A stretch of DNA of 64,000 bases, taken from NCBI RefSeq assembly GCF_002954355.1, contig NZ_MQVV01000010.1, forward strand, positions 62,001-126,000, written 5' to 3'. Numbering within the stretch: the first letter of the stretch is position 1; every line of letters begins with the position of its first letter. A program made the translations under genes and the position numbers. The notes below the pieces were generated by a model. That model had not been told where the DNA came from. It worked only from the letters and a program-made list of their open reading frames with translations, and made no database searches. This DNA is from Nonlabens tegetincola. Lineage in GTDB: Bacteria; Bacteroidota; Bacteroidia; Flavobacteriales; Flavobacteriaceae. Positions 1 through 64,000 of the stretch are shown here, piece by piece.

Positions 1-1
1 A

Positions 2-1930
2 GGAACCTACAACACTTTTCAATTTAGAGCCGTAATAAGAGAATTGGGTAAAGTATTTGGACTACCTAAAAGCGATATTGACAAACTTACCAGCGGGCAA
101 CTACCTGCTCATGAAATGGACGATATGCACCGACTGGTTTTTAAGTACGGTAACCTTATACAAGGCATGCCCAATTATATAAGTATTCATGCTGGTGGTA
201 TTTTAATTACACAAAAAAATATTCATTATTACAGCGCTACCGACTTGCCTCCTAAAGGATTTGCTACTGTTCAATTTGACATGCACATTGCAGAGGATGC
301 CGGAATTCACAAATTTGATATTCTGGCACAACGAGGTTTAGGAAAAATACGAGATACCGTGAGTATCGTTAAATACAACCAGCCAAATGCCGATATTAAG
401 GATTTGAGAGCTTGTGTAAAAGAGTTTAAAGAAGATCCTGAGATTAATGCCATGATATCGCAAGCAAAGTGTATAGGCTGCTTTTATATTGAATCGCCAG
501 CCATGCGCATGTTGTTAAGCAAATTGCGCACCCATGATTACTTAGGTTTAGTAGCAGCCAGTTCTGTGATAAGACCAGGAGTAGCGCAAAGCGGTATGAT
601 GAGAGAGTACATACTGCGTACTAGATATCCCGAGCGTCGCAAGCAAGCACACCCAATCATGTCTAGTATTATGCCAGACACGTATGGAATAATGGTGTAC
701 CAAGAAGACGTTATCAAGGTCGCTCATTATTATGCAAAATTAGATTTAGGTGCTGCAGATGTTTTACGTAGGGGAATGAGCGGCAAGTATAGATCTAGAG
801 AGGAATTTAAAGCCGTAGAAAAACAATATTTTGACAATTGTAAAAAACATGGCCGTGACGATAAGCAAGCAAAAGAAATCTGGGAACAAATTAAAAGCTT
901 TGCAGGATATGCCTTTGCCAAAGGACACTCGGCATCATATGCTGTTGAGAGTTATCAAAGTCTGTATTTAAAACGCTATTTCCCATTAGAGTACATGACA
1001 GCCACACTTAATAACGGCGGTGGCTTTTACAGACCAGAGTTATATGTTCATGAGGCTAAAATGTGTGGAGCAACTATAGAGGCTCCTTGTATAAATAACA
1101 GTGATTTTCAGAATACTATAAAAGGAACAACCATTTACCTAGCCTTAGGTTACTTAAAAGAACTAGAAAAACGTACTATACAGCGCCTTCTTGAGAGTAG
1201 AAATTTTGATGGGCCTTTTAATTCATTTGACGATTTTATAAATCGAGTTCCTATAAGCGCAGACCAAGCGGCTATTCTAATAAGGATAAATGCTTTTAGA
1301 TTTACGGGTTTAGACAGATGTATTTTACTGTGGCAGGCATACTTTAAACTCAACAAAAAAACCGCAGTTGATGTGCAAAGTAAATTGTTTGCTCCACAAA
1401 ATAAAAAGGTCAATTTACCGCAACTAAAAACTTCAAAACTAGAACATGCTTTTGAGCAAATGGAACTACTAGGTTTTCCGTTATGTTCTCATTTTGAACT
1501 TTTGGCTCAACAGCCCGACAACGATTTAACTCACAAAGATTTACCATCAAAAAAAGGTAAAACAATAACAATATACGGTTATGTAATTAACATTAAAACT
1601 ACTCATACTTCAAATAGAAAACGTATGCAGTTTGGTACTTTTTTAGACCGTGATGGTGGTTTTTTTGATACCGTGATGTTTCCTCAAGTGGCTTCAAAAT
1701 TACGCTTTCGCGGAAGCGGAATATATAAAGTCACCGGCAAGGTAGTAGAAGAATTTGACTTTTACTCTATTGAGGTCACACATATGGACAAAATGGATTA
1801 TATCCAAGATCCTAGATACGCTGAAGACAACCCACAAACCATTCACAGGTTAGATAAACAAACCAGTTTGAGAGATCGCAGACTAGGTAATTCAACTGGA
1901 AAACGCAGTGATGAAGTAAACATGAATTAA
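2..1930 (+). CDS. DNA polymerase III alpha-type subunit (DnaE-like), C-terminal part, cut by window edge
   Basis: This is the C-terminal two thirds of a bacterial C-family replicative polymerase, which extends DNA from dNTPs. The frame is open from base 2, and the residues before the TTG at 44 (TFQFRAVIRELGKVFGLP) continue the DnaE palm/fingers match, so the 5' end lies outside the window. Visible family segments are FDMHIAEDAGIHKFDIL, the fingers segment around SSVIRPGVAQSGMM, YQEDV, RRGMSGK and GYAFAKGHSASYA, followed by a helix-hairpin-helix-like region and an OB-fold near 1545-1760. The long tau-binding C-terminus of the main replicative DnaE appears absent, so I infer the alternative, mutasome-type DnaE often paired with Y-family polymerases. 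The stop is one base before the next ATG, so it is co-transcribed with the radical SAM gene. A near-copy of the CGCTTTCGCGAAAGCG palindrome lies at 1703-1718 and encodes RFRGS. Family assignment is sure; the paralogue type is inferred. Confidence 0.9.
   Translation, partial: GTYNTFQFRAVIRELGKVFGLPKSDIDKLTSGQLPAHEMDDMHRLVFKYGNLIQGMPNYISIHAGGILITQKNIHYYSATDLPPKGFATVQFDMHIAEDAGIHKFDILAQRGLGKIRDTVSIVKYNQPNADIKDLRACVKEFKEDPEINAMISQAKCIGCFYIESPAMRMLLSKLRTHDYLGLVAASSVIRPGVAQSGMMREYILRTRYPERRKQAHPIMSSIMPDTYGIMVYQEDVIKVAHYYAKLDLGAADVLRRGMSGKYRSREEFKAVEKQYFDNCKKHGRDDKQAKEIWEQIKSFAGYAFAKGHSASYAVESYQSLYLKRYFPLEYMTATLNNGGGFYRPELYVHEAKMCGATIEAPCINNSDFQNTIKGTTIYLALGYLKELEKRTIQRLLESRNFDGPFNSFDDFINRVPISADQAAILIRINAFRFTGLDRCILLWQAYFKLNKKTAVDVQSKLFAPQNKKVNLPQLKTSKLEHAFEQMELLGFPLCSHFELLAQQPDNDLTHKDLPSKKGKTITIYGYVINIKTTHTSNRKRMQFGTFLDRDGGFFDTVMFPQVASKLRFRGSGIYKVTGKVVEEFDFYSIEVTHMDKMDYIQDPRYAEDNPQTIHRLDKQTSLRDRRLGNSTGKRSDEVNMN
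1703..1718. repeat. Palindrome family copy 1 (one mismatch)
   Basis: The site is CGCTTTCGCGGAAGCG, one base different from the perfect palindrome. It is inside the DnaE-like gene, in the OB-fold region, and is read as RFRGS. Confidence 0.8.
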
Positions 1931-1931
1931 A

Positions 1932-3194
1932 ATGAATTACGAAAGAATCAAAGAAAAATTAGAAATCCTGGCTGATGCAGCAAAATACGATGTGAGTTGT
2001 AGTAGTAGCGGAAGTAAAAGGGCAAATAAAAATGGCGGATTGGGTAATTCCAACGGCACCGGGATTTGTCATAGCTATACGGAAGACGGTAGGTGTGTTT
2101 CATTGCTTAAAATATTGCTTACCAATCATTGCATATTTGATTGTGCTTACTGTGTTACTAGAAAGTCTAATGATATAAAACGTGCTGCTTTTACAGTACA
2201 AGAAGTAGTAGATCTAACTATAAATTTCTATAGGCGTAATTATATAGAAGGGCTGTTTTTGAGTTCTGGAATATTTAAAAACCCAGATACTACTATGGAG
2301 AGGCTTATAAGAGTAGCCAAAAAACTGAGAGAAGAAGAGAGTTTTAACGGTTATATACATTTAAAATCTATTCCAGGTGCTAGCGATGAGCTTATGAAAG
2401 AAGCTGGTCTATACGCTGATCGTTTATCAGTGAACATAGAGATCCCTACAAAAGAAGGTCTTAAACTATTAGCCCCAGACAAGGATCATAAAGATTTTAT
2501 ACAACCCATGAAGGCGGTTAAATCTAACATTGAGATATATCAATCGGAGAAAAGATTAATAAAAAACACACCTATATACGCTCCTGCTGGACAAAGCACA
2601 CAAATGATTGTCGGAGCAACAGGCGAGTCAGACAAGGATATTATGTATAGTGCTCATTTTTTTTACGAGAAATTTAAAATGAAAAGAGTTTACTACTCTG
2701 GGTATATTCCCGTAGCAGATGATAAAAGACTGCCTTCGATAGGTACTGCAGTACCCGTAATACGAGAGAATAGACTTTATCAAACAGATTGGCTACTTAG
2801 GTTCTACGGTTTTAATATCAAAGAGTTGTTAAATGAAGATCAACCAAATTTAGATATGGATATTGATCCTAAATTAAACTGGGCACTTCGAAACTTACAT
2901 TTGTTTCCTTTAGATATTAATAGATGTTCCAAGGAAATGCTATCGCGTATTCCCGGTGTCGGAATGAAATCGGTAAGAAAAATAATTAATGCACGTAGAT
3001 ATCGAAAGTTGAATTGGGAGCATCTCAAAAAAATTGGAATCGCTTTAAACAGAAGTAAATATTTTATTACATGTGATTCAACGTATTTTGAGAAAAAAGA
3101 CCTTACTCCATTACAATTAAAAAATAAGATATTGCAAGAGAGTAGCAGTAAATACTCAACCCATCTAAATAATCAGTTAACCTTGTTTTCATGA
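1932..3194 (+). CDS. Putative DNA modification/repair radical SAM protein (rSAM_link_UDG type)
   Basis: This 420-residue radical SAM protein has the cluster motif CIFDCAYC (C67, C71, C74), which binds a 4Fe-4S cluster and S-adenosylmethionine. A conserved glycine/serine-rich N-terminus precedes it. A helix-hairpin-helix element, IPGVGMKSVRKII, lies near residue 340 and suggests DNA contact. The family is known to be encoded next to a DUF4130 protein, which in some genomes is fused to a uracil-DNA-glycosylase-like domain; the reaction is unknown. Here it begins one base after the DnaE-like gene and overlaps the DUF4130 gene by ATGA, so the three are almost certainly one transcript. The role in DNA repair or modification is inferred from partners only. 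The family call is firm from motif, length and neighbour. Confidence 0.88.
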   Translation: MNYERIKEKLEILADAAKYDVSCSSSGSKRANKNGGLGNSNGTGICHSYTEDGRCVSLLKILLTNHCIFDCAYCVTRKSNDIKRAAFTVQEVVDLTINFYRRNYIEGLFLSSGIFKNPDTTMERLIRVAKKLREEESFNGYIHLKSIPGASDELMKEAGLYADRLSVNIEIPTKEGLKLLAPDKDHKDFIQPMKAVKSNIEIYQSEKRLIKNTPIYAPAGQSTQMIVGATGESDKDIMYSAHFFYEKFKMKRVYYSGYIPVADDKRLPSIGTAVPVIRENRLYQTDWLLRFYGFNIKELLNEDQPNLDMDIDPKLNWALRNLHLFPLDINRCSKEMLSRIPGVGMKSVRKIINARRYRKLNWEHLKKIGIALNRSKYFITCDSTYFEKKDLTPLQLKNKILQESSSKYSTHLNNQLTLFS

Positions 3195-3982
3195 TTTTAG
3201 TATATGATGATACTTTTGACGGTTTACTTAGTGCAATATTCGACAGCTATCTTTATAAGCTTGATTCGGTAGAAATTCGATCCGTCCGCGTCTATCAGCC
3301 TGAAATATTTAACGAAACCCAAGAAGTAATTACAGACGAGATAAAAGTAAAAAGACTTCAAAAAAAATTGTTGCAACTTTTTGGCATATCTGGTTTAAAC
3401 AAAATTTTTAAAGCTTTCCTTAGTGAGAGTCAGGATGTAGAAAATTTACTCTTCTATATAATTAAAACAAGTATCTCTAATAACAAATCTATTTTAAATG
3501 ATGCGGCTAATGATATTGTTCTAAGCTTTGATAAACTTGTAAAAAAAGTTCATCGAGAAAAACATCGTATGGAAGCCTTTGTAAGATTTCATTTGATTGA
3601 AGGAGATATTTATTATGCTAACATTGAGCCCGATTTTAATGTTCTTCCACTAATTTCAAAACATTTTAAATCCAGGTACGCGGATCAAAAATGGATTATA
3701 TATGATCTTAAAAGATCTTATGGCATATTCTATGACCTAAAAACAGTTAAGGAAATAACAATTGATCTAACCACTCAAAATAAAAAAGGAATTTATAACA
3801 CTATTCAGACTGGACAAGGAGATAAAAATTTACTCACCACTAAACAACTTAAAGAAAATAATTACACGAATCTTTGGAATCAATATTTTAAGAGTACCAA
3901 CATAGAATCTAGAAAAAATTTAAAACTTCATATACAGCACGTTCCAAAAAGGTACTGGAAATACTTGAGTGAAAAAGTATAA
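3191..3982 (+). CDS. DUF4130 protein, partner of the radical SAM DNA-metabolism protein
   Basis: The 263-residue protein starts with VYDDTFDGLLSAIFDSY, the usual beginning of the family described as probable DNA metabolism proteins linked to the radical SAM partner. Other family-like segments are KKVHREKHRMEAFVRFH, YYANIEPDFNVLPLISKHF and the C-terminal PKRYWKYLSE. The standalone length shows that no uracil-DNA-glycosylase domain is fused, unlike in some other genomes. The ATG lies inside the ATGA overlap with the upstream gene, which implies translational coupling. No catalytic motif is recognised, so the biochemical role is unknown. It is the last gene of the cassette, and a 126-base gap with a new promoter follows. 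Confidence 0.85.
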   Translation: MILVYDDTFDGLLSAIFDSYLYKLDSVEIRSVRVYQPEIFNETQEVITDEIKVKRLQKKLLQLFGISGLNKIFKAFLSESQDVENLLFYIIKTSISNNKSILNDAANDIVLSFDKLVKKVHREKHRMEAFVRFHLIEGDIYYANIEPDFNVLPLISKHFKSRYADQKWIIYDLKRSYGIFYDLKTVKEITIDLTTQNKKGIYNTIQTGQGDKNLLTTKQLKENNYTNLWNQYFKSTNIESRKNLKLHIQHVPKRYWKYLSEKV

Positions 3983-4072
3983 CTTTCACCCTGTTTTTAA
4001 TCGATGAAAGGTGTAAATCATGGAACAAATTTGATTTTATAACAAATTTTACTGTAGTTTTCTTAAAAAACA

Positions 4073-4080
4073 TACATTTG
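4073..4080 (+). promoter_or_regulatory. Putative Bacteroidota -7 promoter element
   Basis: TACATTTG fits the Bacteroidota -7 consensus TAnnTTTG and lies 28 bases before the lipoprotein ATG. I see no clean -33 TTTG at the usual distance. Confidence 0.5.
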
Positions 4081-4108
4081 TTAAATCAATTATCAAAATA
4101 AACAAAAA

Positions 4109-4522
4109 ATGAAAAAATTATTAATGGGTGCTGCTGCACTAGCAATGATCTTTGCAGTAAGCTGTAAAGAAGTTAAAGAAGGAATGGAGGATGCGAAAGA
4201 TGGTGTTGAAAATGCTACTGATAGCGCAAAAGAAGGACTAGAAGAGGCTGGTGAAGGATTAGAAAATGCTGCTGATAAGGCAATGGAAACTGCTGATGAA
4301 GCAATGGAAGACGCTAAGGAAGGATTAAATGAGGCTGGAGAGGCGATGGATAATGCAGCAGAAAACCTTGAAGGTGCTGCTAAAGAAGGAGTTCAAAAAG
4401 CAAAAGAAGGTATTAAAGATGCTGGAGAGGCACTAGAGCAGGCAGGTGATGATATGAAAAAAGCCGCTGGAGATGCTAAAGAAGGAATGAAAGATGCTGC
4501 CAAAAAAGTTACTGGTAAGTAA
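4109..4522 (+). CDS. Repeat-rich LEA-like lipoprotein
   Basis: This 137-residue protein has an N-terminal signal ending in the lipobox AVSC (C19), so it is probably a lipoprotein. The rest consists almost only of Ala, Glu, Lys, Gly, Asp, Met and Asn in imperfect 11-residue units such as AKEGLEEAGEG and AKEGLNEAGEA, with no Pro, Trp or Tyr. The pattern resembles late-embryogenesis-abundant group 3 or apolipoprotein-type amphipathic helices. I infer an extended or intrinsically disordered envelope protein that folds on drying or membrane contact. Function is not established, and similar low-complexity lipoproteins occur across Bacteroidota. It has its own -7 element upstream and a strong terminator just after the stop, so it is monocistronic and may be highly expressed. 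Confidence 0.75.
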   Translation: MKKLLMGAAALAMIFAVSCKEVKEGMEDAKDGVENATDSAKEGLEEAGEGLENAADKAMETADEAMEDAKEGLNEAGEAMDNAAENLEGAAKEGVQKAKEGIKDAGEALEQAGDDMKKAAGDAKEGMKDAAKKVTGK

Positions 4523-4548
4523 ATTCTCAAACTTTAATTCATAAAAAA

Positions 4549-4577
4549 ATCCGCTGGAGTTCCAGCGGATTTTTTTA
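4549..4577 (+). terminator. Rho-independent terminator of the LEA-like lipoprotein gene
   Basis: The stem ATCCGCTGGA/TCCAGCGGAT has a two-base loop and is followed by a run of T. It starts 27 bases after the stop codon. Confidence 0.9.
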
Positions 4578-4604
4578 TTGGAAACATTTTTATTTTAATA
4601 TAAT

Positions 4605-4635
4605 AAAAAAGCTCCTGAAATTACAGGAGCTTTTA
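4605..4635 (-). terminator. Terminator after the tRNA-Gly/tRNA-Leu unit
   Basis: The stem AAAAGCTCCTG/CAGGAGCTTTT has an 8-base A run on its left side, which reads as a T run on the minus strand. It lies directly downstream of tRNA-Leu. Confidence 0.85.
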
Positions 4636-4639
4636 TAAG

Positions 4640-4725
4640 TACTGAAGACGGGACTTGAACCCGTACGGGCATTACTGCCCATTGGATTTTAAGTCCAACG
4701 TGTCTACCAATTCCACCACTTCAGC
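4640..4725 (-). tRNA. tRNA-Leu (anticodon UAA)
   Basis: The minus strand folds as an 86-base class II tRNA. The acceptor arm is GCTGAAG/CTTCAGT, the anticodon stem-loop TTGGA-CTTAAAA-TCCAA gives anticodon TAA, there is a variable arm around TGGGCAGTAATGCCCGT, and the T-loop is GTTCAAGTC. The 3' CCA is not encoded. It follows tRNA-Gly on the same strand and precedes a terminator. Confidence 0.95.
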
Positions 4726-4771
4726 ATGGAAGTGCCCGCGGCACTGTTTAATTCGTATTAATCGAACTTAG

Positions 4772-4843
4772 AGCGAAAGACGGGATTTGAACCCGCGACC
4801 CTCACCTTGGCAAGGTGATGCTCTACCCCTGAGCTACTTTCGC
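4772..4843 (-). tRNA. tRNA-Gly (anticodon GCC)
   Basis: The minus strand gives a 72-base tRNA with acceptor GCGAAAG/CTTTCGC, D-loop CTCAGGGGTAGAGC, anticodon stem-loop CACCTTGCCAAGGTG (anticodon GCC) and T-arm CGGGTTCAAATCCCG. CCA is not encoded. It lies between mutS and tRNA-Leu, all on the minus strand. Confidence 0.95.
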
Positions 4844-4935
4844 AATTCATTTTGTTGATGAACAATCGACTTTTTCAAATCGGATTGCAAATTTAACAAC
4901 TTTAATCACAAGTCAAAGAAAAAAATGAAAAATTA

Positions 4936-7551
4936 TTAATCTACTTTGTTTTTACCAATCAACATCCTCTTTATTTCATTAAGTTTCATCAAAGCTTCTA
5001 CTGGGGTAAGTGTATCAATATCAACCTGTAATATTTCATTTTTAATATCCTCTAACAACGGATCGTCTAATTGAAAAAAACTAAGTTGCATTTCCTCATC
5101 CTGTAAAGCACTTATTGCATTTTGATCATCTTGCTGCTTGTGAGAGTGCTCTAACGTCTTTAGAATTTTATTTGCTTTAAGAATAACTTGCTGTGGCATT
5201 CCTGCCATCTTTGCTACGTGAATTCCAAAACTATGGTGACTACCGCCTGGAACTAGCTTACGCATAAAAAGAACCTTATCAGTAAGTTCTTTAACCTCAA
5301 CATTATAATTTTTGATACGTTCAAATTTGTCCGTCATCTCATTAAGCTCATGGTAGTGAGTTGCAAATAAGGTTTTAGGTTTAAAAGGATGCTCGTGCAA
5401 ATATTCAGTTATAGCCCAAGCAATAGAAATACCATCATAAGTACTAGTCCCACGACCGATTTCATCTAAAAGCACCAAACTATTTTCAGAGATGTTATTA
5501 AGAATACTAGCGCTCTCATTCATTTCTGTCATAAATGTTGACTCTCCTTGAGAAATATTGTCACTAGCGCCCACACGGGTGAATATTTTATCTACAATTC
5601 CCATTTGAACATTCTCAGCAGGAACAAAGCTTCCTATTTGGGCTAATAACACTATAAGTGCAGTTTGCCTAAGAATGGCAGATTTACCACTCATATTGGG
5701 TCCAGTAATCATAATTATTTGCTGGGATTCCCTATCCAACCTAACATCGTTAGGAATATAAGGAGTATCTGCTGGCAACATTTTTTCAATTACCGGATGA
5801 CGACCACTTTTTATTTCCAAAACGTCTTCCTCCAGTAATTCTGGTCTAACATAATTGGAAATCATGGCATGATCTGCAAAGGAGATTAAGCAATCTATCT
5901 TTCCTAATAACTGTGCGTTTAGTTGAATTGCTTTAATAAAAGGCATTATTTCTCTTACCACCTCTTCATACAATTCTTGTTGTAAAACATTAATGCGCTC
6001 TTCTGCACCTAAAATTTTACTTTCATACTCTTTTAATTCATCAGTAATATAACGCTCTGCATTTACTAGGGTTTGCTTTCTAATCCAGGTATCTGGAACC
6101 TTATCCTTATGAGCATTTCTCACCTCAATATAGTATCCAAATACGTTATTACTGCTTATTTTTAGACTTGAAATACCGGTTTCTTGAGAACACCTTTCTA
6201 GCATTTTATCAAGATATTCCTTACCAGAAGTTACTAATTCCCTTATCTCATCTAATTCCTTATGATATCCATATGCAATTGTGGTCCCTTTTAAAATATT
6301 TACAGGAGCTTCTTCATGTATAGCACTTTTTATAGTGTCTATCAAATGCAAACATGGATTTAATTGTTCACCAATTATATTAAGTGCTTTGTTTCCTGCC
6401 GTTTGAGCAAGCTCTTTAATAGGCGCTACAGCCTCGAGACTATTTTTAAGCTGAACAACCTCTCGTGGACAAATTTTGCCTGTAGCGACTTTAGACACTA
6501 ATCGCTCTAAATCACTCATTTGCTTAAGAAGATCCTTAACACTCTCACGTTGTTCTATTTGTTTTGTAAAAAACTCTACTACATCATGTCTACGTTTGAT
6601 CTCCTGAATACTTTTTAGCGGAAAAGCCATCCATCTTTTCAACATCCTACCACCCATCGCGGTAGTGGTTTTATCAATCACATCAATTAGTGTGACAGCA
6701 CCTGAACTAAGCGCTTGATAAAGCTCTAGGTTACGCACAGTAAACCTATCCATCCATACGTAGTTATCATCCTCAATACGGGAAATGCTGGCTATATGGT
6801 CTATTTTGTTGTGTTGAGTTTCGGCAAGGTAATGTAGAATCGCTCCAGACGAAATAAGCGCAGTTTCTAGGTTTTCTACACCAAATCCTTTTAAAGAATT
6901 TACCTTAAAATGGTTTAAAAGTGATTCCCGTGAATAATCTATTTGAAAAACCCAGTCTTCAAGATGGAAAAATGGCAAGTCATAAGGAAACTGTTGTGCA
7001 AGCTCTTTCTTCAAGCTACGTGGCACCAGCAGTTCACTAGGGTTGAAGTTCTGTAATAATTTATCAACTTCCTCTTTATTACCTTGAGACACTAAAAATT
7101 CACCAGTACTAATGTCTAGAAAAGCAACACCGTAAATATTTTTTGAAAAGGTAATTGCTGCTAAAAAGTTGTTCGATTTTGAAGACAGCACTTCATCGTT
7201 AAGCGCTACTCCAGGTGTAATTAATTCAGTTACTCCACGCTTAACAATACCTTTTACTGATTTTGGGTCCTCTAATTGATCACAAATTGCAACACGCTCA
7301 CCTGCCCTTACTAACTTGGGTAAGTAGGTGTTTAAAGAATGGTGTGGAAACCCTGCAAGTTCAGTCTTTTCACCACCATTGTTTCTATTAGTAAGTACTA
7401 TATTTAATATGCGCGCTGCTCTTACTGCGTCCTCACCAAAGGTTTCATAAAAATCTCCTACCCTAAACAACAGTAAAGCATCGGGATACTTACTTTTTAT
7501 CCTGTTGTATTGTTGCATTAATGGGGTAACCTTTTTTGCTTTTGAAGCCAA
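4936..7551 (-). CDS. mutS: DNA mismatch repair protein MutS
   Basis: MutS recognises base mismatches and small loops in DNA and starts methyl-independent mismatch repair with MutL. The 871-residue length is normal. The N-terminal mismatch-binding domain has the Phe-x-Glu site in [13 protein letters not shown] (near residues 31-43). The ATPase domain has Walker A GPNMSGKS at about 617-624, Walker B with [14 protein letters not shown], and the conserved ATHYHEL. All signatures are intact. A -7-like element, TACCTTTG, lies about 26 bases upstream of the ATG. The tRNA-Gly and tRNA-Leu genes follow on the same strand after a short gap with no terminator, so read-through into them is possible. Confidence 0.98.
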
Positions 7552-7576
7552 AACCTTTTTTATTTCTGATGAAAAT

Positions 7577-7584
7577 CAAAGGTA
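7577..7584 (-). promoter_or_regulatory. Putative -7 promoter element of mutS
   Basis: The minus strand reads TACCTTTG, which fits TAnnTTTG and ends 26 bases upstream of the mutS ATG. A -33 TTG is present only at a longer-than-usual distance. Confidence 0.45.
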
Positions 7585-7646
7585 CAATTACGTGTCGTGA
7601 TGCGCTATTCAACGCAGGTTCTTTTTTCCACATTTTGTAAAAAGCA

Positions 7647-7703
7647 AAACGTGCTGTTTTCTACTTCAATTAAATACAGTAGAAAGCTACAAACAGCACG
7701 TTT
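7647..7703 (-). terminator. Long hairpin, probable terminator of the VWA/SIMPL operon
   Basis: The outer stem is AAACGTGCTGTTT (7647-7659) paired with 7691-7703, and an inner stem TTCTACT/AGTAGAA (7659-7665 and 7678-7684) sits within it. It lies 25 bases after the VWA gene stop, and a T-rich stretch follows on the minus strand. Confidence 0.7.
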
Positions 7704-7728
7704 CTATTAAAACTCAAAATTCAACCCT

Positions 7729-8898
7729 TTATTTCCACGTGTAGCTCTTTTTTTCTGCTTGCTTTTGGATCGCCTTAAAAATGGCTGTTTCCAGGCCATT
7801 ACCTTCGGCCATGTTTTGCTCACTTATGTATTTTTCGCGTTTTATGTTTAACCCAGCTATTTGATTTTGTAGTTGTTTTCTAGTTTTTAATTCCGCTTTC
7901 GCGAAAGCGGCTACCTCATCCACACTTTTATTCTTAAGTGAATCTGGTAAAGTAGATTTGTTTTCTTTTATAATCTTTTTCAAAAGCTTGTCATCACCTG
8001 CGTTATCGACAAGATCCCAGCTCGCATTTTGGTAATTCGAAGACGATTTTGCTACCGATCTTTTTACCTGAACCTCTTCAGACACAACCATTGCCTCAAC
8101 ATCCATCTCAATTTGCAATTTTTGTTTTTGATTACCATAATCACCATAAGCGATATAGGTAGAGTTGAGTTGATTATTTAGCTCCAAAATTTTATCATCA
8201 TAAGGTGTCGCGACATACACCGTTCTTTTATTAGCATCAATATTAGTGTACTCTCCATTACCTAGTGAAGCACCTTCTTTCCACTTGAGGTTTATACCCG
8301 TTTGATATTCACCACAAAAAATGGTGTTTACTGTAATATCTTTTTTTTGCGCATCAATGATACTCTCCTTAAACGAAATTGTTCCCTGTGTAAAAACTTC
8401 GTTTCCTGCGATAAAAATCATTTTAAGATCTTGTTTTCCATCACGCCATTCCAGTTTCTTTATAGAGTTGTCAATTACTGCTCCACAATACTCGTCACCG
8501 CCATTAGTGCGCAAGGCAAATAACTCTTTACTCAACATATCTAGATCTGTAGAAAAAGGTAACACCTGTCTGATGTAATCGTCTTTTTCAGAAAGGCCAG
8601 AATTCCCGTACTCATATAATGCAATCTCTAATCCTGCCTGTTGATCGTTACAATGAGCCGAAGTCATTTTATTGACCACATCCCACAGCTGAGATTTTGC
8701 CTGATTGATAAGTCCATCCATACTATTGCTCGTATCTAATAATAAAGCGATTTGAATGGTTGCTTTTTTGGATCTATCAACCGGTTGATCAATAGGTGCT
8801 TGTTGATTAATCGAAAGTCGCACCTCGGTTTCTTTTTTCTCGGCGTTGCATGCTATACTTATTAAAGCTAGTCCTAGCATCAATATTTTCTTTTTCAT
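7729..8898 (-). CDS. VWA-domain lipoprotein
   Basis: The 389-residue protein has a signal peptide ending at lipobox ISIAC (C17) and then a von Willebrand factor A domain. The metal-binding MIDAS motif is LLLDTSNSM (D55, S57, S59), followed by GGDEYCGAVIDN and FIAGNEVF. VWA domains bind protein partners through a divalent cation; here the partner is unknown. The C-terminal third is helical and charged and includes AAFAKAEL, which is the translation of the genome palindrome at 7894-7909. It is the third gene of a minus-strand unit with a 2-base gap to the small secreted protein. I infer a role in envelope organisation or surface interaction, without a known pathway. Confidence 0.8.
   Translation of the reverse strand: MKKKILMLGLALISIACNAEKKETEVRLSINQQAPIDQPVDRSKKATIQIALLLDTSNSMDGLINQAKSQLWDVVNKMTSAHCNDQQAGLEIALYEYGNSGLSEKDDYIRQVLPFSTDLDMLSKELFALRTNGGDEYCGAVIDNSIKKLEWRDGKQDLKMIFIAGNEVFTQGTISFKESIIDAQKKDITVNTIFCGEYQTGINLKWKEGASLGNGEYTNIDANKRTVYVATPYDDKILELNNQLNSTYIAYGDYGNQKQKLQIEMDVEAMVVSEEVQVKRSVAKSSSNYQNASWDLVDNAGDDKLLKKIIKENKSTLPDSLKNKSVDEVAAFAKAELKTRKQLQNQIAGLNIKREKYISEQNMAEGNGLETAIFKAIQKQAEKKSYTWK
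7894..7909. repeat. Palindrome family copy 2
   Basis: A perfect CGCTTTCGCGAAAGCG inside the VWA lipoprotein gene, read on the minus strand as AFAKA. Confidence 0.95.
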
Positions 8899-8900
8899 AG

Positions 8901-9236
8901 TTATTTATTTTTATTTATTAAGACCAGTCCATAGGGATGATATTTAATCTCCTCGCGCCATACACTGCCATACTTTTGATCCAAATAGGCAGCTATTGCG
9001 CAATTGTTTTTAGTAGCTTTTACTGACGATAGTGGATCAATAACACATCCCATTGATATAGAGCCAACTCCATATTTATCTTCGAATTCCTTGACATCGT
9101 CTCTGGAAGGCGGCACCAAACCGTAAACAATGAACTGTTTAGGTAAGCTATCATTTACCACAATCGCCTCTCGCTCCTGTGCATGACTTAAAACAGTTGC
9201 TAGCAGGAATAGCATAATACACACATGCTTTTTCAT
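8901..9236 (-). CDS. Small secreted protein of unknown function
   Basis: The 111-residue protein has a clear signal peptide (hydrophobic FLLATVLSHAQ, cleavage after A19). The mature part contains GLVPPSRDDVKEFEDKYGV and MGCVIDPLSS, with two cysteines that could form a disulfide after export. I do not recognise the family. It sits between the SIMPL-like gene (12 bases) and the VWA lipoprotein gene (2 bases), so the three products probably work together in the envelope. Confidence 0.7.
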   Translation of the reverse strand: MKKHVCIMLFLLATVLSHAQEREAIVVNDSLPKQFIVYGLVPPSRDDVKEFEDKYGVGSISMGCVIDPLSSVKATKNNCAIAAYLDQKYGSVWREEIKYHPYGLVLINKNK

Positions 9237-9248
9237 CTTTCTATATTT

Positions 9249-10277
9249 TTAAGAATCCGGCATTTGTTTAATGTGAACTGGTCCATCTGGCGAGATCACA
9301 TATACTTTAGGTTTAGGTGGTGCTGGAGCAGGTGGCGCCGGTTTAGGCTCCTTAGGTTTTTCTGGTTTTGGTTGATATCGTAAGCTCAAATCCATGCCCA
9401 GTTGTATTACAGGTTTTGATATACCTGCATTAACCACAACATCATATCCATCGTAAGAGATTGGGTCGTAGTAATAGGAAGTCGGTTTTTTTACTCTGGT
9501 TACTTTCTTTTTTTGAGCAGCTTCTACGCTTACATTTTCGGCAGCTTGGTAACTGCGGTAATAATCCTTAGGCACATGATAGTACTTTTTATCGGCCATG
9601 AAAACATCGTAGGTACTCATATCAAAACCTAATGCTTCATAATAATTCTTTTTTGCACTAACTTCTTCTAACAGCTTTTCTTGCAGTTTTTTATAGATCT
9701 CGTCTAGGTTATTCACATAGTAATCTACCTTGACTAGGTTATAAACCTCATTATTTGCACATGCAGTGAGAATTTTTTGAAAGTCATCGTCGTTTTTGTA
9801 ACTAATCAATAGATTTTGTTGCAGCTCAAATCCTACAGGAACCTCGGTGTAAGTTTTGGAAAATAATTTTTTAGTAACCTCTATCTCATACTGCGGTACA
9901 AACGAGATCATATCCATGGAAAACTGTCCTGTGAATCCATCTTGTTTGAGAGCAGCTTTTATAGCATCTACTTTTTGATTCATTAAATCTGTTGCCTCCT
10001 GAGCACTTGCACCTACTTGGTTGATATTGAAAACCGCGGTATAATCTGTAGCTTCAATATTGTATAAGGATTTTAAATTTAAGGTAAGTACATTACTAGG
10101 TTGCAAGGGTTGAGAATGGTGGCGCTTTTGTTGATTGATATGTCCGTTACCCATGGAAGTAGCAATATTTGCACGTGAGATATCCATTTGAACCGCCTGA
10201 TTATTAAAATTTCCTAGGTGTTGGGCTGGTATAGCGCTGCATACAGCTAGAAAACAGATACATAGAATAGTTTTCAT
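9249..10277 (-). CDS. SIMPL-like (DUF541-like) periplasmic protein with Pro-rich tail
   Basis: I place the start at 10277 (MKTILCICF), which gives a typical signal peptide; an in-frame ATG at 10295 would only add six residues before it. After the signal come a Gln/Asn/His-rich linker and a SIMPL-like fold around AVFNINQVGASAQEATDLMN and a helix with NQKVDAIKAALKQDGF. A long linker region follows, with YYYDPISYDGYDVVVNAGIS. The C-terminus is Pro/Lys-rich (KPEKPKEPKPAPPAPAPPKP). SIMPL domains are known from envelope and signalling-related proteins, but no enzymatic role is established. It is the first gene of the three-gene envelope unit. The domain match is by pattern only and is moderately certain. 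Confidence 0.65.
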   Translation of the reverse strand: MKTILCICFLAVCSAIPAQHLGNFNNQAVQMDISRANIATSMGNGHINQQKRHHSQPLQPSNVLTLNLKSLYNIEATDYTAVFNINQVGASAQEATDLMNQKVDAIKAALKQDGFTGQFSMDMISFVPQYEIEVTKKLFSKTYTEVPVGFELQQNLLISYKNDDDFQKILTACANNEVYNLVKVDYYVNNLDEIYKKLQEKLLEEVSAKKNYYEALGFDMSTYDVFMADKKYYHVPKDYYRSYQAAENVSVEAAQKKKVTRVKKPTSYYYDPISYDGYDVVVNAGISKPVIQLGMDLSLRYQPKPEKPKEPKPAPPAPAPPKPKVYVISPDGPVHIKQMPDS

Positions 10278-10379
10278 GTCAATTATTTTTATCAAATGTA
10301 CCGGCTTGAACTACGTGTATCACAGTTATAATGAGTGAACGATAGGTTTGAATGAGTGAAGTATTGTAGGTGTTGAGTA

Positions 10380-10394
10380 CGCTTTCGCGAAAGC
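10380..10394. repeat. Palindrome family copy 3 (last base differs)
   Basis: CGCTTTCGCGAAAGC followed by A instead of G. It lies in the divergent gap between the SIMPL-like gene and the histidine kinase gene, where it could also affect promoters. Confidence 0.9.
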
Positions 10395-10472
10395 ATAATA
10401 AAAACCCTTAAATCGGCCCATTCTAGGAACTTGACGAGTAACTATCAAATTAATAATGACTAGTTTTACCAC

Positions 10473-12698
10473 ATGATGAAAAAGATTCTTGTCATAATAA
10501 TATTACTTATAAGCTGCACGTCCTTAAATGCGCAGTCCAAGTTTTCTAAAACCAAAACAGAGCAGACAAGCCTATCCATTTCGGGTAGAGTACTCACGGA
10601 AGATGGAAAGCCTATTGTAGGAGTCAATATTGAAGGTCCAAATGGCAGATACGCCAGTACAGATAGTCGCGGGAATTTTCAAATTCCTGCCAATTATGGA
10701 GATAGATTAGTTATACGAGGTATTGATTTTGAAACTGTTTATCATACTGTATACAGCAACGACGATTTAGAGATTAGGGTAACTGATGAGGATGATTCCT
10801 TAAACGATCTTACTTACTCACAAGCCATAGATAGTGCCCAAGTATATTTTAATAAGGATCCAAAAAAAACGGCAGATTTCCTAATCGCCGCCTTATCAAA
10901 CAATCCAAAATCATTATCAAAACAACAACAGGCCGCAGCCTATGAAAAATTAGGTGATTTATACTTTAATAATAAACAATATGATCTTGCAATTGACAAT
11001 TTTAAAGCGTCAATAAACTTTATTGCAAATAAAAGTGTCTCCCTAAAAAGAGCCTCAGCTTTAAGAGAAAACGGAAATTATCAAGAATCCATAAAGGCTT
11101 TTATTGAACTAGGTCCTTTTAAAAACAAGGATGATGAAATTAAACGTTTAAAAGGTCTAGCAGATGCTTATGCCGCAACTAACGATCAACAACAAGCCAT
11201 TGCTGTGTATCAAAAGGCATTACTACTTTCTGAAGAAGTAGGTAACTTAAATGAGGTAACCACCCTAAACACTAAAATAGGAAACAATCTTGATCGCGCT
11301 GGACAAACTGAAAAAGCTGAAGGATATTTTAATAAAGCCATTTCAAATTCTACCGTTGAAGGTCGTTCAAATACCATAGTAACCCAATCTCAAACTGCCG
11401 ATTTTTATAATGCTAACCAGCAATATGACAAGGAGATTGCCCTGCGTAAAAAAAACATACAGCTGTTTGAAGAAGAAGCCAAAGAAAAGGACTCGATAAC
11501 ACCTGATCGTGAGACTTTTTCAGATACTAGCATTTTGTCAAATAAAACAGCTGTTATTACTCCTGAGGCACCAAAGCTTACTCTTCAAAAAGAGCAACTT
11601 AAAATTGCTACCGCTCTTAAAGAGCAAAACAAAATTGATGATGCTATTGATTACTATTTAAAAAGTCTGAATGAAGCCGAAAAAAACGAGGATCTAGATG
11701 TATTAAAAGATGCATCTAAGGAGCTTTCAAAATTATATCGAATTAAAGGAAACTCTAGCAAGGCGTTAACCTTCAGTGAAAAGTACATTGAAGCCGTCGA
11801 CCAATTGTACCTTGAGAAAGAAAATCAATTAGAAGAAGCTACTCGCAATGCCAAAGAATTAGTCGCAAAACAAACACGTATTCTCACTCTAGAAAAAGAC
11901 CGTAAACTGACTGACAATAAACTAGCCCTAGCGAGTGCAGAACAGGCATTATCCATTGAAGCAAATCGCAGACAGCGCTGGATTATCTACTCACTAGGTG
12001 CCGCTGTAATCCTGCTTCTTACGTTAGCTTATTTCATGTACCGTAACAATAAACAGCAAAAAATTAATAATCATTTACTAGCGCTTAAATCTCTGCGCAG
12101 TCAAATGAATCCTCATTTCATTTTCAACGCGCTTAATTCAGTCAATAACTTTATCGCTACTAATGATGAACGTAAAGCCAATAAATATCTAGCAGATTTT
12201 TCCAAACTAATGCGAAGCGTGCTAGAAAACAGTGAATTAGACTTTATTCCTGCTAGTAAGGAAATTGAGTTGCTCAATCTTTACCTACATCTAGAACATG
12301 AGAGATTTAAGGACAAATTTGAATTTGAATTAAGTGTAGACCCATCTATAAAGGAGTCTAATATTCCTGTTCCACCTATGCTACTGCAACCAATAATTGA
12401 AAACGCTGTATGGCATGGCCTACGATACAAAAAGGAAAAGGGCCTGCTTAAAGTAAGTTTTGAACCGCACAATCAATCTGGGATTAAAGTAGTAATACAG
12501 GATAATGGGATAGGTAGAGAAAAATCCAAAGAGCTTAAAACGAAACATCAAAAGAAAAGAGATTCAAAAGGTCTAGGCAATATTAAAAATCGTATCGACT
12601 TACTTAATGAACTTCATAATAAAAACATCACTCTTACTGTAGAAGATGCTAATCTTAAGCCCGATATAGGGACAACGGTGATTGTTATAATAAACTAA
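10473..12698 (+). CDS. LytS-type sensor histidine kinase with carboxypeptidase-regulatory-like domain and TPRs
   Basis: The 741-residue sensor probably detects an envelope signal and phosphorylates the adjacent LytTR regulator. Order: signal peptide (to about residue 21), a carboxypeptidase-regulatory-like beta domain (SISGRVLTEDGKPIVGVNI), tetratricopeptide repeats across about 100-440, a coiled-coil stretch, one membrane segment near 503-523, then the His_kinase domain with MNPHFIFNALNS (phosphoacceptor H548) and a HATPase with IIENAVWHGL and DNGIGR. This periplasmic-TPR/single-TM/LytS layout is common in Bacteroidota. Two ATGs open the gene (10473 and 10476); I keep the first. The regulator follows after 12 bases, which supports a two-component operon. 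Confidence 0.93.
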   Translation: MMKKILVIIILLISCTSLNAQSKFSKTKTEQTSLSISGRVLTEDGKPIVGVNIEGPNGRYASTDSRGNFQIPANYGDRLVIRGIDFETVYHTVYSNDDLEIRVTDEDDSLNDLTYSQAIDSAQVYFNKDPKKTADFLIAALSNNPKSLSKQQQAAAYEKLGDLYFNNKQYDLAIDNFKASINFIANKSVSLKRASALRENGNYQESIKAFIELGPFKNKDDEIKRLKGLADAYAATNDQQQAIAVYQKALLLSEEVGNLNEVTTLNTKIGNNLDRAGQTEKAEGYFNKAISNSTVEGRSNTIVTQSQTADFYNANQQYDKEIALRKKNIQLFEEEAKEKDSITPDRETFSDTSILSNKTAVITPEAPKLTLQKEQLKIATALKEQNKIDDAIDYYLKSLNEAEKNEDLDVLKDASKELSKLYRIKGNSSKALTFSEKYIEAVDQLYLEKENQLEEATRNAKELVAKQTRILTLEKDRKLTDNKLALASAEQALSIEANRRQRWIIYSLGAAVILLLTLAYFMYRNNKQQKINNHLLALKSLRSQMNPHFIFNALNSVNNFIATNDERKANKYLADFSKLMRSVLENSELDFIPASKEIELLNLYLHLEHERFKDKFEFELSVDPSIKESNIPVPPMLLQPIIENAVWHGLRYKKEKGLLKVSFEPHNQSGIKVVIQDNGIGREKSKELKTKHQKKRDSKGLGNIKNRIDLLNELHNKNITLTVEDANLKPDIGTTVIVIIN

Positions 12699-12710
12699 TC
12701 TATCAAAACC

Positions 12711-13436
12711 ATGAAAGCTGTAATCGTAGAAGACGAGCAAATTTCTAGAGAAATTCTCATAAACTATTTATCAAAATACTGTCCCGAAGTAGAGGTAATT
12801 GCACAAGCAACCGATGTGGATGAAGCCTTACAAGTACTCCGAAAAACAGACATGGATTTAGTTTTTCTAGATGTTGAATTGCCCTATGGAACAGCCTTTG
12901 ACATACTAGAAAAAGTAGGTCAAAAAGACTTTGAGACTATTTTTGTCACAGCCTATGATCAATATGCCAAAGACGCTCTCAACATGCAGGCAGCCTACTA
13001 TTTAACTAAACCAATTGAAATTGACGAACTTATTAAAGCTGTTGACACTGTCAAGAATATAAGAGCACGAGAAGAAGAATTACAAGTAGACTTAAAATTA
13101 CATGCTAGTAGTCCTGTTCTAGAGGACAAAATAACTATTCCTACTCAAGAAGGTTTTGAAGTTCTTTCTATCAATGAAATAACATACTGTCAGGCAGACG
13201 ATAACTATACCCACGTTCATTTGACTAATGACACCAAACTTGTTTCAAAAACACTTAAGCATTTTGAAGAGTTACTAGACGATAAAGGATTTTGCCGTAT
13301 ACATAAATCTTACCTTATAAACACCAGCCATGTAACTGCCTATAAAAAAGGAAAAGGTGGTAGTGTGATAGTAGCAAATACTGAATTATCAGTAAGCCCT
13401 AGTAAAAAATCATCGCTGTTTAGTTACTTCAAATAA
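12711..13436 (+). CDS. LytTR-family response regulator
   Basis: The 241-residue regulator has an N-terminal receiver domain with acidic residues E7/D8/E9, phosphoacceptor D54 in FLDVELP and K100 in LTKPIE. A C-terminal LytTR DNA-binding domain covers about residues 135-241 (ITYCQADDNYTHVHL, FCRIHKSYLIN). LytTR proteins bind direct repeats upstream of their targets. It is the partner of the preceding LytS-type kinase, and the two open reading frames are 12 bases apart. Target genes cannot be read from the window. It is convergent with murI, with only four bases between the stops. Confidence 0.95.
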   Translation: MKAVIVEDEQISREILINYLSKYCPEVEVIAQATDVDEALQVLRKTDMDLVFLDVELPYGTAFDILEKVGQKDFETIFVTAYDQYAKDALNMQAAYYLTKPIEIDELIKAVDTVKNIRAREEELQVDLKLHASSPVLEDKITIPTQEGFEVLSINEITYCQADDNYTHVHLTNDTKLVSKTLKHFEELLDDKGFCRIHKSYLINTSHVTAYKKGKGGSVIVANTELSVSPSKKSSLFSYFK

Positions 13437-13440
13437 GGGT

Positions 13441-14226
13441 TTAAAAATCTAATAAACTAATTGATTTATTATTCACCTCGTTGGTTAATTCTGAAAGTAC
13501 GTCAGTTTTAAGATTTGAATACAAGTAATGATGCCCTAATTCTTTCTTTAAGTTTAATAGATTAGCGTTTTTAAGTACATGTAAGGTTTGTCTAGCGACA
13601 GCTTCACCACTATCAATTATTTTCACTCTCGCTGGTAGCAATTCAGCAAGATGATCTTTGATGTAAGGATAATGACTACAACCTAAAACTAAATAGTCTA
13701 TACCAGAAATCATGAAAGGTTCAATAATTCCTATAAGTAGTTCTCGCATTTGTACAGTATCCTTTTTTCCGGCTTCAATTAGTTCAACAATTCCTGTGCC
13801 TACGATTTCAATTGTATTAACATGCGTAGTAAACTCTGCATGTGTTTTATTAAAAAGTTCACTGGATAACGTCCCTTTTGTAGCAAGCACACCTACTTTT
13901 TTTGTAGTCGAATTAAGTGCCGCTGGCTTTATTGCGGGCTCAATTCCAATGAATGGCACATCGTAGTTATCACGTAAATACGAGATAGCATTTGTAGTGG
14001 CTGTATTACAAGGAATCCCTATTAATTTACATCCACGATCCAATAAATATTCCGTGTTTTTGACACACAGCTCAATGATTTCTTGCTTACTACGTCTACC
14101 GTAAGGTGCATTTTTAGAATCAGCTAGATAAATCGTGTCTTCGTGTGGTAATAATTTGATTACTTCTTTCCACACGCTGGTTCCACCTACTCCAGAATCA
14201 AAAAAACCTAAAGGCTGTTTACTCAT
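13441..14226 (-). CDS. murI: Glutamate racemase
   Basis: MurI converts L-glutamate to D-glutamate for peptidoglycan precursors in the cytoplasm. At 261 residues it has the N-terminal FFDSGVGGTSVW, the first catalytic cysteine in IPCNTATTNA, and the second in VLGCSHYPY. All expected catalytic features are visible. The start MSKQPLGFFDSG agrees with family N-termini. It stands alone on the minus strand, convergent with the LytTR regulator gene, and the upstream gap carries a genome palindrome and the terminator of the next minus-strand gene. Confidence 0.97.
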   Translation of the reverse strand: MSKQPLGFFDSGVGGTSVWKEVIKLLPHEDTIYLADSKNAPYGRRSKQEIIELCVKNTEYLLDRGCKLIGIPCNTATTNAISYLRDNYDVPFIGIEPAIKPAALNSTTKKVGVLATKGTLSSELFNKTHAEFTTHVNTIEIVGTGIVELIEAGKKDTVQMRELLIGIIEPFMISGIDYLVLGCSHYPYIKDHLAELLPARVKIIDSGEAVARQTLHVLKNANLLNLKKELGHHYLYSNLKTDVLSELTNEVNNKSISLLDF

Positions 14227-14267
14227 TATTGTAAAAATAAGAAAGTATAATGGAAGTAGTTATAGTT

Positions 14268-14283
14268 CGCTTTCGCGAAAGCG
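14268..14283. repeat. Palindrome family copy 4
   Basis: A perfect CGCTTTCGCGAAAGCG in the intergenic gap just after the terminator of the secreted-protein gene and 42 bases upstream of the murI start. Confidence 0.95.
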
Positions 14284-14314
14284 TAAAAAAAAGCCCCAAC
14301 TTAAGTTGAGGCTT
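14284..14314 (-). terminator. Terminator of the 549-residue secreted protein gene
   Basis: The minus strand has the stem AAGCCTCAACTT/AAGTTGGGGCTT (one G-U pair) followed by at least eight T. It is placed 24 bases after the stop. Confidence 0.9.
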
Positions 14315-14338
14315 CTATTTTAATAAACTTCCCAATGT

Positions 14339-15988
14339 TTAATTGAGGTAAAGAGTTCCTAAGTTCTTTTTATCCTTATTGCTGGCAAAAATAACGTATT
14401 CACCTGGGGCCTTTCTATAGGTAATAGCAGGACGTAAAACAAGTTGCTTTTTCTTGTATTCATCAGGATCGGTACGAGTCATTTTTCCTGTGGCATCATC
14501 AAATTCAAACAACACCGGAATCATTTTTTTTACATTACGCACCTTGCGCATGTCATCCATTTCAGTGATTCCAATATTTTTAGGGTCATCGTTTACAAGT
14601 ACAGATAGTTTCCCTTTTTCATACATAGCAATCGAGCTTAAATACTCTGGTCCCTCATTAAGCACTCCTAGCGGAAACATAAATCCTGCAGCAATGTTTA
14701 CTCCGTTCCCACCACCAACAGCAAAAAATCCAATAGATAGTTGAGTCACGGTTACTTTTTGTTCTTTAGGCAACACATTACTCCATTCTAAGTTACCTTC
14801 AGCATCCATGGCTGACACGATAACTTCATTAGTAATGTAAGTAATGGGAGTGAAGGCTAGTGGTCCTATACCCGAGCTTTGTCCAACAAATGTTTGATAA
14901 AACTCTGACATCACGATTATACCACCATTATCTCTTTCAATGATATGAGTATTGCGATAAAAAGGAAGTAAGTTTTTACCTTTTTTGGCTCTACGTTCAC
15001 CGATTAATTTTTTCTTTACATCATAAGTAAATGTATTGAAATTGTTTTTTACGACTGAATTAGTCTCCGTATCAACGCTTACGTTGAAAATACCTTCAAT
15101 TCTATATTCTGATCGACCTCGTTTTGTAAGGCTTGAGTAGAAACCTACTAATTGTAAACGACCTTGTAAGGTGTTTAACATATTACAATTAACCACTTTT
15201 TTACCTTTAAGATCTACAGGAATCTCAGTCATTTCATAATTATTATTTGCATAATAAGCATGTATCATCAATCTTGTTACTGTAGTTCTTTTCTTTTTAT
15301 CTCTATAGGAATCACTAATAACAACAAATACATCACCGTATTCATTTGCGATAAAATCGTCAAAGCTAAAGTCAAGATCTTTCCTGTCCTTAAACACTTG
15401 CTCATTATGCTTTGTAAACACGGTCTCCATATCGCCGTTTAGCAGTGTTACATCATATGTAAGTGATTCTTCCCAGCTACGAACAGTTACATAAGTTACT
15501 ATATAATTGCGCTCGTCATATGATGGTTTATAGAAAAAATAACCTCTTTTACTTTTTTTCTCTACATCAATAGCTACAGCTTTTATAGGCTTGCCGAGAG
15601 TAAGATTAGACTTAATTGGAAATGCTGCAAGGATGTCTTGTTTTGCTTTTTTATCGTAATAGTTTCCAAAGATGTATGGTTTACCATCGATGATTTCCAT
15701 GTCCTCGATATTAACACGAGCTTTTCCTATTTTTTCTATCTTCAACTCCTTACTACACTTAAGGTAATCGTTTGAAGAGGCATCAAAGGTTTGAATAAAG
15801 AATTTTTTCTTGTGTTTTGCTAGAGCATATCTTACCCCATCTACTTCACCTGCCACTTTAATCACATCACCTTTTGGCGCTGTAACATGACTACCAAATT
15901 GTAGTGAGACATTTCCTACAGAGCTTAATTGAGCGTAAGTAAAACAAGCTATTGATAGGAACAATAGCAACGATAACTTTGTTTTCAT
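14339..15988 (-). CDS. Large secreted protein of unknown function
   Basis: The 549-residue protein has a clean signal peptide (LLLFLSIACFTYAQ). The mature part is beta-rich, with repeated short segments of the type MEIIDGKPYIFGNYYD, DVFVVISDSY and GGIIVMSEFYQTF, which suggests a beta-propeller-like architecture with about one blade every 50-60 residues. This is an inference from pattern. A glycine-rich hydrophobic segment (GFFAVGGGNGVNIAAGFMFP) lies near residue 435. I do not recognise a named family. It is monocistronic, with its own terminator. A location in the periplasm or outside the cell is likely. Confidence 0.7.
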   Translation of the reverse strand: MKTKLSLLLFLSIACFTYAQLSSVGNVSLQFGSHVTAPKGDVIKVAGEVDGVRYALAKHKKKFFIQTFDASSNDYLKCSKELKIEKIGKARVNIEDMEIIDGKPYIFGNYYDKKAKQDILAAFPIKSNLTLGKPIKAVAIDVEKKSKRGYFFYKPSYDERNYIVTYVTVRSWEESLTYDVTLLNGDMETVFTKHNEQVFKDRKDLDFSFDDFIANEYGDVFVVISDSYRDKKKRTTVTRLMIHAYYANNNYEMTEIPVDLKGKKVVNCNMLNTLQGRLQLVGFYSSLTKRGRSEYRIEGIFNVSVDTETNSVVKNNFNTFTYDVKKKLIGERRAKKGKNLLPFYRNTHIIERDNGGIIVMSEFYQTFVGQSSGIGPLAFTPITYITNEVIVSAMDAEGNLEWSNVLPKEQKVTVTQLSIGFFAVGGGNGVNIAAGFMFPLGVLNEGPEYLSSIAMYEKGKLSVLVNDDPKNIGITEMDDMRKVRNVKKMIPVLFEFDDATGKMTRTDPDEYKKKQLVLRPAITYRKAPGEYVIFASNKDKKNLGTLYLN

Positions 15989-16072
15989 ATTGGTTGGTTA
16001 AAATTTTTCACGAATATAAGACAGAATCTTAAACTCGTTAAAACTCTTATTTAACCGAGAAAATCCACTATC

Positions 16073-16201
16073 TTACTTACATCCACAGTCACCATTACCA
16101 CAATTGTTTGAGTCTTTAGATTGCCCTATATACTTGCGTAACAACCACAACAGGGCTATAACAAATAGAATTACGACTACAATGATTTGAGCAGTATACA
16201 T
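16073..16201 (-). CDS. FeoB-associated Cys-rich membrane protein
   Basis: This 42-residue frame begins with an ATG whose A is the last base of the feoB stop codon (TAATG arrangement). Its product has one membrane helix (AQIIVVVILFVIALLWLL), a short basic stretch (RKYIGQSK) and a C-terminal cysteine cluster, NNCGNGDCGCK. This is the FeoB-associated small protein family, which is thought to help the Feo ferrous-iron transporter at the inner membrane; the Cys residues could bind iron. Coupled translation, composition and position after feoB make the call strong despite the size. Confidence 0.88.
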   Translation of the reverse strand: MYTAQIIVVVILFVIALLWLLRKYIGQSKDSNNCGNGDCGCK

Positions 16202-18321
16202 TATTTTAAAATTTGAAATGCAGCCAAGGCACTAGCATAGGCTATAACCGTCATCGCTACAAATTGGATGGCTGGCCATTTCCAGCTATTGGTTTCTCGT
16301 TTTACAATGGCTAGAGTACTCATACATTGCATGGCAAATGCATAAAAAAGCAACAAAGAGATACCACTAGCAAAATTGAACAATGGTCCTCCCAAAATGG
16401 GATTAACCTCTTCTTTCATCCTGTTTTTAATAGTAAGTTCATCTTCTCCATCACTTTCTACACTATAAATTGTAGCTAGAGTACCTACAAATACTTCTCT
16501 TGCCGCAAATGAGCTTACAATAGCAATACCTATCTTCCAGTCATATCCTAGTGGGGCTACTACTGGCTCTATTCCTTTACCTATATATCCTATAAAACTG
16601 TATTCCAATTTATGGGATGCGATCTTTTGATTTAAGTCTTTCTCACTTAAATTTTCTGACTCGTACTTTTCTGTAACAATTTGTTCTGCATTAGTATATT
16701 GCTCGCCTAGACCATAACTTGCTAATACCCATAGAATAACGGAGATTGCCATTATAATTTTCCCTGCACCAAAGACAAAACTTTTTGTTTTTTCAAGTAC
16801 TGTATAAAGGACGTTTTTAAGTATGGGTAGCTTATAGGCAGGCATTTCCATGACAAAAAACGACTTCCTATTAATTGGTAAGATCTTATTAAGCACCCAA
16901 GCTCCTAGAATCGCTGTAGCAAATCCTAATAGGTACAGCAACATTAAAGTAAGCGCTTGGTAACTTAATAAACCACCTAAAATACTACCTTCAGGAATAA
17001 CCAATCCTACAATAATAAGATAAACAGGCAGCCTAGCAGAACAGGTCGTAAATGGCACCACTAAAATGGTAATTAAACGCTCCTTCCAATCTTCAATGTT
17101 ACGAGTAGCCATAACTGCTGGAATTGCACAGGCCGTTCCAGAAACTAAAGGAACAACACTTTTACCACTTAACCCGAATTTTTTCATCAAGTGATCCATC
17201 AAGAAAACTACCCTACTCATATAACCGCTTTCTTCCAAAATTGATATGAATAAAAACAGAAAAGCTATTTGTGGTATAAAAATGACAATACCTCCTAATC
17301 CAGGTATAATACCTTCGGACAGCAAGTCGGCTATGGGTCCAGCAGGTAACTTGTTTGACAACCAGCTGCTCAAACTAGCAAAAGACTCGTCAATGAAATC
17401 CATAGGATAACCAGACCAATCGTAGATAGCTTGAAAAATAACTAGCAAAACAGTAAAAAATATTAGGTAACCCCAAATTTTGTGCAACAGTATACGGTCC
17501 AGTCTTGATCTTAAATCTTTGGCTGTTGCGGTATCTATAGACAGCGCCTTTTTAAGTAGACCATTTATAAATTGGTAACGCACAACAGTTTCTTTGTGCT
17601 GTAATCTCTTTAAATCTGCTTCAGATTTAATTTCAAAAGACGTGGTTTTAAGATCAGTTAAATCGCGATTTCTATCAATCTTACCAAAATTGACATCCTG
17701 TGTAATTACTAACCACAACTTGTACAGCAACTGATTAGGATAGGCCTTTCTAAGTCGCTCAAAATATACAGGATCGATGACCGAGGCGTTAACACAAGGC
17801 TCAATATCTAAACTTTTAAAATCAGTGATAGCTTTTTTAAGCTCCTCTACTCCCATATTTTTGCGAGAACTTACTAGAACAACTTTCGTTTTTAAATCTT
17901 CCTCTAATTGCTTAATGTCTAGAGAAATTGCCTTCCTTTTCATCCTGTCGGCCATATTAATGACAAGAATTGTAGGAATCTCTAAATCTTTTATTTGAGT
18001 AAAAAGTAAAAGGTTGCGTTTTAGGTTTTCTACATCGCTTACCACGACAGCAACATCAGGGAAATCTTTAGAGGTACGATCAAGTAAAGTTTCTATAACA
18101 ACACTTTCATCTAGTGAGGTTGTATTTAAAGAATAGGTACCTGGTAAATCAAGGATATGAGCTTTAATTCCTCGATCTAGTTTGCATATACCTTCCTTTT
18201 TTTCAACCGTAATTCCAGGATAATTACCTACTTTTTGATTGAGCCCAGTCAATCTATTGAACAATGAGGTTTTACCAGTATTTGGATTACCTATAAGAGA
18301 AACTTTAATCGATCTAGCCAT
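16201..18321 (-). CDS. feoB: Ferrous iron transport protein B
   Basis: FeoB is the inner-membrane ferrous iron transporter with a cytosolic G-protein domain. The 706-residue product has G1 GNPNTGKTSLF (residues 11-21), the switch region with NYPGITVEKKEG, G3 DLPGTYSL and G4 NMAD. It is followed by a helical insertion domain and a membrane part with two inverted Gate regions (for example CSARLPVYLIIVG and FAAREVFVGT). The gene overlaps feoA by 8 bases and is followed by the small Cys-rich partner, so feoA-feoB-partner is one operon. Iron uptake is the clear function. Confidence 0.98.
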   Translation of the reverse strand: MARSIKVSLIGNPNTGKTSLFNRLTGLNQKVGNYPGITVEKKEGICKLDRGIKAHILDLPGTYSLNTTSLDESVVIETLLDRTSKDFPDVAVVVSDVENLKRNLLLFTQIKDLEIPTILVINMADRMKRKAISLDIKQLEEDLKTKVVLVSSRKNMGVEELKKAITDFKSLDIEPCVNASVIDPVYFERLRKAYPNQLLYKLWLVITQDVNFGKIDRNRDLTDLKTTSFEIKSEADLKRLQHKETVVRYQFINGLLKKALSIDTATAKDLRSRLDRILLHKIWGYLIFFTVLLVIFQAIYDWSGYPMDFIDESFASLSSWLSNKLPAGPIADLLSEGIIPGLGGIVIFIPQIAFLFLFISILEESGYMSRVVFLMDHLMKKFGLSGKSVVPLVSGTACAIPAVMATRNIEDWKERLITILVVPFTTCSARLPVYLIIVGLVIPEGSILGGLLSYQALTLMLLYLLGFATAILGAWVLNKILPINRKSFFVMEMPAYKLPILKNVLYTVLEKTKSFVFGAGKIIMAISVILWVLASYGLGEQYTNAEQIVTEKYESENLSEKDLNQKIASHKLEYSFIGYIGKGIEPVVAPLGYDWKIGIAIVSSFAAREVFVGTLATIYSVESDGEDELTIKNRMKEEVNPILGGPLFNFASGISLLLFYAFAMQCMSTLAIVKRETNSWKWPAIQFVAMTVIAYASALAAFQILK

Positions 18322-18544
18322 AACGTTCTACAGAAATTTTTTGGGCCGTTTCTCTACGTATAGCTAGGTGAGTACCATTTATGTTTAGGTAAATAGGATC
18401 TTGAAATGGAGCACTTTGCATTACGGTTACTTCATTACCTGGCAAACATCCCATTTCCAATAATTTTAATGGAACATCAATTTCATTAAAATGTAGTATG
18501 ATGGCGCTTTCACCTCTTTTTAAATGGGCTATTGTTATGCTCAA
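18314..18544 (-). CDS. feoA: Ferrous iron transport protein A
   Basis: FeoA is a small cytosolic SH3-like protein that assists FeoB. The 76-residue product has LLEMGCLPGNEVTV and IYLNINGTHLAIRRETA, typical FeoA segments. Its end overlaps the feoB start by 8 bases. A -7-like element TATTTTTG lies 27 bases upstream of the ATG. I do not see a clear Fur box by eye. Confidence 0.95.
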   Translation of the reverse strand: MSITIAHLKRGESAIILHFNEIDVPLKLLEMGCLPGNEVTVMQSAPFQDPIYLNINGTHLAIRRETAQKISVERYG

Positions 18545-18570
18545 CTGTTATTTAGACTTAATTTGAATAA

Positions 18571-18578
18571 GCAAAAAT
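18571..18578 (-). promoter_or_regulatory. Putative -7 promoter element of the feo operon
   Basis: The minus strand reads TATTTTTG (TAnnTTTG consensus) 27 bases before the feoA start. No convincing -33 element is seen. Confidence 0.45.
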
Positions 18579-18620
18579 AAGGTAGAAATTGAGTTTGAAG
18601 AAATTAATGCTTTGTTAAGA

Positions 18621-19100
18621 TTAAAAAAGTCCCTCTTCCTTCTTTTCAAAACCTTCATCAATTAGGTGAGTGGATTTATTGAGAGCGGCGTCTACTGCCA
18701 GTTGATCACAGCGCTCGTTCATAGGATTGTTATTATGACCTTTAACCCATTGAAATTTTGCAGGTGCACGATTGTAAGCTCTTATAAAACGTTTCCATAA
18801 ATCGGGATTTTTAACGTTTTTCCATTGACGTCTTATCCATCCATCGATCCATTTTTTATTTACTGCATCACACACATATTTACTATCTGAAAAAACAGTA
18901 ATATCAACGGATTGTTTTTTGATCTTTTCTAGAGCTACGATAACTGCAAGCAGCTCCATTCTATTGTTTGTCGTTTTTCTGTAACCTTGAGAAAATTCCT
19001 TTTTTATTTTTTTATTGACATCCATCATAACAATACCATAGCCGCCAGGACCAGGATTTCCTCTCGATGAACCATCAGTATAAATGTGTACCACATCCAT
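18621..19100 (-). CDS. rnhA: Ribonuclease HI
   Basis: RNase HI cuts the RNA strand of RNA-DNA hybrids, for example at R-loops and Okazaki primers. The 159-residue protein has YTDGSSRGNPGPGGYG with the first catalytic Asp, NNRMELLAVI with the catalytic Glu, FSDSKYV with the second Asp, and WVKGHNNNPMNERCDQLA. All four active-site positions are visible. It starts at the stop of purN (TAATG overlap), so the two are co-transcribed. Confidence 0.97.
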   Translation of the reverse strand: MDVVHIYTDGSSRGNPGPGGYGIVMMDVNKKIKKEFSQGYRKTTNNRMELLAVIVALEKIKKQSVDITVFSDSKYVCDAVNKKWIDGWIRRQWKNVKNPDLWKRFIRAYNRAPAKFQWVKGHNNNPMNERCDQLAVDAALNKSTHLIDEGFEKKEEGLF

Positions 19101-19663
19101 TAAGACAGTAATTTTTCTATAGTTACTGGAAAATGCTCGTGCTCTAATTGATGAATACGATTTGCAAGTGATTCTATTGTATCATCCATTAAAACAGGAC
19201 AAGTAGCTTGATGAATTATTCCTCCTTCATCATAATGTTCATTTACGTAATGTATGGTAATCCCACTTTCTTTCTCCTTGTTAGATAGGACAGCACCATG
19301 TACATGATTTCCATACATTCCTTTTCCACCATATTTCGGTAATAGAGCAGGATGAATATTAACTATACGATTGGGAAACTCTTCAACCATAAACTCTGGT
19401 ATCTTCCATAAAAAACCTGCTAGCACGACTAAATCAGGATTAATTTGTTTTAAAATAGAATGAATGGATCCCGCTTTCGCGAAAGCGAACTTGTTAAAAC
19501 TTATCCCTTCAATACCAGCTTGTGTAGCCCTTTTTAAAACAAATGCGTTAGGTTTATTACTCAAAATATGAGTTACCTGTACTTGATCATTATTTTCAAA
19601 ATGATTTATAATTGCCTGAGCATTAGACCCATTACCACTAGCAAATATTACAATTTTCTTCAT
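19100..19663 (-). CDS. purN: Phosphoribosylglycinamide formyltransferase (GART)
   Basis: PurN transfers a formyl group from 10-formyl-tetrahydrofolate to GAR in purine synthesis. The 187-residue protein has the N-terminal FASGNGSNAQAI, the catalytic Asn-x-His in NIHPALLP, and ESGITIHYVNEHYDEGGII with the Asp. Its surface stretch KFAFAKAGS at about residues 58-66 is translated from the palindrome at 19472-19487. It is followed by rnhA with a 1-base overlap. The gap upstream is shared with divergent acpP. Confidence 0.96.
   Translation of the reverse strand: MKKIVIFASGNGSNAQAIINHFENNDQVQVTHILSNKPNAFVLKRATQAGIEGISFNKFAFAKAGSIHSILKQINPDLVVLAGFLWKIPEFMVEEFPNRIVNIHPALLPKYGGKGMYGNHVHGAVLSNKEKESGITIHYVNEHYDEGGIIHQATCPVLMDDTIESLANRIHQLEHEHFPVTIEKLLS
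19472..19487. repeat. Palindrome family copy 5
   Basis: A perfect CGCTTTCGCGAAAGCG inside purN, read on the minus strand as AFAKA. Confidence 0.95.
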
Positions 19664-19780
19664 AAATTTATGGCAAGCTTGTTGTTACCCGACTGGTAGA
19701 GTTAAGAATAAAATAGATTAATAAATTCAATGGCAAGTTAACTCTAAATAAGTAAAAGACGGTTTTGTCACAAAGTTTGT

Positions 19781-19788
19781 TATTTTTG
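19781..19788 (+). promoter_or_regulatory. Putative -7 promoter element of acpP operon
   Basis: TATTTTTG fits TAnnTTTG and lies 30 bases before the acpP ATG. The -33 element is not clear. Confidence 0.5.
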
Positions 19789-19818
19789 CCATTCATTTAA
19801 AATTAAAAAAAGAATATT

Positions 19819-20055
19819 ATGTCAGACATTGCATCAAGAGTAAAAGCGATTATCGTTGACAAATTAGGCGTAGATGAAAATGAAGTTGTTGCAGAAGCAA
19901 GCTTCACAAACGATCTAGGAGCAGACTCTCTAGACACTGTTGAACTAATTATGGAATTTGAAAAGGAATTTGATATCCAAATTCCAGACGATCAAGCAGA
20001 AAACATAGCTACTGTAGGTCAAGCAGTTTCATACATAGAAGAAGCAAAAGCGTAA
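19819..20055 (+). CDS. acpP: Acyl carrier protein
   Basis: AcpP carries growing fatty acyl chains on a 4'-phosphopantetheine arm. The 78-residue acidic protein has the attachment motif [12 protein letters not shown] with S37. Length and sequence are typical. It is the first gene of acpP-fabF-rnc, with an 10-base gap to fabF and a -7 element upstream. Expression is expected to be high. Confidence 0.98.
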
Positions 20056-20065
20056 TTTTAATTAC

Positions 20066-21313
20066 ATGGAATTAAAGCGAGTAGTCATTACTGGAATGGG
20101 AGCCCTTACTCCTATAGGTAACAATTTACAGGAATATTGGGAAGGTTTAATTGCTGGTAAGAGCGGTGCTGCTCCTATCACCTATTTTGATACAGAACAT
20201 TTCAAGACTAAATTCGCTTGTGAGGTTAAGAATTTTAATGTTCAAGACTTCATAGACCGTAAGGAAGCTAGACGCATGGATCGTTTTGCACAGTATGCAC
20301 TGGTTGCTGGCGATGAGGCTATAGCTGACTCTGGATTAGACACCGACTCTGTAGATAAATACAGAGTCGGAGTTATCTGGGGTGCAGGAATCGGCGGTCT
20401 AGAAACTTTTCAAGAAGAGGTTAAATCGTTTGCCAATGGTAATGGCACTCCTAGATTTAATCCTTTCTTTATACCAAAAATGATTGCAGATATCGCACCA
20501 GCTCATATTTCCATTAAATATGGATTTATGGGACCTAACTACACAACGGTTTCTGCATGTGCATCTAGTGCCAATGCGATGCTAGACGCACTCAACTATA
20601 TTAGACTAGGACATTGTGACGTAATTGTAACAGGTGGATCAGAAGCTGCCGTTACACAAGCAGGAATGGGTGGTTTTAATGCCATGCACGCCTTATCAAC
20701 TCGCAATGAAAGTCCAGAAACCGCAAGTAGACCTTTTGATGGTACACGTGATGGTTTTGTCCTAGGTGAAGGAGCTGGAGCTCTTGTTCTAGAAGAATAT
20801 GAGTATGCCAAAGCTCGTGGAGCAAAAATCTATGCCGAAGTTATTGGTGGTGGATTCTCAAGTGATGCCTACCACATGACTGCACCACATCCAGAAGGAA
20901 CCGGAGTAATTGCTGTAATGAAAAACACATTACAAAATGCCGGTATTAATCCTGAAGATGTAGATCACATAAATACACACGGAACATCAACACCTCTGGG
21001 AGATGTTGCCGAACTTAAAGCTATAAAAGCTGTATTTGGTGATCACGCTCCTAACATAAGCATTAACTCTACCAAATCTATGACTGGTCACTTATTAGGA
21101 GCAGCAGGCGCCGTAGAGAGCATCGCAAGTGTAATGGCTATTCAAGAAGGTATCGTTCCTCCTACGATTAACCACACCACTGTTGATGAGAATATCGATC
21201 CTTCTTTAAAATTAGTATTAAATCAACCTGAAAAACGAGAAGTTAAAGTAGCATTGAGTAACACCTTCGGTTTTGGTGGACACAATTGCTGTATCGCTTT
21301 CAGAAAGATTTAA
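20066..21313 (+). CDS. fabF: 3-oxoacyl-[ACP] synthase II
   Basis: FabF condenses malonyl-ACP with acyl-ACP in fatty acid elongation. The 415-residue protein has the nucleophile C165 in VSACASSANAM, the His residues in NTHGTSTPLGD and STKSMTGHLLGAAG, and the end SNTFGFGGHN. The start MELKRVVITGMGALTP is usual. The gene lies between acpP and rnc in the order seen in many Bacteroidota. Confidence 0.98.
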   Translation: MELKRVVITGMGALTPIGNNLQEYWEGLIAGKSGAAPITYFDTEHFKTKFACEVKNFNVQDFIDRKEARRMDRFAQYALVAGDEAIADSGLDTDSVDKYRVGVIWGAGIGGLETFQEEVKSFANGNGTPRFNPFFIPKMIADIAPAHISIKYGFMGPNYTTVSACASSANAMLDALNYIRLGHCDVIVTGGSEAAVTQAGMGGFNAMHALSTRNESPETASRPFDGTRDGFVLGEGAGALVLEEYEYAKARGAKIYAEVIGGGFSSDAYHMTAPHPEGTGVIAVMKNTLQNAGINPEDVDHINTHGTSTPLGDVAELKAIKAVFGDHAPNISINSTKSMTGHLLGAAGAVESIASVMAIQEGIVPPTINHTTVDENIDPSLKLVLNQPEKREVKVALSNTFGFGGHNCCIAFRKI

Positions 21314-21328
21314 TGGCTATTGTTTTGA

Positions 21329-22075
21329 ATGAATAGATTCCGTAAAATATTTTCAAATCGTTCAAAATCTTCCGTAGATCCATTAGCGGTTTCAGTTCAA
21401 AATATTACAGGTCTTAAAGTTCAAGACGTATCTCTTTATCATACAGCCTTTACACACAAATCCACAGGTGAAAAGACTGAAGATGGCATTGCCATAAGTT
21501 ATGAACGTCTAGAGTTTTTGGGCGACGCAATATTGGGCGCTGTAATTGCCGAATATATTTATAATGAAGTACCTAGTGGTGATGAAGGATATCTCACAAA
21601 AATGAGATCTAAAATCGTAAGCCGCGAACACCTTAATGAATTAGGAGAAGACTTTGAACTTATCCACTTTATTAAAGCTCAGGTTCCCGTAGAAAACTTT
21701 GGAAGAAACATCCATGGAAACCTATTTGAAGCCTTAGTAGGTGCCGTTTATCTAGACCGCGGATACAAGTTTTGCAAACGATTTATTGAAAACAAGGTTA
21801 TCGAACCCTACGTGGACATTCAAAAATTGGAAGGCAAAATTATCTCCTACAAAAGCTTATTAATAGAGTGGTGTCAAAAGCATAAAAAGCAATTTCGTTA
21901 TCATACCTATGAAGATACTGGGGCAAGTGAACTTAGACACTACGCTGTTAAGTTGTACCTAGATAACAAGGTTATTGCCAAAGCTAGAGCCACAAGCAAG
22001 AAAAAAGCTGAGGAGAAAGCAAGTAAAAGAGCCTACTTTGCTTTACAAGATAAAATGAACAATAGAAAGCGATAA
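21329..22075 (+). CDS. rnc: Ribonuclease III
   Basis: RNase III cleaves double-stranded RNA in rRNA processing and mRNA decay. The 248-residue protein has the signature ERLEFLGDAILGAVIAEYI, a second active-site motif GNLFEALVGAVYLD, and a C-terminal double-stranded RNA-binding domain ending KKKAEEKASKRAY. The start is 15 bases after fabF, so it is part of the same transcript. Confidence 0.97.
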   Translation: MNRFRKIFSNRSKSSVDPLAVSVQNITGLKVQDVSLYHTAFTHKSTGEKTEDGIAISYERLEFLGDAILGAVIAEYIYNEVPSGDEGYLTKMRSKIVSREHLNELGEDFELIHFIKAQVPVENFGRNIHGNLFEALVGAVYLDRGYKFCKRFIENKVIEPYVDIQKLEGKIISYKSLLIEWCQKHKKQFRYHTYEDTGASELRHYAVKLYLDNKVIAKARATSKKKAEEKASKRAYFALQDKMNNRKR

Positions 22076-22086
22076 CATAGCTTACC

Positions 22087-22161
22087 CTATAATCTTCTAT
22101 TTCTATAAGTTCCTGTTGGTAAAGGAATATGTTTCACTGGCGATAAAGAATATAAAAACAT
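22087..22161 (-). other. Short antisense frame, possible gene remnant
   Basis: In the rnc-to-pyk gap the minus strand holds a 24-codon ATG frame (ending PLPTGTYRNRRL). In-frame sequence to about 22203 before the ATG is also open and protein-like (VVLPLILYENDIG), with no upstream start seen. It could be the remnant of a C-terminus, a real micro-protein, or chance. No promoter is identified. I report it with low confidence because the composition looks more coding than random for such an AT-rich gap. Confidence 0.25.
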
Positions 22162-22232
22162 CCCTATATCGTTTTCGTAAAGAATTAACGGTAATACAAC
22201 ATCTTACACTCTTAATTTATCAAGTAGTTAAA

Positions 22233-22240
22233 TATATTTG
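22233..22240 (+). promoter_or_regulatory. Putative -7 promoter element of the IPExxxVDY/pyk unit
   Basis: TATATTTG matches TAnnTTTG, 20 bases before the ATG at 22261. It coincides with a GTG codon in the longer reading frame, which argues that translation begins at the downstream ATG. Confidence 0.6.
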
Positions 22241-22260
22241 TGTGGTTATGCATCTCGCTT

Positions 22261-22743
22261 ATGGCAACTTTTAAATTAAGTGATTGGGAAGAAGAAGAGG
22301 ATGTTTCTCTTATAGGAATTCACTCAAGCCTACCTGCCTATCGTGTTGCGTATTATATCAATAAGCACAGTGAACATTGTTTTGAAAGAAAACAAACAGA
22401 TCATGAACTGTTTACTGATAGGATAATAGCAACGTTTCCTGTGTACAAGGATTATGACGAGAAACTGCAAACTCAACTTTATCTAGTTGCCAATAGGTTT
22501 AAGGGCGTTTTAAAAGGAGTATCTGGCACAGGGCTTTTTGAAACTATAGATGAAGAGGAAATTACTGTGACGTTGCTTAAGGAATATCATAAGGTTGATT
22601 TTATCCTTAAAATAGAACAGAATAACATGAGCTATCCTGTGCAAAAATTAATAAATGATCTGAATAAAGCCCAAGCTTTCACAAGCTGTTATTTATTAGA
22701 TTATTTTAAATTGAAAAATAAAGACTATTTAATCTTTGAATAA
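22261..22743 (+). CDS. IPExxxVDY family protein
   Basis: The 160-residue protein belongs to a small Bacteroidota family named for IPExxxVDY; here the motif is diverged to LKEYHKVDF, near residue 115. Position between rnc and pyk fits the family's usual place. Function is unknown. I choose ATG 22261 (MATFKLSDWEEEED) over the GTG at 22240 because the GTG lies in the -7 promoter element. No signal peptide or membrane segment is seen, so it is probably cytoplasmic. The stop touches the pyk ATG directly, so the two are translationally linked. Confidence 0.8.
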   Translation: MATFKLSDWEEEEDVSLIGIHSSLPAYRVAYYINKHSEHCFERKQTDHELFTDRIIATFPVYKDYDEKLQTQLYLVANRFKGVLKGVSGTGLFETIDEEEITVTLLKEYHKVDFILKIEQNNMSYPVQKLINDLNKAQAFTSCYLLDYFKLKNKDYLIFE

Positions 22744-24174
22744 ATGCCGACATCTAAAAAAACTAAAATAGTAGCCACACTAGGACCAGCAACATCAAGC
22801 AAGGAAACACTCCTTAATATGATGAAAGCTGGTGTAAATGTATTTAGAATTAATTTCTCACACGCTGATCACGATGATGTAAGAGAGCGCGTTCAAATGA
22901 TTCGTGACTTAAACAAAGAACACGGTTATACTACAGGAATTTTGGGAGACCTACAAGGCCCAAAATTAAGAGTAGGTGTTATGGCAGAAGAAGTAGTAGT
23001 ACAACCTGGTGATGAAATCACGTTTGCAACTGGAGAGTCTTTTCAAGGAACTAAGGAACGTGTTTATATGAATTATGAACAGTTTCCAAGAGATGTTCAA
23101 AAAGGTGAACGCATACTTCTAGATGATGGTAAACTAATATTTGAAGTAAAATCTACTAATAAACAAGATGAAGTAGTTGCCAAGGTTATTCAAGGTGGTC
23201 CTTTACGTTCAAAAAAAGGAGTGAACTTACCACAAACGAATATTTCACTACCAGCTCTTACTGAAAAAGATATTGTAGACGCAAAATTTGCTTGTGAACT
23301 TCAGGTAGATTGGATGGCATTGTCATTTGTGCGTCACAGCAAAGATCTGATGGAACTGCAAGACTTGATTAAGGAAAATAGTGAAAATAAAATACCTATT
23401 GTTGCCAAGATTGAGAAACCTGAAGCAGTAGAAAATATTGATAAAATAGTAGCATATTGCGATGGTCTTATGGTAGCACGTGGTGACCTAGGAGTAGAAA
23501 TTCCTGCACACGAAGTTCCGCTTATTCAAAAACAACTTGTATTAAAAGCTAAAAAAGCACGTATACCTGTAATTATAGCCACCCAAATGATGGAAACTAT
23601 GATTACTAGTCTTACTCCTACTAGAGCAGAGGTAAATGATGTAGCAAATTCTGTTATGGATGGAGCTGATGCCGTAATGCTTTCTGGTGAAACATCGGTA
23701 GGTAAGTATCCTGTACAAGTTATTGAAAAGATGGCGAGTATTTGTAAATCAGTAGAAGACAGTGACTTAATAAAAGTTCCTTATGAACCACCACACATAA
23801 GAACAAAACGATATATCACTAAGTCGGTGTGTTATCACGCAGCCAAAATGGCAAATGAAATAGATGCCAAAGCCATAACTACCATGACCAATTCTGGTTA
23901 CACTGCTTTTCAAATAAGCGCCTGGCGACCAGATGCACACATACTTACATTCACCTCTAATGAACGAATATTAACTCAACTCAGCTTGCTATGGGGCGTA
24001 AAAGCTTTTATGTATGAAAAGTTTGTAAGTACTGATGAGACTATTGAAGATGTAAACAAGTTCGCTAAAGAAAAAGGGTTTGTTACCAAGGGAGATTTCT
24101 TGATTAATCTAGCTGCAATGCCTGTAACTGATAAAGGAATGGTAAACACTTTAAGAGTTACCGAAGTGGAATAA
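22744..24174 (+). CDS. pyk: Pyruvate kinase
   Basis: Pyruvate kinase makes ATP and pyruvate from phosphoenolpyruvate in glycolysis. The 476-residue protein has the N-terminal KIVATLGPATSS, the signature IVAKIEKPEAVENID with the catalytic Lys, VARGDLGVEIP, ATQMMETM and SGETSVGKYP. A C-terminal allosteric domain is present. The start at 22744 follows the preceding stop with no gap. A perfect bidirectional hairpin terminator comes just after the stop. Confidence 0.98.
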   Translation: MPTSKKTKIVATLGPATSSKETLLNMMKAGVNVFRINFSHADHDDVRERVQMIRDLNKEHGYTTGILGDLQGPKLRVGVMAEEVVVQPGDEITFATGESFQGTKERVYMNYEQFPRDVQKGERILLDDGKLIFEVKSTNKQDEVVAKVIQGGPLRSKKGVNLPQTNISLPALTEKDIVDAKFACELQVDWMALSFVRHSKDLMELQDLIKENSENKIPIVAKIEKPEAVENIDKIVAYCDGLMVARGDLGVEIPAHEVPLIQKQLVLKAKKARIPVIIATQMMETMITSLTPTRAEVNDVANSVMDGADAVMLSGETSVGKYPVQVIEKMASICKSVEDSDLIKVPYEPPHIRTKRYITKSVCYHAAKMANEIDAKAITTMTNSGYTAFQISAWRPDAHILTFTSNERILTQLSLLWGVKAFMYEKFVSTDETIEDVNKFAKEKGFVTKGDFLINLAAMPVTDKGMVNTLRVTEVE

Positions 24175-24182
24175 CTTAACTA

Positions 24183-24216
24183 AAATAAAGCCGCATCATT
24201 TAATGCGGCTTTATTT
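24183..24216. terminator. Bidirectional terminator between pyk and the PAS gene
   Basis: A 14-base-pair perfect stem, AAATAAAGCCGCAT/ATGCGGCTTTATTT, with a 6-base loop. The T-rich flanks serve both strands, and the end of the PAS gene (24215) lies within the right arm. Confidence 0.85.
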
Positions 24217-24721
24217 ATATCAACTTATATTCTTTCTCAAATGCTATATGATGGGTGAGAACTCCATTTCCATTATATATAGGAAAAGCATCCAGCTCAC
24301 AACCATATTCTACACCGTCTTTTTTATAATTAAGCAACCTAGCTTTAAAAGCTATACCGGATATCAAAGCCTCACGAGTACGCTCAACAGCATCTAGATC
24401 AGTATTAACACCTTGCAATATTTTTGGAGTTTGTCCCACCATTTCATAAGGGTCATAACCGGTCAAATCTTCAATATTCTTAGACGCAAATACGATTTTT
24501 AAATCTGAACCAGTAATGATAACCGAATAGTCAGTAGAATGGCTGTATCCATCAACAAAATAATTAAAATGCCAATCATATTTCCTGGCTATCTCGTCCA
24601 TTTTATTCAATATTCTAGGTGTAAGATCCCACATTAATTTACCTACAACCTTCCAAGGAATCAGTGGTGTTGTTTTCAAATCATGATGTATGATTGTAAA
24701 TTGTGTGTTTTTAAAAGTCAT
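24215..24721 (-). CDS. LOV-like PAS domain protein without the photoactive cysteine
   Basis: The 168-residue protein is an N-terminal helical stretch (about 1-60) plus one PAS domain. The PAS segment closely follows the LOV pattern (LTGYDPYEMVGQ, ILQGVNTDLDAVE, NYKKDGVEYG, FPIYNGNG). However, the flavin-reactive motif NCRFLQG is TPKILQG here: N98 is T and C99 is P. LOV photochemistry by a cysteinyl adduct would therefore not be possible, though flavin binding with another chemistry cannot be excluded. No output domain is present. The gene stands alone between pyk and dinB. Cytoplasmic location is likely. Confidence 0.8.
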   Translation of the reverse strand: MTFKNTQFTIIHHDLKTTPLIPWKVVGKLMWDLTPRILNKMDEIARKYDWHFNYFVDGYSHSTDYSVIITGSDLKIVFASKNIEDLTGYDPYEMVGQTPKILQGVNTDLDAVERTREALISGIAFKARLLNYKKDGVEYGCELDAFPIYNGNGVLTHHIAFEKEYKLI

Positions 24722-24783
24722 ACTTAAATGTAGTGCAAGTTAGTTAAGTATGAAAATGAACCAGGTAAAATTAAGTTACAGTA

Positions 24784-25893
24784 CTAAAACTTAAAATCTA
24801 ATTGCACCTCTTCAATTTCATGTTCATCTTGTTCAGATTGATCATTATTAAGATTACTAAGGGTTATACCTAATAGTCTTACGCTTTCGCGAAAGCGATC
24901 TTGTTCTAACAGTTCAATTGCGGTTCTCAGTATAGTCTCCTTATCTCTAATGTAGTAGGGTAAGGTGATACTACGGGTTTGAGTTTTGAAATCACTGTAC
25001 TTGATTTTGAGGGTTACCGTTTTACCAGCAACATCAGATTTTTCAATGCGTTTTTCTATTTCGCCTGCTATTTGCTGCAAGCGCTCTTTCATAAATAATT
25101 CACTAGAAATATTCTCGGCAAAAGTACGCTCTGCTCCTAGAGATTTACGTATCCTATGAGGTTGTACGGGACTATTATGAATACCTCGTACGATATTAAA
25201 ATAATGCCTACCGCTTTTACCGAAATGCTCTGCAAGATATTCTAAAGACTTACTTTTTAAATCGGCGCCAGTAAAGATTCCATGTTGATACATTTTGTCT
25301 GCGGTTACCTTTCCTATACCATAAAACTTTCTGATTTCTAATTTTTCTAAAAAAGAAACCACTTGATCAGGAGTTATTGTTTTTTGACCATTAGGTTTAT
25401 TTATATCACTGGCAACCTTAGCAATAAATTTATTTATAGAGATGCCAGCACTAGCGGTAAGACCAGTAGTTTCATAAATACGCCTACGAATTTCATAAGC
25501 TATTATAGTAGCACTGGGAAAATTAAATTTATTTGCCGTAACATCTAGATAAGCCTCGTCTAGTGATAAAGGTTCGACTAGATCAGTATAATCATGGAAT
25601 ATTTCTCTTATTTGATTACTCACTTCTTTATAGCGATCAAACCTATGTTTTACAAAAATTAAATGAGGACACAATCGTGCAGCTGTGACACTGGGCATAG
25701 CGCTACGCACACCATATTTTCTAGCCTCGTAACTTGCTGCAGCTACTACTCCACGCTTACTACTACCACCTACAGCTATAGGTTTACCTCGTAATGATGG
25801 GTTATCATGCTGTTCGACACTTGCATAAAAAGCATCCATATCAACATGAATAATTTTTCTAGATACTTGATGTGATTCGTTTGACATTTTCAA
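24784..25893 (-). CDS. dinB: DNA polymerase IV (Y-family)
   Basis: DinB is an error-prone translesion polymerase. The 369-residue protein has the catalytic HVDMDAFYASVE (D18, D20), SLDEAYLD with the other acidic residues, AGISINKFIAK, and an HhH-like GIGKVTADKMY. The C-terminal little-finger domain includes RFRESVRLLGI, where the palindrome at 24882-24897 is translated as RFRES. I find no beta-clamp motif with certainty. It sits next to the PAS gene with a 62-base gap. Confidence 0.95.
   Translation of the reverse strand: MKMSNESHQVSRKIIHVDMDAFYASVEQHDNPSLRGKPIAVGGSSKRGVVAAASYEARKYGVRSAMPSVTAARLCPHLIFVKHRFDRYKEVSNQIREIFHDYTDLVEPLSLDEAYLDVTANKFNFPSATIIAYEIRRRIYETTGLTASAGISINKFIAKVASDINKPNGQKTITPDQVVSFLEKLEIRKFYGIGKVTADKMYQHGIFTGADLKSKSLEYLAEHFGKSGRHYFNIVRGIHNSPVQPHRIRKSLGAERTFAENISSELFMKERLQQIAGEIEKRIEKSDVAGKTVTLKIKYSDFKTQTRSITLPYYIRDKETILRTAIELLEQDRFRESVRLLGITLSNLNNDQSEQDEHEIEEVQLDFKF
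24882..24897. repeat. Palindrome family copy 6
   Basis: A perfect CGCTTTCGCGAAAGCG inside dinB near its 3' end, read on the minus strand as RFRES. Confidence 0.95.
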
Positions 25894-26147
25894 CTACAAA
25901 TATCGTAATAAGCAAATCAAAAATATGGAGCAATGAATAATTTAACCTATTTGCATTTATCTTAATTTATGTGTTCATTGTTAACTATAATATAGTTTTA
26001 ATTCATATACAATCGTTTAATCTGCTTTATTTGTATTTTGTCTATGTTTTAAATTAAAACAATAGTGATTTTAGTTAAAATACACTTTTAACAGGTCGAT
26101 ACGCTATATAGATATATATATTTATGATAATCAATCTAATACAGTCT

Positions 26148-26885
26148 ATGAAATCACTGCTAACCTTAATTTTTATATTCTATAATATAACTTTCATTTA
26201 CAGTCAAGTTGGAGTAAACACCACCACGCCACAAGCCACCTTAGACATAAATGGAAATGTTATGATACGTAATGTAGATCCAGTTACAAATCCTACTGAT
26301 AGAAATCTCGCTGCACAAGATAGTATACTTGTGAGATCTAATAACGAGGTGATGAGAGTTTCATCTAGCGATGTATTAAACGCCACCCTTAAAACCGCGG
26401 TAAAAGGAGGATTTACAAATGCGACCTCTGCAACACTTGTTCTTTCATCTACCTATACACAAATTCCTTTTGACAGTGAAGAGTTTGATCTTAATGATGA
26501 GTATGATCCTGCCACTCACACCTTCACAGCAAAACAAGATGGTATTTATACCATAAAAGTGAGAATAAATGCCTCAAATTCAATTAATGCATCTATTAAC
26601 TATGGTGTTTGTATAAGGAAGAACGGTGTTGTTGTTGCTCGTGAGAATTTTGCCAATATTACTGTAGATGTTGTTTTTCCAGAACTTACAGTAGGAATAA
26701 TAACTATTCCCGAAATAGATCTTCTTGAGCTTCCTGTAACTCCACCAGTAAGAAAAGTTGAGTCACTAGAACAATTAAATACAGGTGACACTATCACATT
26801 TGAACTTTTTTCAGACCTTGGAGCTACTGTAAACCTATCAGAAGGTATTGAAGATTGCCAATTTACTATTGTACAAATACGATAA
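26148..26885 (+). CDS. Secreted protein with C1q/TNF-like beta-sandwich
   Basis: I start at 26148 (MKSLLTLIFIF), which gives a proper signal peptide ending near YSQ; a longer frame begins at 26124. The mature N-terminus, QVGVNTTTPQATLDINGN, is the usual lead-in of Bacteroidota surface proteins. The C-terminal part (FTAKQDGIYTIKVRINAS, then LNTGDTITFELF) has the pattern of a C1q-like jelly-roll that trimerises. The function is unknown and adhesion is a guess. A long AT-rich gap of about 250 bases precedes it; I see no clear promoter element there. Confidence 0.7.
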   Translation: MKSLLTLIFIFYNITFIYSQVGVNTTTPQATLDINGNVMIRNVDPVTNPTDRNLAAQDSILVRSNNEVMRVSSSDVLNATLKTAVKGGFTNATSATLVLSSTYTQIPFDSEEFDLNDEYDPATHTFTAKQDGIYTIKVRINASNSINASINYGVCIRKNGVVVARENFANITVDVVFPELTVGIITIPEIDLLELPVTPPVRKVESLEQLNTGDTITFELFSDLGATVNLSEGIEDCQFTIVQIR

Positions 26886-26919
26886 CACTTATCTTAGTAC
26901 TATCCTCAAATCAATCTTT

Positions 26920-27582
26920 ATGGGTTATAGTGCTATAATAATTGGAGCCACTGGTCTATGTGGTAGTGTTTTATTGGAAAAATTACTGCAAAATGAGCAG
27001 TATGATAGTGTGATTACGCTTTCGCGAAAGCGTATCAACCACCAAAACCCTAAACATAAAAATTATATTGTTGACCTATTTGATCCATCTACTTATGTGG
27101 ACCACTTACATGGAGATCATTTATTTATTTGTACCGGTACTACCCAATCAAAGACACCAGATAAAGCCGAATACTACAAAATTGAGCATGATCTACCACT
27201 TTTAGTAGCTCAACAGGCTAAGGACAATGAAATATCCACTGTCATAGCCATAAGTGCACTAGGAGCAAATCCTGAAAGCAGATTTCTATATAACCGAGGC
27301 AAAGGAGAAATGGAGCGCGACATAAAGGATCTAAATTTCAAAGCCGCCTATTTTGTTCAACCAGCATTGATAAGTGGACCCAGAGATGAAAAACGCCCCT
27401 TTGAAAGCATGTGGAAAAAAGTACAGAAATTGATTGATCCACTTCTTATAGGACCTCTTAAAAAATACCGCAGTATTGCACCAAAAACAATCGCCACTGC
27501 TATGATTCATATAGCATTACATGGGTATGAAAAATCGCGGATTGAAAGCGATGAGCTCATTGAAATAGCAACCGTAAAATAA
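26920..27582 (+). CDS. NAD(P)-binding Rossmann-fold protein (HTATIP2-like)
   Basis: The 220-residue product starts at ATG 26920 (MGYSAIIIGATGLCGS). A longer frame at 26848 would overlap the previous gene, so I reject it. The dinucleotide-binding motif is GATGLCG. The family segments TGTTQSKTP, VIAISALGAN and YFVQPALISGPR follow human HTATIP2/oxidoreductase HTATIP2-type proteins. The substrate is unknown. The palindrome at 27017-27032 is translated as TLSRKR, just after the first helix. It is 35 bases after the secreted protein gene. Confidence 0.75.
   Translation: MGYSAIIIGATGLCGSVLLEKLLQNEQYDSVITLSRKRINHQNPKHKNYIVDLFDPSTYVDHLHGDHLFICTGTTQSKTPDKAEYYKIEHDLPLLVAQQAKDNEISTVIAISALGANPESRFLYNRGKGEMERDIKDLNFKAAYFVQPALISGPRDEKRPFESMWKKVQKLIDPLLIGPLKKYRSIAPKTIATAMIHIALHGYEKSRIESDELIEIATVK
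27017..27032. repeat. Palindrome family copy 7
   Basis: A perfect CGCTTTCGCGAAAGCG inside the NAD(P)-binding protein gene, read on the plus strand as TLSRKR. Confidence 0.95.
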
Positions 27583-27629
27583 CTGTTTCTTAATGGCTTA
27601 CTATTAATTGTGGTTTATCTTTAGACCAC

Positions 27630-28766
27630 ATGATTAATAAACGACTTCTCGTAAAAAACCTATTAGCTCATAATGATGAGAATAGTTTTTATGACAAGAA
27701 GTTGCGAATTGATTTAGGCAGTAAAGAAGGAAAGGCTAAGTTTTTAAAACATATTTGTGCGCTTTCAAATTCTAATCCTAAAAACAACAGTTACATTGTT
27801 ATAGGGATCGATGATGCGAGTAACTCCATTGTAGGCGTAGATTTTTTTGATGATTCTAAACTACAAAACCTTGTCAATGCTTATTTACAAAACGCTCCTA
27901 TAATTCAATATGAGAATATTGCGTTTCCACACTTACCTATGGGAAAAGTGGTCGGATTAGTTACTATACGAGCACAAAATGGTCTTACCGTCCTACGCAA
28001 AAACATATGGAAATATTATGGCGGAGCAGCCTTTTTTAGAGATGGAAGCATTTCAATGCCCAAGGATTTCTATAGCGAAATCAATGACGTTAATTCTGAA
28101 ATCGTTCGACAAATTGAAAAACAATCGAGCAACCATATTGAACACACACTTGATAGTGTAGTGACGTTTATGGAAAGGCGTCACAACGGTCTACATGCAG
28201 AATATAAAGTTTTTAAAGAACAGTTTGTCATATGTTGGTCTGGCAAAGTAAAACATAAAAAAGGTCAAACTTACTATTCACGAGTTGACATTGAAATGGT
28301 CAATGAGCAAGTACAACTTTTTTACAGTGCCCTGGATGAAGTTCAAATCACACATGATGATTCCAGTTTTAGTATACTTGAATTTGTGCATTTAGGCATT
28401 GGAGCACAACAGCGGTATCATCCACTTGAAAAGCAAACGTTTAGATTTCTGCCTAATGGAACCTATACTTTAGAGAATAAAATTCTCTTTAATCCTCCTT
28501 ACTACGATAGAAGAACGCTACACCACATTTACAATGCAAACCTGGCTTTATTGCAAAAAATAGCAACTGATTCACCGCTTACCGATAGGGAACTAGAGGA
28601 TCTTAGGCAGTTGCCGGAAACCATGCTTATTTGTAAGTTTAACAATGTAGGTGAACCGATTGAAAAAATGCGAGTTCATAAGCAACATCTCAAAAAATAT
28701 GTAAAAACATATAAGGCATTTAAAGAAGCTTTACGCATTTTAAGAAAAGTACAATACAATTCATGA
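27630..28766 (+). CDS. AlbA_2 (schlafen-type) DNA-binding domain protein
   Basis: The 378-residue protein has an N-terminal AlbA_2 domain (about residues 15-140) with the usual ICALSNSNPKNNSYIVIGIDD and VGLVTIRAQ. The following part is a Bacteroidota-specific region with FRDGSISMPKDFYSEIND and a beta-rich C-terminal half. AlbA_2 domains are linked to regulators and to some defence or toxin-associated proteins, but no function is proven here. Its stop overlaps the metallophosphoesterase start as ATGA, so both are co-translated. A TATCTTTA element just upstream resembles a -7 box, which would give a very short leader. Confidence 0.78.
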   Translation: MINKRLLVKNLLAHNDENSFYDKKLRIDLGSKEGKAKFLKHICALSNSNPKNNSYIVIGIDDASNSIVGVDFFDDSKLQNLVNAYLQNAPIIQYENIAFPHLPMGKVVGLVTIRAQNGLTVLRKNIWKYYGGAAFFRDGSISMPKDFYSEINDVNSEIVRQIEKQSSNHIEHTLDSVVTFMERRHNGLHAEYKVFKEQFVICWSGKVKHKKGQTYYSRVDIEMVNEQVQLFYSALDEVQITHDDSSFSILEFVHLGIGAQQRYHPLEKQTFRFLPNGTYTLENKILFNPPYYDRRTLHHIYNANLALLQKIATDSPLTDRELEDLRQLPETMLICKFNNVGEPIEKMRVHKQHLKKYVKTYKAFKEALRILRKVQYNS

Positions 28767-29506
28767 GAACTATAGCAATAGGAGATATACACGGTGGCTA
28801 CAAAGCCTTACTACAATTGTTAGACCGCATAAATATTAAAGGTGATGATCATTTAATATTTTTAGGAGACTATGTAGATGGATGGTCACAAAGTGTCGAA
28901 GTCCTTGACTTTTTAATCAATTTTAAAAAAGAAAGAAAAGAAAACGGTCATTTAGAACCGGTTTATCTCATGGGTAATCATGATGAATTATTACTAAATT
29001 ATTTTAAAACCAACCAGAAAAACAATTCTTGGTTACAACACGGCGGACAGATAACTGTAGATAAGTATAAAGCTAAAGAACCTGCAATTATCAATCAACA
29101 TGTAGAGTTTTTGGAAAAACACTTGTTACCCTATTTTGAGAAAGGTAACAATGGATTTTTTCATGCAGGGTTTCATAATTTGAAAGGTCCCAAATTCGAA
29201 TATTATTCAAATATCACATATTGGGATCGATCATTATGGGAACTCGCCTTATGCTTGAATCCTGAACTTAGCGTAGAAAACGAACGGTACCCTGATAGAT
29301 TAAAATTGTACCATGAGATTTTTATTGGACATACTCCAACAACAAGACTAGACAGTTTTTCACCTATTAACGCAGCCAATGTATGGAATATAGACACAGG
29401 CGCAGCCTACAAAGGACCTTTAACAGCAATATGCATTGAAGATAAAACAGTCTGGCAAAGCGATCCCGTTCACACCTTTTATCCCAATGAAAAGGGTCGC
29501 AATTAA
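28763..29506 (+). CDS. Metallophosphoesterase, calcineurin-like Ser/Thr phosphatase fold
   Basis: The 247-residue protein has the calcineurin-like metal motifs GDIHGGY (residues 7-13), FLGDYVDGW and MGNHDELLLN, then HAGFH and GHTPT near the C-terminus. The length and motifs fit the bacterial PrpA/ApaH-like group that dephosphorylates proteins or nucleotides such as Ap4A; the substrate is not clear. It overlaps the AlbA_2 gene by ATGA. Its stop shares a TTAA with the convergent outer-membrane protein gene. Confidence 0.85.
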   Translation: MRTIAIGDIHGGYKALLQLLDRINIKGDDHLIFLGDYVDGWSQSVEVLDFLINFKKERKENGHLEPVYLMGNHDELLLNYFKTNQKNNSWLQHGGQITVDKYKAKEPAIINQHVEFLEKHLLPYFEKGNNGFFHAGFHNLKGPKFEYYSNITYWDRSLWELALCLNPELSVENERYPDRLKLYHEIFIGHTPTTRLDSFSPINAANVWNIDTGAAYKGPLTAICIEDKTVWQSDPVHTFYPNEKGRN

Positions 29507-32500
29507 AAATAGGCTTTTAACTGCACACTGCCCGTGTGCACTGTAGGCGCACTTTCAGTTGCTCTACCGTTATAAGATAAGTTAAGGTCTAAAAAGCTGG
29601 TGATATTACGTTGAAACAGTAATTGCCAGGTCAAGTTATCACCGTCTTGTAGTCCTTCCAATATTTGAAAACCTGCTGGTGAAAAAGCTTGTCCCTCAAA
29701 ATCATTTTTGATATATGTAAGAGTACCATTAATAGCATATGCTTGCTGCTTATTAAATGAAAAATTAACCCCAAAATTGTGCTGTTCTAAATTAGCCTGA
29801 TTATTGACTTTATTCTCCTTTTTTTGATATTGATAAAATAAATCAAATTGATTGCTGGCACTAAATAAGTAACTCAATTTAGGTTTAAACAAGCTTTGAT
29901 CTATTTTAAAATTTCGATTTTCAAAATTTTCACTCAAACTGGTTGTAGATCCAGATTGTAAGCTTATATCAATAAGCCAACTTTTCTTGATTCGATGGAC
30001 CATTCCTAACTGGTGACTATTTACTTTACTTAAAAACAAACCTATACTTTGCAAGTTTTGCGATTCTGTAGAGATATAGGTGTAATTAGTAGTAAAATCC
30101 TGCTTTCCTCGATTAAAGAAAAGACTGTTTCTAAAGGATTTGTTCAATCCTAATTGCTCATCTTCATCATTAAAAGGATTTAGGCTAAAACTTGTACCTT
30201 CTCTTGCAATCATGCGATCTATTTGATAGCTAGTTTGATTAAAAAAATGAGACAATATCCTTTTGTATCCTGTTTTATCATTCCACGAACTAGGATTTAG
30301 GTTAAGAGTAAGAGCAAGTTTATTTTGATGAGTAGGAACAAATAGTTGATTAGGAAGTAAGACTCTTACATAATTTGCTTGATCTTGAAATTGGGCTACT
30401 TCAAATTCATTTAAATCTTGTATTCCATCATTGTTATAATCAATCCAAGTAAAGGTTCCTTGGCCAGGATTAACCTCGACGTAGGTAAAATCTTGACGTG
30501 CGATTGATGCACTGTTAGTCTCATAGGCAGAGGTGAAATTTACTTTCTTATCATAAAAGGATCGTTGGTATTGAACTCTTGAATTAAATGAAACTTCATC
30601 TTCAATATTATCGACAGTGGCTTTAAGTTTTCTATAATTTGCGTACAACAGTAGTTTCTGTTTCTCATCTTTAATGGGTTGTGCTCTTATGTAATAATTG
30701 TTTGATTTATTAACCTGTACCAGTTGATTGTCCCTTAAACTATCATTTACTCTATGCCTATAACCCAATTCAACAAAAACTTTAGTAGTATCGCCGCGAC
30801 CTGCAAAGATCTCATATTGATTAAATCGCTGTGATAAATTTGTAAACCGATCGGTATTTACGTTTTTCTGCTCATTTCCCTCACCGTTGAAATTAGTTCC
30901 TATATAGTTTTTTCCAATCTTTCTTTTAACGGCGATATCGTATCTGTTAAATTTTGAAGAAAATTCAGTACCACTTGTTTTTAGTACGCTTCCGCGAAAG
31001 CGTGACTGCCACAAACTATCGTTATAAGCGCCACTTAAAACGTGTCTATTCCCATTATAGGTATCGCTAAATTCTAAATGCTGAAAAGAATAAGTAGTTG
31101 TGAGTGTTGAATCTATTTTAAAATCAGTAGACAGTGTAGTAAACAGTTGATTTCCTTGTGGAGTAACTAAATTCCAATCCCTAGCAAACTCGATGTTATA
31201 AATACGTTCAACGTTCCTAAAATTCTCATTTATATAATCAAGAGATAGTGATGAAGCTACATCATACTTTTTAGGTTTTTTAATCAATACCTGTTTGATA
31301 GCAAACCTACCTGCAACACCATCATTATCATCATCATCTAGATTAGAAAATTTATTAAGATCATTGCGGCTAGCGGCAAACTCGGTTGCTATCTGTGTTT
31401 TTTCAGACGGAGCATAGTCAGCCTTAACACCCGTAATGGTTAAATTTTGAGGAGCAAAAAGTCTTACTATAGGTGCATAATTACCTTGTGAAACACCATT
31501 CACAGGTGCTACGTATTCATAAATATTTGCGATGGCTTGGTCATTGATCAATACATAATCACCTTGATTGTCTCCAACTAAAGTGAATCGAACTGTAAAC
31601 AAATCATCATTGGGATCCTGAGAAAACACAAAACGTTCAACACCATTAATAATGTCCCGTCTATAAAGAATCTTATTTTCTGAAAAATCATCAGGAATCG
31701 CACTAGGTGCTACTTGTAAATCTGGATTATCTCCTGCAGCTGCAAGAGCTTGCACTTGTTGTTCAGAGAGGTTTTGTTGTAAAGGTTGATTTTTTGCATC
31801 AGACTCGGTATAGGCATATGCCTCTATATTAAGTTTTTCTGACTGATATCCTGCCGTTCCATAACCCACAAAACGGGTAAAATTACGCTCGCTATATTGA
31901 TACTCTATAGAAATTCTCATTTCACTTGTTATCGGAAAAGTTGGTGTAAACCTAACCTCACCAGCATTATAGTCAATTACATAATCATTGTTTTCACCAC
32001 GTTGTAGTAATATTCCATTTACATATACTCGCTCACTACCAGAGACAATTAGAATAAACAGTTCTCCATTTTGCCCAGTTAATTTGTAGGGTCCTTGATT
32101 ACCTTCTTGACCCACAAATCTAGAAGTATTGAATGTTCCTCTTACCAGAGCACCAGCTGCGTTTATATAACTGTTTGATGAGTCTCCATCAAACCGCACC
32201 GATCCAGAAATACCTTGAACTCTTTTGGTAAATTTATTAAAGGCAAATTGTTGTTGCTCTAGATCTACATCACCAGCTCTTATTTTCCATGAGTCACTAT
32301 ATAGCTCAATAAAAATCTGATCAAATTCGTCCAATCTTTGAGAATAACCATTCTGTGTTTGAGGAACATTTGCATCTTGAATGGATGCTCTTAAGGATAC
32401 TTTATCATTAAGCTTACCCGTTATCCTAAGATCCAACTCGGCATCTACTACACTATTTTGATTATTTCCTATTCTTAAACCTCTGGAAATACTTCCGCTA

Positions 32501-32910
32501 GTTTGTAAACCATTGAAGGGCACTTGAATCTCTTGTTTTTTGGGCTGGATTAATTGTACTAACTGTTCTTGTGGACTTTCATCACTTAGGATGATAGAAG
32601 GGTCATATAATCGAACTCCCTTGAATAATTCCTTGGGAAAAGGTAGGTATTGTACTCGCAATGAGTCGTTAGAGGTTGCTATAATGGGGTTTAAATAAAT
32701 ACGGCCTGTTGCATAGTCAACTGTATATAAACTAGTATCAATCGCAACGCCCTTAATATTGGTTAATTTGAAATTGGATTTTTGAATAGGAAGACTATCT
32801 ATTAATAAACTATCTGATAGTTTAAAAGTCTTCACCTTTACATTTTCAAAACTTTGAGAATAGCAATTTCCCAATGCCAAAAAGAAGAAAAGAAACAAGA
32901 CCAACCTCAT
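29503..32910 (-). CDS. Large outer-membrane protein, SprA-like N-terminal region
   Basis: The 1135-residue protein has a signal peptide (FLFFFLALGNCYSQ). The part after it (SGSISRGLRIGNNQNSVVDA, KLNDKVSLRASIQDANVPQ, FDQIFIELYSDSWKIRAGDV) resembles the repeated unit of SprA, the gliding/type IX translocon channel, but the protein is about half its length. The remainder has the alternating beta-strand pattern of a large outer-membrane barrel, ending in LKAYF with a terminal aromatic residue. Function is unknown. It carries a near-copy of the palindrome at 30987-31002, read as RFRGS. It is convergent with the phosphoesterase gene. Confidence 0.75.
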   Translation of the reverse strand: MRLVLFLFFFLALGNCYSQSFENVKVKTFKLSDSLLIDSLPIQKSNFKLTNIKGVAIDTSLYTVDYATGRIYLNPIIATSNDSLRVQYLPFPKELFKGVRLYDPSIILSDESPQEQLVQLIQPKKQEIQVPFNGLQTSGSISRGLRIGNNQNSVVDAELDLRITGKLNDKVSLRASIQDANVPQTQNGYSQRLDEFDQIFIELYSDSWKIRAGDVDLEQQQFAFNKFTKRVQGISGSVRFDGDSSNSYINAAGALVRGTFNTSRFVGQEGNQGPYKLTGQNGELFILIVSGSERVYVNGILLQRGENNDYVIDYNAGEVRFTPTFPITSEMRISIEYQYSERNFTRFVGYGTAGYQSEKLNIEAYAYTESDAKNQPLQQNLSEQQVQALAAAGDNPDLQVAPSAIPDDFSENKILYRRDIINGVERFVFSQDPNDDLFTVRFTLVGDNQGDYVLINDQAIANIYEYVAPVNGVSQGNYAPIVRLFAPQNLTITGVKADYAPSEKTQIATEFAASRNDLNKFSNLDDDDNDGVAGRFAIKQVLIKKPKKYDVASSLSLDYINENFRNVERIYNIEFARDWNLVTPQGNQLFTTLSTDFKIDSTLTTTYSFQHLEFSDTYNGNRHVLSGAYNDSLWQSRFRGSVLKTSGTEFSSKFNRYDIAVKRKIGKNYIGTNFNGEGNEQKNVNTDRFTNLSQRFNQYEIFAGRGDTTKVFVELGYRHRVNDSLRDNQLVQVNKSNNYYIRAQPIKDEKQKLLLYANYRKLKATVDNIEDEVSFNSRVQYQRSFYDKKVNFTSAYETNSASIARQDFTYVEVNPGQGTFTWIDYNNDGIQDLNEFEVAQFQDQANYVRVLLPNQLFVPTHQNKLALTLNLNPSSWNDKTGYKRILSHFFNQTSYQIDRMIAREGTSFSLNPFNDEDEQLGLNKSFRNSLFFNRGKQDFTTNYTYISTESQNLQSIGLFLSKVNSHQLGMVHRIKKSWLIDISLQSGSTTSLSENFENRNFKIDQSLFKPKLSYLFSASNQFDLFYQYQKKENKVNNQANLEQHNFGVNFSFNKQQAYAINGTLTYIKNDFEGQAFSPAGFQILEGLQDGDNLTWQLLFQRNITSFLDLNLSYNGRATESAPTVHTGSVQLKAYF
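30987..31002. repeat. Palindrome family copy 8 (one mismatch)
   Basis: CGCTTCCGCGAAAGCG on the plus strand. On the coding strand it is CGCTTTCGCGGAAGCG, the same variant as copy 1, and it again reads RFRGS. Confidence 0.8.
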
Positions 32911-32963
32911 ACTAACAGCAAACTACCACAATTTTAAAATATTTTATCAATAACCCGAGAAAT

Positions 32964-32995
32964 AAAAAATCCCAAGCCGAAATGACTTGGGATTT
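32964..32995 (-). terminator. Terminator of the accB/accC unit
   Basis: The stem AAATCCCAAG/CTTGGGATTT has a 9-base loop, and the minus strand ends in a T run. It lies 22 bases after the accC stop. Confidence 0.85.
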
Positions 32996-33016
32996 ATAAA
33001 CTAAGTTTAAAAAGGA

Positions 33017-34357
33017 CTACTTTTTCATTTCAAAATCATTCATAAAAGCAGTGGTATAATTACCAGCTACATAATCTGGATGATCCATTAATTGTCTGTG
33101 AAAAGGTATCGTAGTTTTAATTCCTTCTATATGGAACTCATCAAGAGCTCTTTTCATTTTATCAATAGCCTCTTGTCTAGTTCTAGCTGTTGTAATTAAC
33201 TTAGCTATCATAGAATCATAGTTAGGCGGTATTGAATAACCAGCATATACGTGAGTATCTAAACGCACTCCGTGTCCTCCTGGAGCATGTAACACTGTTA
33301 TTTTTCCTGGCGAAGGTCTAAAATCATAGTAAGGATCCTCAGCATTAATTCTACATTCTATCGAGTGTAAAGTAGGCTCATAATTCTTACCAGATATCTT
33401 AACACCTGCAGCGACTAATATTTGCTCTCTAATAAGGTCAAAATCAATTACCTGCTCAGTAATTGGGTGCTCAACCTGAATCCTAGTATTCATTTCCATA
33501 AAATAGAAATTACGGTGTTTATCTACTAGAAATTCTACAGTTCCGGCACCTTCGTATTTAATAAACTCTGCTGCTTTTACCGCTGCTTCACCCATATCCT
33601 TACGTAACTTTTTAGTCATGAAAGGAGAAGGAACTTCCTCAGTTAATTTTTGGTGACGACGTTGAATAGAACAATCACGTTCTGATAGGTGGCACGCTTT
33701 TCCATCTTGATCTCCAACGATTTGAATTTCGATATGACGAGGTTCCTCAATGAGTTTCTCCATGTACATATCGTCGTTACCAAATGCCGCTTTTGATTCC
33801 GTTCTAGCACTATTCCATGCGTCTTCAAGGTCCTCTTCCTTCCACACAGCACGCATACCTTTTCCACCACCACCAGCACTTGCTTTGAGCATTACTGGGT
33901 AACCAGTTTCTTTGGCTACTTTTAAACAAGTTTCAAAATCAGGAATTACACCTTCAGATCCAGGAACACAAGGAACACCAGCCTCTTTCATAGTAGCTTT
34001 GGCAGTTGCCTTATCACCCATTTTGCTTATCATTTCTGGGCTAGCACCGATGAATTTTATATCGTGCTCTTGACAAATACGTGAAAAATCAGCATTCTCA
34101 GATAAAAATCCATATCCTGGATGAATAGCATCTGCATTTGTAATTTCTGCAGCGCTTATAATATTTGACATCTTTAGATAAGACTCGCTACTAGGCGCAG
34201 GACCTATACACACAGCCTCATCAGCAAACTTCACGTGTAAACTTTCAGCATCGGCAGTAGAATATACAGCTACTGTCTTGATACCCATCTCCTTACAGGT
34301 TCTTATAACCCTTAGAGCAATTTCACCACGGTTTGCTATCAATACTTTTTTAAACAT
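33017..34357 (-). CDS. accC: Biotin carboxylase subunit of acetyl-CoA carboxylase
   Basis: AccC carboxylates the biotin on AccB using ATP and bicarbonate in the first step of fatty acid synthesis. The 446-residue length is typical. Visible are the start [19 protein letters not shown], the ATP-grasp glycine loop [23 protein letters not shown], and [14 protein letters not shown] with the metal-binding Glu/Asn and the catalytic Arg. The gene follows accB by about 100 bases. A perfect palindrome copy lies between the two. Confidence 0.98.
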
Positions 34358-34401
34358 GATAATCAGTTTTTTAGTTACCGCGATAGTGTTGTTTTGGATT
34401 A

Positions 34402-34417
34402 CGCTTTCGCGAAAGCG
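34402..34417. repeat. Palindrome family copy 9
   Basis: A perfect CGCTTTCGCGAAAGCG in the gap between accB and accC, flanked by TTA/TAA so that the symmetry extends to 22 bases. Confidence 0.95.
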
Positions 34418-34461
34418 TAATTTTCCATGGACACTAACACAAACAATAAATCCCTCTTAAA

Positions 34462-34953
34462 TTAAGAAGGATCTACTAAAAATAATGGTTGATCAAACTC
34501 TACTGGAGAAGAATCGTCTACTAATACTTTTACGATAGTACCAGAAACTTCACTTTCGATTTCGTTAAATAGTTTCATTGCTTCAATGATACATAAGGTA
34601 TCACCTTCTTTTATAGAGTCTCCTACTTCAACAAACAGTGGTTTGTCTGGAGCTGGCTTTCTATAAAAAGTTCCAATAATTGGTGATTTTACTGTAATGT
34701 ACTTACTGTCATCGCTAACAGCTGCTGGTGCAGGAGCATCACTTGAAGCCGGTGCTGCTGGCGCTGCTGGTGCAACAGGTGCAGGAGCTGCTGGTTGTGG
34801 AGCTGCCATTACCGGTGCTTGTTGAACATAAGTAACAGGTTCGTCTGATTGTGTTTTAATGGTGATTTTTACATCATCCATTTCTAATTTCACCTCACTT
34901 GCGCCAGACTTTGCGACAAATTTGATTAGGTTTTGTATTTCTTTTAATTCCAT
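34462..34953 (-). CDS. accB: Biotin carboxyl carrier protein of acetyl-CoA carboxylase
   Basis: AccB carries biotin and carboxybiotin between the carboxylase and transferase. The 163-residue protein has the usual short N-terminal domain, an Ala/Pro-rich flexible linker at about 50-80 (QPAAPAPVAPAAPAAPAS), and the biotinyl domain with EAMKLFNEI, where K127 is biotinylated. The gene is 25 bases downstream of the (frameshifted) fabH and upstream of accC, as in many Bacteroidota. Confidence 0.97.
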   Translation of the reverse strand: MELKEIQNLIKFVAKSGASEVKLEMDDVKITIKTQSDEPVTYVQQAPVMAAPQPAAPAPVAPAAPAAPASSDAPAPAAVSDDSKYITVKSPIIGTFYRKPAPDKPLFVEVGDSIKEGDTLCIIEAMKLFNEIESEVSGTIVKVLVDDSSPVEFDQPLFLVDPS

Positions 34954-34978
34954 AATTTAAGGGTGGTTAATTAAAGGA

Positions 34979-35973
34979 TTAACTATCATAGGCCCAAGTA
35001 AGTAGAACTGATCCCCATGTAAAGCCACCACCAAAGGCTGCAAACACGAGATGATCTCCTTTCTTTAATTGGGATTCATATTCATATAAACACAAAGGTA
35101 AGGTAGCACTGGTTGTATTACCATATTTGTGTATGTTCATCATTACTTTTTCTTGTGGTAATTCTACTCTCCTAGCTGTGGCGTCTATAATACGTTTATT
35201 TGCTTGATGAGGAACTAACCAATCTATATCATCGTTACTTAAACCGTTTCTTTGAACTACTTGTTCTGCAACATCGGCCATGCTGGAAACCGCGTACTTA
35301 AATACACTTTTCCCATCCTGAAAAACATAATGTTGCTTATTTTCTACAGTTTCATGAGAGGCTGGAAGAATTGATCCACCTGCTTCAATTTTTAAGAATT
35401 CACGACCTATACCGTCGGTTCTTAAAATTTCATCTTGAACACCATAGCCTTCTTCATTAGGTTCAAAAAGAACCGCGCCAGCTGCATCTCCAAAGATAAT
35501 GCAAGTAGCGCGGTCTTCGTAATCTATGATTGAGGACATTTTATCTGCCCAATAAGTAATACTCGTTTATATCGACCTGATTCGATGTAACTGCTAGCTG
35601 TACTCATTCCAAAAAGAAAACTTGAACATGCCGCCATTAAATCATATGAGAAAGCATTTGTAGCTCCAATTTGTGTTGCTACATAGGCTCCTGTTGACGC
35701 AACCGGCATATCGGGTGTAGCAGAAGCTAGTAATACTAAATCTATTGTTTTAGGGTCGATACCTTTTTTTTCTATAAGGTCTTGTGCAGCTTTAATGGCC
35801 ATATATGAGGTTCCTTTACCAGGTTCCTTTAGAATACGACGCTCTTTAATGCCTGTACGCGTGGTGATCCACTCATCATTAGTATCTACCATTGTTTCAA
35901 GAATGGCATTTGTAAGGCGATATTCTGGCAAATAGGCACCTACACCTGTTATTGCTGCTGTTATTTTACCCAT
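34979..35973 (-). pseudogene. fabH: 3-oxoacyl-[ACP] synthase III, frameshifted
   Basis: FabH starts fatty acid synthesis by joining acetyl-CoA and malonyl-ACP. The minus strand encodes it in two overlapping frames. Codons from 35973 give MGKITAAITGVGAYLPEY through C116 (AACSSF) to VLLIG, then run into a stop at 35524-35526. From 35551 down, the other frame gives [22 protein letters not shown] (catalytic His) and GNTTSATLP (catalytic Asn) to the end. The join is at GGGCA near 35548-35551, where one G would restore the frame. All catalytic residues exist. The gene is in the conserved pdxA-DUF177-rpmF-fabH-accB-accC order, so it should be functional. A sequencing error, a real recent mutation, or a second fabH elsewhere are the options. 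Confidence 0.9.
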
Positions 35974-36035
35974 AAGTATCGTTCTAATTAGACGATTAGA
36001 GCTGCGAAAGCTACTAAAAAACAGTCTAAAACCAC

Positions 36036-36073
36036 AAAAAATGACACATTTTTAATTGAAAATGTGTCATTTT
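36036..36073 (-). terminator. Perfect 15-bp hairpin between rpmF and fabH
   Basis: AAAATGACACATTTT (36038-36052) pairs perfectly with 36059-36073 around a 6-base loop, and T-rich flanks follow on the minus strand. It would end the rpmF transcript, or act as a processing or attenuation site before fabH. Confidence 0.85.
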
Positions 36074-36127
36074 AATAATTTTAAAAATAAGTTATTATTT
36101 CGAATAACCTGTGTTAAACGATAGAGA

Positions 36128-36325
36128 CTAAGCCTCTACTTCTTCTGTTTTGTCAATTAAAACATTACCACGGTAGTATAATTTACCTTCGTGCCAGTGA
36201 GCTCTGTGGTATAAGTGAGATTCTCCTGTTGTTGAATCTACTGCGATTTGAGGAACACTCGCTTTATAATGAGTTCTCCTTTTATCTCTTCTTGTTTTAC
36301 TGATTTTTCTCTTTGGATGCGCCAT
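36128..36325 (-). CDS. rpmF: 50S ribosomal protein L32
   Basis: L32 is a small structural protein of the large ribosomal subunit. The 65-residue basic product begins [19 protein letters not shown], the usual L32 N-terminus. It follows the DUF177 gene by 5 bases in the widely conserved yceD-rpmF pair, upstream of fatty acid genes. Confidence 0.98.
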
Positions 36326-36330
36326 GGCTA

Positions 36331-36867
36331 TTAATTATTATCCGTTTTTAATTTTTTTAATGCGTCCCATCTGGGATCTACTTGTTCTGTCTCTTTCTCT
36401 TCTGGAGCTGCTACACTTAACTCATCAAGTTTATCTAACACTTCTGAGTCTAGTGTGCCGTCTTCAACACCTGGATGTACTCTTTTTTGAGGAATTGATA
36501 AAACAATCATCTCATATACGTACTGGCTTATATTGAATTGGTATTCACCATGAGGTAAAATTAACAACTCTATATTTTCATCGTTAAACTCCTCACCGAA
36601 TTTGATTACCAAATCCATATCTACCTCAACAGGTAAATCAAAGGGTTCATTAGTCACATCACAATTAACGTTAACCACTCCATGAGCTGTTAATTTAAGA
36701 TCCATAATTGTGGTTCTTTTATCTAGTACCGCAGTTACAGCAAGGGATGAGCTATTAAACTCTTCAAATCCGAAATTTTCAAAAAACGTATTATCGACCT
36801 CGTACTCAAATTGATGCTGCCCTACTTTAAGACCAGCAAACGCAATATTAAAAGCTTTGAGTTCCAT
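36331..36867 (-). CDS. DUF177 (YceD-like) protein
   Basis: The family is conserved before rpmF and is connected with ribosome/23S rRNA metabolism in other organisms; the exact role is not clear. I start at 36867 ([16 protein letters not shown]). The longer frame from 36894 has its ATG inside a -7 promoter element (36892-36899). The 178-residue protein has the family segments [20 protein letters not shown] and a C-terminal [10 protein letters not shown]. No Zn-binding CxxC motif is seen. Confidence 0.88.
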
Positions 36868-36891
36868 AATATAGCTCTTATAAAGAGCGTG

Positions 36892-36920
36892 CAAAGATAA
36901 TAAAAGTTATTAAAAATCAA
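36892..36920 (-). promoter_or_regulatory. Promoter of the DUF177-rpmF-fabH-acc cluster
   Basis: The minus strand has TTG (36918-36920), 18 bases, then TATCTTTG (36892-36899). This is a close match to the Bacteroidota TTTG/TAnnTTTG pair and gives the cluster a start separate from pdxA. Confidence 0.65.
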
Positions 36921-36929
36921 CTGTTAATA

Positions 36930-37979
36930 TCATCTTCGTTTTTTAGATTGTATTTTTAATACGTTTGAAGTCAGTTCATCATATTCCTTTCTAGCATTAA
37001 AAATATCTGCAGCCATATGTACAGCAGCAGTAAAACTACTAGCACTTGCTTCATTTTTTCCTGCTATGTCAAAACCAGTTCCATGATCTGGACTGGTGCG
37101 CACATGGCTTAATCCTGCTGTGTAATTAACACCTTCACCAAAGCTTAATGTTTTAAATGGAACTAAACCTTGGTCATGATAGCTTGCCAAAATAGCGTCA
37201 AATTGTTCGTGACGTTTCTGACCAAAAAAAGAGTCGGCTGCGTAAGGGCCAAATATCAAAGTACCATCATTGCGTAACTCCTCTAAAACTGGTATTAGCT
37301 GTTTTTGATCATCATCTCCTATAACGCCATTATCTCCTACATGTGGATTAATTCCTAGAACTGCAATTTTTGGTTTGGAAATTTTGAAGTCTCGTTTTAA
37401 TGACTCTTTTATTGTTCCTATTTTGGTTTTAATACTTTTAGCCGTAATGTTTGACGGAACATCTTTTACTGGAACATGGTCGGTAAGCAAACCTACCTTT
37501 AATTTATCCGAAACCATAAACATTAAGCTTTCTCCTGATAGTTCCTGATTCAAATAGTCCGTATGTCCCGGGAATTTAAACTCTTCACTTTGAATGGACT
37601 CTTTATTAATAGGCGCCGTTACAAGTATGTCAATATTCCCTGACTTAAGCGCCTTGGTTGCTTCTTGAAGACTTTTAACCGCGATTTCTCCTGCTTTTTT
37701 ATCTACTTTACCCCAATCAACATGAAAAGGCTCCTTAAAAAGACGCATAACATTAATTTTACCCGGCACGACATCTTCCAAAGACTTTATCCCTTGAAAC
37801 TTTGTGTTGATTTTAAAAACTTTTGCGTAGTAGGAAAACAATTTTGTACTCCCAAAAATTATAGGCGTGTACATTTCTAGCATTCTATTATCTTCAAAAG
37901 CTTTGAGAATAATTTCACCACCTATTCCGTTAGGATCTCCTATTGATATACCTACTTTGATATTGTCAGTTTTTACCAT
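36930..37979 (-). CDS. pdxA: 4-hydroxythreonine-4-phosphate dehydrogenase
   Basis: PdxA acts in pyridoxal 5'-phosphate synthesis. The 349-residue protein has GISIGDPNGIGGEII, TAPINKESI, FPGHTDYLNQ with a metal-binding His, ASYHDQGLVPFK and VRTSPDHGTGFDIAG, all typical. Its ATG is 59 bases from the divergent riboflavin synthase gene. Downstream is the DUF177/rpmF pair. Confidence 0.97.
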   Translation of the reverse strand: MVKTDNIKVGISIGDPNGIGGEIILKAFEDNRMLEMYTPIIFGSTKLFSYYAKVFKINTKFQGIKSLEDVVPGKINVMRLFKEPFHVDWGKVDKKAGEIAVKSLQEATKALKSGNIDILVTAPINKESIQSEEFKFPGHTDYLNQELSGESLMFMVSDKLKVGLLTDHVPVKDVPSNITAKSIKTKIGTIKESLKRDFKISKPKIAVLGINPHVGDNGVIGDDDQKQLIPVLEELRNDGTLIFGPYAADSFFGQKRHEQFDAILASYHDQGLVPFKTLSFGEGVNYTAGLSHVRTSPDHGTGFDIAGKNEASASSFTAAVHMAADIFNARKEYDELTSNVLKIQSKKRR

Positions 37980-38038
37980 GTATTGCGCTATTTAAGCCGT
38001 ATTTTTGAAAAAGTAAAATTAAGGTTTTTTCACAAGTT

Positions 38039-38632
38039 ATGTTTACAGGAATTATTGAACAAACTGCACGTGTAGTTGAAATAAAAAAAGAAGGGTCTAA
38101 TATTCATTTTACATTACATTCGGATATTACAAATGAATTTAAAATTGATCAAAGCATAGCACATAATGGAGTGTGTCTCACTATTGTTGATCTGAATGAA
38201 GACTTATATACAGTTACTGCAATCGACGAAACACTTAAAAAAACCAATTTAGGCGAACTTAAAGTTGGCAACACCGTAAATATTGAACGTGCCATGCTTA
38301 TGAATGCCCGTTTAGACGGACATATTGTTCAAGGACACGTGGACCAGACTGGAACCTGTATAAATGTAGAGGAACAAGATGGGTCATGGATATTCACTTT
38401 CAGATACGACTCTGCTTTGAATAATGTGACTATTGAAAAGGGAAGTATTTGTATTAACGGCGTAAGTCTCACTGTAGTAAACTCAAAAATCAATGAGTTT
38501 TCCGTCGCTATAATACCTTATACATATGAATACACTGGTTTTAAGGAGATGAAATCAGGTGATATCGTAAATCTAGAGTTTGACGTTATAGGAAAATATG
38601 TAAAACGTTTAATGGAATTACAAAATAATTAA
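38039..38632 (+). CDS. ribE: Riboflavin synthase, alpha chain
   Basis: The enzyme makes riboflavin from two 6,7-dimethyl-8-ribityllumazine molecules. The 197-residue protein has the two lumazine-binding repeats, starting MFTGIIEQTARV and with NIERAMLMNARLDGHIVQGHVD between them and SICINGVSLTVV in the second. No FMN riboswitch is seen in the 59-base divergent gap with pdxA. The stop is 7 bases from the end of a tiny convergent gene. Confidence 0.97.
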   Translation: MFTGIIEQTARVVEIKKEGSNIHFTLHSDITNEFKIDQSIAHNGVCLTIVDLNEDLYTVTAIDETLKKTNLGELKVGNTVNIERAMLMNARLDGHIVQGHVDQTGTCINVEEQDGSWIFTFRYDSALNNVTIEKGSICINGVSLTVVNSKINEFSVAIIPYTYEYTGFKEMKSGDIVNLEFDVIGKYVKRLMELQNN

Positions 38633-38639
38633 AAGCTTT

Positions 38640-38837
38640 TTAAGCTTTTGTAATTCTTGTTCTTTGTAAAACGGAGTAAATTCCTATAGCAAGTGCAACA
38701 GCAATAAGTATTACAATACCACTATCAACTGGAACTACATCACCAACAGGTGGCGGTGGCCCCATAGGAGGCGGCGGTGGCGGTGGCGTAGGTCCACCAG
38801 TACCTGTACCAAGTATTAATAATAACAAGAATTGCAT
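38640..38837 (-). CDS. Small proline-rich protein with C-terminal PID-CTERM-like anchor
   Basis: The 65-residue product has a short hydrophobic start (MQFLLLLILG), a glycine/proline-rich segment with PTPPPPPPPMGPPPP, then VPVDSGIVILIAVALAIGIYSVL and a basic end (QRTRITKA). The PVDSG plus hydrophobic helix plus basic tail resembles the PID-CTERM sorting/anchor pattern of Bacteroidota. The function is unknown. Coding is likely because the composition is protein-like and no shadow frame fits better, but it is short. Confidence 0.6.
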   Translation of the reverse strand: MQFLLLLILGTGTGGPTPPPPPPPMGPPPPVGDVVPVDSGIVILIAVALAIGIYSVLQRTRITKA

Positions 38838-39007
38838 AGGGGCATTTTCTTTAAGTTGCGAATATATTTATTTATCAATCTTCTCCAAAAAAAGAGCTGT
38901 AAACTTAATGTCAATTTAAACAAATTTACCGTTTATCGATTTTTTAATGTTTATTATCTATAATATTCGCTATGATTAAGTTTTAAATTTACACTACAAT
39001 CTATATC

Positions 39008-39038
39008 AAAAAAAATGCCTCACTATATTAATGAGGCA
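39008..39038 (-). terminator. Terminator of the subtilase gene
   Basis: The stem TGCCTCA/TGAGGCA has a 9-base loop, and a run of A on the left becomes T on the minus strand. It lies 28 bases after the subtilase stop. Confidence 0.8.
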
Positions 39039-39066
39039 CTTTTATTAGTAATATAAAAACAGCTTC

Positions 39067-40689
39067 TTACATTTTTGAAGCAAGTATTAAAGCATTATAA
39101 AGGTTTGCCATTCTACCCGATTTAGTAATCTCTTTAAACGGCTTTGTTGTCTCTCTACTTCTGCTTAAAGTCATGTTTGCATTTGTAGTCAATCCACTTT
39201 CCATAATAACTTGCTTCACTTGACCTGCACTCAATTTAGGAAAATAACTTCTCACTACGGCAGCAACTCCTGCTACTGCAGGAGAAGCCATAGACGTACC
39301 TTGCGCAAATCTATACTCACTATTTGGAGCAGTTGAATAGATTTTCACTCCAGGACCAAAAACATCTACACTAGATTTACCGTAATTAGAAAAACCAGCA
39401 ATCATATTAGCTCCATATTCCGGACCCATAGCTCCTACAGTTAAAAAGTTATCAGATATTTCTTCTCCTACTCCTTGTTGGTCTTGAGGATATACTTGAG
39501 TAAAATCTGTGTCAATACCTTCATTTCCAGCAGCATTTACAATAAGAACATCCTTACTAGCAGCATATTTAATTGCTTCCCATACCCATTCTGGATTAGG
39601 AGAATGATATTTACCAAAACTTGTATTAATCACTTTAGCACCATTATCCGCAGCATATCGTATCGCCTTAGCAATATCTTTATCGTATTCGTCAGCGGTA
39701 GATACAGCTCTTAGAACCATTATCTCTACATTTTCAGCCACTCCATTAACACCTAATCCATTATTACGCTCTGCAGCAATTATCCCAGCAACGTGTGTTC
39801 CATGAAAAGCATCTTCTTTCTTTGGATCTGGACCACTATACTCATTATTTCCATAGACAGGAGTGTCCCATACATAAGGGTCATCACCTAGGATATCTTT
39901 TCTATAATTTGTCTTTAACTTAGATCCGTTTAACAAATCTGTTTGATCGTTAATAAGCTCGGTAATAGTGTCTATTGCATCTTTGTTAGACTCTAAACCT
40001 TGAGAGAACAAGAACATCATCAATTGCTTGCCTTGTTGTACAGCTTGATCTTCAGATTCAACGGTTTTTAAATCCTCTGATTTGTATACGTCTTTTCCAG
40101 TCGCTTTTTTCAACAACGGATCAACTTGATTTATTTGCTGAAGGATTCGTTCATAACGACCCTTTGCAACTTGAGCCTGTTCTAGTTTCTCGTCGTACTC
40201 TTTTTGAGCTTTAGCCACTAGATCTGCAGGTAGCTTATCCTTATCACGAACAATACGTTCATATTCTAAATTTTCATCAACAATATCTCCTAAAAAGTTC
40301 CATCCATGAACATCGTCGATATAACCATTGTTATCGTCATCAATTCCATTATTTGGGATTTCATCATCATTTACCCAAATAACATCATCTAGATCCTCGT
40401 GTTCAACATCAATACCACTATCAATAACTGCGACTACAACAGTTTCACCTTTTTTTCCTTTTAGGATTTCATTATAAGCTCTATTAACACTCATTCCAGG
40501 AATAGTATCCTGTTGAAGATCGTAGTCCTTCCAATTTTTCTCTTGCTCTTCAGTAAGGGCAGTTGTCTTAATAGGAGTAGTATCAATATTTTCAATAGGT
40601 GGTGATACTATATCAAATCCACTACCACAGCTAGCTAGCATACCAGCAACGGCTGTTACCACAAGGGTATTTTTAAATGTAAACTTCAT
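39067..40689 (-). CDS. S8 subtilisin-like serine protease lipoprotein
   Basis: The 540-residue protein has a lipobox LASC (C21), so it is probably a membrane-anchored lipoprotein. The catalytic triad is D90 (VVAVIDSGID), H296 (HGTHVAGII) and S466 (GTSMASPAVAG), with the oxyanion Asn in NAAGNE (N389). About 200 residues separate D and H, against some 30-60 in simple subtilisins; the insert has a Lys/Glu-rich coiled coil at about 150-190. Such inserted subtilases occur in Bacteroidota. The gene lies 3 bases after the MBL hydrolase gene, so they form a transcript. The substrate is unknown. Confidence 0.92.
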   Translation of the reverse strand: MKFTFKNTLVVTAVAGMLASCGSGFDIVSPPIENIDTTPIKTTALTEEQEKNWKDYDLQQDTIPGMSVNRAYNEILKGKKGETVVVAVIDSGIDVEHEDLDDVIWVNDDEIPNNGIDDDNNGYIDDVHGWNFLGDIVDENLEYERIVRDKDKLPADLVAKAQKEYDEKLEQAQVAKGRYERILQQINQVDPLLKKATGKDVYKSEDLKTVESEDQAVQQGKQLMMFLFSQGLESNKDAIDTITELINDQTDLLNGSKLKTNYRKDILGDDPYVWDTPVYGNNEYSGPDPKKEDAFHGTHVAGIIAAERNNGLGVNGVAENVEIMVLRAVSTADEYDKDIAKAIRYAADNGAKVINTSFGKYHSPNPEWVWEAIKYAASKDVLIVNAAGNEGIDTDFTQVYPQDQQGVGEEISDNFLTVGAMGPEYGANMIAGFSNYGKSSVDVFGPGVKIYSTAPNSEYRFAQGTSMASPAVAGVAAVVRSYFPKLSAGQVKQVIMESGLTTNANMTLSRSRETTKPFKEITKSGRMANLYNALILASKM

Positions 40690-40692
40690 ATT

Positions 40693-41553
40693 CTAATTAT
40701 TAAAAAAGTCATTAAATGTATAAACTTGGTCCAATCGCACACCTTTATCGGTGTGTTTAACCGTAATAATCTCATTAAAAGGATCGTGTTCTAAAATGAG
40801 GTAGTACTTCTCAGTGGCTGCCTTTTGTAAAAACCTCTCTTTTTCATCAAGAGTCAGTAAAGGCCTTGTGTCGTATCCCATAACATATGGCAGGGGCAAA
40901 TGTCCTGCGGTAGGCAATAAGTCGGCCATGAAAACAAATGTTTTACTATCATACTCAATATGCGGTATCATCATTTTTTCTGTATGACCATCAACAAACA
41001 ATATGTCAAAATCCATTTCATTTGCTTTCTCAAAAGTTTGATTTTGTTTTACAAACTCTAATTGACCGCTTTCTTGAATCGGGATAATATTTTCTTTTAA
41101 AAATGAGGCCTTTTCTCTAGCGTTAGGTTCAATTGCCCATTGCCAGTGTGATTCGTTGGTATAAACACGGGCATTTTTAAAAGCAGGTTCATATCCATCG
41201 TGATTACCAGCTTTTTTTATAACGCCACCACAATGATCAAAATGTAGGTGTGTCAAAAAAACATCGGTAATATCATCTCTATTAAAACCTAGATTTTTAA
41301 GACTGGAATCTAAGTCAAATCTATGGTCCATGTAATAGTATCCAAAGAATTTTTCCGATTGCTTAGTACCCATTCCGGTATCAATTAAAGTCAACCGATC
41401 ACCATTTTCAATTAACAAACATCTCGCCGCCATGTCGATCATGTTGTTTGAATCGGCTGGATTTGTGCGTTGCCATAAAGATTTAGGCACTACACCAAAC
41501 ATAGCACCGCCATCTAATTTAAAATTCCCAGATTCTACCTTATGTATTTTCAT
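40693..41553 (-). CDS. MBL-fold metallohydrolase
   Basis: I start at 41553 (MKIHKVESGNFKLDGGAM); a longer frame begins at 41577. The 286-residue product has the metal-binding THLHFDHCGG, a conserved LIDTGMG before it, VDGHTEKMMIP and LEHDPFNE. The family includes lactonase-like and other hydrolases, and the substrate is not known. It is the first gene of the pair with the subtilase. A CCTATTTTGTATTTTGC stretch just upstream contains -7-like elements. Confidence 0.85.
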   Translation of the reverse strand: MKIHKVESGNFKLDGGAMFGVVPKSLWQRTNPADSNNMIDMAARCLLIENGDRLTLIDTGMGTKQSEKFFGYYYMDHRFDLDSSLKNLGFNRDDITDVFLTHLHFDHCGGVIKKAGNHDGYEPAFKNARVYTNESHWQWAIEPNAREKASFLKENIIPIQESGQLEFVKQNQTFEKANEMDFDILFVDGHTEKMMIPHIEYDSKTFVFMADLLPTAGHLPLPYVMGYDTRPLLTLDEKERFLQKAATEKYYLILEHDPFNEIITVKHTDKGVRLDQVYTFNDFFNN

Positions 41554-41687
41554 TGCTGCAAAATACAAAATAGGCATTGGTAATCAGTGGTCATTTATCA
41601 GTTTTTTAATAGCTAATTATGCATCATGAATCTATGTTAAAATCAATAGCGGTATATCATAATTGCACGTTAAGAATGTGGTAATTA

Positions 41688-41703
41688 CGCTTTCGCGAAA
41701 GCG
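41688..41703. repeat. Palindrome family copy 10
   Basis: A perfect CGCTTTCGCGAAAGCG in the divergent gap between the MBL gene and the antiporter gene, 57 bases before the antiporter start. Confidence 0.95.
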
Positions 41704-41759
41704 GAACCTCAACATCTATTTAAAAAAGGTCGTAAATTGGCCCTAAAATCTATCCAAAT

Positions 41760-43610
41760 ATGCTAGAACTAGCAGGAATTATAATTTTAGGTATACTAGC
41801 GCAATGGGTCGCATGGCGTTTTAAAATACCCGCAATTTTACCCCTTATCATCATTGGACTGTTAGTAGGTCCCATCGCAACCATTTATACGGAAGATCAC
41901 ACGAAACTCATTCACCCCATTTGGAATGGTGATAACGGACTGTTTCCTGGAGAAAGTTTATTCTATTTTGTCTCATTAGCAATTAGTATAATTCTTTTTG
42001 AAGGTGGTTTAACCCTGAAACGAGCCGAAATTCTAAATACTGGTCCTGTTATTGGAAAACTTATATCTGTGGCTGTAATAATTACGTTTATAGGTGCTGG
42101 TGTTGCTGCTCACTATATCTTTGACTTGAGCTGGGAAATTTCACTTTTATTCAGTGCGTTGATTATTGTTACTGGTCCTACCGTTATCTCTCCTATTTTA
42201 CGAAACATTCCATTGAAAAAAGATATAAGTTCTATTCTTAAATGGGAAGGAATACTCATTGATCCTATAGGAGCTCTATTTGCCGTATTGGTATTTGAAT
42301 TTATAAGCACCGGATCTGGCGGAAAATTTACCATAGTGGCACTTGAAGAGTTTGGTAAAATCGTGTTGTTCGGATTTGCTTTTGGTTTTTCTTTTGCTCA
42401 TGCGCTTGCCTTTGCTATCAAGAAAAAATTTATTCCACATTACTTGCTTAATGTAGTGACTCTAGCTGCTGTATTGGGCGTCTTTGTTTTGAGCGACACC
42501 TTTGCTAAAGAATCTGGTTTACTTGCCGTGGTAGTTATGGGAATGGTGATGGGTAACATTAATTTACCCAATATTAAGGAACTCCTTTACTTCAAAGAAT
42601 CCCTAAGTGTTTTATTAATCTCCATCTTATTCATTTTGCTAGCAGCAAATATTAACATGGAAGATCTATACTTAATCTATACATGGAAAACTGCAGTGCT
42701 TTTTGCCATAGTTGTACTTTTAATAAGACCATTGGGTGTGTTTGCGAGTTCTGTCAACAGCGGACTTAAAATAAATGAAAAACTCTTCATATCATGGGTA
42801 GGTCCTCGTGGTATCGTGGCAGCTGGTATTGCATCTTTATTTGGATCAAAATTAGTTTCTCAAGGTATTGAAGGGGCAGAGTATATTACACCTCTCGTTT
42901 TTATGATCGTATTAGGAACTGTACTTCTTAATGCTACCACGGCACGTGCTTTTGCAAAAATCGTAGGAGTTTTTCTTAAGAAATCTAATGGAATTATGAT
43001 AATAGGAGCCAGCAAGTTCTCAAGACTTGTGGCTGACTACTTAAAAAAACACGAACGTGCGGTTGTGCTAGTTGACAGTAATGCTAATAATGTAAGACTG
43101 GCTAAGGAAAAAGGTCTAGACGCTGTCATCGCTGATGTATATAGTGACGCTCTTACAGATGATGTTGAATTTAATAACATTGGATTTTTGCTAGCTCTCA
43201 CTGGAAACTCTCAAATTAATGAATATGCGGTTGAAAGGTTCGGTAATCAATTTGGAGAGAACGGCACCTTTAGATTGGTACATGCCAATGAAATAAATAA
43301 TCCTAATCAAAATCCTGAGGAAGGTTTATTCTCTCCTACCGACGATTTTATCAATATTAATGAAGTAGCTAGATATCACGGTCACATAAGAGAAATTGAA
43401 TTAAAATCTCAAGAACATTTTAATGCTCTTCTAGAAATAACAAAAACCGACTCTAATATCATTCCATTATTTATACGCAAAGGAAAGGCAATAGATGTTA
43501 TACCGTCACTTAATCAAGATCTTGAAATAGATGAAGGATCCTTGCTGGTATATCTAGGTAAAGAAATAGTAGAAACTACCACCGGTGAAGTACTACTTGA
43601 AGAAAATTAA
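41760..43610 (+). CDS. Na+/H+ antiporter (CPA1-type) with TrkA-N regulatory domain
   Basis: The 616-residue membrane protein exchanges sodium or potassium for protons. The first 410 residues give about 12 membrane helices with LLVGPIATI, SIILFEGGL, ITGPTVISPILRN-like and WEGILIDPIGAL segments; the IDP is a typical CPA motif. The C-terminal part has a TrkA-N Rossmann domain (IMIIGASKFSRLVADYL) that may sense nucleotides. The gene stands alone; a hairpin shared with lepA follows the stop. Specificity is not clear from sequence. Confidence 0.9.
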   Translation: MLELAGIIILGILAQWVAWRFKIPAILPLIIIGLLVGPIATIYTEDHTKLIHPIWNGDNGLFPGESLFYFVSLAISIILFEGGLTLKRAEILNTGPVIGKLISVAVIITFIGAGVAAHYIFDLSWEISLLFSALIIVTGPTVISPILRNIPLKKDISSILKWEGILIDPIGALFAVLVFEFISTGSGGKFTIVALEEFGKIVLFGFAFGFSFAHALAFAIKKKFIPHYLLNVVTLAAVLGVFVLSDTFAKESGLLAVVVMGMVMGNINLPNIKELLYFKESLSVLLISILFILLAANINMEDLYLIYTWKTAVLFAIVVLLIRPLGVFASSVNSGLKINEKLFISWVGPRGIVAAGIASLFGSKLVSQGIEGAEYITPLVFMIVLGTVLLNATTARAFAKIVGVFLKKSNGIMIIGASKFSRLVADYLKKHERAVVLVDSNANNVRLAKEKGLDAVIADVYSDALTDDVEFNNIGFLLALTGNSQINEYAVERFGNQFGENGTFRLVHANEINNPNQNPEEGLFSPTDDFININEVARYHGHIREIELKSQEHFNALLEITKTDSNIIPLFIRKGKAIDVIPSLNQDLEIDEGSLLVYLGKEIVETTTGEVLLEEN

Positions 43611-43614
43611 TAAA

Positions 43615-43642
43615 AAAACAGCGACCAATTGGTCGCTGTTTT
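43615..43642. terminator. Bidirectional terminator between antiporter and lepA genes
   Basis: A perfect 12-base stem, AAAACAGCGACC/GGTCGCTGTTTT, around AATT. A and T runs on both sides allow it to end both converging transcripts. Confidence 0.9.
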
Positions 43643-43662
43643 ATTTTATAAAGCCTATTGAA

Positions 43663-45462
43663 TTAATCATTCAACTTTAATACCGCCATAAACGCCTGTT
43701 GTGGAATTTCTACATTACCTACCTGGCGCATACGCTTTTTACCTTTCTTTTGTTTTTCTAGTAACTTACGCTTACGAGAAATATCACCACCGTAACATTT
43801 TGCCGTCACATCTTTACGCAACGCTTTGATAGTTTCACGAGCAATAATTTTGGCTCCTATGGCTGCTTGTACCGGTATGTCAAATTGCTGTCTAGGGATT
43901 AACTCTCTTAATTTTTCAACCATCTTTTTACCAATAGTATAAGCATTATCAAAATGCACAAGCGCACTAAGAGCATCTACAGTTTGAGCATTTAACAGAA
44001 TATCTACTCGCACAAGTTTTGACTCTTTCATACCAATAGGCGCATAATCAAAACTAGCATAACCTTTACTTACTGTTTTTAATCTATCGTAGAAATCAAA
44101 AACGATTTCTGCCAACGGCATGTCAAAAACTAGTTCCACACGCTCTTGAGTAAGGTAGGTTTGATTTTTTACTTGACCACGTTTTTCAATACACAATGAC
44201 ATTACATTACCCACAAAGTCAGATTTTGTAATAATCGTAGCTTTAATAAATGGCTCTTCTACTCGATTAAGTGTTGATGGTTCAGGTAAATCACTAGGGT
44301 TATTAACGATTACAATGTCGTTAGGATTTTTGTTAGTGTAAGCGTGATAGGATACGTTAGGTACCGTAGTGATCACCGTCATATCAAACTCACGTTCTAA
44401 TCTTTCTTGTATAATCTCTAAATGTAACATTCCCAAGAATCCACATCTAAAACCAAATCCTAATGCAGCACTACTTTCAGCTTGAAATACAAGCGAGGCA
44501 TCATTAAGTTGTAATTTTTCCATACTAGCTCTTAAATCCTCGTAATCCTCAGTGTCTACAGGATATATACCTGCAAAAACCATAGGCTTAACATCTTCAA
44601 AACCTTCAATTGCATTCTTAGTCGGATTATCGTGATCAGTTATGGTATCACCTACTTTAACTTCCTTTGCCTCTTTAATACCTGTAATCAAGTAACCTAC
44701 ATCACCACAGCTTATTTCTTTCTTAGGTTCTTGTTTCAGCTTAAGAGTTCCAATCTCATCGGCATAGTAGCTTTCACCAGTTGCAACAAACTTAATATGT
44801 TGACCTTTTTTAATACTACCATTTATAACTCTAAAGATGGTTTCCACACCTCTAAATTGATTGTATTGAGAATCAAAAATCAATGCCTGCAACGGCTCAT
44901 CGGGATTACCTACAGGAGCTGGTACACGCTCAACGATAGCGTCTAGAATCTCTTGGATTCCTATTCCTGTTTTGGCACTTGCTGGTATTACCTCTTCTGG
45001 GGCACAACCTAACAGGTCTACAATATCGTCGGTTACTTCTTCTGGATTTGCACTAGGTAAATCAACTTTATTAAGCACAGGTATGATTTCGAGATCGTTT
45101 TCTAATGCTAGATAAAGGTTAGAGATCGTTTGTGCCTGAATACTTTGTGCGGCATCAACTACCAACAAAGCACCTTCACAAGCAGCAATAGATCTAGAAA
45201 CTTCATAGGAAAAATCTACGTGACCAGGAGTATCTATCAGATTAAGAATATATTGCTCGCCATCTGGAGCTGTATAATTCATCTGTATCGCGTGAGATTT
45301 AATGGTAATACCACGCTCACGCTCTAGATCCATATTGTCTAATAGCTGTGCTTGAGCCTCACGCTTTGTAACAGTTTGAGTAGCATCTAACAGCCTGTCT
45401 GCCAGTGTACTTTTACCGTGGTCAATATGCGCAATAATGCAAAAATTACGTATGTTCTTCAT
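43663..45462 (-). CDS. lepA: Elongation factor 4 (LepA)
   Basis: LepA is a ribosome-binding translational GTPase. The 599-residue length is normal. G motifs are [27 protein letters not shown] and NKVDLPSA. Other family segments are [27 protein letters not shown], and the C-terminal [24 protein letters not shown]. The A of the ATG is about 20 bases after a TATATTTG -7 element. Confidence 0.98.
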
Positions 45463-45481
45463 AGTCGTTTCAATCGAGATG

Positions 45482-45489
45482 CAAATATA
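45482..45489 (-). promoter_or_regulatory. Putative -7 promoter element of lepA
   Basis: The minus strand reads TATATTTG, 19 bases before the lepA ATG. No clear -33 element is seen. Confidence 0.5.
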
Positions 45490-45560
45490 GTCGAATTTAA
45501 AGTCGGTATTTTCCTATCCCTTTTTTATTTTAGTGGTCTAAATTCCAACTCAAAAGCCTC

Positions 45561-47975
45561 ATGAATAGATTTTTCCCTTACCTATTCTTCCTTGTTTCTT
45601 TTAGTTCGTTTGCACAGCACGAGCTTACAGCAAGACTCATCGATGAAAAGAATGAATCCCTACCCTATCTAAATAGTATTCTTTACAAAATGCCAGACAG
45701 TACGTTTTATCAAGGTACAAGCAGTGACGATCTGGGTAAAGTCCTTTTTAAGAACATAGAAGATGGTGAATATACGATGGTGGTTACAGGTGTAGGTTAT
45801 GTTACGCTTTCGCGAAAGCTTACCATTAACAGCAATCAAAATCTAGGTGACCTTATAGTCCAAGAGCAAATTGAATCCATGGATGCGGTCACTGTCACAG
45901 CCAAAAGACCTACTGTAACTAAGAAAGCGGATAGGCTCATTTTTAATGTAGAGAATACCAGTCTGAGTAATACTGATGCATTGACCATATTACGCAGTTC
46001 GCCTGGTGTTTTTAAACAAAACAACACTTATATAGTTAAAGGACAGGCCGCTCAAATTTATATTAATAATAAAAGAGTATATCTAACCGATGATGAGCTC
46101 AATCAATTACTAGCTGGCTACAGTGGTGATAATGTCAAAAATGTAGAGGTCATTACCAATCCACCGGCAAGTTACGATGCCGAAGGTGGAACAGTCATAA
46201 ATATTAACACTAGTAAAGGAATCTCATTAGGTTACAAGGGTAATGTGATGGGTAGTTATACTATCGACGAGCTTGCCAAATACAAAATAGGTACTTCACA
46301 TTTTTATAAAAATAATTGGGTAAATATATATGCCAACTACAGTTACAACCCAAGAGAAGATCTTTATATAGAAGAAAACGAAATAGGCTTTTTTAATCCT
46401 GATGGTACTAGATCGCAACGCTGGTTCACTGATTATAATAATGTGAATGAAAGTGATGCTCACAGCCTGAATACTGTTATAGATTTTAGCTTAAGTAGTA
46501 AAAGCTATCTAAGTGTTTCTGGAAATATTAACGTTAACAACAATCAAGATGGTGATGCTTTTACACGCACATTAATTCTTCAAGATGGTGATACCGATTT
46601 TTCAGGCTTAGAAACTAACGGTCTCAATGAACGAGACGCAACAACTGGTTTTGTGAATGCCGACTACAACTATTATGCAGATAACGGGAATGTCCTTAGG
46701 CTTTATGGAAATCATGTATTTACCAATAAAGACAACTATCAGGATGTTTTTACAAGATTTTTTGACACTCAAAATAATACCACTGGAAGTAATAGTTTTT
46801 TGTCGGACATAGATCTTGATGTGGCTATTTACACAGCTGGGATAGACTATCAATTCGCATTAGGCGAATACCAATTAAGCACTGGAGCTAAGTATAATCA
46901 AATTGATTCACAAACCGTACAGGATTTCTTTGATTCAAATGGAACTTCACCGATTATTGTTCCTGCTAACTCGGATAACTATGCCTATGATGAAAAAATC
47001 ATTGCTTTCTACGGACAAATGGAACGCAATTGGGAAAAATGGTTTCTGACCGCTGGACTAAGAGCTGAGCAAACTGATATTACAGGTGATTCAAGAAGTC
47101 TAGGAATAGTGAATACTCAAAACTATCTTTCATGGTTTCCTACGGCATCATTAGGACATTCGCTTGATGAAAGCAACACTCTTACTTTAAGTTACAAAAG
47201 AAGCATTGAAAGACCACGTTATGAGAGTCTAAATCCCTATAGAATTTTTGTAAATGAAACCAATTTTAATTCTGGTAATCCTAATTTAATGCCATCATTC
47301 AACAATAAATATAGTGTTGCATGGAATCATAACGACACCTGGTTTTTTGACGCTTATTATTTGTATTCAAAGGACTTACTTTCTATTCTACCTTTTCAAG
47401 ATAATAATGCAAACAGTTTAAATTTTCAAAATGCTAATTTGAACTACGAGCTACAATATAGTCTAGATATTGAAACCTTTCAATACCCAACTGATTCTTG
47501 GTTGCTTGCACTTTCTGCTAGTTTCTTTTATTTAGAAAACGAATTTGTTGCAGTACAGTCCGGCGGTGTGGACCAAAAGCAGGACGTGACAGGAGTTTAT
47601 CTCTCTAGCTTTAGTAGATTTAGTCTTTCAGAAGATCGTACCTGGTCTTTGGATGCCGAGCTAAATTATGTAAGTGATATCTTATTTGGTTCGTTTAGAA
47701 TGCAAAATATGATCGTGAGTAACTTTGCCATAAACAAATCGTTATGGAACCGTAGAGCAAATCTTAGGATTGCATATAATGATGTTTTTAGAGGTCAAAA
47801 CAGATTAATGGAGTCTATTTATCGTAATCAAGACGTAGGCGTTACTTATTTACCAGAGACTAACACCTTTAGTGTCGCATTCACTTACAATTTTGGAAAT
47901 TATGGTCTAAGAAACAATGAAGTAGAAGAACCTGAAGAGAAAGAACGTACACAACAACAATCTCTAGGACTTTAA
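45561..47975 (+). CDS. Outer-membrane beta-barrel protein (OMP_b-brl_3, TonB-receptor-like)
   Basis: The 804-residue protein has a signal peptide (FPYLFFLVSFSSFAQ), an N-terminal carboxypeptidase-regulatory-like domain, a plug-like segment (ALTILRSSPGVF, IYINNKRVYLTDDEL, VKNVEVITNPPASYDAEGGTV), then a long beta-barrel. This is the Bacteroidota family of TonB-dependent-receptor-like proteins without a clear TonB box. The substrate is unknown. The palindrome at 45805-45819 is translated as TLSRKL in the N-terminal domain. Its stop shares TTAA with the convergent glycosyltransferase gene. Confidence 0.88.
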   Translation: MNRFFPYLFFLVSFSSFAQHELTARLIDEKNESLPYLNSILYKMPDSTFYQGTSSDDLGKVLFKNIEDGEYTMVVTGVGYVTLSRKLTINSNQNLGDLIVQEQIESMDAVTVTAKRPTVTKKADRLIFNVENTSLSNTDALTILRSSPGVFKQNNTYIVKGQAAQIYINNKRVYLTDDELNQLLAGYSGDNVKNVEVITNPPASYDAEGGTVININTSKGISLGYKGNVMGSYTIDELAKYKIGTSHFYKNNWVNIYANYSYNPREDLYIEENEIGFFNPDGTRSQRWFTDYNNVNESDAHSLNTVIDFSLSSKSYLSVSGNINVNNNQDGDAFTRTLILQDGDTDFSGLETNGLNERDATTGFVNADYNYYADNGNVLRLYGNHVFTNKDNYQDVFTRFFDTQNNTTGSNSFLSDIDLDVAIYTAGIDYQFALGEYQLSTGAKYNQIDSQTVQDFFDSNGTSPIIVPANSDNYAYDEKIIAFYGQMERNWEKWFLTAGLRAEQTDITGDSRSLGIVNTQNYLSWFPTASLGHSLDESNTLTLSYKRSIERPRYESLNPYRIFVNETNFNSGNPNLMPSFNNKYSVAWNHNDTWFFDAYYLYSKDLLSILPFQDNNANSLNFQNANLNYELQYSLDIETFQYPTDSWLLALSASFFYLENEFVAVQSGGVDQKQDVTGVYLSSFSRFSLSEDRTWSLDAELNYVSDILFGSFRMQNMIVSNFAINKSLWNRRANLRIAYNDVFRGQNRLMESIYRNQDVGVTYLPETNTFSVAFTYNFGNYGLRNNEVEEPEEKERTQQQSLGL
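45805..45819. repeat. Palindrome family copy 11 (last base differs)
   Basis: CGCTTTCGCGAAAGC followed by T. It lies in the N-terminal domain of the outer-membrane protein and reads TLSRKL. Confidence 0.9.
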
Positions 47976-48748
47976 TCCAGTTTTTTAATCATGGCTTTCT
48001 TTATAAACCATTGCTCATAAATAAAAAGCACCATGGACCAACAGCTTTTTAAAAAAGAATAGTTAAGGTGGTTGCGATATACAGCATAGTTATATTTAAT
48101 CAGACTACTTTTTCGTGAACTCAACCCATTGCCTGCTCTATAACTCGCAATGGGTTTTTCTATACCAATAGCTGTGCCCGATAGTTTAATCACATCCAAC
48201 CACATGGCCCAATCTTGTCTTTTACGTAATGAAGACACAGCAACCTTTCCTATTTTATGGGTATCGTAAATTCCTGTCAAATTCCCTACATAGTTTGCTC
48301 GTAGTAACTTTTTATAAGTTAGTGAATTGAAAACCTTTTGAAGGTATTTAGGCTCATTCGCATTTTCTGTGAATATCTCATAAGCACCATAGGACATCGC
48401 CGTTTGTGACAGTCTCATTTGTTCGATTTGCAAGGAGAGTTTATAGGGTTTCCAAAGATCATCGGCGTCTAAAAAGGCAATATATCTACCCTTTGCTAGC
48501 TCGACTGCCCGATTACGAGTAAAACCAGCTCCTTTGTTTTCTTTATTTTCTTGAATTATAAAACTTATTCCTTGAGAAGAATTTTTTGTAGAATACGCTT
48601 TCGCGAAAGCGTGACTATCATCAACACTGCAGTCGTCAACAATTATTAATTCAATAGGCCGGTAGTCTTGATTTAAAACGCTATCTAGGGTTTCTCCTAA
48701 TGTATCTTGGTTGTTGTAAGTTGGTATTATAACACTTACTAAATCCAT
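47972..48748 (-). CDS. Glycosyltransferase family 2
   Basis: GT2 enzymes move a sugar from a nucleotide sugar to a polysaccharide or lipid acceptor. The 258-residue protein has SVIIPTYNNQDTL, the metal-related LIIVDDCSVDDS, and IAFLDADDLW (DxD), typical of the GT-A fold. The palindrome at 48596-48611 is read as SHAFAKAYS. It overlaps the glycosylphosphotransferase gene by one base, so both work in one exopolysaccharide or lipopolysaccharide path. Donor and acceptor are not known. Confidence 0.93.
   Translation of the reverse strand: MDLVSVIIPTYNNQDTLGETLDSVLNQDYRPIELIIVDDCSVDDSHAFAKAYSTKNSSQGISFIIQENKENKGAGFTRNRAVELAKGRYIAFLDADDLWKPYKLSLQIEQMRLSQTAMSYGAYEIFTENANEPKYLQKVFNSLTYKKLLRANYVGNLTGIYDTHKIGKVAVSSLRKRQDWAMWLDVIKLSGTAIGIEKPIASYRAGNGLSSRKSSLIKYNYAVYRNHLNYSFLKSCWSMVLFIYEQWFIKKAMIKKLD
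48596..48611. repeat. Palindrome family copy 12
   Basis: A perfect CGCTTTCGCGAAAGCG inside the GT2 gene, read on the minus strand as AFAKA. Confidence 0.95.
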
Positions 48749-50139
48749 TAATATGCCTTTTCCTCACCCTTAAACACGTTGGTGATTGTTTTAATTATAA
48801 TCTTGATGTCCAAATTAATATTCCAGTTCTCAATGTAGTAAATATCATTGCGCACGCGACCTTTAATATCGTCTTCTGTTTCTACCTCGCCGCGATATCC
48901 ACTTACCTGTGCTAGTCCTGTTATTCCTGGTTTCACAAAATGACGCACCATGAATTTATCGATACGTTCGGCATACATGTGTGTGTGACTAACCATATGA
49001 GGTCTAGGACCTACCACACTCATGGAGCCTAGTAACACATTAAAAAATTGAGGTAATTCGTCAATGCTGGTTTTCCTTAAAAACCTACCAATTTTGGTTA
49101 TTCGTTGATCGCCACGTGTTACTTGTTCCAGGTGTGCCTTGTTGTTAGGAACCATGGATCTAAACTTAAAACACGTGAACTCTTTATAGTCCAAACCGTT
49201 ACGCTTTTGCACAAAAAAGACAGGTCCCTTGGATTCTAGTTTGATAATCAAAGCTATCAAAGGTGTTAACCATGACATTAAAAAAACAATAACAAATAAT
49301 GAAAAAAGAATGTCAAAGGCTCGTTTTATAAATTGATTACCAAAATCATCTAAAGGTATTTGACGTAGGGATATTATTGGTGTACGACCGTAGTACTCAT
49401 AATGTAATTGCCTAGAAAGAGGCATATCAGTATCGGGTATGAATTTAAGTGTCCTTAAATTATTGTCTACAAATTCAGTAAGATCAATGAGATCTTCATT
49501 TTTAAGTTCTCTAACTGAACAAAAGATTTCGTCTATTTGATTGTCTAAAACATATTCTTGAAATTCCTGCATGGAAAACTCGCTAGAACTAGTGTCAATA
49601 ATATTTTGAGTGCGATAACCGTAATCCTTGTGCTTATTAAAAAAACTTGATAACTGCTTGGTATCCTTGTTGACTCCTAGTAGTACTACATTTCTAAAAT
49701 TACCGCCTAAAACCGACCTATAATGTTTTAAAATATAGAACAAACTTATTTTTATTATCGAGATTGTTCCCATGGTCCACAGTAGGTATTTGGAAACAAT
49801 CATAGTATTATTATTTATCTCATAATAAAAGCCAAAGAAGGCAAATACCATAAATGCAAAAACTACGGCTTGTTTAACCAGTCTTCCTAAAAGGGTTATT
49901 ATATCAGTATTGCGTTGAGTTTTATAAAAATCAAACTGCATGGATACTAGCACCCAGCAAATACCAATAAAAATTCCATAGGTAAGCACGTCAAAGGAGC
50001 TCGCAAAAAAATGTGAAGCAAATATGACGATCAAACTTAAATCAATGAGATACGATAATGGCCTTATAAACCCAGAATACCGTTGATCTCTATAAGTGAT
50101 TTTATCTTCGGTTATGTTGTGTAAAGTCTTTGTGCTCAC
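48748..50139 (-). CDS. Polyprenyl glycosylphosphotransferase (WcaJ/WbaP type)
   Basis: This enzyme transfers a sugar-1-phosphate to undecaprenyl phosphate to begin a polysaccharide repeat. The 463-residue protein has four to five membrane helices in the N-terminal half, a CoA-binding-like soluble part, and a C-terminal catalytic domain with [41 protein letters not shown] and GPRPH, plus [13 protein letters not shown]. The start at 50139 overlaps the end of the sugar-nucleotide decarboxylase gene by 38 bases. Confidence 0.95.
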
Positions 50140-51091
50140 GTTTATCTAATTCTTCTGGAGATAACGTTTTAAAATACTCAAAAGTACGTCGCATCCCTTC
50201 TTCTCTTGAAACTTGTGGTTCCCAGTTTAAAATTTCTTTGGCAAGTGAAATATCAGGTTTACGCTTCATAGGATCATCTTGTGGTAAGTCCTTATAAATC
50301 ACCTTTTGATCAGTACCTGTTAATTTAATTATTTCTTGTGCAAAATCACTTATCGATATTTCATTGGGATTACCAATGTTTACTGGCATGGGATAGTCGC
50401 TCATTAATAACCTAAAAATACCTTCTACCTGATCATCTACATAACAAAAAGACCTGGTTTGTGATCCATCTCCAAAAACAGTGAGATCCTCGCCACGCAG
50501 CGCTTGCCCCATAAAAGCAGGAATTACCCTACCATCATTAAGTCTCATACGAGGTCCGTAGGTATTAAAAATGCGTACAATTCTAGTTTCTAAACCATGG
50601 AACCTGTGGTAAGCCATCGTTATAGACTCTTGAAATCTCTTTGCTTCATCATATACACCACGAGGACCTATTGTATTTACGTTACCATAATAATCTTCTG
50701 CTTGTGGATGAACAAGAGGATCACCGTAAACCTCACTAGTACTAGCGATAAGCAACCTGGCTTTTTTATTTTTGGCTAGACCAAGTAAGTTGTGAGTTCC
50801 TAGCGAACCTACCTTTAAGGTTTGTATAGGGATTTTAAGATAATCTATAGGACTAGCTGGGCTCGCAAAATGCAGAATATAATCTAAATCTCCTGCAACA
50901 TGGACGTACTTTGAAACATCATGGTGAAAAAATTCAAATTGTTCTAGTGGAAATAAATGCTCTATATTTTTAAGATCTCCTGTAATCAGGTTATCCATTC
51001 CAATAACATGAAAGCCTTCTTTTATAAATCTATCACATAGATGAGACCCTAAAAATCCCGCTGCTCCTGTTATAAGTACGCGCTTTTTCAT
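50102..51091 (-). CDS. UDP-glucuronate decarboxylase-like NAD-dependent epimerase
   Basis: The 329-residue short-chain reductase has the NAD motif [10 protein letters not shown], the active-site pair Ser/Tyr in STSEVYGDP and YDEAKRFQE, and [11 protein letters not shown] and the C-terminal [15 protein letters not shown]. These match UDP-xylose synthase-type enzymes, which make UDP-xylose from UDP-glucuronate for polysaccharides. Other epimerases of the same group are possible. The last 38 bases overlap the phosphotransferase gene, so the three genes from 47972 to 51091 form one operon. Confidence 0.9.
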
Positions 51092-51130
51092 AGATGAGGT
51101 TGTAGAAGCAAATATAAGTAATTACCCTAC

Positions 51131-51763
51131 TTACTCGAGAAATGACATAGGGTCTAATACTATATCCTTATAATGTTCAAGCTCCTCTTTAGCGGCTACT
51201 CCTGGGAAATCTCCTTGATATCCTTTCATATCTGTCATTACTTGAAAATGTAAATGCGGACTATAACCACCATTTTCTTGAGGTGTTCCTAAATGAGCTA
51301 TTATTTCGCTTTCGCGAAAGCGATATCCAACTTCCCATATTTTTACATCATCCAAACTCAAATGACCGTACAGTGTATATATCGCTTGTCCATCAATATC
51401 GTGTTGCAAGATCAACGTAGGACCATAATTTCCAGGATCACTATTGTGCGCATAACTGTGAACTACACCATCATACATTGCATGAACAGTGGTTCCTGCT
51501 GGCGCCCATATGTCTACTCCTAGATGAATGTCACGTACAATTCCTTTATTGAATCTTTCATTTTTTTGATAAAGAGCTCGCTGTTCTAAGTAGCCACCTA
51601 TGGCCAAAAAAGCGTCGTGAGATTTACGCTGTTGCTCGATATACTCATGACACACCGATATGTCGGCCACATCATTAAGTTTCCAAAAAGGATTATTGAT
51701 TGAAAGGTCAAGAGGGAAATAACCTTTTTGTGACAATTGTGGATCAAGCAAATGTCTTTTCAT
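51131..51763 (-). CDS. M23-family metallopeptidase (LytM-like)
   Basis: The 210-residue protein has the Zn-binding HLGVD and HLHFQV motifs of M23 peptidases, which cut peptidoglycan cross-links or related peptides. No signal peptide or lipobox is seen, so the location is not obvious: it may be exported by another route or act on internal substrates. The palindrome at 51307-51322 is translated as RFRESE in the middle of the domain. The gene is 11 bases from the CoA transferase gene. Confidence 0.88.
   Translation of the reverse strand: MKRHLLDPQLSQKGYFPLDLSINNPFWKLNDVADISVCHEYIEQQRKSHDAFLAIGGYLEQRALYQKNERFNKGIVRDIHLGVDIWAPAGTTVHAMYDGVVHSYAHNSDPGNYGPTLILQHDIDGQAIYTLYGHLSLDDVKIWEVGYRFRESEIIAHLGTPQENGGYSPHLHFQVMTDMKGYQGDFPGVAAKEELEHYKDIVLDPMSFLE
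51307..51322. repeat. Palindrome family copy 13
   Basis: A perfect CGCTTTCGCGAAAGCG inside the M23 gene, read on the minus strand as RFRES. Confidence 0.95.
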
Positions 51764-51774
51764 AGGAACTTTAC

Positions 51775-52431
51775 TTATAAGGACATTTCAGGAATATCAC
51801 CTTCAACGATAAGAGTACCTTCAGTTGCTGCTTTTATATCGTCTACAGAGACGCCTGGAGCTCTTTCTAGTAATTTAAAACCATCATCAGTAACCTCGAG
51901 CACAGCAAGATTGGTAACCACTTTATTAATACAGTTTACACCGGTAAGAGGTAATGAACATTTTTTAAGAAGTTTACTATCACCAGCACGGTTTGTATGC
52001 ATCATAGCTACAATAATATTTTCGGCACTAGCAACTAAATCCATGGCACCACCCATTCCTTTTACCATCTTACCTGGAATTTTCCAATTTGCTATATCAC
52101 CGTTCTCGGCGACTTCCATAGCTCCCAGTATCGTTAAATCAACGTGCTGTCCACGTATCATCCCAAAACTTGTTGCGCTATCAAAAAAACTGGCTCCAGG
52201 TAAAGTTGTAATAGTTTGTTTACCTGCATTAATTACATCAGCATCTTCATCTCCTTCAAAAGGAAATGGTCCCATTCCTAACACACCATTTTCAGATTGA
52301 AATTCAACCTGAACACCTTCAGGAATATAATTTGCAACTAGGGTAGGAATTCCAATCCCTAGATTGACGTAGTAACCGTCTTGTAGTTCTTGAGCGATTC
52401 TTTTGGCAATTCCTGTTTTATCTAGACTCAT
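51775..52431 (-). CDS. scoB: 3-oxoacid CoA-transferase, subunit B
   Basis: Subunit B of succinyl-CoA:3-ketoacid CoA transferase acts with subunit A in ketone body or short acid activation. The 218-residue protein has GIGIPTLVANYIP, the active-site Glu in SENGVLGMGPFP and GGAMDLVASAENI. Subunit A, usually beside it, is not in this neighbourhood: the next gene upstream is a TlpA-like lipoprotein. It must be elsewhere or lost. Confidence 0.93.
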   Translation of the reverse strand: MSLDKTGIAKRIAQELQDGYYVNLGIGIPTLVANYIPEGVQVEFQSENGVLGMGPFPFEGDEDADVINAGKQTITTLPGASFFDSATSFGMIRGQHVDLTILGAMEVAENGDIANWKIPGKMVKGMGGAMDLVASAENIIVAMMHTNRAGDSKLLKKCSLPLTGVNCINKVVTNLAVLEVTDDGFKLLERAPGVSVDDIKAATEGTLIVEGDIPEMSL

Positions 52432-52475
52432 GGTGTGTTTTGTTTACGTGATATGCTATCAAAGATAAATAGTTT

Positions 52476-53018
52476 TTAAAGAGCTAAAAAACTATTTATG
52501 GTAGTTTCTAATGAAGGTTGACTAGGTCTTGCAGCATTGTTATCTACCAGTCTACCATTTTTATCAAAAAGCATATATCTAGGTATGCGACTCACATCAT
52601 TTTTTTGGAACAAGGCGGCTTTTGGATAATTTTTTGCATGAAAAGAATATTCATTAATATCATATTGTTGAATTCCTTGTTTCCATCTTTCCTCTGCTTG
52701 ATCGATGGATATGTAAGCAAATACAACTTCCTTACCTGCGAACTTTTCTTTAAGTTTTTTGGCGTGAGGAAATTGAGCTTTACAAGGTCCACACCAGCTT
52801 GCCCAAATATCTAGATAAACTACTTTGCCACGGTTTTTCTCTAGAAAATTTTCCCAATTATCGTAAGTCCCATCAACTGTTGACAAATGAACTACATCAT
52901 TGCTGCTCATGTCCACTTCACTTACCTTTCTGGGTTTCTCTGTCTTTTCTACAGATTTACTCTCATTACAAGAGGTAATGATCAATAACAAACAAATTAT
53001 AATAGATAAATATTTCAT
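52476..53018 (-). CDS. TlpA-like thioredoxin-fold lipoprotein
   Basis: The 180-residue product has a lipobox ITSC (C17) and a thioredoxin domain with WASWCGPCKAQFPH. This type of membrane-anchored reductase keeps periplasmic disulfides or helps cytochrome c maturation. The start MKYLSIIICLL gives a signal peptide. It is 10 bases from radA but the functions do not seem related. Confidence 0.92.
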   Translation of the reverse strand: MKYLSIIICLLLIITSCNESKSVEKTEKPRKVSEVDMSSNDVVHLSTVDGTYDNWENFLEKNRGKVVYLDIWASWCGPCKAQFPHAKKLKEKFAGKEVVFAYISIDQAEERWKQGIQQYDINEYSFHAKNYPKAALFQKNDVSRIPRYMLFDKNGRLVDNNAARPSQPSLETTINSFLAL

Positions 53019-53028
53019 TTTTTAAGTA

Positions 53029-54399
53029 TTAAGCAAAAAGGTATCTAACTAAGTCTTCAATTTTTGAAAAGGCAACAACCTGAGCAGTAGAGTTTTTAAA
53101 ATTTTGTTTGGCTGGTGCAATACAAATTCTTTCAAAGCCTAATTTACCAGCTTCATTAATACGTTGCTCCATTCTACTAGCTGTTCTTATTTCTCCGCCC
53201 AGACCAACCTCAGCACTGAAACAGTGTTTGGGATTGAGTGCTATATCAAAATTTGATGACAATATAGCTGCGACCACTGCAAGATCGATTGCTGGATCAT
53301 CAACATTAATACCGCCAGTAATGTTTAGAAAAACATCCTTTTGTCCTAATTTGAATCCTGCCCTTTTTTCTAGGACTGCTAGTATCATATTAAGACGTTT
53401 TAAATTATAACCCGTTGCACTGCGTTGTGGTGTTCCATAAACAGCCGTACTTACTAGTGCTTGAACCTCGATCATAAGTGGTCGCATACCTTCCATCGTA
53501 GCTGCAATTGCGGTTCCACTAATTTCAAGATCTTTGTTAGCAATCAATATTTCACTAGGATTAGTTACTTCACGCAATCCATGGCCTAACATTTCATAAA
53601 TACCTATTTCATGAGTGCTGCCAAAACGGTTTTTAAGAGCTCGCAAAATTCTATACGTATGGTTGCGATCTCCTTCAAATTGTAGCACGGTGTCTACCAT
53701 GTGCTCAAGAATCTTGGGCCCAGCAATGTGACCATCTTTTGTAATGTGGCCTATTACAATAACAGGAGTAGCTGTTTGTTTAGCAAATTTTATTAATTCA
53801 CCTGTACATTCTCTTATTTGTGAAACACTACCTGCGGTACTTTCTATGTGTTGTGTTTGTAAAGTTTGAATCGAATCGATTATTAAAACATCAGGCTCAA
53901 TATCACTTACTTGTTTAAAAATGTTTTGAGTCTTCGTCTCAGTGAGTATGTAGCAATTTTCGGCGTTTTTGTTAATACGATCTGCTCGCATTTTTATTTG
54001 TTGCGCACTTTCCTCACCACTTACATACAAAGTTTTAAAAGGCAAATTCAAACACACTTGCAACAATAGTGTTGATTTACCTATACCTGGTTCACCACCT
54101 AGCAAGGTAACCGATCCAGGAACCAATCCACCACCTAGCACTCTATTGAACTCTAGATTAGTAGTATCCAATCGTGGACTTTCTTGAGCATTTATTTCGG
54201 AAATGCGTTGAGGTTTTGAATTACGCTTTCGCGAAAGCGTACCTGGCACATCACCTGTTTGCCAACTAGGAGTTTGCTCTTTTTGAACTACTTCTTCTAC
54301 TAAAGAATCCCACTTTTTACAGGTGGTGCATTGTCCTTGCCATTTTGCGTACTGGGCACCACAATTTTGACAGTACCACGTTGTCTTTACTTTTGCCAT
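53029..54399 (-). CDS. radA: DNA repair protein RadA
   Basis: RadA helps branch migration in recombination. The 456-residue protein has the N-terminal Zn finger CQNCGAQYAKWQGQCTTC, Walker A GGEPGIGKSTLL, the KNRFGS motif, and a C-terminal Lon-like domain. The linker between the finger and the ATPase contains TLSRKRNS, the translation of the palindrome at 54224-54239. The ATG overlaps the stop of the esterase-like gene by one base. Confidence 0.97.
   Translation of the reverse strand: MAKVKTTWYCQNCGAQYAKWQGQCTTCKKWDSLVEEVVQKEQTPSWQTGDVPGTLSRKRNSKPQRISEINAQESPRLDTTNLEFNRVLGGGLVPGSVTLLGGEPGIGKSTLLLQVCLNLPFKTLYVSGEESAQQIKMRADRINKNAENCYILTETKTQNIFKQVSDIEPDVLIIDSIQTLQTQHIESTAGSVSQIRECTGELIKFAKQTATPVIVIGHITKDGHIAGPKILEHMVDTVLQFEGDRNHTYRILRALKNRFGSTHEIGIYEMLGHGLREVTNPSEILIANKDLEISGTAIAATMEGMRPLMIEVQALVSTAVYGTPQRSATGYNLKRLNMILAVLEKRAGFKLGQKDVFLNITGGINVDDPAIDLAVVAAILSSNFDIALNPKHCFSAEVGLGGEIRTASRMEQRINEAGKLGFERICIAPAKQNFKNSTAQVVAFSKIEDLVRYLFA
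54224..54239. repeat. Palindrome family copy 14
   Basis: A perfect CGCTTTCGCGAAAGCG inside radA, read on the minus strand as TLSRKR in the linker between the zinc finger and the ATPase. Confidence 0.95.
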
Positions 54400-55565
54400 T
54401 ATTCTTTAGCTTGTAAGGCCTCTACCTTATCTAAACAATCATCCTTTGTTAAACCTACAGCCTCTTCTAATATATAGGCCTGTTCAAAAGATTTGATCGC
54501 ACGACCATATCTACCTATACCTTCGTATCCCATTCCTTCTATAAACTTACCGTACATGATATCTGGATATTCCTTATCAACAATGGTTGCCATATCGAGT
54601 AATTGTTCCCAGTCTTTTTCTCTAATAATATATTCTGACATAGTTACGAGGTCCTTTAATCTCAATTTCATGTCGATGCCATACACTTTTTTCACATATT
54701 CATATTTGTCCAGCAAAGTTTGTACGGCTGTTTTCATATCAGCAGTACGATTTGCACTTTCTTTAGAGGTATCCTGAGCAAGATTGGAATTTAATAGTTG
54801 CTCACCTTCTACCAATTGGTATTCATTAAATATGAAATCCAATCCACGTGGTATAGCTTGCGCTGCAACGTTATAAAAATTAGTTTCTTCAATACTTTCA
54901 TGCTTCAACTTCACATTCTCTTTAGTAGAAAACAGAGAATCTGTTTGTTCAGAGAACAGCTCGCTGGCGACATTTTTTTGTGCGCTGGTAGCTACATAAA
55001 AATAATTGTACTCATCCAGACTAGATATTTTGTTAACTAGATTCTCTTGAATAAGTGTAGTGTAATCCGGTTCTATTTGTAAAAAAGCATCTATAGCCAC
55101 TTTTTTACGCATGAGAAAAAAGCTCGCAAGATTTGCATTTATATCCTTTGCCACTAAAACGGTAAATGGTGCAACTCGATATTCTTTTTGCATGGTCGTC
55201 ACAAGTTCCATGATAAAATCCATGTAACGTTGAGCTTGCTCCTCGGGAAAGCCTGATTCGACGTTGATAGCTGTATCATCGTACCGGCTTTTACGTTGAT
55301 TTATTCCTACTACAAAGGATTCGGGCATTTGATCCCAATAAGACAAATAATCCACTACTCCTGAAACGGGTTCAAAAAGATAATCACCATCTAAGACTAG
55401 GATTAATGGATAAGTTTTTTCTTGGTTACTATTGTAGTTACGTGGTTTAAGAATTTTTACGTTGCGTTCTCCTCCTAAAACATCGCTAGGAAATGACCTG
55501 TACAATGCTTGTGAATACGTGGTTAAACAGGACAGAAAAGCAAACGCAATAACAATATTTTTCAT
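54399..55565 (-). CDS. Esterase-D-like alpha/beta-hydrolase without the nucleophile serine
   Basis: The 388-residue secreted protein (signal LSCLTTYSQ) has the fold of Fes/esterase-D proteins: YPLILVLDGDYLFEP, ESFVVGINQRKSRYDDT and a C-terminal TPR-like part near 310-388. At the nucleophile elbow, usually GHSLGG, it has AKDINAN (residues 139-145), so the Ser is Asp (D141). I infer a non-hydrolytic, possibly binding, protein. The ATG lies inside the end of the flippase-like gene (80-base overlap). radA follows at the stop. Confidence 0.72.
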   Translation of the reverse strand: MKNIVIAFAFLSCLTTYSQALYRSFPSDVLGGERNVKILKPRNYNSNQEKTYPLILVLDGDYLFEPVSGVVDYLSYWDQMPESFVVGINQRKSRYDDTAINVESGFPEEQAQRYMDFIMELVTTMQKEYRVAPFTVLVAKDINANLASFFLMRKKVAIDAFLQIEPDYTTLIQENLVNKISSLDEYNYFYVATSAQKNVASELFSEQTDSLFSTKENVKLKHESIEETNFYNVAAQAIPRGLDFIFNEYQLVEGEQLLNSNLAQDTSKESANRTADMKTAVQTLLDKYEYVKKVYGIDMKLRLKDLVTMSEYIIREKDWEQLLDMATIVDKEYPDIMYGKFIEGMGYEGIGRYGRAIKSFEQAYILEEAVGLTKDDCLDKVEALQAKE

Positions 55566-56574
55566 CTCCGTTTTTTGAGATGCTGAATTTAAGAAAAATG
55601 AAGAGATTATTTTTTAAACTCAATAATATGAAAGAAATTAATCCGTACACTAGAACCAGTGCTGTTTGTGATAGCCACAATATCCAGCCCAATGAAGTTC
55701 CTACCGTTTCTGGTACATGAAACAATAATAACACCTGAGCAATCAAAAAAGGATAAGCTCCAAATCCTCCATTTGTAAACGCTACTGCAAAACTACCTGC
55801 TACAAAGGCTGCTAATATAGCAGCAACAGCAAATGTTCCCTCATATGAAATTGCAAATACACTCACGTAAAACATGGCTAGGTACATGAACCAGATAAAA
55901 AAAGTATGTATTAAATACAGCCACTTTTTTTTCATTGTCCAAATGGTTGAAAAGCCTTCTTTCATACCTTTTAAAAAGTCAAGTACTTTTCGGTACAATC
56001 CTAACCTTTTGATTAAAAATATTCCCAGTAGTATTACTGAGATTACTATTGCTAAGTATAACAGTAATTGTGATGAGTTCGCTTTCGCGAAAGCGGACTT
56101 AAAACCACCAATAAAGTATTCTAAAAAGACGTCTTGTGATAAAAATAAAGCGATGGCGGTTATTAATAGTAAGATACCAAAATCCAGCACACGTTCTGCA
56201 ACTATAGTACCTATTGCTTTATTAACAGGTATACCGTGGTTACGATTTACAACTATCGCTCTAGATAATTCACCACTACGAGGAATAAAAATATTCATAG
56301 CATACCCTATTCCAATTGCAGTAATATTTGTCAAAAATGTAGGTGGTTTTCCAAACTGGGATAGCATGTAATTCCATCTCCAAGCTCTAGACAAATGACT
56401 GAGTAAAGCTAGAATTAAACCAACTATAACATAGTAATAATTTGCACCTTTAATTTGTGCATATATTTGTTCTAACTGCTCGTTTGTGAACTGATTATAT
56501 GAATAATAAATGAGCCATGCACCTATAAATAAAGGCAAGCCTATTTTCAAAAATTTAATCAGATTGTTTTTCAA
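55486..56574 (-). CDS. Lysylphosphatidylglycerol synthase-type flippase membrane protein
   Basis: The 362-residue product has about eight to nine membrane helices and segments such as HLSRAWRWNYML, IGYAMNIFIPRSGELSRA, TNGGFGAYPF, typical of the YbhN/aglD group. These proteins are thought to move lipids or to work in cell-wall lipid handling. The palindrome at 56080-56095 is translated as SAFAKANSS in a loop. The last 26 residues (rich in Cys) are in an 80-base overlap with the esterase-like gene, so the usual stop may have been lost. panD is 3 bases upstream. Confidence 0.85.
   Translation of the reverse strand: MKNNLIKFLKIGLPLFIGAWLIYYSYNQFTNEQLEQIYAQIKGANYYYVIVGLILALLSHLSRAWRWNYMLSQFGKPPTFLTNITAIGIGYAMNIFIPRSGELSRAIVVNRNHGIPVNKAIGTIVAERVLDFGILLLITAIALFLSQDVFLEYFIGGFKSAFAKANSSQLLLYLAIVISVILLGIFLIKRLGLYRKVLDFLKGMKEGFSTIWTMKKKWLYLIHTFFIWFMYLAMFYVSVFAISYEGTFAVAAILAAFVAGSFAVAFTNGGFGAYPFLIAQVLLLFHVPETVGTSLGWILWLSQTALVLVYGLISFILLSLKNNLFIFLKFSISKNGDEKYCYCVCFSVLFNHVFTSIVQVIS
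56080..56095. repeat. Palindrome family copy 15
   Basis: A perfect CGCTTTCGCGAAAGCG inside the flippase-like gene, read on the minus strand as AFAKA. Confidence 0.95.
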
Positions 56575-56577
56575 AGA

Positions 56578-56928
56578 TTAGGTGAGCAAGTTGTTCTCCT
56601 CATTAGGAAATAAAAGAGATGGTTTAAAACTGCGAGCTTCTTCCATGGTCATTTGTGCGTAGGTAATTAAGATAAGAACATCACCTGGAGAGACTAATCT
56701 AGCAGCAGCACCATTAAGTGTGATTTCTCCACTTCCTCTAGGACCAGGTATTGCATATGTTTCTAGCCTATGCCCGTTGTTGTTATTTACTATTTGGACT
56801 TTTTCACCTTCTACAATATTTGCACCGTCCATTAAATCTTCATCAATGGTGATACTGCCTATGTAATTAAGATCTGCTCCTGTGACCTTAACACGGTGAA
56901 TTTTTGATTTGACAACTGTAATTAACAT
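56578..56928 (-). CDS. panD: Aspartate 1-decarboxylase
   Basis: PanD makes beta-alanine for pantothenate. It is made as a proenzyme that cuts itself between Gly24 and Ser25, seen here as [11 protein letters not shown]. The 116-residue length is normal. A TATCTTTG element lies so close to the ATG (4 bases apart) that the mRNA would have almost no leader. The flippase-like gene follows by 3 bases and panC lies upstream on the same strand. Confidence 0.97.
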
Positions 56929-56932
56929 GGTG

Positions 56933-56940
56933 CAAAGATA
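56933..56940 (-). promoter_or_regulatory. Putative -7 promoter element immediately upstream of panD
   Basis: The minus strand reads TATCTTTG, 4 bases before the panD ATG. The expected transcription start would fall on or next to the ATG, suggesting a leaderless mRNA. Confidence 0.5.
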
Positions 56941-56994
56941 CGATTATGTAATAATTAGATTAACATATAGTCTAACAGACTTTTAAAAAATGAT

Positions 56995-57849
56995 TTACAA
57001 ATCTAATGCCAGATTATCTATAAGTCTTACACCTTCAACGTGCACTACTATAAACGCCCTTAAAGCAGTGTTTTTTGATTTACGAATTGCAGGTTTTAAA
57101 TCTCTTTCTCGATTTATAGTAAAATACTCTAATTCAAAATTCTCTAGATTCTCAAAAATATTATTCACCATGTTGATGGTGGATGAAATACTGTTATTTT
57201 TTAAATAATCATTTGCACGTTGCAAAGTTTGAAAAATCACTTGTGATTCATGTCTAGCATGTGAGCTTAACCTTTCATTACGACTACTCATTGCAAGACC
57301 ATTTGGCTCTCGTTTAATAGGACAGCCAACAACCTTTACATTGAGTTTCAATTTTTGCACCAATTTTTTCACAATTTGGAGCTGCTGGAAATCTTTTTCA
57401 CCAAAATAAGCTTTGTCTGGTGACACCACTTTAAATAAAAATTCTAGTATAGTTCCAACACCATCAAAATGACCTGGCCTATTTGCGCCTTCCATGACTT
57501 TCTCTAATCCATCGTATTGGTAAGATTTTGAATGTACATTTTCCCCATACACATCCTGCACACTAGGTGTGTAAACTAAAATAGCAGCATCATTAAACTC
57601 TTTCTTAATTAATGAGTAATCTTTTTCAATCGTCCTAGGGTATTTCTCTAAATCATCTTGATTATTAAATTGAGTAGGGTTTACAAATATGGAAACCACT
57701 AGGGCATCATTTTCATTAACTGCCTGTTGCATAAGAGATAAGTGTCCCTTGTGCAATGCTCCCATTGTTGGGACAAAACCAATGGTTTTATTCTCTAGCT
57801 GTATTGATTTGAGTTGCTTTTTAAGGCTGTTGTGAGTTTTAACAATCAT
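56995..57849 (-). CDS. panC: Pantothenate synthetase
   Basis: PanC joins pantoate and beta-alanine using ATP. I start at 57849 (MIVKTHNSLKKQL); a longer frame starts at 57861. The protein has VPTMGALHKGHLSLM with the HIGH-like site, FVNPTQFN, FGEKDFQQLQIVK and MSSRNERLS. It is followed by panD after 66 bases, giving the pantothenate pair. Confidence 0.96.
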   Translation of the reverse strand: MIVKTHNSLKKQLKSIQLENKTIGFVPTMGALHKGHLSLMQQAVNENDALVVSIFVNPTQFNNQDDLEKYPRTIEKDYSLIKKEFNDAAILVYTPSVQDVYGENVHSKSYQYDGLEKVMEGANRPGHFDGVGTILEFLFKVVSPDKAYFGEKDFQQLQIVKKLVQKLKLNVKVVGCPIKREPNGLAMSSRNERLSSHARHESQVIFQTLQRANDYLKNNSISSTINMVNNIFENLENFELEYFTINRERDLKPAIRKSKNTALRAFIVVHVEGVRLIDNLALDL

Positions 57850-57886
57850 AGTGCTTAACAATCATTAGCAGTTGTTATACAAGGGT

Positions 57887-57921
57887 TTTGACGCAAAAGT
57901 GGTTAAAAATGCTTATTTTTG
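57887..57921 (+). promoter_or_regulatory. Promoter of the GT5-like/DUF4270/glmS unit
   Basis: TTTG (57887-57890), 23 bases, then TATTTTTG (57914-57921). Both Bacteroidota elements are present, and the ATG at 57958 follows by 36 bases. Confidence 0.6.
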
Positions 57922-57957
57922 CATCTTGCTAAATGTAAGGCTACAATAATACAATAT

Positions 57958-58785
57958 ATGAAGGAAAAAAGAGTACTGTACGTATCTTCAGAAGTAATTC
58001 CCTACTTACCAGAAACCGAAGCATCTTCAATGTCTTATTTTTCACCTAAGATGGTTAATGATCGAGGTGGACAAATACGCATATTCATGCCGAGATTCGG
58101 TAATATCAATGAGCGTAGACATCAACTGCATGAAGTAATACGTTTAAGTGGAATGAATCTTATCATTAATGATCTAGACATGCCATTGATTATTAAGGTT
58201 GCTTCTATCCCAAAGGAACGTATGCAAGTTTATTTTATCGATAATGAAGAATACTTTAAACGTAAAGCAACTCTTACGGATGAAGACGGAAATCTGTTTC
58301 CTGATAACGATGAAAGAGCCATTTTCTTTGCCAAAGGGGTTATAGAAACTGTGAAGAAATTGAATTGGGCACCAGACATTATACACGTTCATGGTTGGAT
58401 GGCTGGAATGTTACCCTTATATCTAAAGAACTACTATGGGAACGACCCATTATTTGAAGATAGTAAAATTGTTACCTCGGTATACAATCAATCATTTGAT
58501 GGTTCGTTAGATAATGAAATGATAGATAAGTTAAGGTTTGATGCATTGGATGAAGAAGCACTAGAGTTTCTTGAAGAACCTACTTATGATAATATCATGA
58601 AAACATCGTTAAAATATAGTGATGCCATTATTAAAGGTAGTGAAGAACTAAGTCCAGAAATAGAATCTTTTGTGAATTCATTAGATAGACCAGTATTGGA
58701 GTATCATGCACCTGATTCATTTGCTGACGCTTATGAGAACTTCTATCTTAATGATGTTCTAACTGAAGAAAAAGAAGAAGCTTAA
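57958..58785 (+). CDS. GT5 (glycogen/starch synthase) N-terminal-domain protein
   Basis: The 275-residue protein is like the first half of a GT-B glycogen synthase: VLYVSSEVIPYLPET at the start (KxGG is replaced), then IIHVHGWMAGMLPLYLK. The second half, with the ADP-glucose binding site, is absent. This standalone form is common in Bacteroidota but its function is not clear. I start at 57958 (MKEKRVLYVSSE); a frame from 57919 has its start in the -7 element. It is followed directly by the DUF4270 gene. Confidence 0.85.
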   Translation: MKEKRVLYVSSEVIPYLPETEASSMSYFSPKMVNDRGGQIRIFMPRFGNINERRHQLHEVIRLSGMNLIINDLDMPLIIKVASIPKERMQVYFIDNEEYFKRKATLTDEDGNLFPDNDERAIFFAKGVIETVKKLNWAPDIIHVHGWMAGMLPLYLKNYYGNDPLFEDSKIVTSVYNQSFDGSLDNEMIDKLRFDALDEEALEFLEEPTYDNIMKTSLKYSDAIIKGSEELSPEIESFVNSLDRPVLEYHAPDSFADAYENFYLNDVLTEEKEEA

Positions 58786-58791
58786 TTGCAC

Positions 58792-60501
58792 ATGAAAAAA
58801 ATTGCTTTACGATTAACAACCCTTCTTGTCGGGATGTTGTGTATCCTATCTTGTGACCAAGATCCTACAACAATTGGTCAGGATCTTATTGGGGTGGATC
58901 CTAATGACATTATAAAAGAAACAGAATTTGAAGTAACTGCTTATTCACAACGACTAGACGCTGTTCAAACGGGTCGTCAAATTGTGAGCACAGCAGATAG
59001 ACCTCATGTCTTAGGTATTTATGACGATCCTATTTATGGTCGAACTGAATACAGTTTTGTAAGTCAATTATCGTTGCCTTTTGCAGGTCTTGATTTCGGA
59101 TCACATGATACCGATACTGATATGACAAATCCTGTTCCTGCACCTTTAATTGAAAGAGTAAGTATTGAAATACCATACTATTCAACGATTACAGGTATCG
59201 ATGGAGAGTCAAGAGAATTTGAATTAGACTCACTATTTAATGGTGACGTAACCTATAAAGTCGAAATTTTTAGAAACAACTACTTTATTAATTCACTGAA
59301 TCCAAACAACCTAGATGAAGACCAAGTTTATTTTAATGATGAAAAATCCTTGGTGGAAAATTCTCTAGATCCAACTCCTATATACTCAAATTCTTCCTTC
59401 AAACCTGATAATCTTGAGGTGGAAGTGCTAGATCGAGATTTTGAAGTTGAGCAAAGGAAAACCCCAAGATTTATTATATCTGAGCAGTCTGATATCTCTT
59501 GCATTGCCGGTTGTGAGGATCCTAACGTACAGGATCAATATGTGTTAAACTCTCCATATACCGAATTAATTCAATATTTTCAAGATACAATTCTGAATCA
59601 AGAAGGATCTTCGGTACTTGCTAGTGATTCAAATTTTCAAAATTATTTCAGAGGATTATATTTTAAGGTTACACCTTCTGGGGCTGGAGGTAATGCTATC
59701 TATGTCAACTTAGCAGATGCACATGTGAATCTGCAAGTTTTAGTTTCAAATAGGGACACTTCAGATTTAGACGGTGACGGTGACGTTAATGAAATAAACA
59801 CGATAAGCAGTGCATTTAGATTTGACTTCTCTCCTCGATCTGTACAGTTTATTGATCAAGAAATTCCGGTAAATATTGAAAATGAAATAACTTCAAATTC
59901 TAATAATAATGGCGCGGAACGACTTTTTCTAAAAGGAGGTCCAGGAAGCGCTGCTATAATAAAACTGTTTCCATCCGATTCTGAATTTGATGCTTTTTTA
60001 GAAAATAATTGGCTCATTAATGATGCTTATCTTGATTTTTATGTAGACCAGTCGCGTTTTACTGGTATAAATGGAGAAATAGAGCCTGAGCGTATTCTTG
60101 TATATAATGCAAGAAATGGAGAAATTCTAGCAGATTACAACTTCACTTCAAGTAATGTAAGTGCTCTAAATTCCAACACAGTTCATTTAGGGAGACTAGA
60201 AAGAGAAACAGAAGATGATTTATCGAGTAAAGGCGTTAAATATCGAATTAGGTTGACAAATCATCTTAATTCATTACTAAACTCAACCAATCCGATTAAT
60301 GATCCGATAGCCGTGGTAGTTTCTCAAAATGTAAATGTAATCACAGGACAAAGAATTAAAGATGCTACAGATTCTATTGAATTAGAAAATGTACCTTTGT
60401 CAACTGTAATCGCTCCTGAAGGTACTGTACTTCATGGTAATCTTTCTACAGATCCTGATAAGCGATTACAACTTAAAGTTTTTTATACAGAAACAAACTA
60501 A
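58792..60501 (+). CDS. DUF4270 lipoprotein
   Basis: I start at 58792 (MKKIALRLTT), which gives the lipobox LSC (C21). The 569-residue protein has the family's N-terminus DPTTIGQDLIG and repeated beta segments. DUF4270 proteins are found in Bacteroidota and have no proven role; a surface or envelope role is likely. The gene is 6 bases after the GT5-like gene and 6 bases before glmS, so the three are one transcript. Confidence 0.88.
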   Translation: MKKIALRLTTLLVGMLCILSCDQDPTTIGQDLIGVDPNDIIKETEFEVTAYSQRLDAVQTGRQIVSTADRPHVLGIYDDPIYGRTEYSFVSQLSLPFAGLDFGSHDTDTDMTNPVPAPLIERVSIEIPYYSTITGIDGESREFELDSLFNGDVTYKVEIFRNNYFINSLNPNNLDEDQVYFNDEKSLVENSLDPTPIYSNSSFKPDNLEVEVLDRDFEVEQRKTPRFIISEQSDISCIAGCEDPNVQDQYVLNSPYTELIQYFQDTILNQEGSSVLASDSNFQNYFRGLYFKVTPSGAGGNAIYVNLADAHVNLQVLVSNRDTSDLDGDGDVNEINTISSAFRFDFSPRSVQFIDQEIPVNIENEITSNSNNNGAERLFLKGGPGSAAIIKLFPSDSEFDAFLENNWLINDAYLDFYVDQSRFTGINGEIEPERILVYNARNGEILADYNFTSSNVSALNSNTVHLGRLERETEDDLSSKGVKYRIRLTNHLNSLLNSTNPINDPIAVVVSQNVNVITGQRIKDATDSIELENVPLSTVIAPEGTVLHGNLSTDPDKRLQLKVFYTETN

Positions 60502-60507
60502 CCTATT

Positions 60508-62355
60508 ATGTGTGGAATTGTAGGATACATAGGCCATAGAAAGGCTTATCCAATCGTTTTAAACGGTTTAAAACGACTTGAATATAGAGGATATGACAGT
60601 GCCGGAATCGCGATTTATGACGGTTCTGAATTAAGCTACTCAAAAACTAAAGGTAAAGTAGCAGACCTAGCTACAAAATTAGAATCAGAGATAAGCACCG
60701 AAGGTACTATAGCAATCGGTCATACTAGATGGGCAACACATGGTGTTCCTAATGATGTAAATTCTCACCCACATTTGTCAAACAGTGGCGACCTAGTTAT
60801 AATCCATAATGGAATTATTGAGAATTATGAGCCATTAAGACAGGAACTTACTAATAGAGGTTACACCTTCAAATCAGATACCGATACCGAAGTATTGGTA
60901 AACCTCATTGAAGATGTTAAAACTAAAGAGAAGGTTAAACTAGGGAAAGCCGTTCAAATAGCTTTAAATCAAACCATTGGCGCCTATGCAATTGCTGTGT
61001 TTGATAAAAACAAACCTAATGAAATTGTGGTTGCAAGATTGGGTTCTCCACTGGCGATTGGCGTAGGAGAAGATGAGTTTTTTATAGCAAGTGATGCAAG
61101 TCCTTTTTTAGAGTTTACAAAAAATGCTATTTATCTTGAGGATGGAGAAATGGCTGTGGTAAGAACGCATAAGCCTATGAAGGTACGTAAGATTAAAGAC
61201 GATAGTCTTGTACAACCTTACGTTCAAGAACTTCAAATGAATCTTGAGCAAATAGAAAAAGGAGGCTATGATCACTTTATGCTTAAGGAAATATATGAAC
61301 AGCCTGACGCCATTAAAGACACTTTTAGAGGTAGGATGCTAGTAGATCAAGGTCTAATCAAAATGGCCGGAATTGATGATCATATAGATAAATTCTTAAA
61401 CGCAAGAAGAATTTTAATCGTTGCCTGTGGAACGAGCTGGCATGCAGGATTGGTTGCTGAATATATTTTTGAAGAATTAGCAAGAGTACCTGTTGAGGTG
61501 GAATACGCTTCTGAATTTAGATATAGAAATCCTGTTATTTATGAGGACGACATTCTAATTGCGATATCACAATCAGGAGAAACCGCTGATACTATGGCAG
61601 CTATTAAGTTGGCTAAGGAAAATGGTGCATTTGTATTTGGAGTTTGTAATGTGGTTGGAAGTTCTATTTCTAGACTTTCTGATGCCGGTGCCTATACTCA
61701 TGCAGGACCTGAAATAGGTGTTGCTAGTACAAAGGCATTCACAACTCAAATAACTGTCCTTACTCTTATAGCATTACAACTAGCTAAAAAGAAAGGTAAA
61801 ATTTCTACAAGTGATTTCCATACTTATTTAGCCGAATTAGAGACTATACCTGCTAAAGTAGAAAAGGCATTGCAATCAAACGATCATATCCTACAAATAG
61901 CAAATATCTACAAGAACGCTCAAAACTGTTTGTATTTAGGAAGAGGTTTTAACTTCCCTGTAGCTCTAGAAGGAGCCTTAAAGCTTAAAGAGATTAGTTA
62001 CATTCATGCTGAAGGATATCCTGCGGCAGAGATGAAACATGGTCCTATTGCCTTAATCGATGAGCAAATGCCAGTGGTAGTTATTGCTACAAAAAAAGGA
62101 CATTATGAGAAGGTTGTAAGTAATATTCAGGAGATTAAATCCCGTAGCGGTAAAATTATTGGTATAGTGACCGAAGGTGATAAGGATGTAAAAAACATGG
62201 CCGATCATGTAATTGAAGTTCCTGAAACCATCGAGTTTATGACTCCTCTATTAACTACGATACCTCTACAGCTTTTATCTTATCACATCGCTGTTTTATT
62301 AGATAAAAACGTAGATCAACCTCGTAATCTTGCTAAGTCAGTGACTGTAGAATAA
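60508..62355 (+). CDS. glmS: Glucosamine-fructose-6-phosphate aminotransferase (isomerizing)
   Basis: GlmS makes glucosamine-6-phosphate from fructose-6-phosphate and glutamine for the cell wall. The 615-residue protein has the N-terminal nucleophile C2 (MCGIVGYIGHRK), HTRWATHG, two SIS domains with SQSGETADT and the end DQPRNLAKSVTVE. All usual segments are present. No glmS riboswitch is found in the 6-base gap to the upstream gene. Confidence 0.98.
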   Translation: MCGIVGYIGHRKAYPIVLNGLKRLEYRGYDSAGIAIYDGSELSYSKTKGKVADLATKLESEISTEGTIAIGHTRWATHGVPNDVNSHPHLSNSGDLVIIHNGIIENYEPLRQELTNRGYTFKSDTDTEVLVNLIEDVKTKEKVKLGKAVQIALNQTIGAYAIAVFDKNKPNEIVVARLGSPLAIGVGEDEFFIASDASPFLEFTKNAIYLEDGEMAVVRTHKPMKVRKIKDDSLVQPYVQELQMNLEQIEKGGYDHFMLKEIYEQPDAIKDTFRGRMLVDQGLIKMAGIDDHIDKFLNARRILIVACGTSWHAGLVAEYIFEELARVPVEVEYASEFRYRNPVIYEDDILIAISQSGETADTMAAIKLAKENGAFVFGVCNVVGSSISRLSDAGAYTHAGPEIGVASTKAFTTQITVLTLIALQLAKKKGKISTSDFHTYLAELETIPAKVEKALQSNDHILQIANIYKNAQNCLYLGRGFNFPVALEGALKLKEISYIHAEGYPAAEMKHGPIALIDEQMPVVVIATKKGHYEKVVSNIQEIKSRSGKIIGIVTEGDKDVKNMADHVIEVPETIEFMTPLLTTIPLQLLSYHIAVLLDKNVDQPRNLAKSVTVE

Positions 62356-62382
62356 TCTTAAGGTTCATTCACTTACAATATA

Positions 62383-62413
62383 AAAGGCCACTATTATTAT
62401 AATAGTGGCCTTT
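62383..62413. terminator. Bidirectional terminator after glmS
   Basis: A perfect 13-base stem, AAAGGCCACTATT/AATAGTGGCCTTT, with a 5-base loop. It lies between glmS and the converging LEA-2 lipoprotein gene. Confidence 0.9.
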
Positions 62414-62436
62414 GTACTTAAAAAGAGGTTACTACC

Positions 62437-62913
62437 TTAAAACTTGAATTTCACAGGGACTTCTAAGCTGTCAATAACCGGAACTGTAATAGAAAAAACA
62501 CCTTTTTCTATATCTACTGAGCCATCATACTTCACAGCTACCTTTTTATTGCCCAATACCTGAAGGGCGATATCAATCATTTGATTACCTCTTTTTCCGA
62601 TTAAATCTTTAGGCGATAACTGAGCCTTAATGGGGAATTCAAATTCTGAATTTCCTGGCATTATTGCATCTGATGTTTGATGAATAGTAGCAGACTTATA
62701 ATTATTAATGTATACATCAAAATCAGCTTGTTTTAATTGTAGACCAATATCGTTAGGGTTATACATTACACAAACTGCTTGTAGCTCAACTGAATCTCGT
62801 GTAATATTTAATAACTCTGCTTGCTCAATTCGCAAGAACACTACATCCTCATATGGATTGGAACAAGAAAAGGAAACCAATGCAACGACAAAAAGTATAA
62901 AAATCTTTTTCAT
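62437..62913 (-). CDS. LEA type 2 (WHy domain) lipoprotein
   Basis: The 158-residue protein has a lipobox FSC (C17). The following domain, with AVCVMYNPNDIGLQLKQADF and DVYINNYKS, matches the LEA-2/WHy beta-sandwich. These proteins are often linked to water stress, but the bacterial function is not clear. The ATG overlaps the stop of the ABC ATPase gene by one base, so the two are translated together. Confidence 0.88.
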   Translation of the reverse strand: MKKIFILFVVALVSFSCSNPYEDVVFLRIEQAELLNITRDSVELQAVCVMYNPNDIGLQLKQADFDVYINNYKSATIHQTSDAIMPGNSEFEFPIKAQLSPKDLIGKRGNQMIDIALQVLGNKKVAVKYDGSVDIEKGVFSITVPVIDSLEVPVKFKF

Positions 62914-63869
62914 TATTTAATTATTCTTATAGAAACAAAAATATCAATACTAATATCACTGTCATGATAAAAGTACACGTAAATATCTTTTAATAAAGCT
63001 TTTACTAGATAGGTGCTTCCCTCAAAAAAGGTTTGCACAACTTGTACTTTGACTCCTTCATTATCAACAATCTCAATGCCATGAGGATAGACTAGCAACT
63101 CTTTATTATTATTAAGATATCCTGGTGGTATCACATTCACCTCTTCAAATAAAGATGCTGTATAGAAGGTGCCGGGAAAATTATAAATATTATGAGTATC
63201 ACCTTGAATTTCTATATGACCATCTTTCATCACAACAGTACGGTTTGTAAACGATAGAACATCATTCTTATCATGAGTAGCAATCATACACGCTATCCGA
63301 TTGCTTTTTAAATAGGCAAATAACCTACGCCTTAATTCGTTTTTCCTAAAATTATCAATGTGTGAAAATGGCTCATCTAGCAATAAAAGCTGTGGCTCTT
63401 GCGCAAGTGCTTTAGCTAGGGCTACTCTTTGTTTTTGTCCACCAGAAAGGTTTTTAACAATTGTATTTTTAAATGACGTAAGATCAACTGTATCTAAAAG
63501 TTCATCAATACGGTTTACTCTGTCATCATTTTGAATTGATAAATGTTCACCTATATTTTCGGCAACGGTGGTAAATGGCATCAAATCAAATTCTTGTGGC
63601 ACGTATTTCATCATTGAATGCCCGGGAACCAAATGATAATCGGGACCTAGTAATTCTTCATCATACCAATAAACTTTACCGCTTTCTTGTTGTAATAATC
63701 CATATGTCAAATTCAACAACGTACTTTTGCCACATCCACTTTCACCAATAATTGCCGCAATCTCACCTGTTTTGATTGCCAGGTTAATATTTTTTAGATT
63801 GTACGATGATTCATGGTTTTGATTATCCGCTTTCGCGAAAGCGAAATTTATATCTACTAATCGTAACAT
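62913..63869 (-). CDS. ABC transporter ATP-binding protein
   Basis: The 318-residue ATPase has Walker A GESGCGKST (42-50), the signature LSGGQKQRVALAKALA, Walker B LLLLDEPFSH and a switch His in ATHDKND. The last 100 residues resemble a TOBE-like domain as in import ATPases (CysA/PotA). No permease is in the window. The N-terminal FAFAKAD is the palindrome at 63828-63843. The substrate is unknown. Confidence 0.9.
   Translation of the reverse strand: MLRLVDINFAFAKADNQNHESSYNLKNINLAIKTGEIAAIIGESGCGKSTLLNLTYGLLQQESGKVYWYDEELLGPDYHLVPGHSMMKYVPQEFDLMPFTTVAENIGEHLSIQNDDRVNRIDELLDTVDLTSFKNTIVKNLSGGQKQRVALAKALAQEPQLLLLDEPFSHIDNFRKNELRRRLFAYLKSNRIACMIATHDKNDVLSFTNRTVVMKDGHIEIQGDTHNIYNFPGTFYTASLFEEVNVIPPGYLNNNKELLVYPHGIEIVDNEGVKVQVVQTFFEGSTYLVKALLKDIYVYFYHDSDISIDIFVSIRIIK
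63828..63843. repeat. Palindrome family copy 16
   Basis: A perfect CGCTTTCGCGAAAGCG at the start of the ABC ATPase gene, read on the minus strand as AFAKA (residues 10-14). Confidence 0.95.
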
Positions 63870-63892
63870 AAATACAAAGATAAGAGACAGAA

Positions 63893-63916
63893 AACCCTAG
63901 CCATTTGACTAGGGTT
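63893..63916 (-). terminator. Probable terminator of the gene at the right edge
   Basis: AACCCTAG/CTAGGGTT with an 8-base loop; four T follow on the minus strand. It is 27 bases after the stop of the partial gene. Confidence 0.65.
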
Positions 63917-63942
63917 ATTTCTAATTTAATGCGTGTAATTGA

Positions 63943-64000
63943 TTACATTTTTACTTGTTGCTGATCATTAGGTAATTCAGTGAATCCCATATTGTATAAA
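63943..64000 (-). CDS. C-terminal end of an unidentified protein, cut by window edge
   Basis: The last 58 bases on the minus strand give an open frame ending YNMGFTELPNDQQQVKM and a stop at 63943-63945, followed by a hairpin. Only 18 residues are visible, and I do not recognise the family. Confidence 0.5.
   Translation of the reverse strand, partial: LYNMGFTELPNDQQQVKM

Follow-up and report, generated by a model that had tools for sequence, protein, structure and literature searches.

Does the 16-bp palindrome that recurs about once per 4 kb in a 64,000-nucleotide stretch of Nonlabens tegetincola DNA (contig NZ_MQVV01000010.1, positions 62,001 to 126,000; hereafter the window) belong to this stretch or to the whole genome, and what could keep such a word in place? 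The original prediction, made from the letters alone, had listed 16 copies, 12 perfect and four with one change, and our search of the window with up to three mismatches returned exactly these 16 places (12 exact, four with one mismatch; Table 1). One hundred dinucleotide shuffles of the window gave on average 0.05 matches and at most 2, in agreement with the view that the word exceeds chance. Considering ORFs of at least 100 aa, 12 sites fall within ORFs and four between them, and zero ORFs contain two copies, as had been claimed for the genes. The gaps range from 1856 to 7748 bp (CV 0.43).

Table 1 Copies of the palindrome in the window and their position relative to ORFs of at least 100 aa (strand in brackets).
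Feature	Position	Context
Copy, one mismatch (A11G)	1703..1718	ORF 44-1930(+)
Exact copy	7894..7909	ORF 7729-8898(-), frame reading AFAKA
Copy, last base changed	10380..10395	intergenic
Exact copy	14268..14283	intergenic
Exact copy	19472..19487	ORF 19100-19663(-)
Exact copy	24882..24897	ORF 24784-25893(-), read RFRES
Exact copy	27017..27032	ORF 26848-27582(+)
Copy, one mismatch (T6C)	30987..31002	ORF 29503-32910(-)
Exact copy	34402..34417	intergenic, TTA/TAA on its flanks
Exact copy	41688..41703	intergenic
Copy, last base changed	45805..45820	ORF 45561-47975(+), read LSRKL
Exact copy	48596..48611	ORF 47972-48748(-), read AFAKA
Exact copy	51307..51322	ORF 51131-51763(-), read RFRES
Exact copy	54224..54239	ORF 53029-54399(-), read LSRKR; exact motif in 7/8 orthologous hits
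Exact copy	56080..56095	ORF 55486-56574(-), read AFAKA; exact motif in 4/8 orthologous hits
Exact copy	63828..63843	ORF 62913-63869(-)
Whole ~50-bp symmetric element, example (extent taken from the average of the family, unproven in this copy)	34384..34435	palindrome, preceded by a T/G-rich, C-poor and followed by an A/C-rich, G-poor flank

The whole genome (3.03 Mb) contains 464 exact 16-mers and 577 copies of the inner 14-mer, with 0 matches to the reversed-word control in both counts. With 180–737 exact copies in each of the 22 congeners (controls 0), the 16-mer is dense in 23/23 Nonlabens genomes searched. It is dense as well in two Dokdonia species (D. sinensis and D. pacifica) and in two other lineages, and the named motif-rich records belong to Nonlabens, Dokdonia and relatives. 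Among 397 genomes surveyed across the family, 6 were dense, 42 had 1–13 copies and 349 had none. In 4/4 sampled genomes, no 9- or 11-mers were more over-represented than parts of the palindrome, and CGCTTTCGCGA was found 174 times on both strands of 464 kb vs 3.5 expected from a fifth-order Markov model. Counted across the genome and its relatives, the word is thus neither confined to the window nor close to its Markov expectation, the two outcomes that would have spoken against the original prediction.

The repeated unit is larger than 16 bp: a palindrome of 14–16 bp lies inside a ~50-bp symmetric element, with about 18 bp of conserved flank per side. Read on either strand, the 5′ flank is T/G-rich and C-poor, and in Nonlabens and Dokdonia T is preferred at −3, −4, −7, −10 and −13 from the 14-mer. 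This preference persists outside ORFs (0.66 vs 0.42, n = 238 half-sites); the ordered flank is weak in G234. Left and right flank bases hardly covary (largest excess 0.39 vs 0.30), i.e. the half-sites are nearly independent. Among Nonlabens orthologues, the element is nearly all-or-none, and 464 kb hold 79 exact sites next to 23, 5 and 1 with one, two and three mismatches, respectively. Single changes mostly affect the outermost bases (14/23 in G000, 16/20 in G002, 12/17 in G250 and 23/24 in G234). The main inner change tolerated is at position 6/11 (8/23 in G000), and the central CGCG was altered in 0/43 one-mismatch sites of G000 and G002 and in 3/17 of D. sinensis.

This architecture does not favor the earlier suggestion that the TCGCGA core is a restriction or methylation unit. 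Outside the 14-mer, the hexamer occurs near expectation (observed/expected 30/31.2 in G000, 20/28.3 in G002, 66/57.3 in G250 and 114/93.7 in G234), without a clear signal of restriction avoidance in these counts, and the unit is unsupported because the conserved 14–16 bases and ~18-bp flanks far exceed the reach of a 6-bp enzyme. In contrast, the likeness in kind to HIP1, the cyanobacterial octamer GCGATCGC, was aptly drawn, as both are highly iterated palindromes retained within genes. Following Elhai's model, the sites could be a side effect of strand-directed mismatch repair combined with an orphan methyltransferase, increasing in a ratchet until repair can reach every base from one of them. 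Iteration and a spacing limit would fit this origin, as would single-base deviations at the outermost bases, where those of HIP1 also concentrate according to the cited part of Elhai's work (PMC4390886). The same part gives one HIP1 per 1000 nt (PMC4390886); the palindrome is about four times sparser, evenly spaced and flanked by ordered bases, its inner hexamer is unenriched alone, and it differs in length (16 vs 8 bp), sequence and phylum. We consider a HIP1-like origin unlikely, given the near-expected hexamer counts outside the motif and the one-mismatch sites of G000 and G002, which avoid the central CGCG and therefore show little C-deamination decay. Moreover, we know of no methyltransferase that reads 14–16 bp plus flanks.

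The same structure could also act as single-stranded DNA, signaling replication restart or recombination in the way of a palindromic Chi site. GCGAAAGC, present on each strand, is what we take to be an unusually stable DNA mini-hairpin, and the main inner change at position 6/11 concerns its loop base. The G/T-rich 5′ flank, with T at each third base from −4 to −13, is of the kind favored by RecA and recalls the G/T-rich surroundings of Chi, and the mean gap in Nonlabens (~4.4 kb) corresponds to a density similar to that of E. coli Chi. However, Chi sites are short and strand-biased, whereas the element is far longer and, as a palindrome, lacks strand bias. In addition, a hairpin would not need an ordered flank, and the flank bases scarcely covary. 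We regard this signal as quite improbable.

As a general trend, the copies lie inside genes: 63–84% are located in ORFs in four genomes, and the 59/79 exact sites inside ORFs occur anywhere along the gene. Still, 16–37% of the sites are found between ORFs, although only 6.5–9.5% of the DNA is there. At orthologous places without the motif, other residues are present and no gap is seen; 18/185 orthologue pairs were gapped at the site, 15 of these 18 in one linker gene. The alignments thus indicate that sites arise by overwriting, not by insertion. Flanking amino-acid identity was 0.565 vs 0.696 in random windows of the same alignments; the sites occupy permissive protein positions.

A mobile or repetitive element (REP/RAYT or the Rickettsia-type palindromic element) or a transcription terminator would likewise be palindromic and dispersed within and between genes, and 10/28 intergenic copies of G002 do lie between convergent genes. 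Across the four genomes, however, 14/91 intergenic copies are found between convergent and 20/91 between divergent genes. An insertion element of the REP/BIME type was rejected given the mostly intragenic copies and orthologues without an insertion footprint, and an intrinsic terminator given the placement in ORFs and the few convergent sites. The same unfitting placement, together with the scarcely covarying flanks, argues against an RNA hairpin. This whole group of explanations appears extremely improbable.

Next, we considered spacing along the chromosome. Gaps in Nonlabens cluster at 3–4 kb, with a deficit of those shorter than 2 kb or longer than 8 kb, giving a quasi-regular array (gaps of 3–4 kb: 68 vs 29 in Nonlabens, 25 vs 10 in D. 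sinensis) that is more even than first described. A null model restricted to one site per gene, in which the fraction of intergenic sites was preserved, ruled out gene-level constraint as the cause. In G234, spacing stayed within the nulls (CV 0.74 vs 0.90, lowest null 0.61). Among the suggestions of the original prediction, the protein-binding site and the uptake signal are still the strongest two, in contrast to the TCGCGA unit.

The main rival to uptake is a dimeric nucleoid protein, similar to Noc, MatP or a condensin loader, that would bind each element, the 3–4 kb array setting loop or domain size chromosome-wide. The palindrome with symmetric flanks and nearly independent half-sites, the all-or-none match and the two-sided regularity in Nonlabens and D. 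sinensis would all suit such an organizer. A dimer reading a 14–16 bp palindrome would also be in keeping with Noc sites, parS and matS, and the TTTC...GAAA arms are similar to those of parS and the Noc site. However, those sites number tens of copies or fewer, vs hundreds here, and no candidate protein emerged. A Noc-like ParB paralogue was rejected, as G000, G002, G010, G250 and G234 encode one ParB each; a second ParB frame (414–616 aa) is shared by three motif genomes (G019, G439 and G451) and two genomes without the genome-wide motif (G033 and G061). Overwriting origin and permissive placement are explained equally by uptake, and the regularity of G234, lying within the range of its nulls, argues against a strict architectural need. 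Altogether, we find this organizer rather doubtful.

Phages bear on both leading readings. Four IMG/VR contigs that encode phage terminase, head or tail proteins, one of them also an integrase, and that were selected for holding the motif, carry it at host-like density. The related Nonlabens phages P12024S and P12024L, without annotated integrase, have 0 copies, and the probability of zero copies in one such phage at host density is about 0.001. For a chromosome organizer, this contrast is favorable; for uptake, motif-bearing phage contigs are unfavorable, whereas newly acquired genes contain no DUSs in Neisseria according to the cited part of PMC2397512.

We consider it most likely, with a probability of roughly 45%, that the palindrome is a lineage-specific, genome-wide self-DNA tag, probably a DNA uptake sequence, that would be read by a dimeric protein. 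This reading is consistent with 180–737 exact copies per Nonlabens genome without background, the core with its ordered flank and a T bias that extends to sites outside ORFs, the replaced residues opposite sites, permissive stretches, even spacing and intergenic excess. Against it, the two-sided regularity (long gaps are rare too) exceeds the needs of uptake drive. To our knowledge, known uptake words are not palindromes, which also counts against it. The element would be read as double-stranded DNA, presumably by a homodimer, and DNA bearing one site would be preferentially imported or recombined, a second site close by contributing little. Even spacing would follow if a fragment needs no more than one site; combined with spread through recombination, such a coverage rule may yield the 3–4 kb spacing.

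Comparison with the Haemophilus USS and the Neisseria DUS, as far as the cited excerpts describe them, shows common features: hundreds of copies or more, a location at permissive positions within genes, unrelated sequence opposite newly arisen sites and a fairly even spread. More specifically, the Haemophilus USS has a core plus AT-tracts (excerpts of PMC7811141), comparable to the core with ordered flank seen here, and new Neisseria DUSs have unrelated sequence opposite them and no gap (excerpts of PMC2397512). The element differs in being a palindrome that is symmetric over ~50 bp, in its mean gap (~4.4 vs ~1–1.5 kb), in its presence in phage contigs, and in that the transformable relatives studied have, in the work cited here, no pilus homologues found. 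In these excerpts, Riemerella columbina prefers its own DNA in uptake, and Riemerella transformation requires its own genes, pilus homologues not being found (PMC7965970, PMC8459023); k-mer counts for Riemerella and Flavobacterium johnsoniae include A-rich words among the matches listed (PMC7965970). By family precedent only, the DUF5689 surface protein required for Riemerella transformation would be a candidate receptor. It is encoded in 20/20 genomes tested, palindrome present or not. Its weakly resolved tree, which may count against uptake, is not sorted by motif: the eight palindrome genomes need three changes and form one clade in 0% of bootstraps.

In two sister genera without the palindrome, a second word, CTTCGGAAA, reaches 7–14 times its control, a finding in line with uptake. 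It is possibly a dialect of the palindrome code or else unrelated, since it is not evenly spaced (CV 0.94 in G120 and 1.74 in G033) and clear flanks or intergenic excess were not found in G033 and G286 (intergenic 1/17 and 0/12, respectively). A ten-genus survey with 40 kb each revealed no other word; this result is weak because the samples overlooked CTTCGGAAA in G145, G317, G117 and G328, whose whole genomes show it.

A literal literature search for the 16-mer and CTTCGGAAA, with most subscription journals and bioRxiv outside its scope, gave no match, and matches to 12–14-mers of the palindrome were unrelated by title. By title, work on highly iterated palindromes concerns cyanobacteria and oligomer frequencies, without a description of this palindrome. 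For uptake sequences in Flavobacteriaceae, the search matched one Riemerella study, where it is not described, and broader searches gave no description by title among the matches listed.

More generally, the data tentatively suggest a quasi-regular lattice of one ~50-bp symmetric protein site per 3–4 kb, kept by spacing selection, which might be an undescribed organizer or self-recognition code. Its dialects, an equally tentative part, would be the palindrome in Nonlabens and Dokdonia and CTTCGGAAA in other Flavobacteriaceae. As an uptake code, it would be a strong candidate uptake sequence for a family in which some members are transformable with no pilus homologues found, and the receptor could be found using a 50-bp bait. 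As an architectural site, it would represent a bacterial chromosome with a sequence-encoded 3–4 kb ruler. Under either reading, the motif would be a ready tag for DNA with a history in these hosts. One example is what appears to be a copper-resistance island in a different genus, which bears the palindrome.

We analyzed the distribution of the palindrome in the window, in its host genome and in related bacteria. All 16 positions in the original prediction are correct, 12 of them exact and four with one mismatch; shuffling the window 100 times left 0.05 matches of this kind on average. The checks proposed at the time, a genome-wide count and a search of relatives, both bore the prediction out: the host genome (3.03 Mb in 21 contigs) holds 464 exact copies vs 0 for the reversed control, and exact copies are abundant in 23/23 Nonlabens genomes searched, ranging from 180 to 737 in the 22 others (BBFL7, 423; N. 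xylanidelens, 579; N. antarcticus, 480). The inner 14-mer GCTTTCGCGAAAGC occurs 577 times in the host genome (control 0), and allowing up to two mismatches gave 628 places (control 2). Among 36 genomes of other genera searched alongside, one had four copies and 35 had none. A survey of the family found matches in 48/397 genomes: four Nonlabens (the host included), D. sinensis with 630 and the genome G234 with 153 exact copies were dense, and the remaining 42 had 1–13 copies each. Among 13 genomes selected for holding the motif, D. pacifica had 576 and SAT149 162 exact copies. The 14-mer was found 408 times in G234 and 369 times in SAT149, or once per 7.6–7.8 kb vs once per 5.2 kb in the host, indicating that both lineages use a shorter word at somewhat lower density. 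Across the phylum, 22/395 genomes had matches, with 1–6 copies each besides the host. The word was not described in the literature searched, with most subscription journals and bioRxiv lying outside the search.

In 464 kb of one host contig, 79 sites were exact and 23, 5, 1 and 4 carried one to four mismatches, respectively. Most single mismatches fell on the outermost base (14/23) or position 6/11 (8/23), and none of the 23 on the central CGCG. Intermediate forms were commoner in D. sinensis and G234 (two mismatches, 19 and 23; three, 20 and 23), many of them keeping one arm intact; across the whole D. sinensis genome, tolerating up to two mismatches raises the count from 630 exact copies to 1052. 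The all-or-none rule is therefore strict in Nonlabens and looser elsewhere. Positions 8–15 on both strands read GCGAAAGC, a DNA mini-hairpin of unusual stability, and the inner change that the palindrome tolerates falls on one of its loop bases.

The 5' flank on either strand is rich in T/G and poor in C. C makes up 2–10% of the Nonlabens columns −4 to −18 vs a background of about 18%, a skew that has vanished by −31 to −40; Dokdonia flanks behave likewise with few exceptions (C 25% at −8), and the signal is weak in G234. Counted from the 14-mer, T is preferred at −3, −4, −7, −10 and −13. Coding sequence itself has a three-base period, so we rechecked this pattern at sites outside ORFs, where T reached 0.66 at −4, −7, −10 and −13 vs 0.42 at the intervening columns (n = 238 half-sites). 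Of six coding classes, three showed the contrast clearly, two less strongly (0.51 vs 0.38; 0.46 vs 0.38) and one not at all (0.36 vs 0.39). Covariation between left and right flanks was scarce (largest excess 0.39 vs 0.30), which favours two half-sites read independently in double-stranded DNA and disfavours an RNA or cruciform stem reaching into the flank.

As to placement, ORFs hold 59/79 exact sites, which can fall anywhere along the gene; 36 of the 59 are in the frame read as AFAKA. Based on simple ORF calls without a gene finder, 27% (host), 36% (D. sinensis), 37% (G002) and 16% (G234) of the 14-mer sites lie between ORFs, with noncoding shares of 6.5%, 8.1%, 9.5% and 7.2%. To follow the history of sites, we used 185 alignable gene pairs with the site in one member (at least 45% identity, 70% coverage; the pairs overlap and are non-independent). 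Among the 167 pairs without a gap, the 14 bases of the partner matched fully in 104, differed once in 11, twice in 2 and at least three times in 50; in most cases the site is thus either intact or lost. Where it is kept (115 pairs, 0–1 mismatch), the site residues are 95% identical vs 57.5% for the 12 residues on each side. Where it is lost, the partner carries different residues instead of a gap; only 18/185 pairs were gapped at the site, 15 of these from a single linker gene whose LSRKR stretch is retained at a shifted position, and these 15 are counted among the 68 pairs classed as absent. Sites occupy more variable protein regions than windows placed at random in those alignments (flank identity 0.565, n = 184, vs 0.696). 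Sites are therefore created by overwriting and protected from then on. One conserved LSRK stretch in the window (Table) could be a relic of a site or a variant that differs by one base.

The spacing of sites with up to two mismatches was compared with 300 nulls that kept the intergenic share and allowed one site per gene. In four Nonlabens species (275 sites, 1.27 Mb; mean gap 4.35 kb), which share many sites by descent and are not four independent tests, the coefficient of variation (CV) of the gaps was 0.46 vs 0.95 (lowest null 0.83). Observed and expected gaps numbered 21 vs 90 below 2 kb, 68 vs 29 at 3–4 kb and 14 vs 45 above 8 kb; the regularity is thus two-sided, with close pairs and long deserts both avoided. 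D. sinensis (90 sites; a separate count gave 102) had a CV of 0.61 vs 0.92 (lowest null 0.69) and 25 vs 10 gaps of 3–4 kb, and G234 (68 sites; 72 in the separate count) stayed within the nulls (0.74 vs 0.90; lowest 0.61). Against a uniform random null, gaps below 1.5 kb were rarer than expected in all four samples (3 vs 31 in the host, 13 vs 35 in D. sinensis, 7 vs 23 in G002 and 7 vs 17 in G234).

The palindrome works like known iterated signals and is not a member of HIP1. For the Neisseria DUS, it is described that one site suffices and close pairs add nothing, that new sites lie opposite unrelated sequence, and that spacing is near the recombination tract (PMC2397512); for the Haemophilus USS, a core with AT-tracts and a relatively even distribution are described (PMC7811141). 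The palindrome resembles these descriptions in its combination of features: the core is strict and the flanks are ordered, sites arise by overwriting at permissive positions, and they cover the genome evenly. From this likeness, our preferred reading is that it would act as a self-DNA uptake or recombination tag (probability roughly 0.45). A strong rival, to which we give a somewhat lower probability, is that a chromosome-organising protein reads the palindrome; the palindromic form of the word, its two-sided, ruler-like spacing and its presence in phage contigs support it.

With respect to phages, the exact word was found in 41 IMG/VR stretches. Ten contigs, selected for holding the motif so that their density is an upper bound, have 2–6 copies each in the 12–28 kb examined, and two of them, with the same ORF-length series, probably represent a single phage in variant form. 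Of ten proteins from four contigs, nine match phage head, tail, terminase or integrase (one contig) families and one matches nothing. The related Nonlabens phages P12024S and P12024L (35,000 of 35,652 bases of the latter), with no integrase annotated, lack both TCGCGA and any site within three mismatches; at host density, one phage would be expected to hold about 6.8 sites (P about 0.001 for none).

As a candidate reader, a ParB paralogue tested negative, with a single ParB each in G000 (the host), G002, G010, G250 (D. sinensis) and G234. A second, longer ParB-like frame (414–616 aa) was seen in five genomes (L217, L221, L222, L223, L224), in the sister-genus genome G033 on the same contig as palindrome copies, and is probably part of a mobile element. 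For the uptake or recombination tag, the transformation genes found in Riemerella include one for a DUF5689 protein with a predicted surface location and, next to it, one for a predicted outer-membrane protein (PMC8459023). DUF5689 proteins occur in 20/20 genomes tested (best frames 466–499 residues in 18, 681 and 742 in the other two), palindrome-bearing or not, so their presence is uninformative; in a weakly resolved domain tree, the palindrome genomes do not group.

On a tree of one gene, parB, the sister-genus genomes G033 and G120 stand beside Nonlabens (support 98/97), apart from Dokdonia, SAT149 and G234, and the palindrome needs three changes. It is no genome-wide word in G033, G120, G330 and G286, where allowing up to two mismatches yields 9, 26, 29 and 9 places, respectively. 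These genomes carry a second word, CTTCGGAAA, 7–14-fold over control (921 vs 91, 817 vs 58, 440 vs 42 and 736 vs 100). It is scarce in Nonlabens (6 vs 37; 17 vs 48), SAT149 (8 vs 64), D. sinensis (31 vs 65) and G234 (39 vs 88), and likewise in the palindrome-free G131 (23 vs 69) and G031 (28 vs 74), so mutual exclusion of the two words is not demonstrated. At least 3-fold excess was found in 16/149 family genomes, one with just 29 copies. In G120, which also has the related word TTTCTGAAAT, its flanks are AT-rich on both sides and 13/36 copies lie between ORFs; both features are absent in G033 and G286 (1/17 and 0/12 intergenic). Its spacing is uneven (CV 0.94 in G120, 1.74 in G033, 0.68 at 12 sites in G286). 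CTTCGGAAA could be another dialect of one shared system, or it could have no connection with the palindrome.

Outside the dense lineages, copies are often clustered, with recurring distances of about 933, 2446 and 3460 bp among the matches listed. One such cluster, in G122 of a genus without the genome-wide motif (Table), has copy spacings that recur in other genera and looks like an island left by transfer via a motif-bearing host. G095, G120 and G330 hold 26–29 near-palindromes (up to two mismatches; controls 1–3) without genome-wide use, which may be islands, remnants or a weaker system. In G286, 7/9 near-palindromes, such as CGCTTCCGCGAAAGCG, share the T6C/A11G change, also tolerated in Nonlabens, and are perhaps remnants of a variant form. 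A different dispersed repeat was seen in G145 (Table).

Table. Location of individual features in the window and in other genomes
Location	Feature	Observation
Window, 45805-45820	LSRK stretch in TonB-receptor-like protein (by eye)	Kept in 17/18 aligned Nonlabens matches, exact 16-mer in none
G122:C1:2822001-2842000 (L243)	Copper/heavy-metal resistance module in appearance (translated frames, by eye)	Palindrome within several genes, read as AFAKA and RFRES
G145:C1:100001-140000 (L287-L288)	Dispersed repeat rich in GC, containing GGCAGCGACGCC and CGGTTAAGGCTA	Words at 14-15 distinct positions within 40 kb; genome 32% GC
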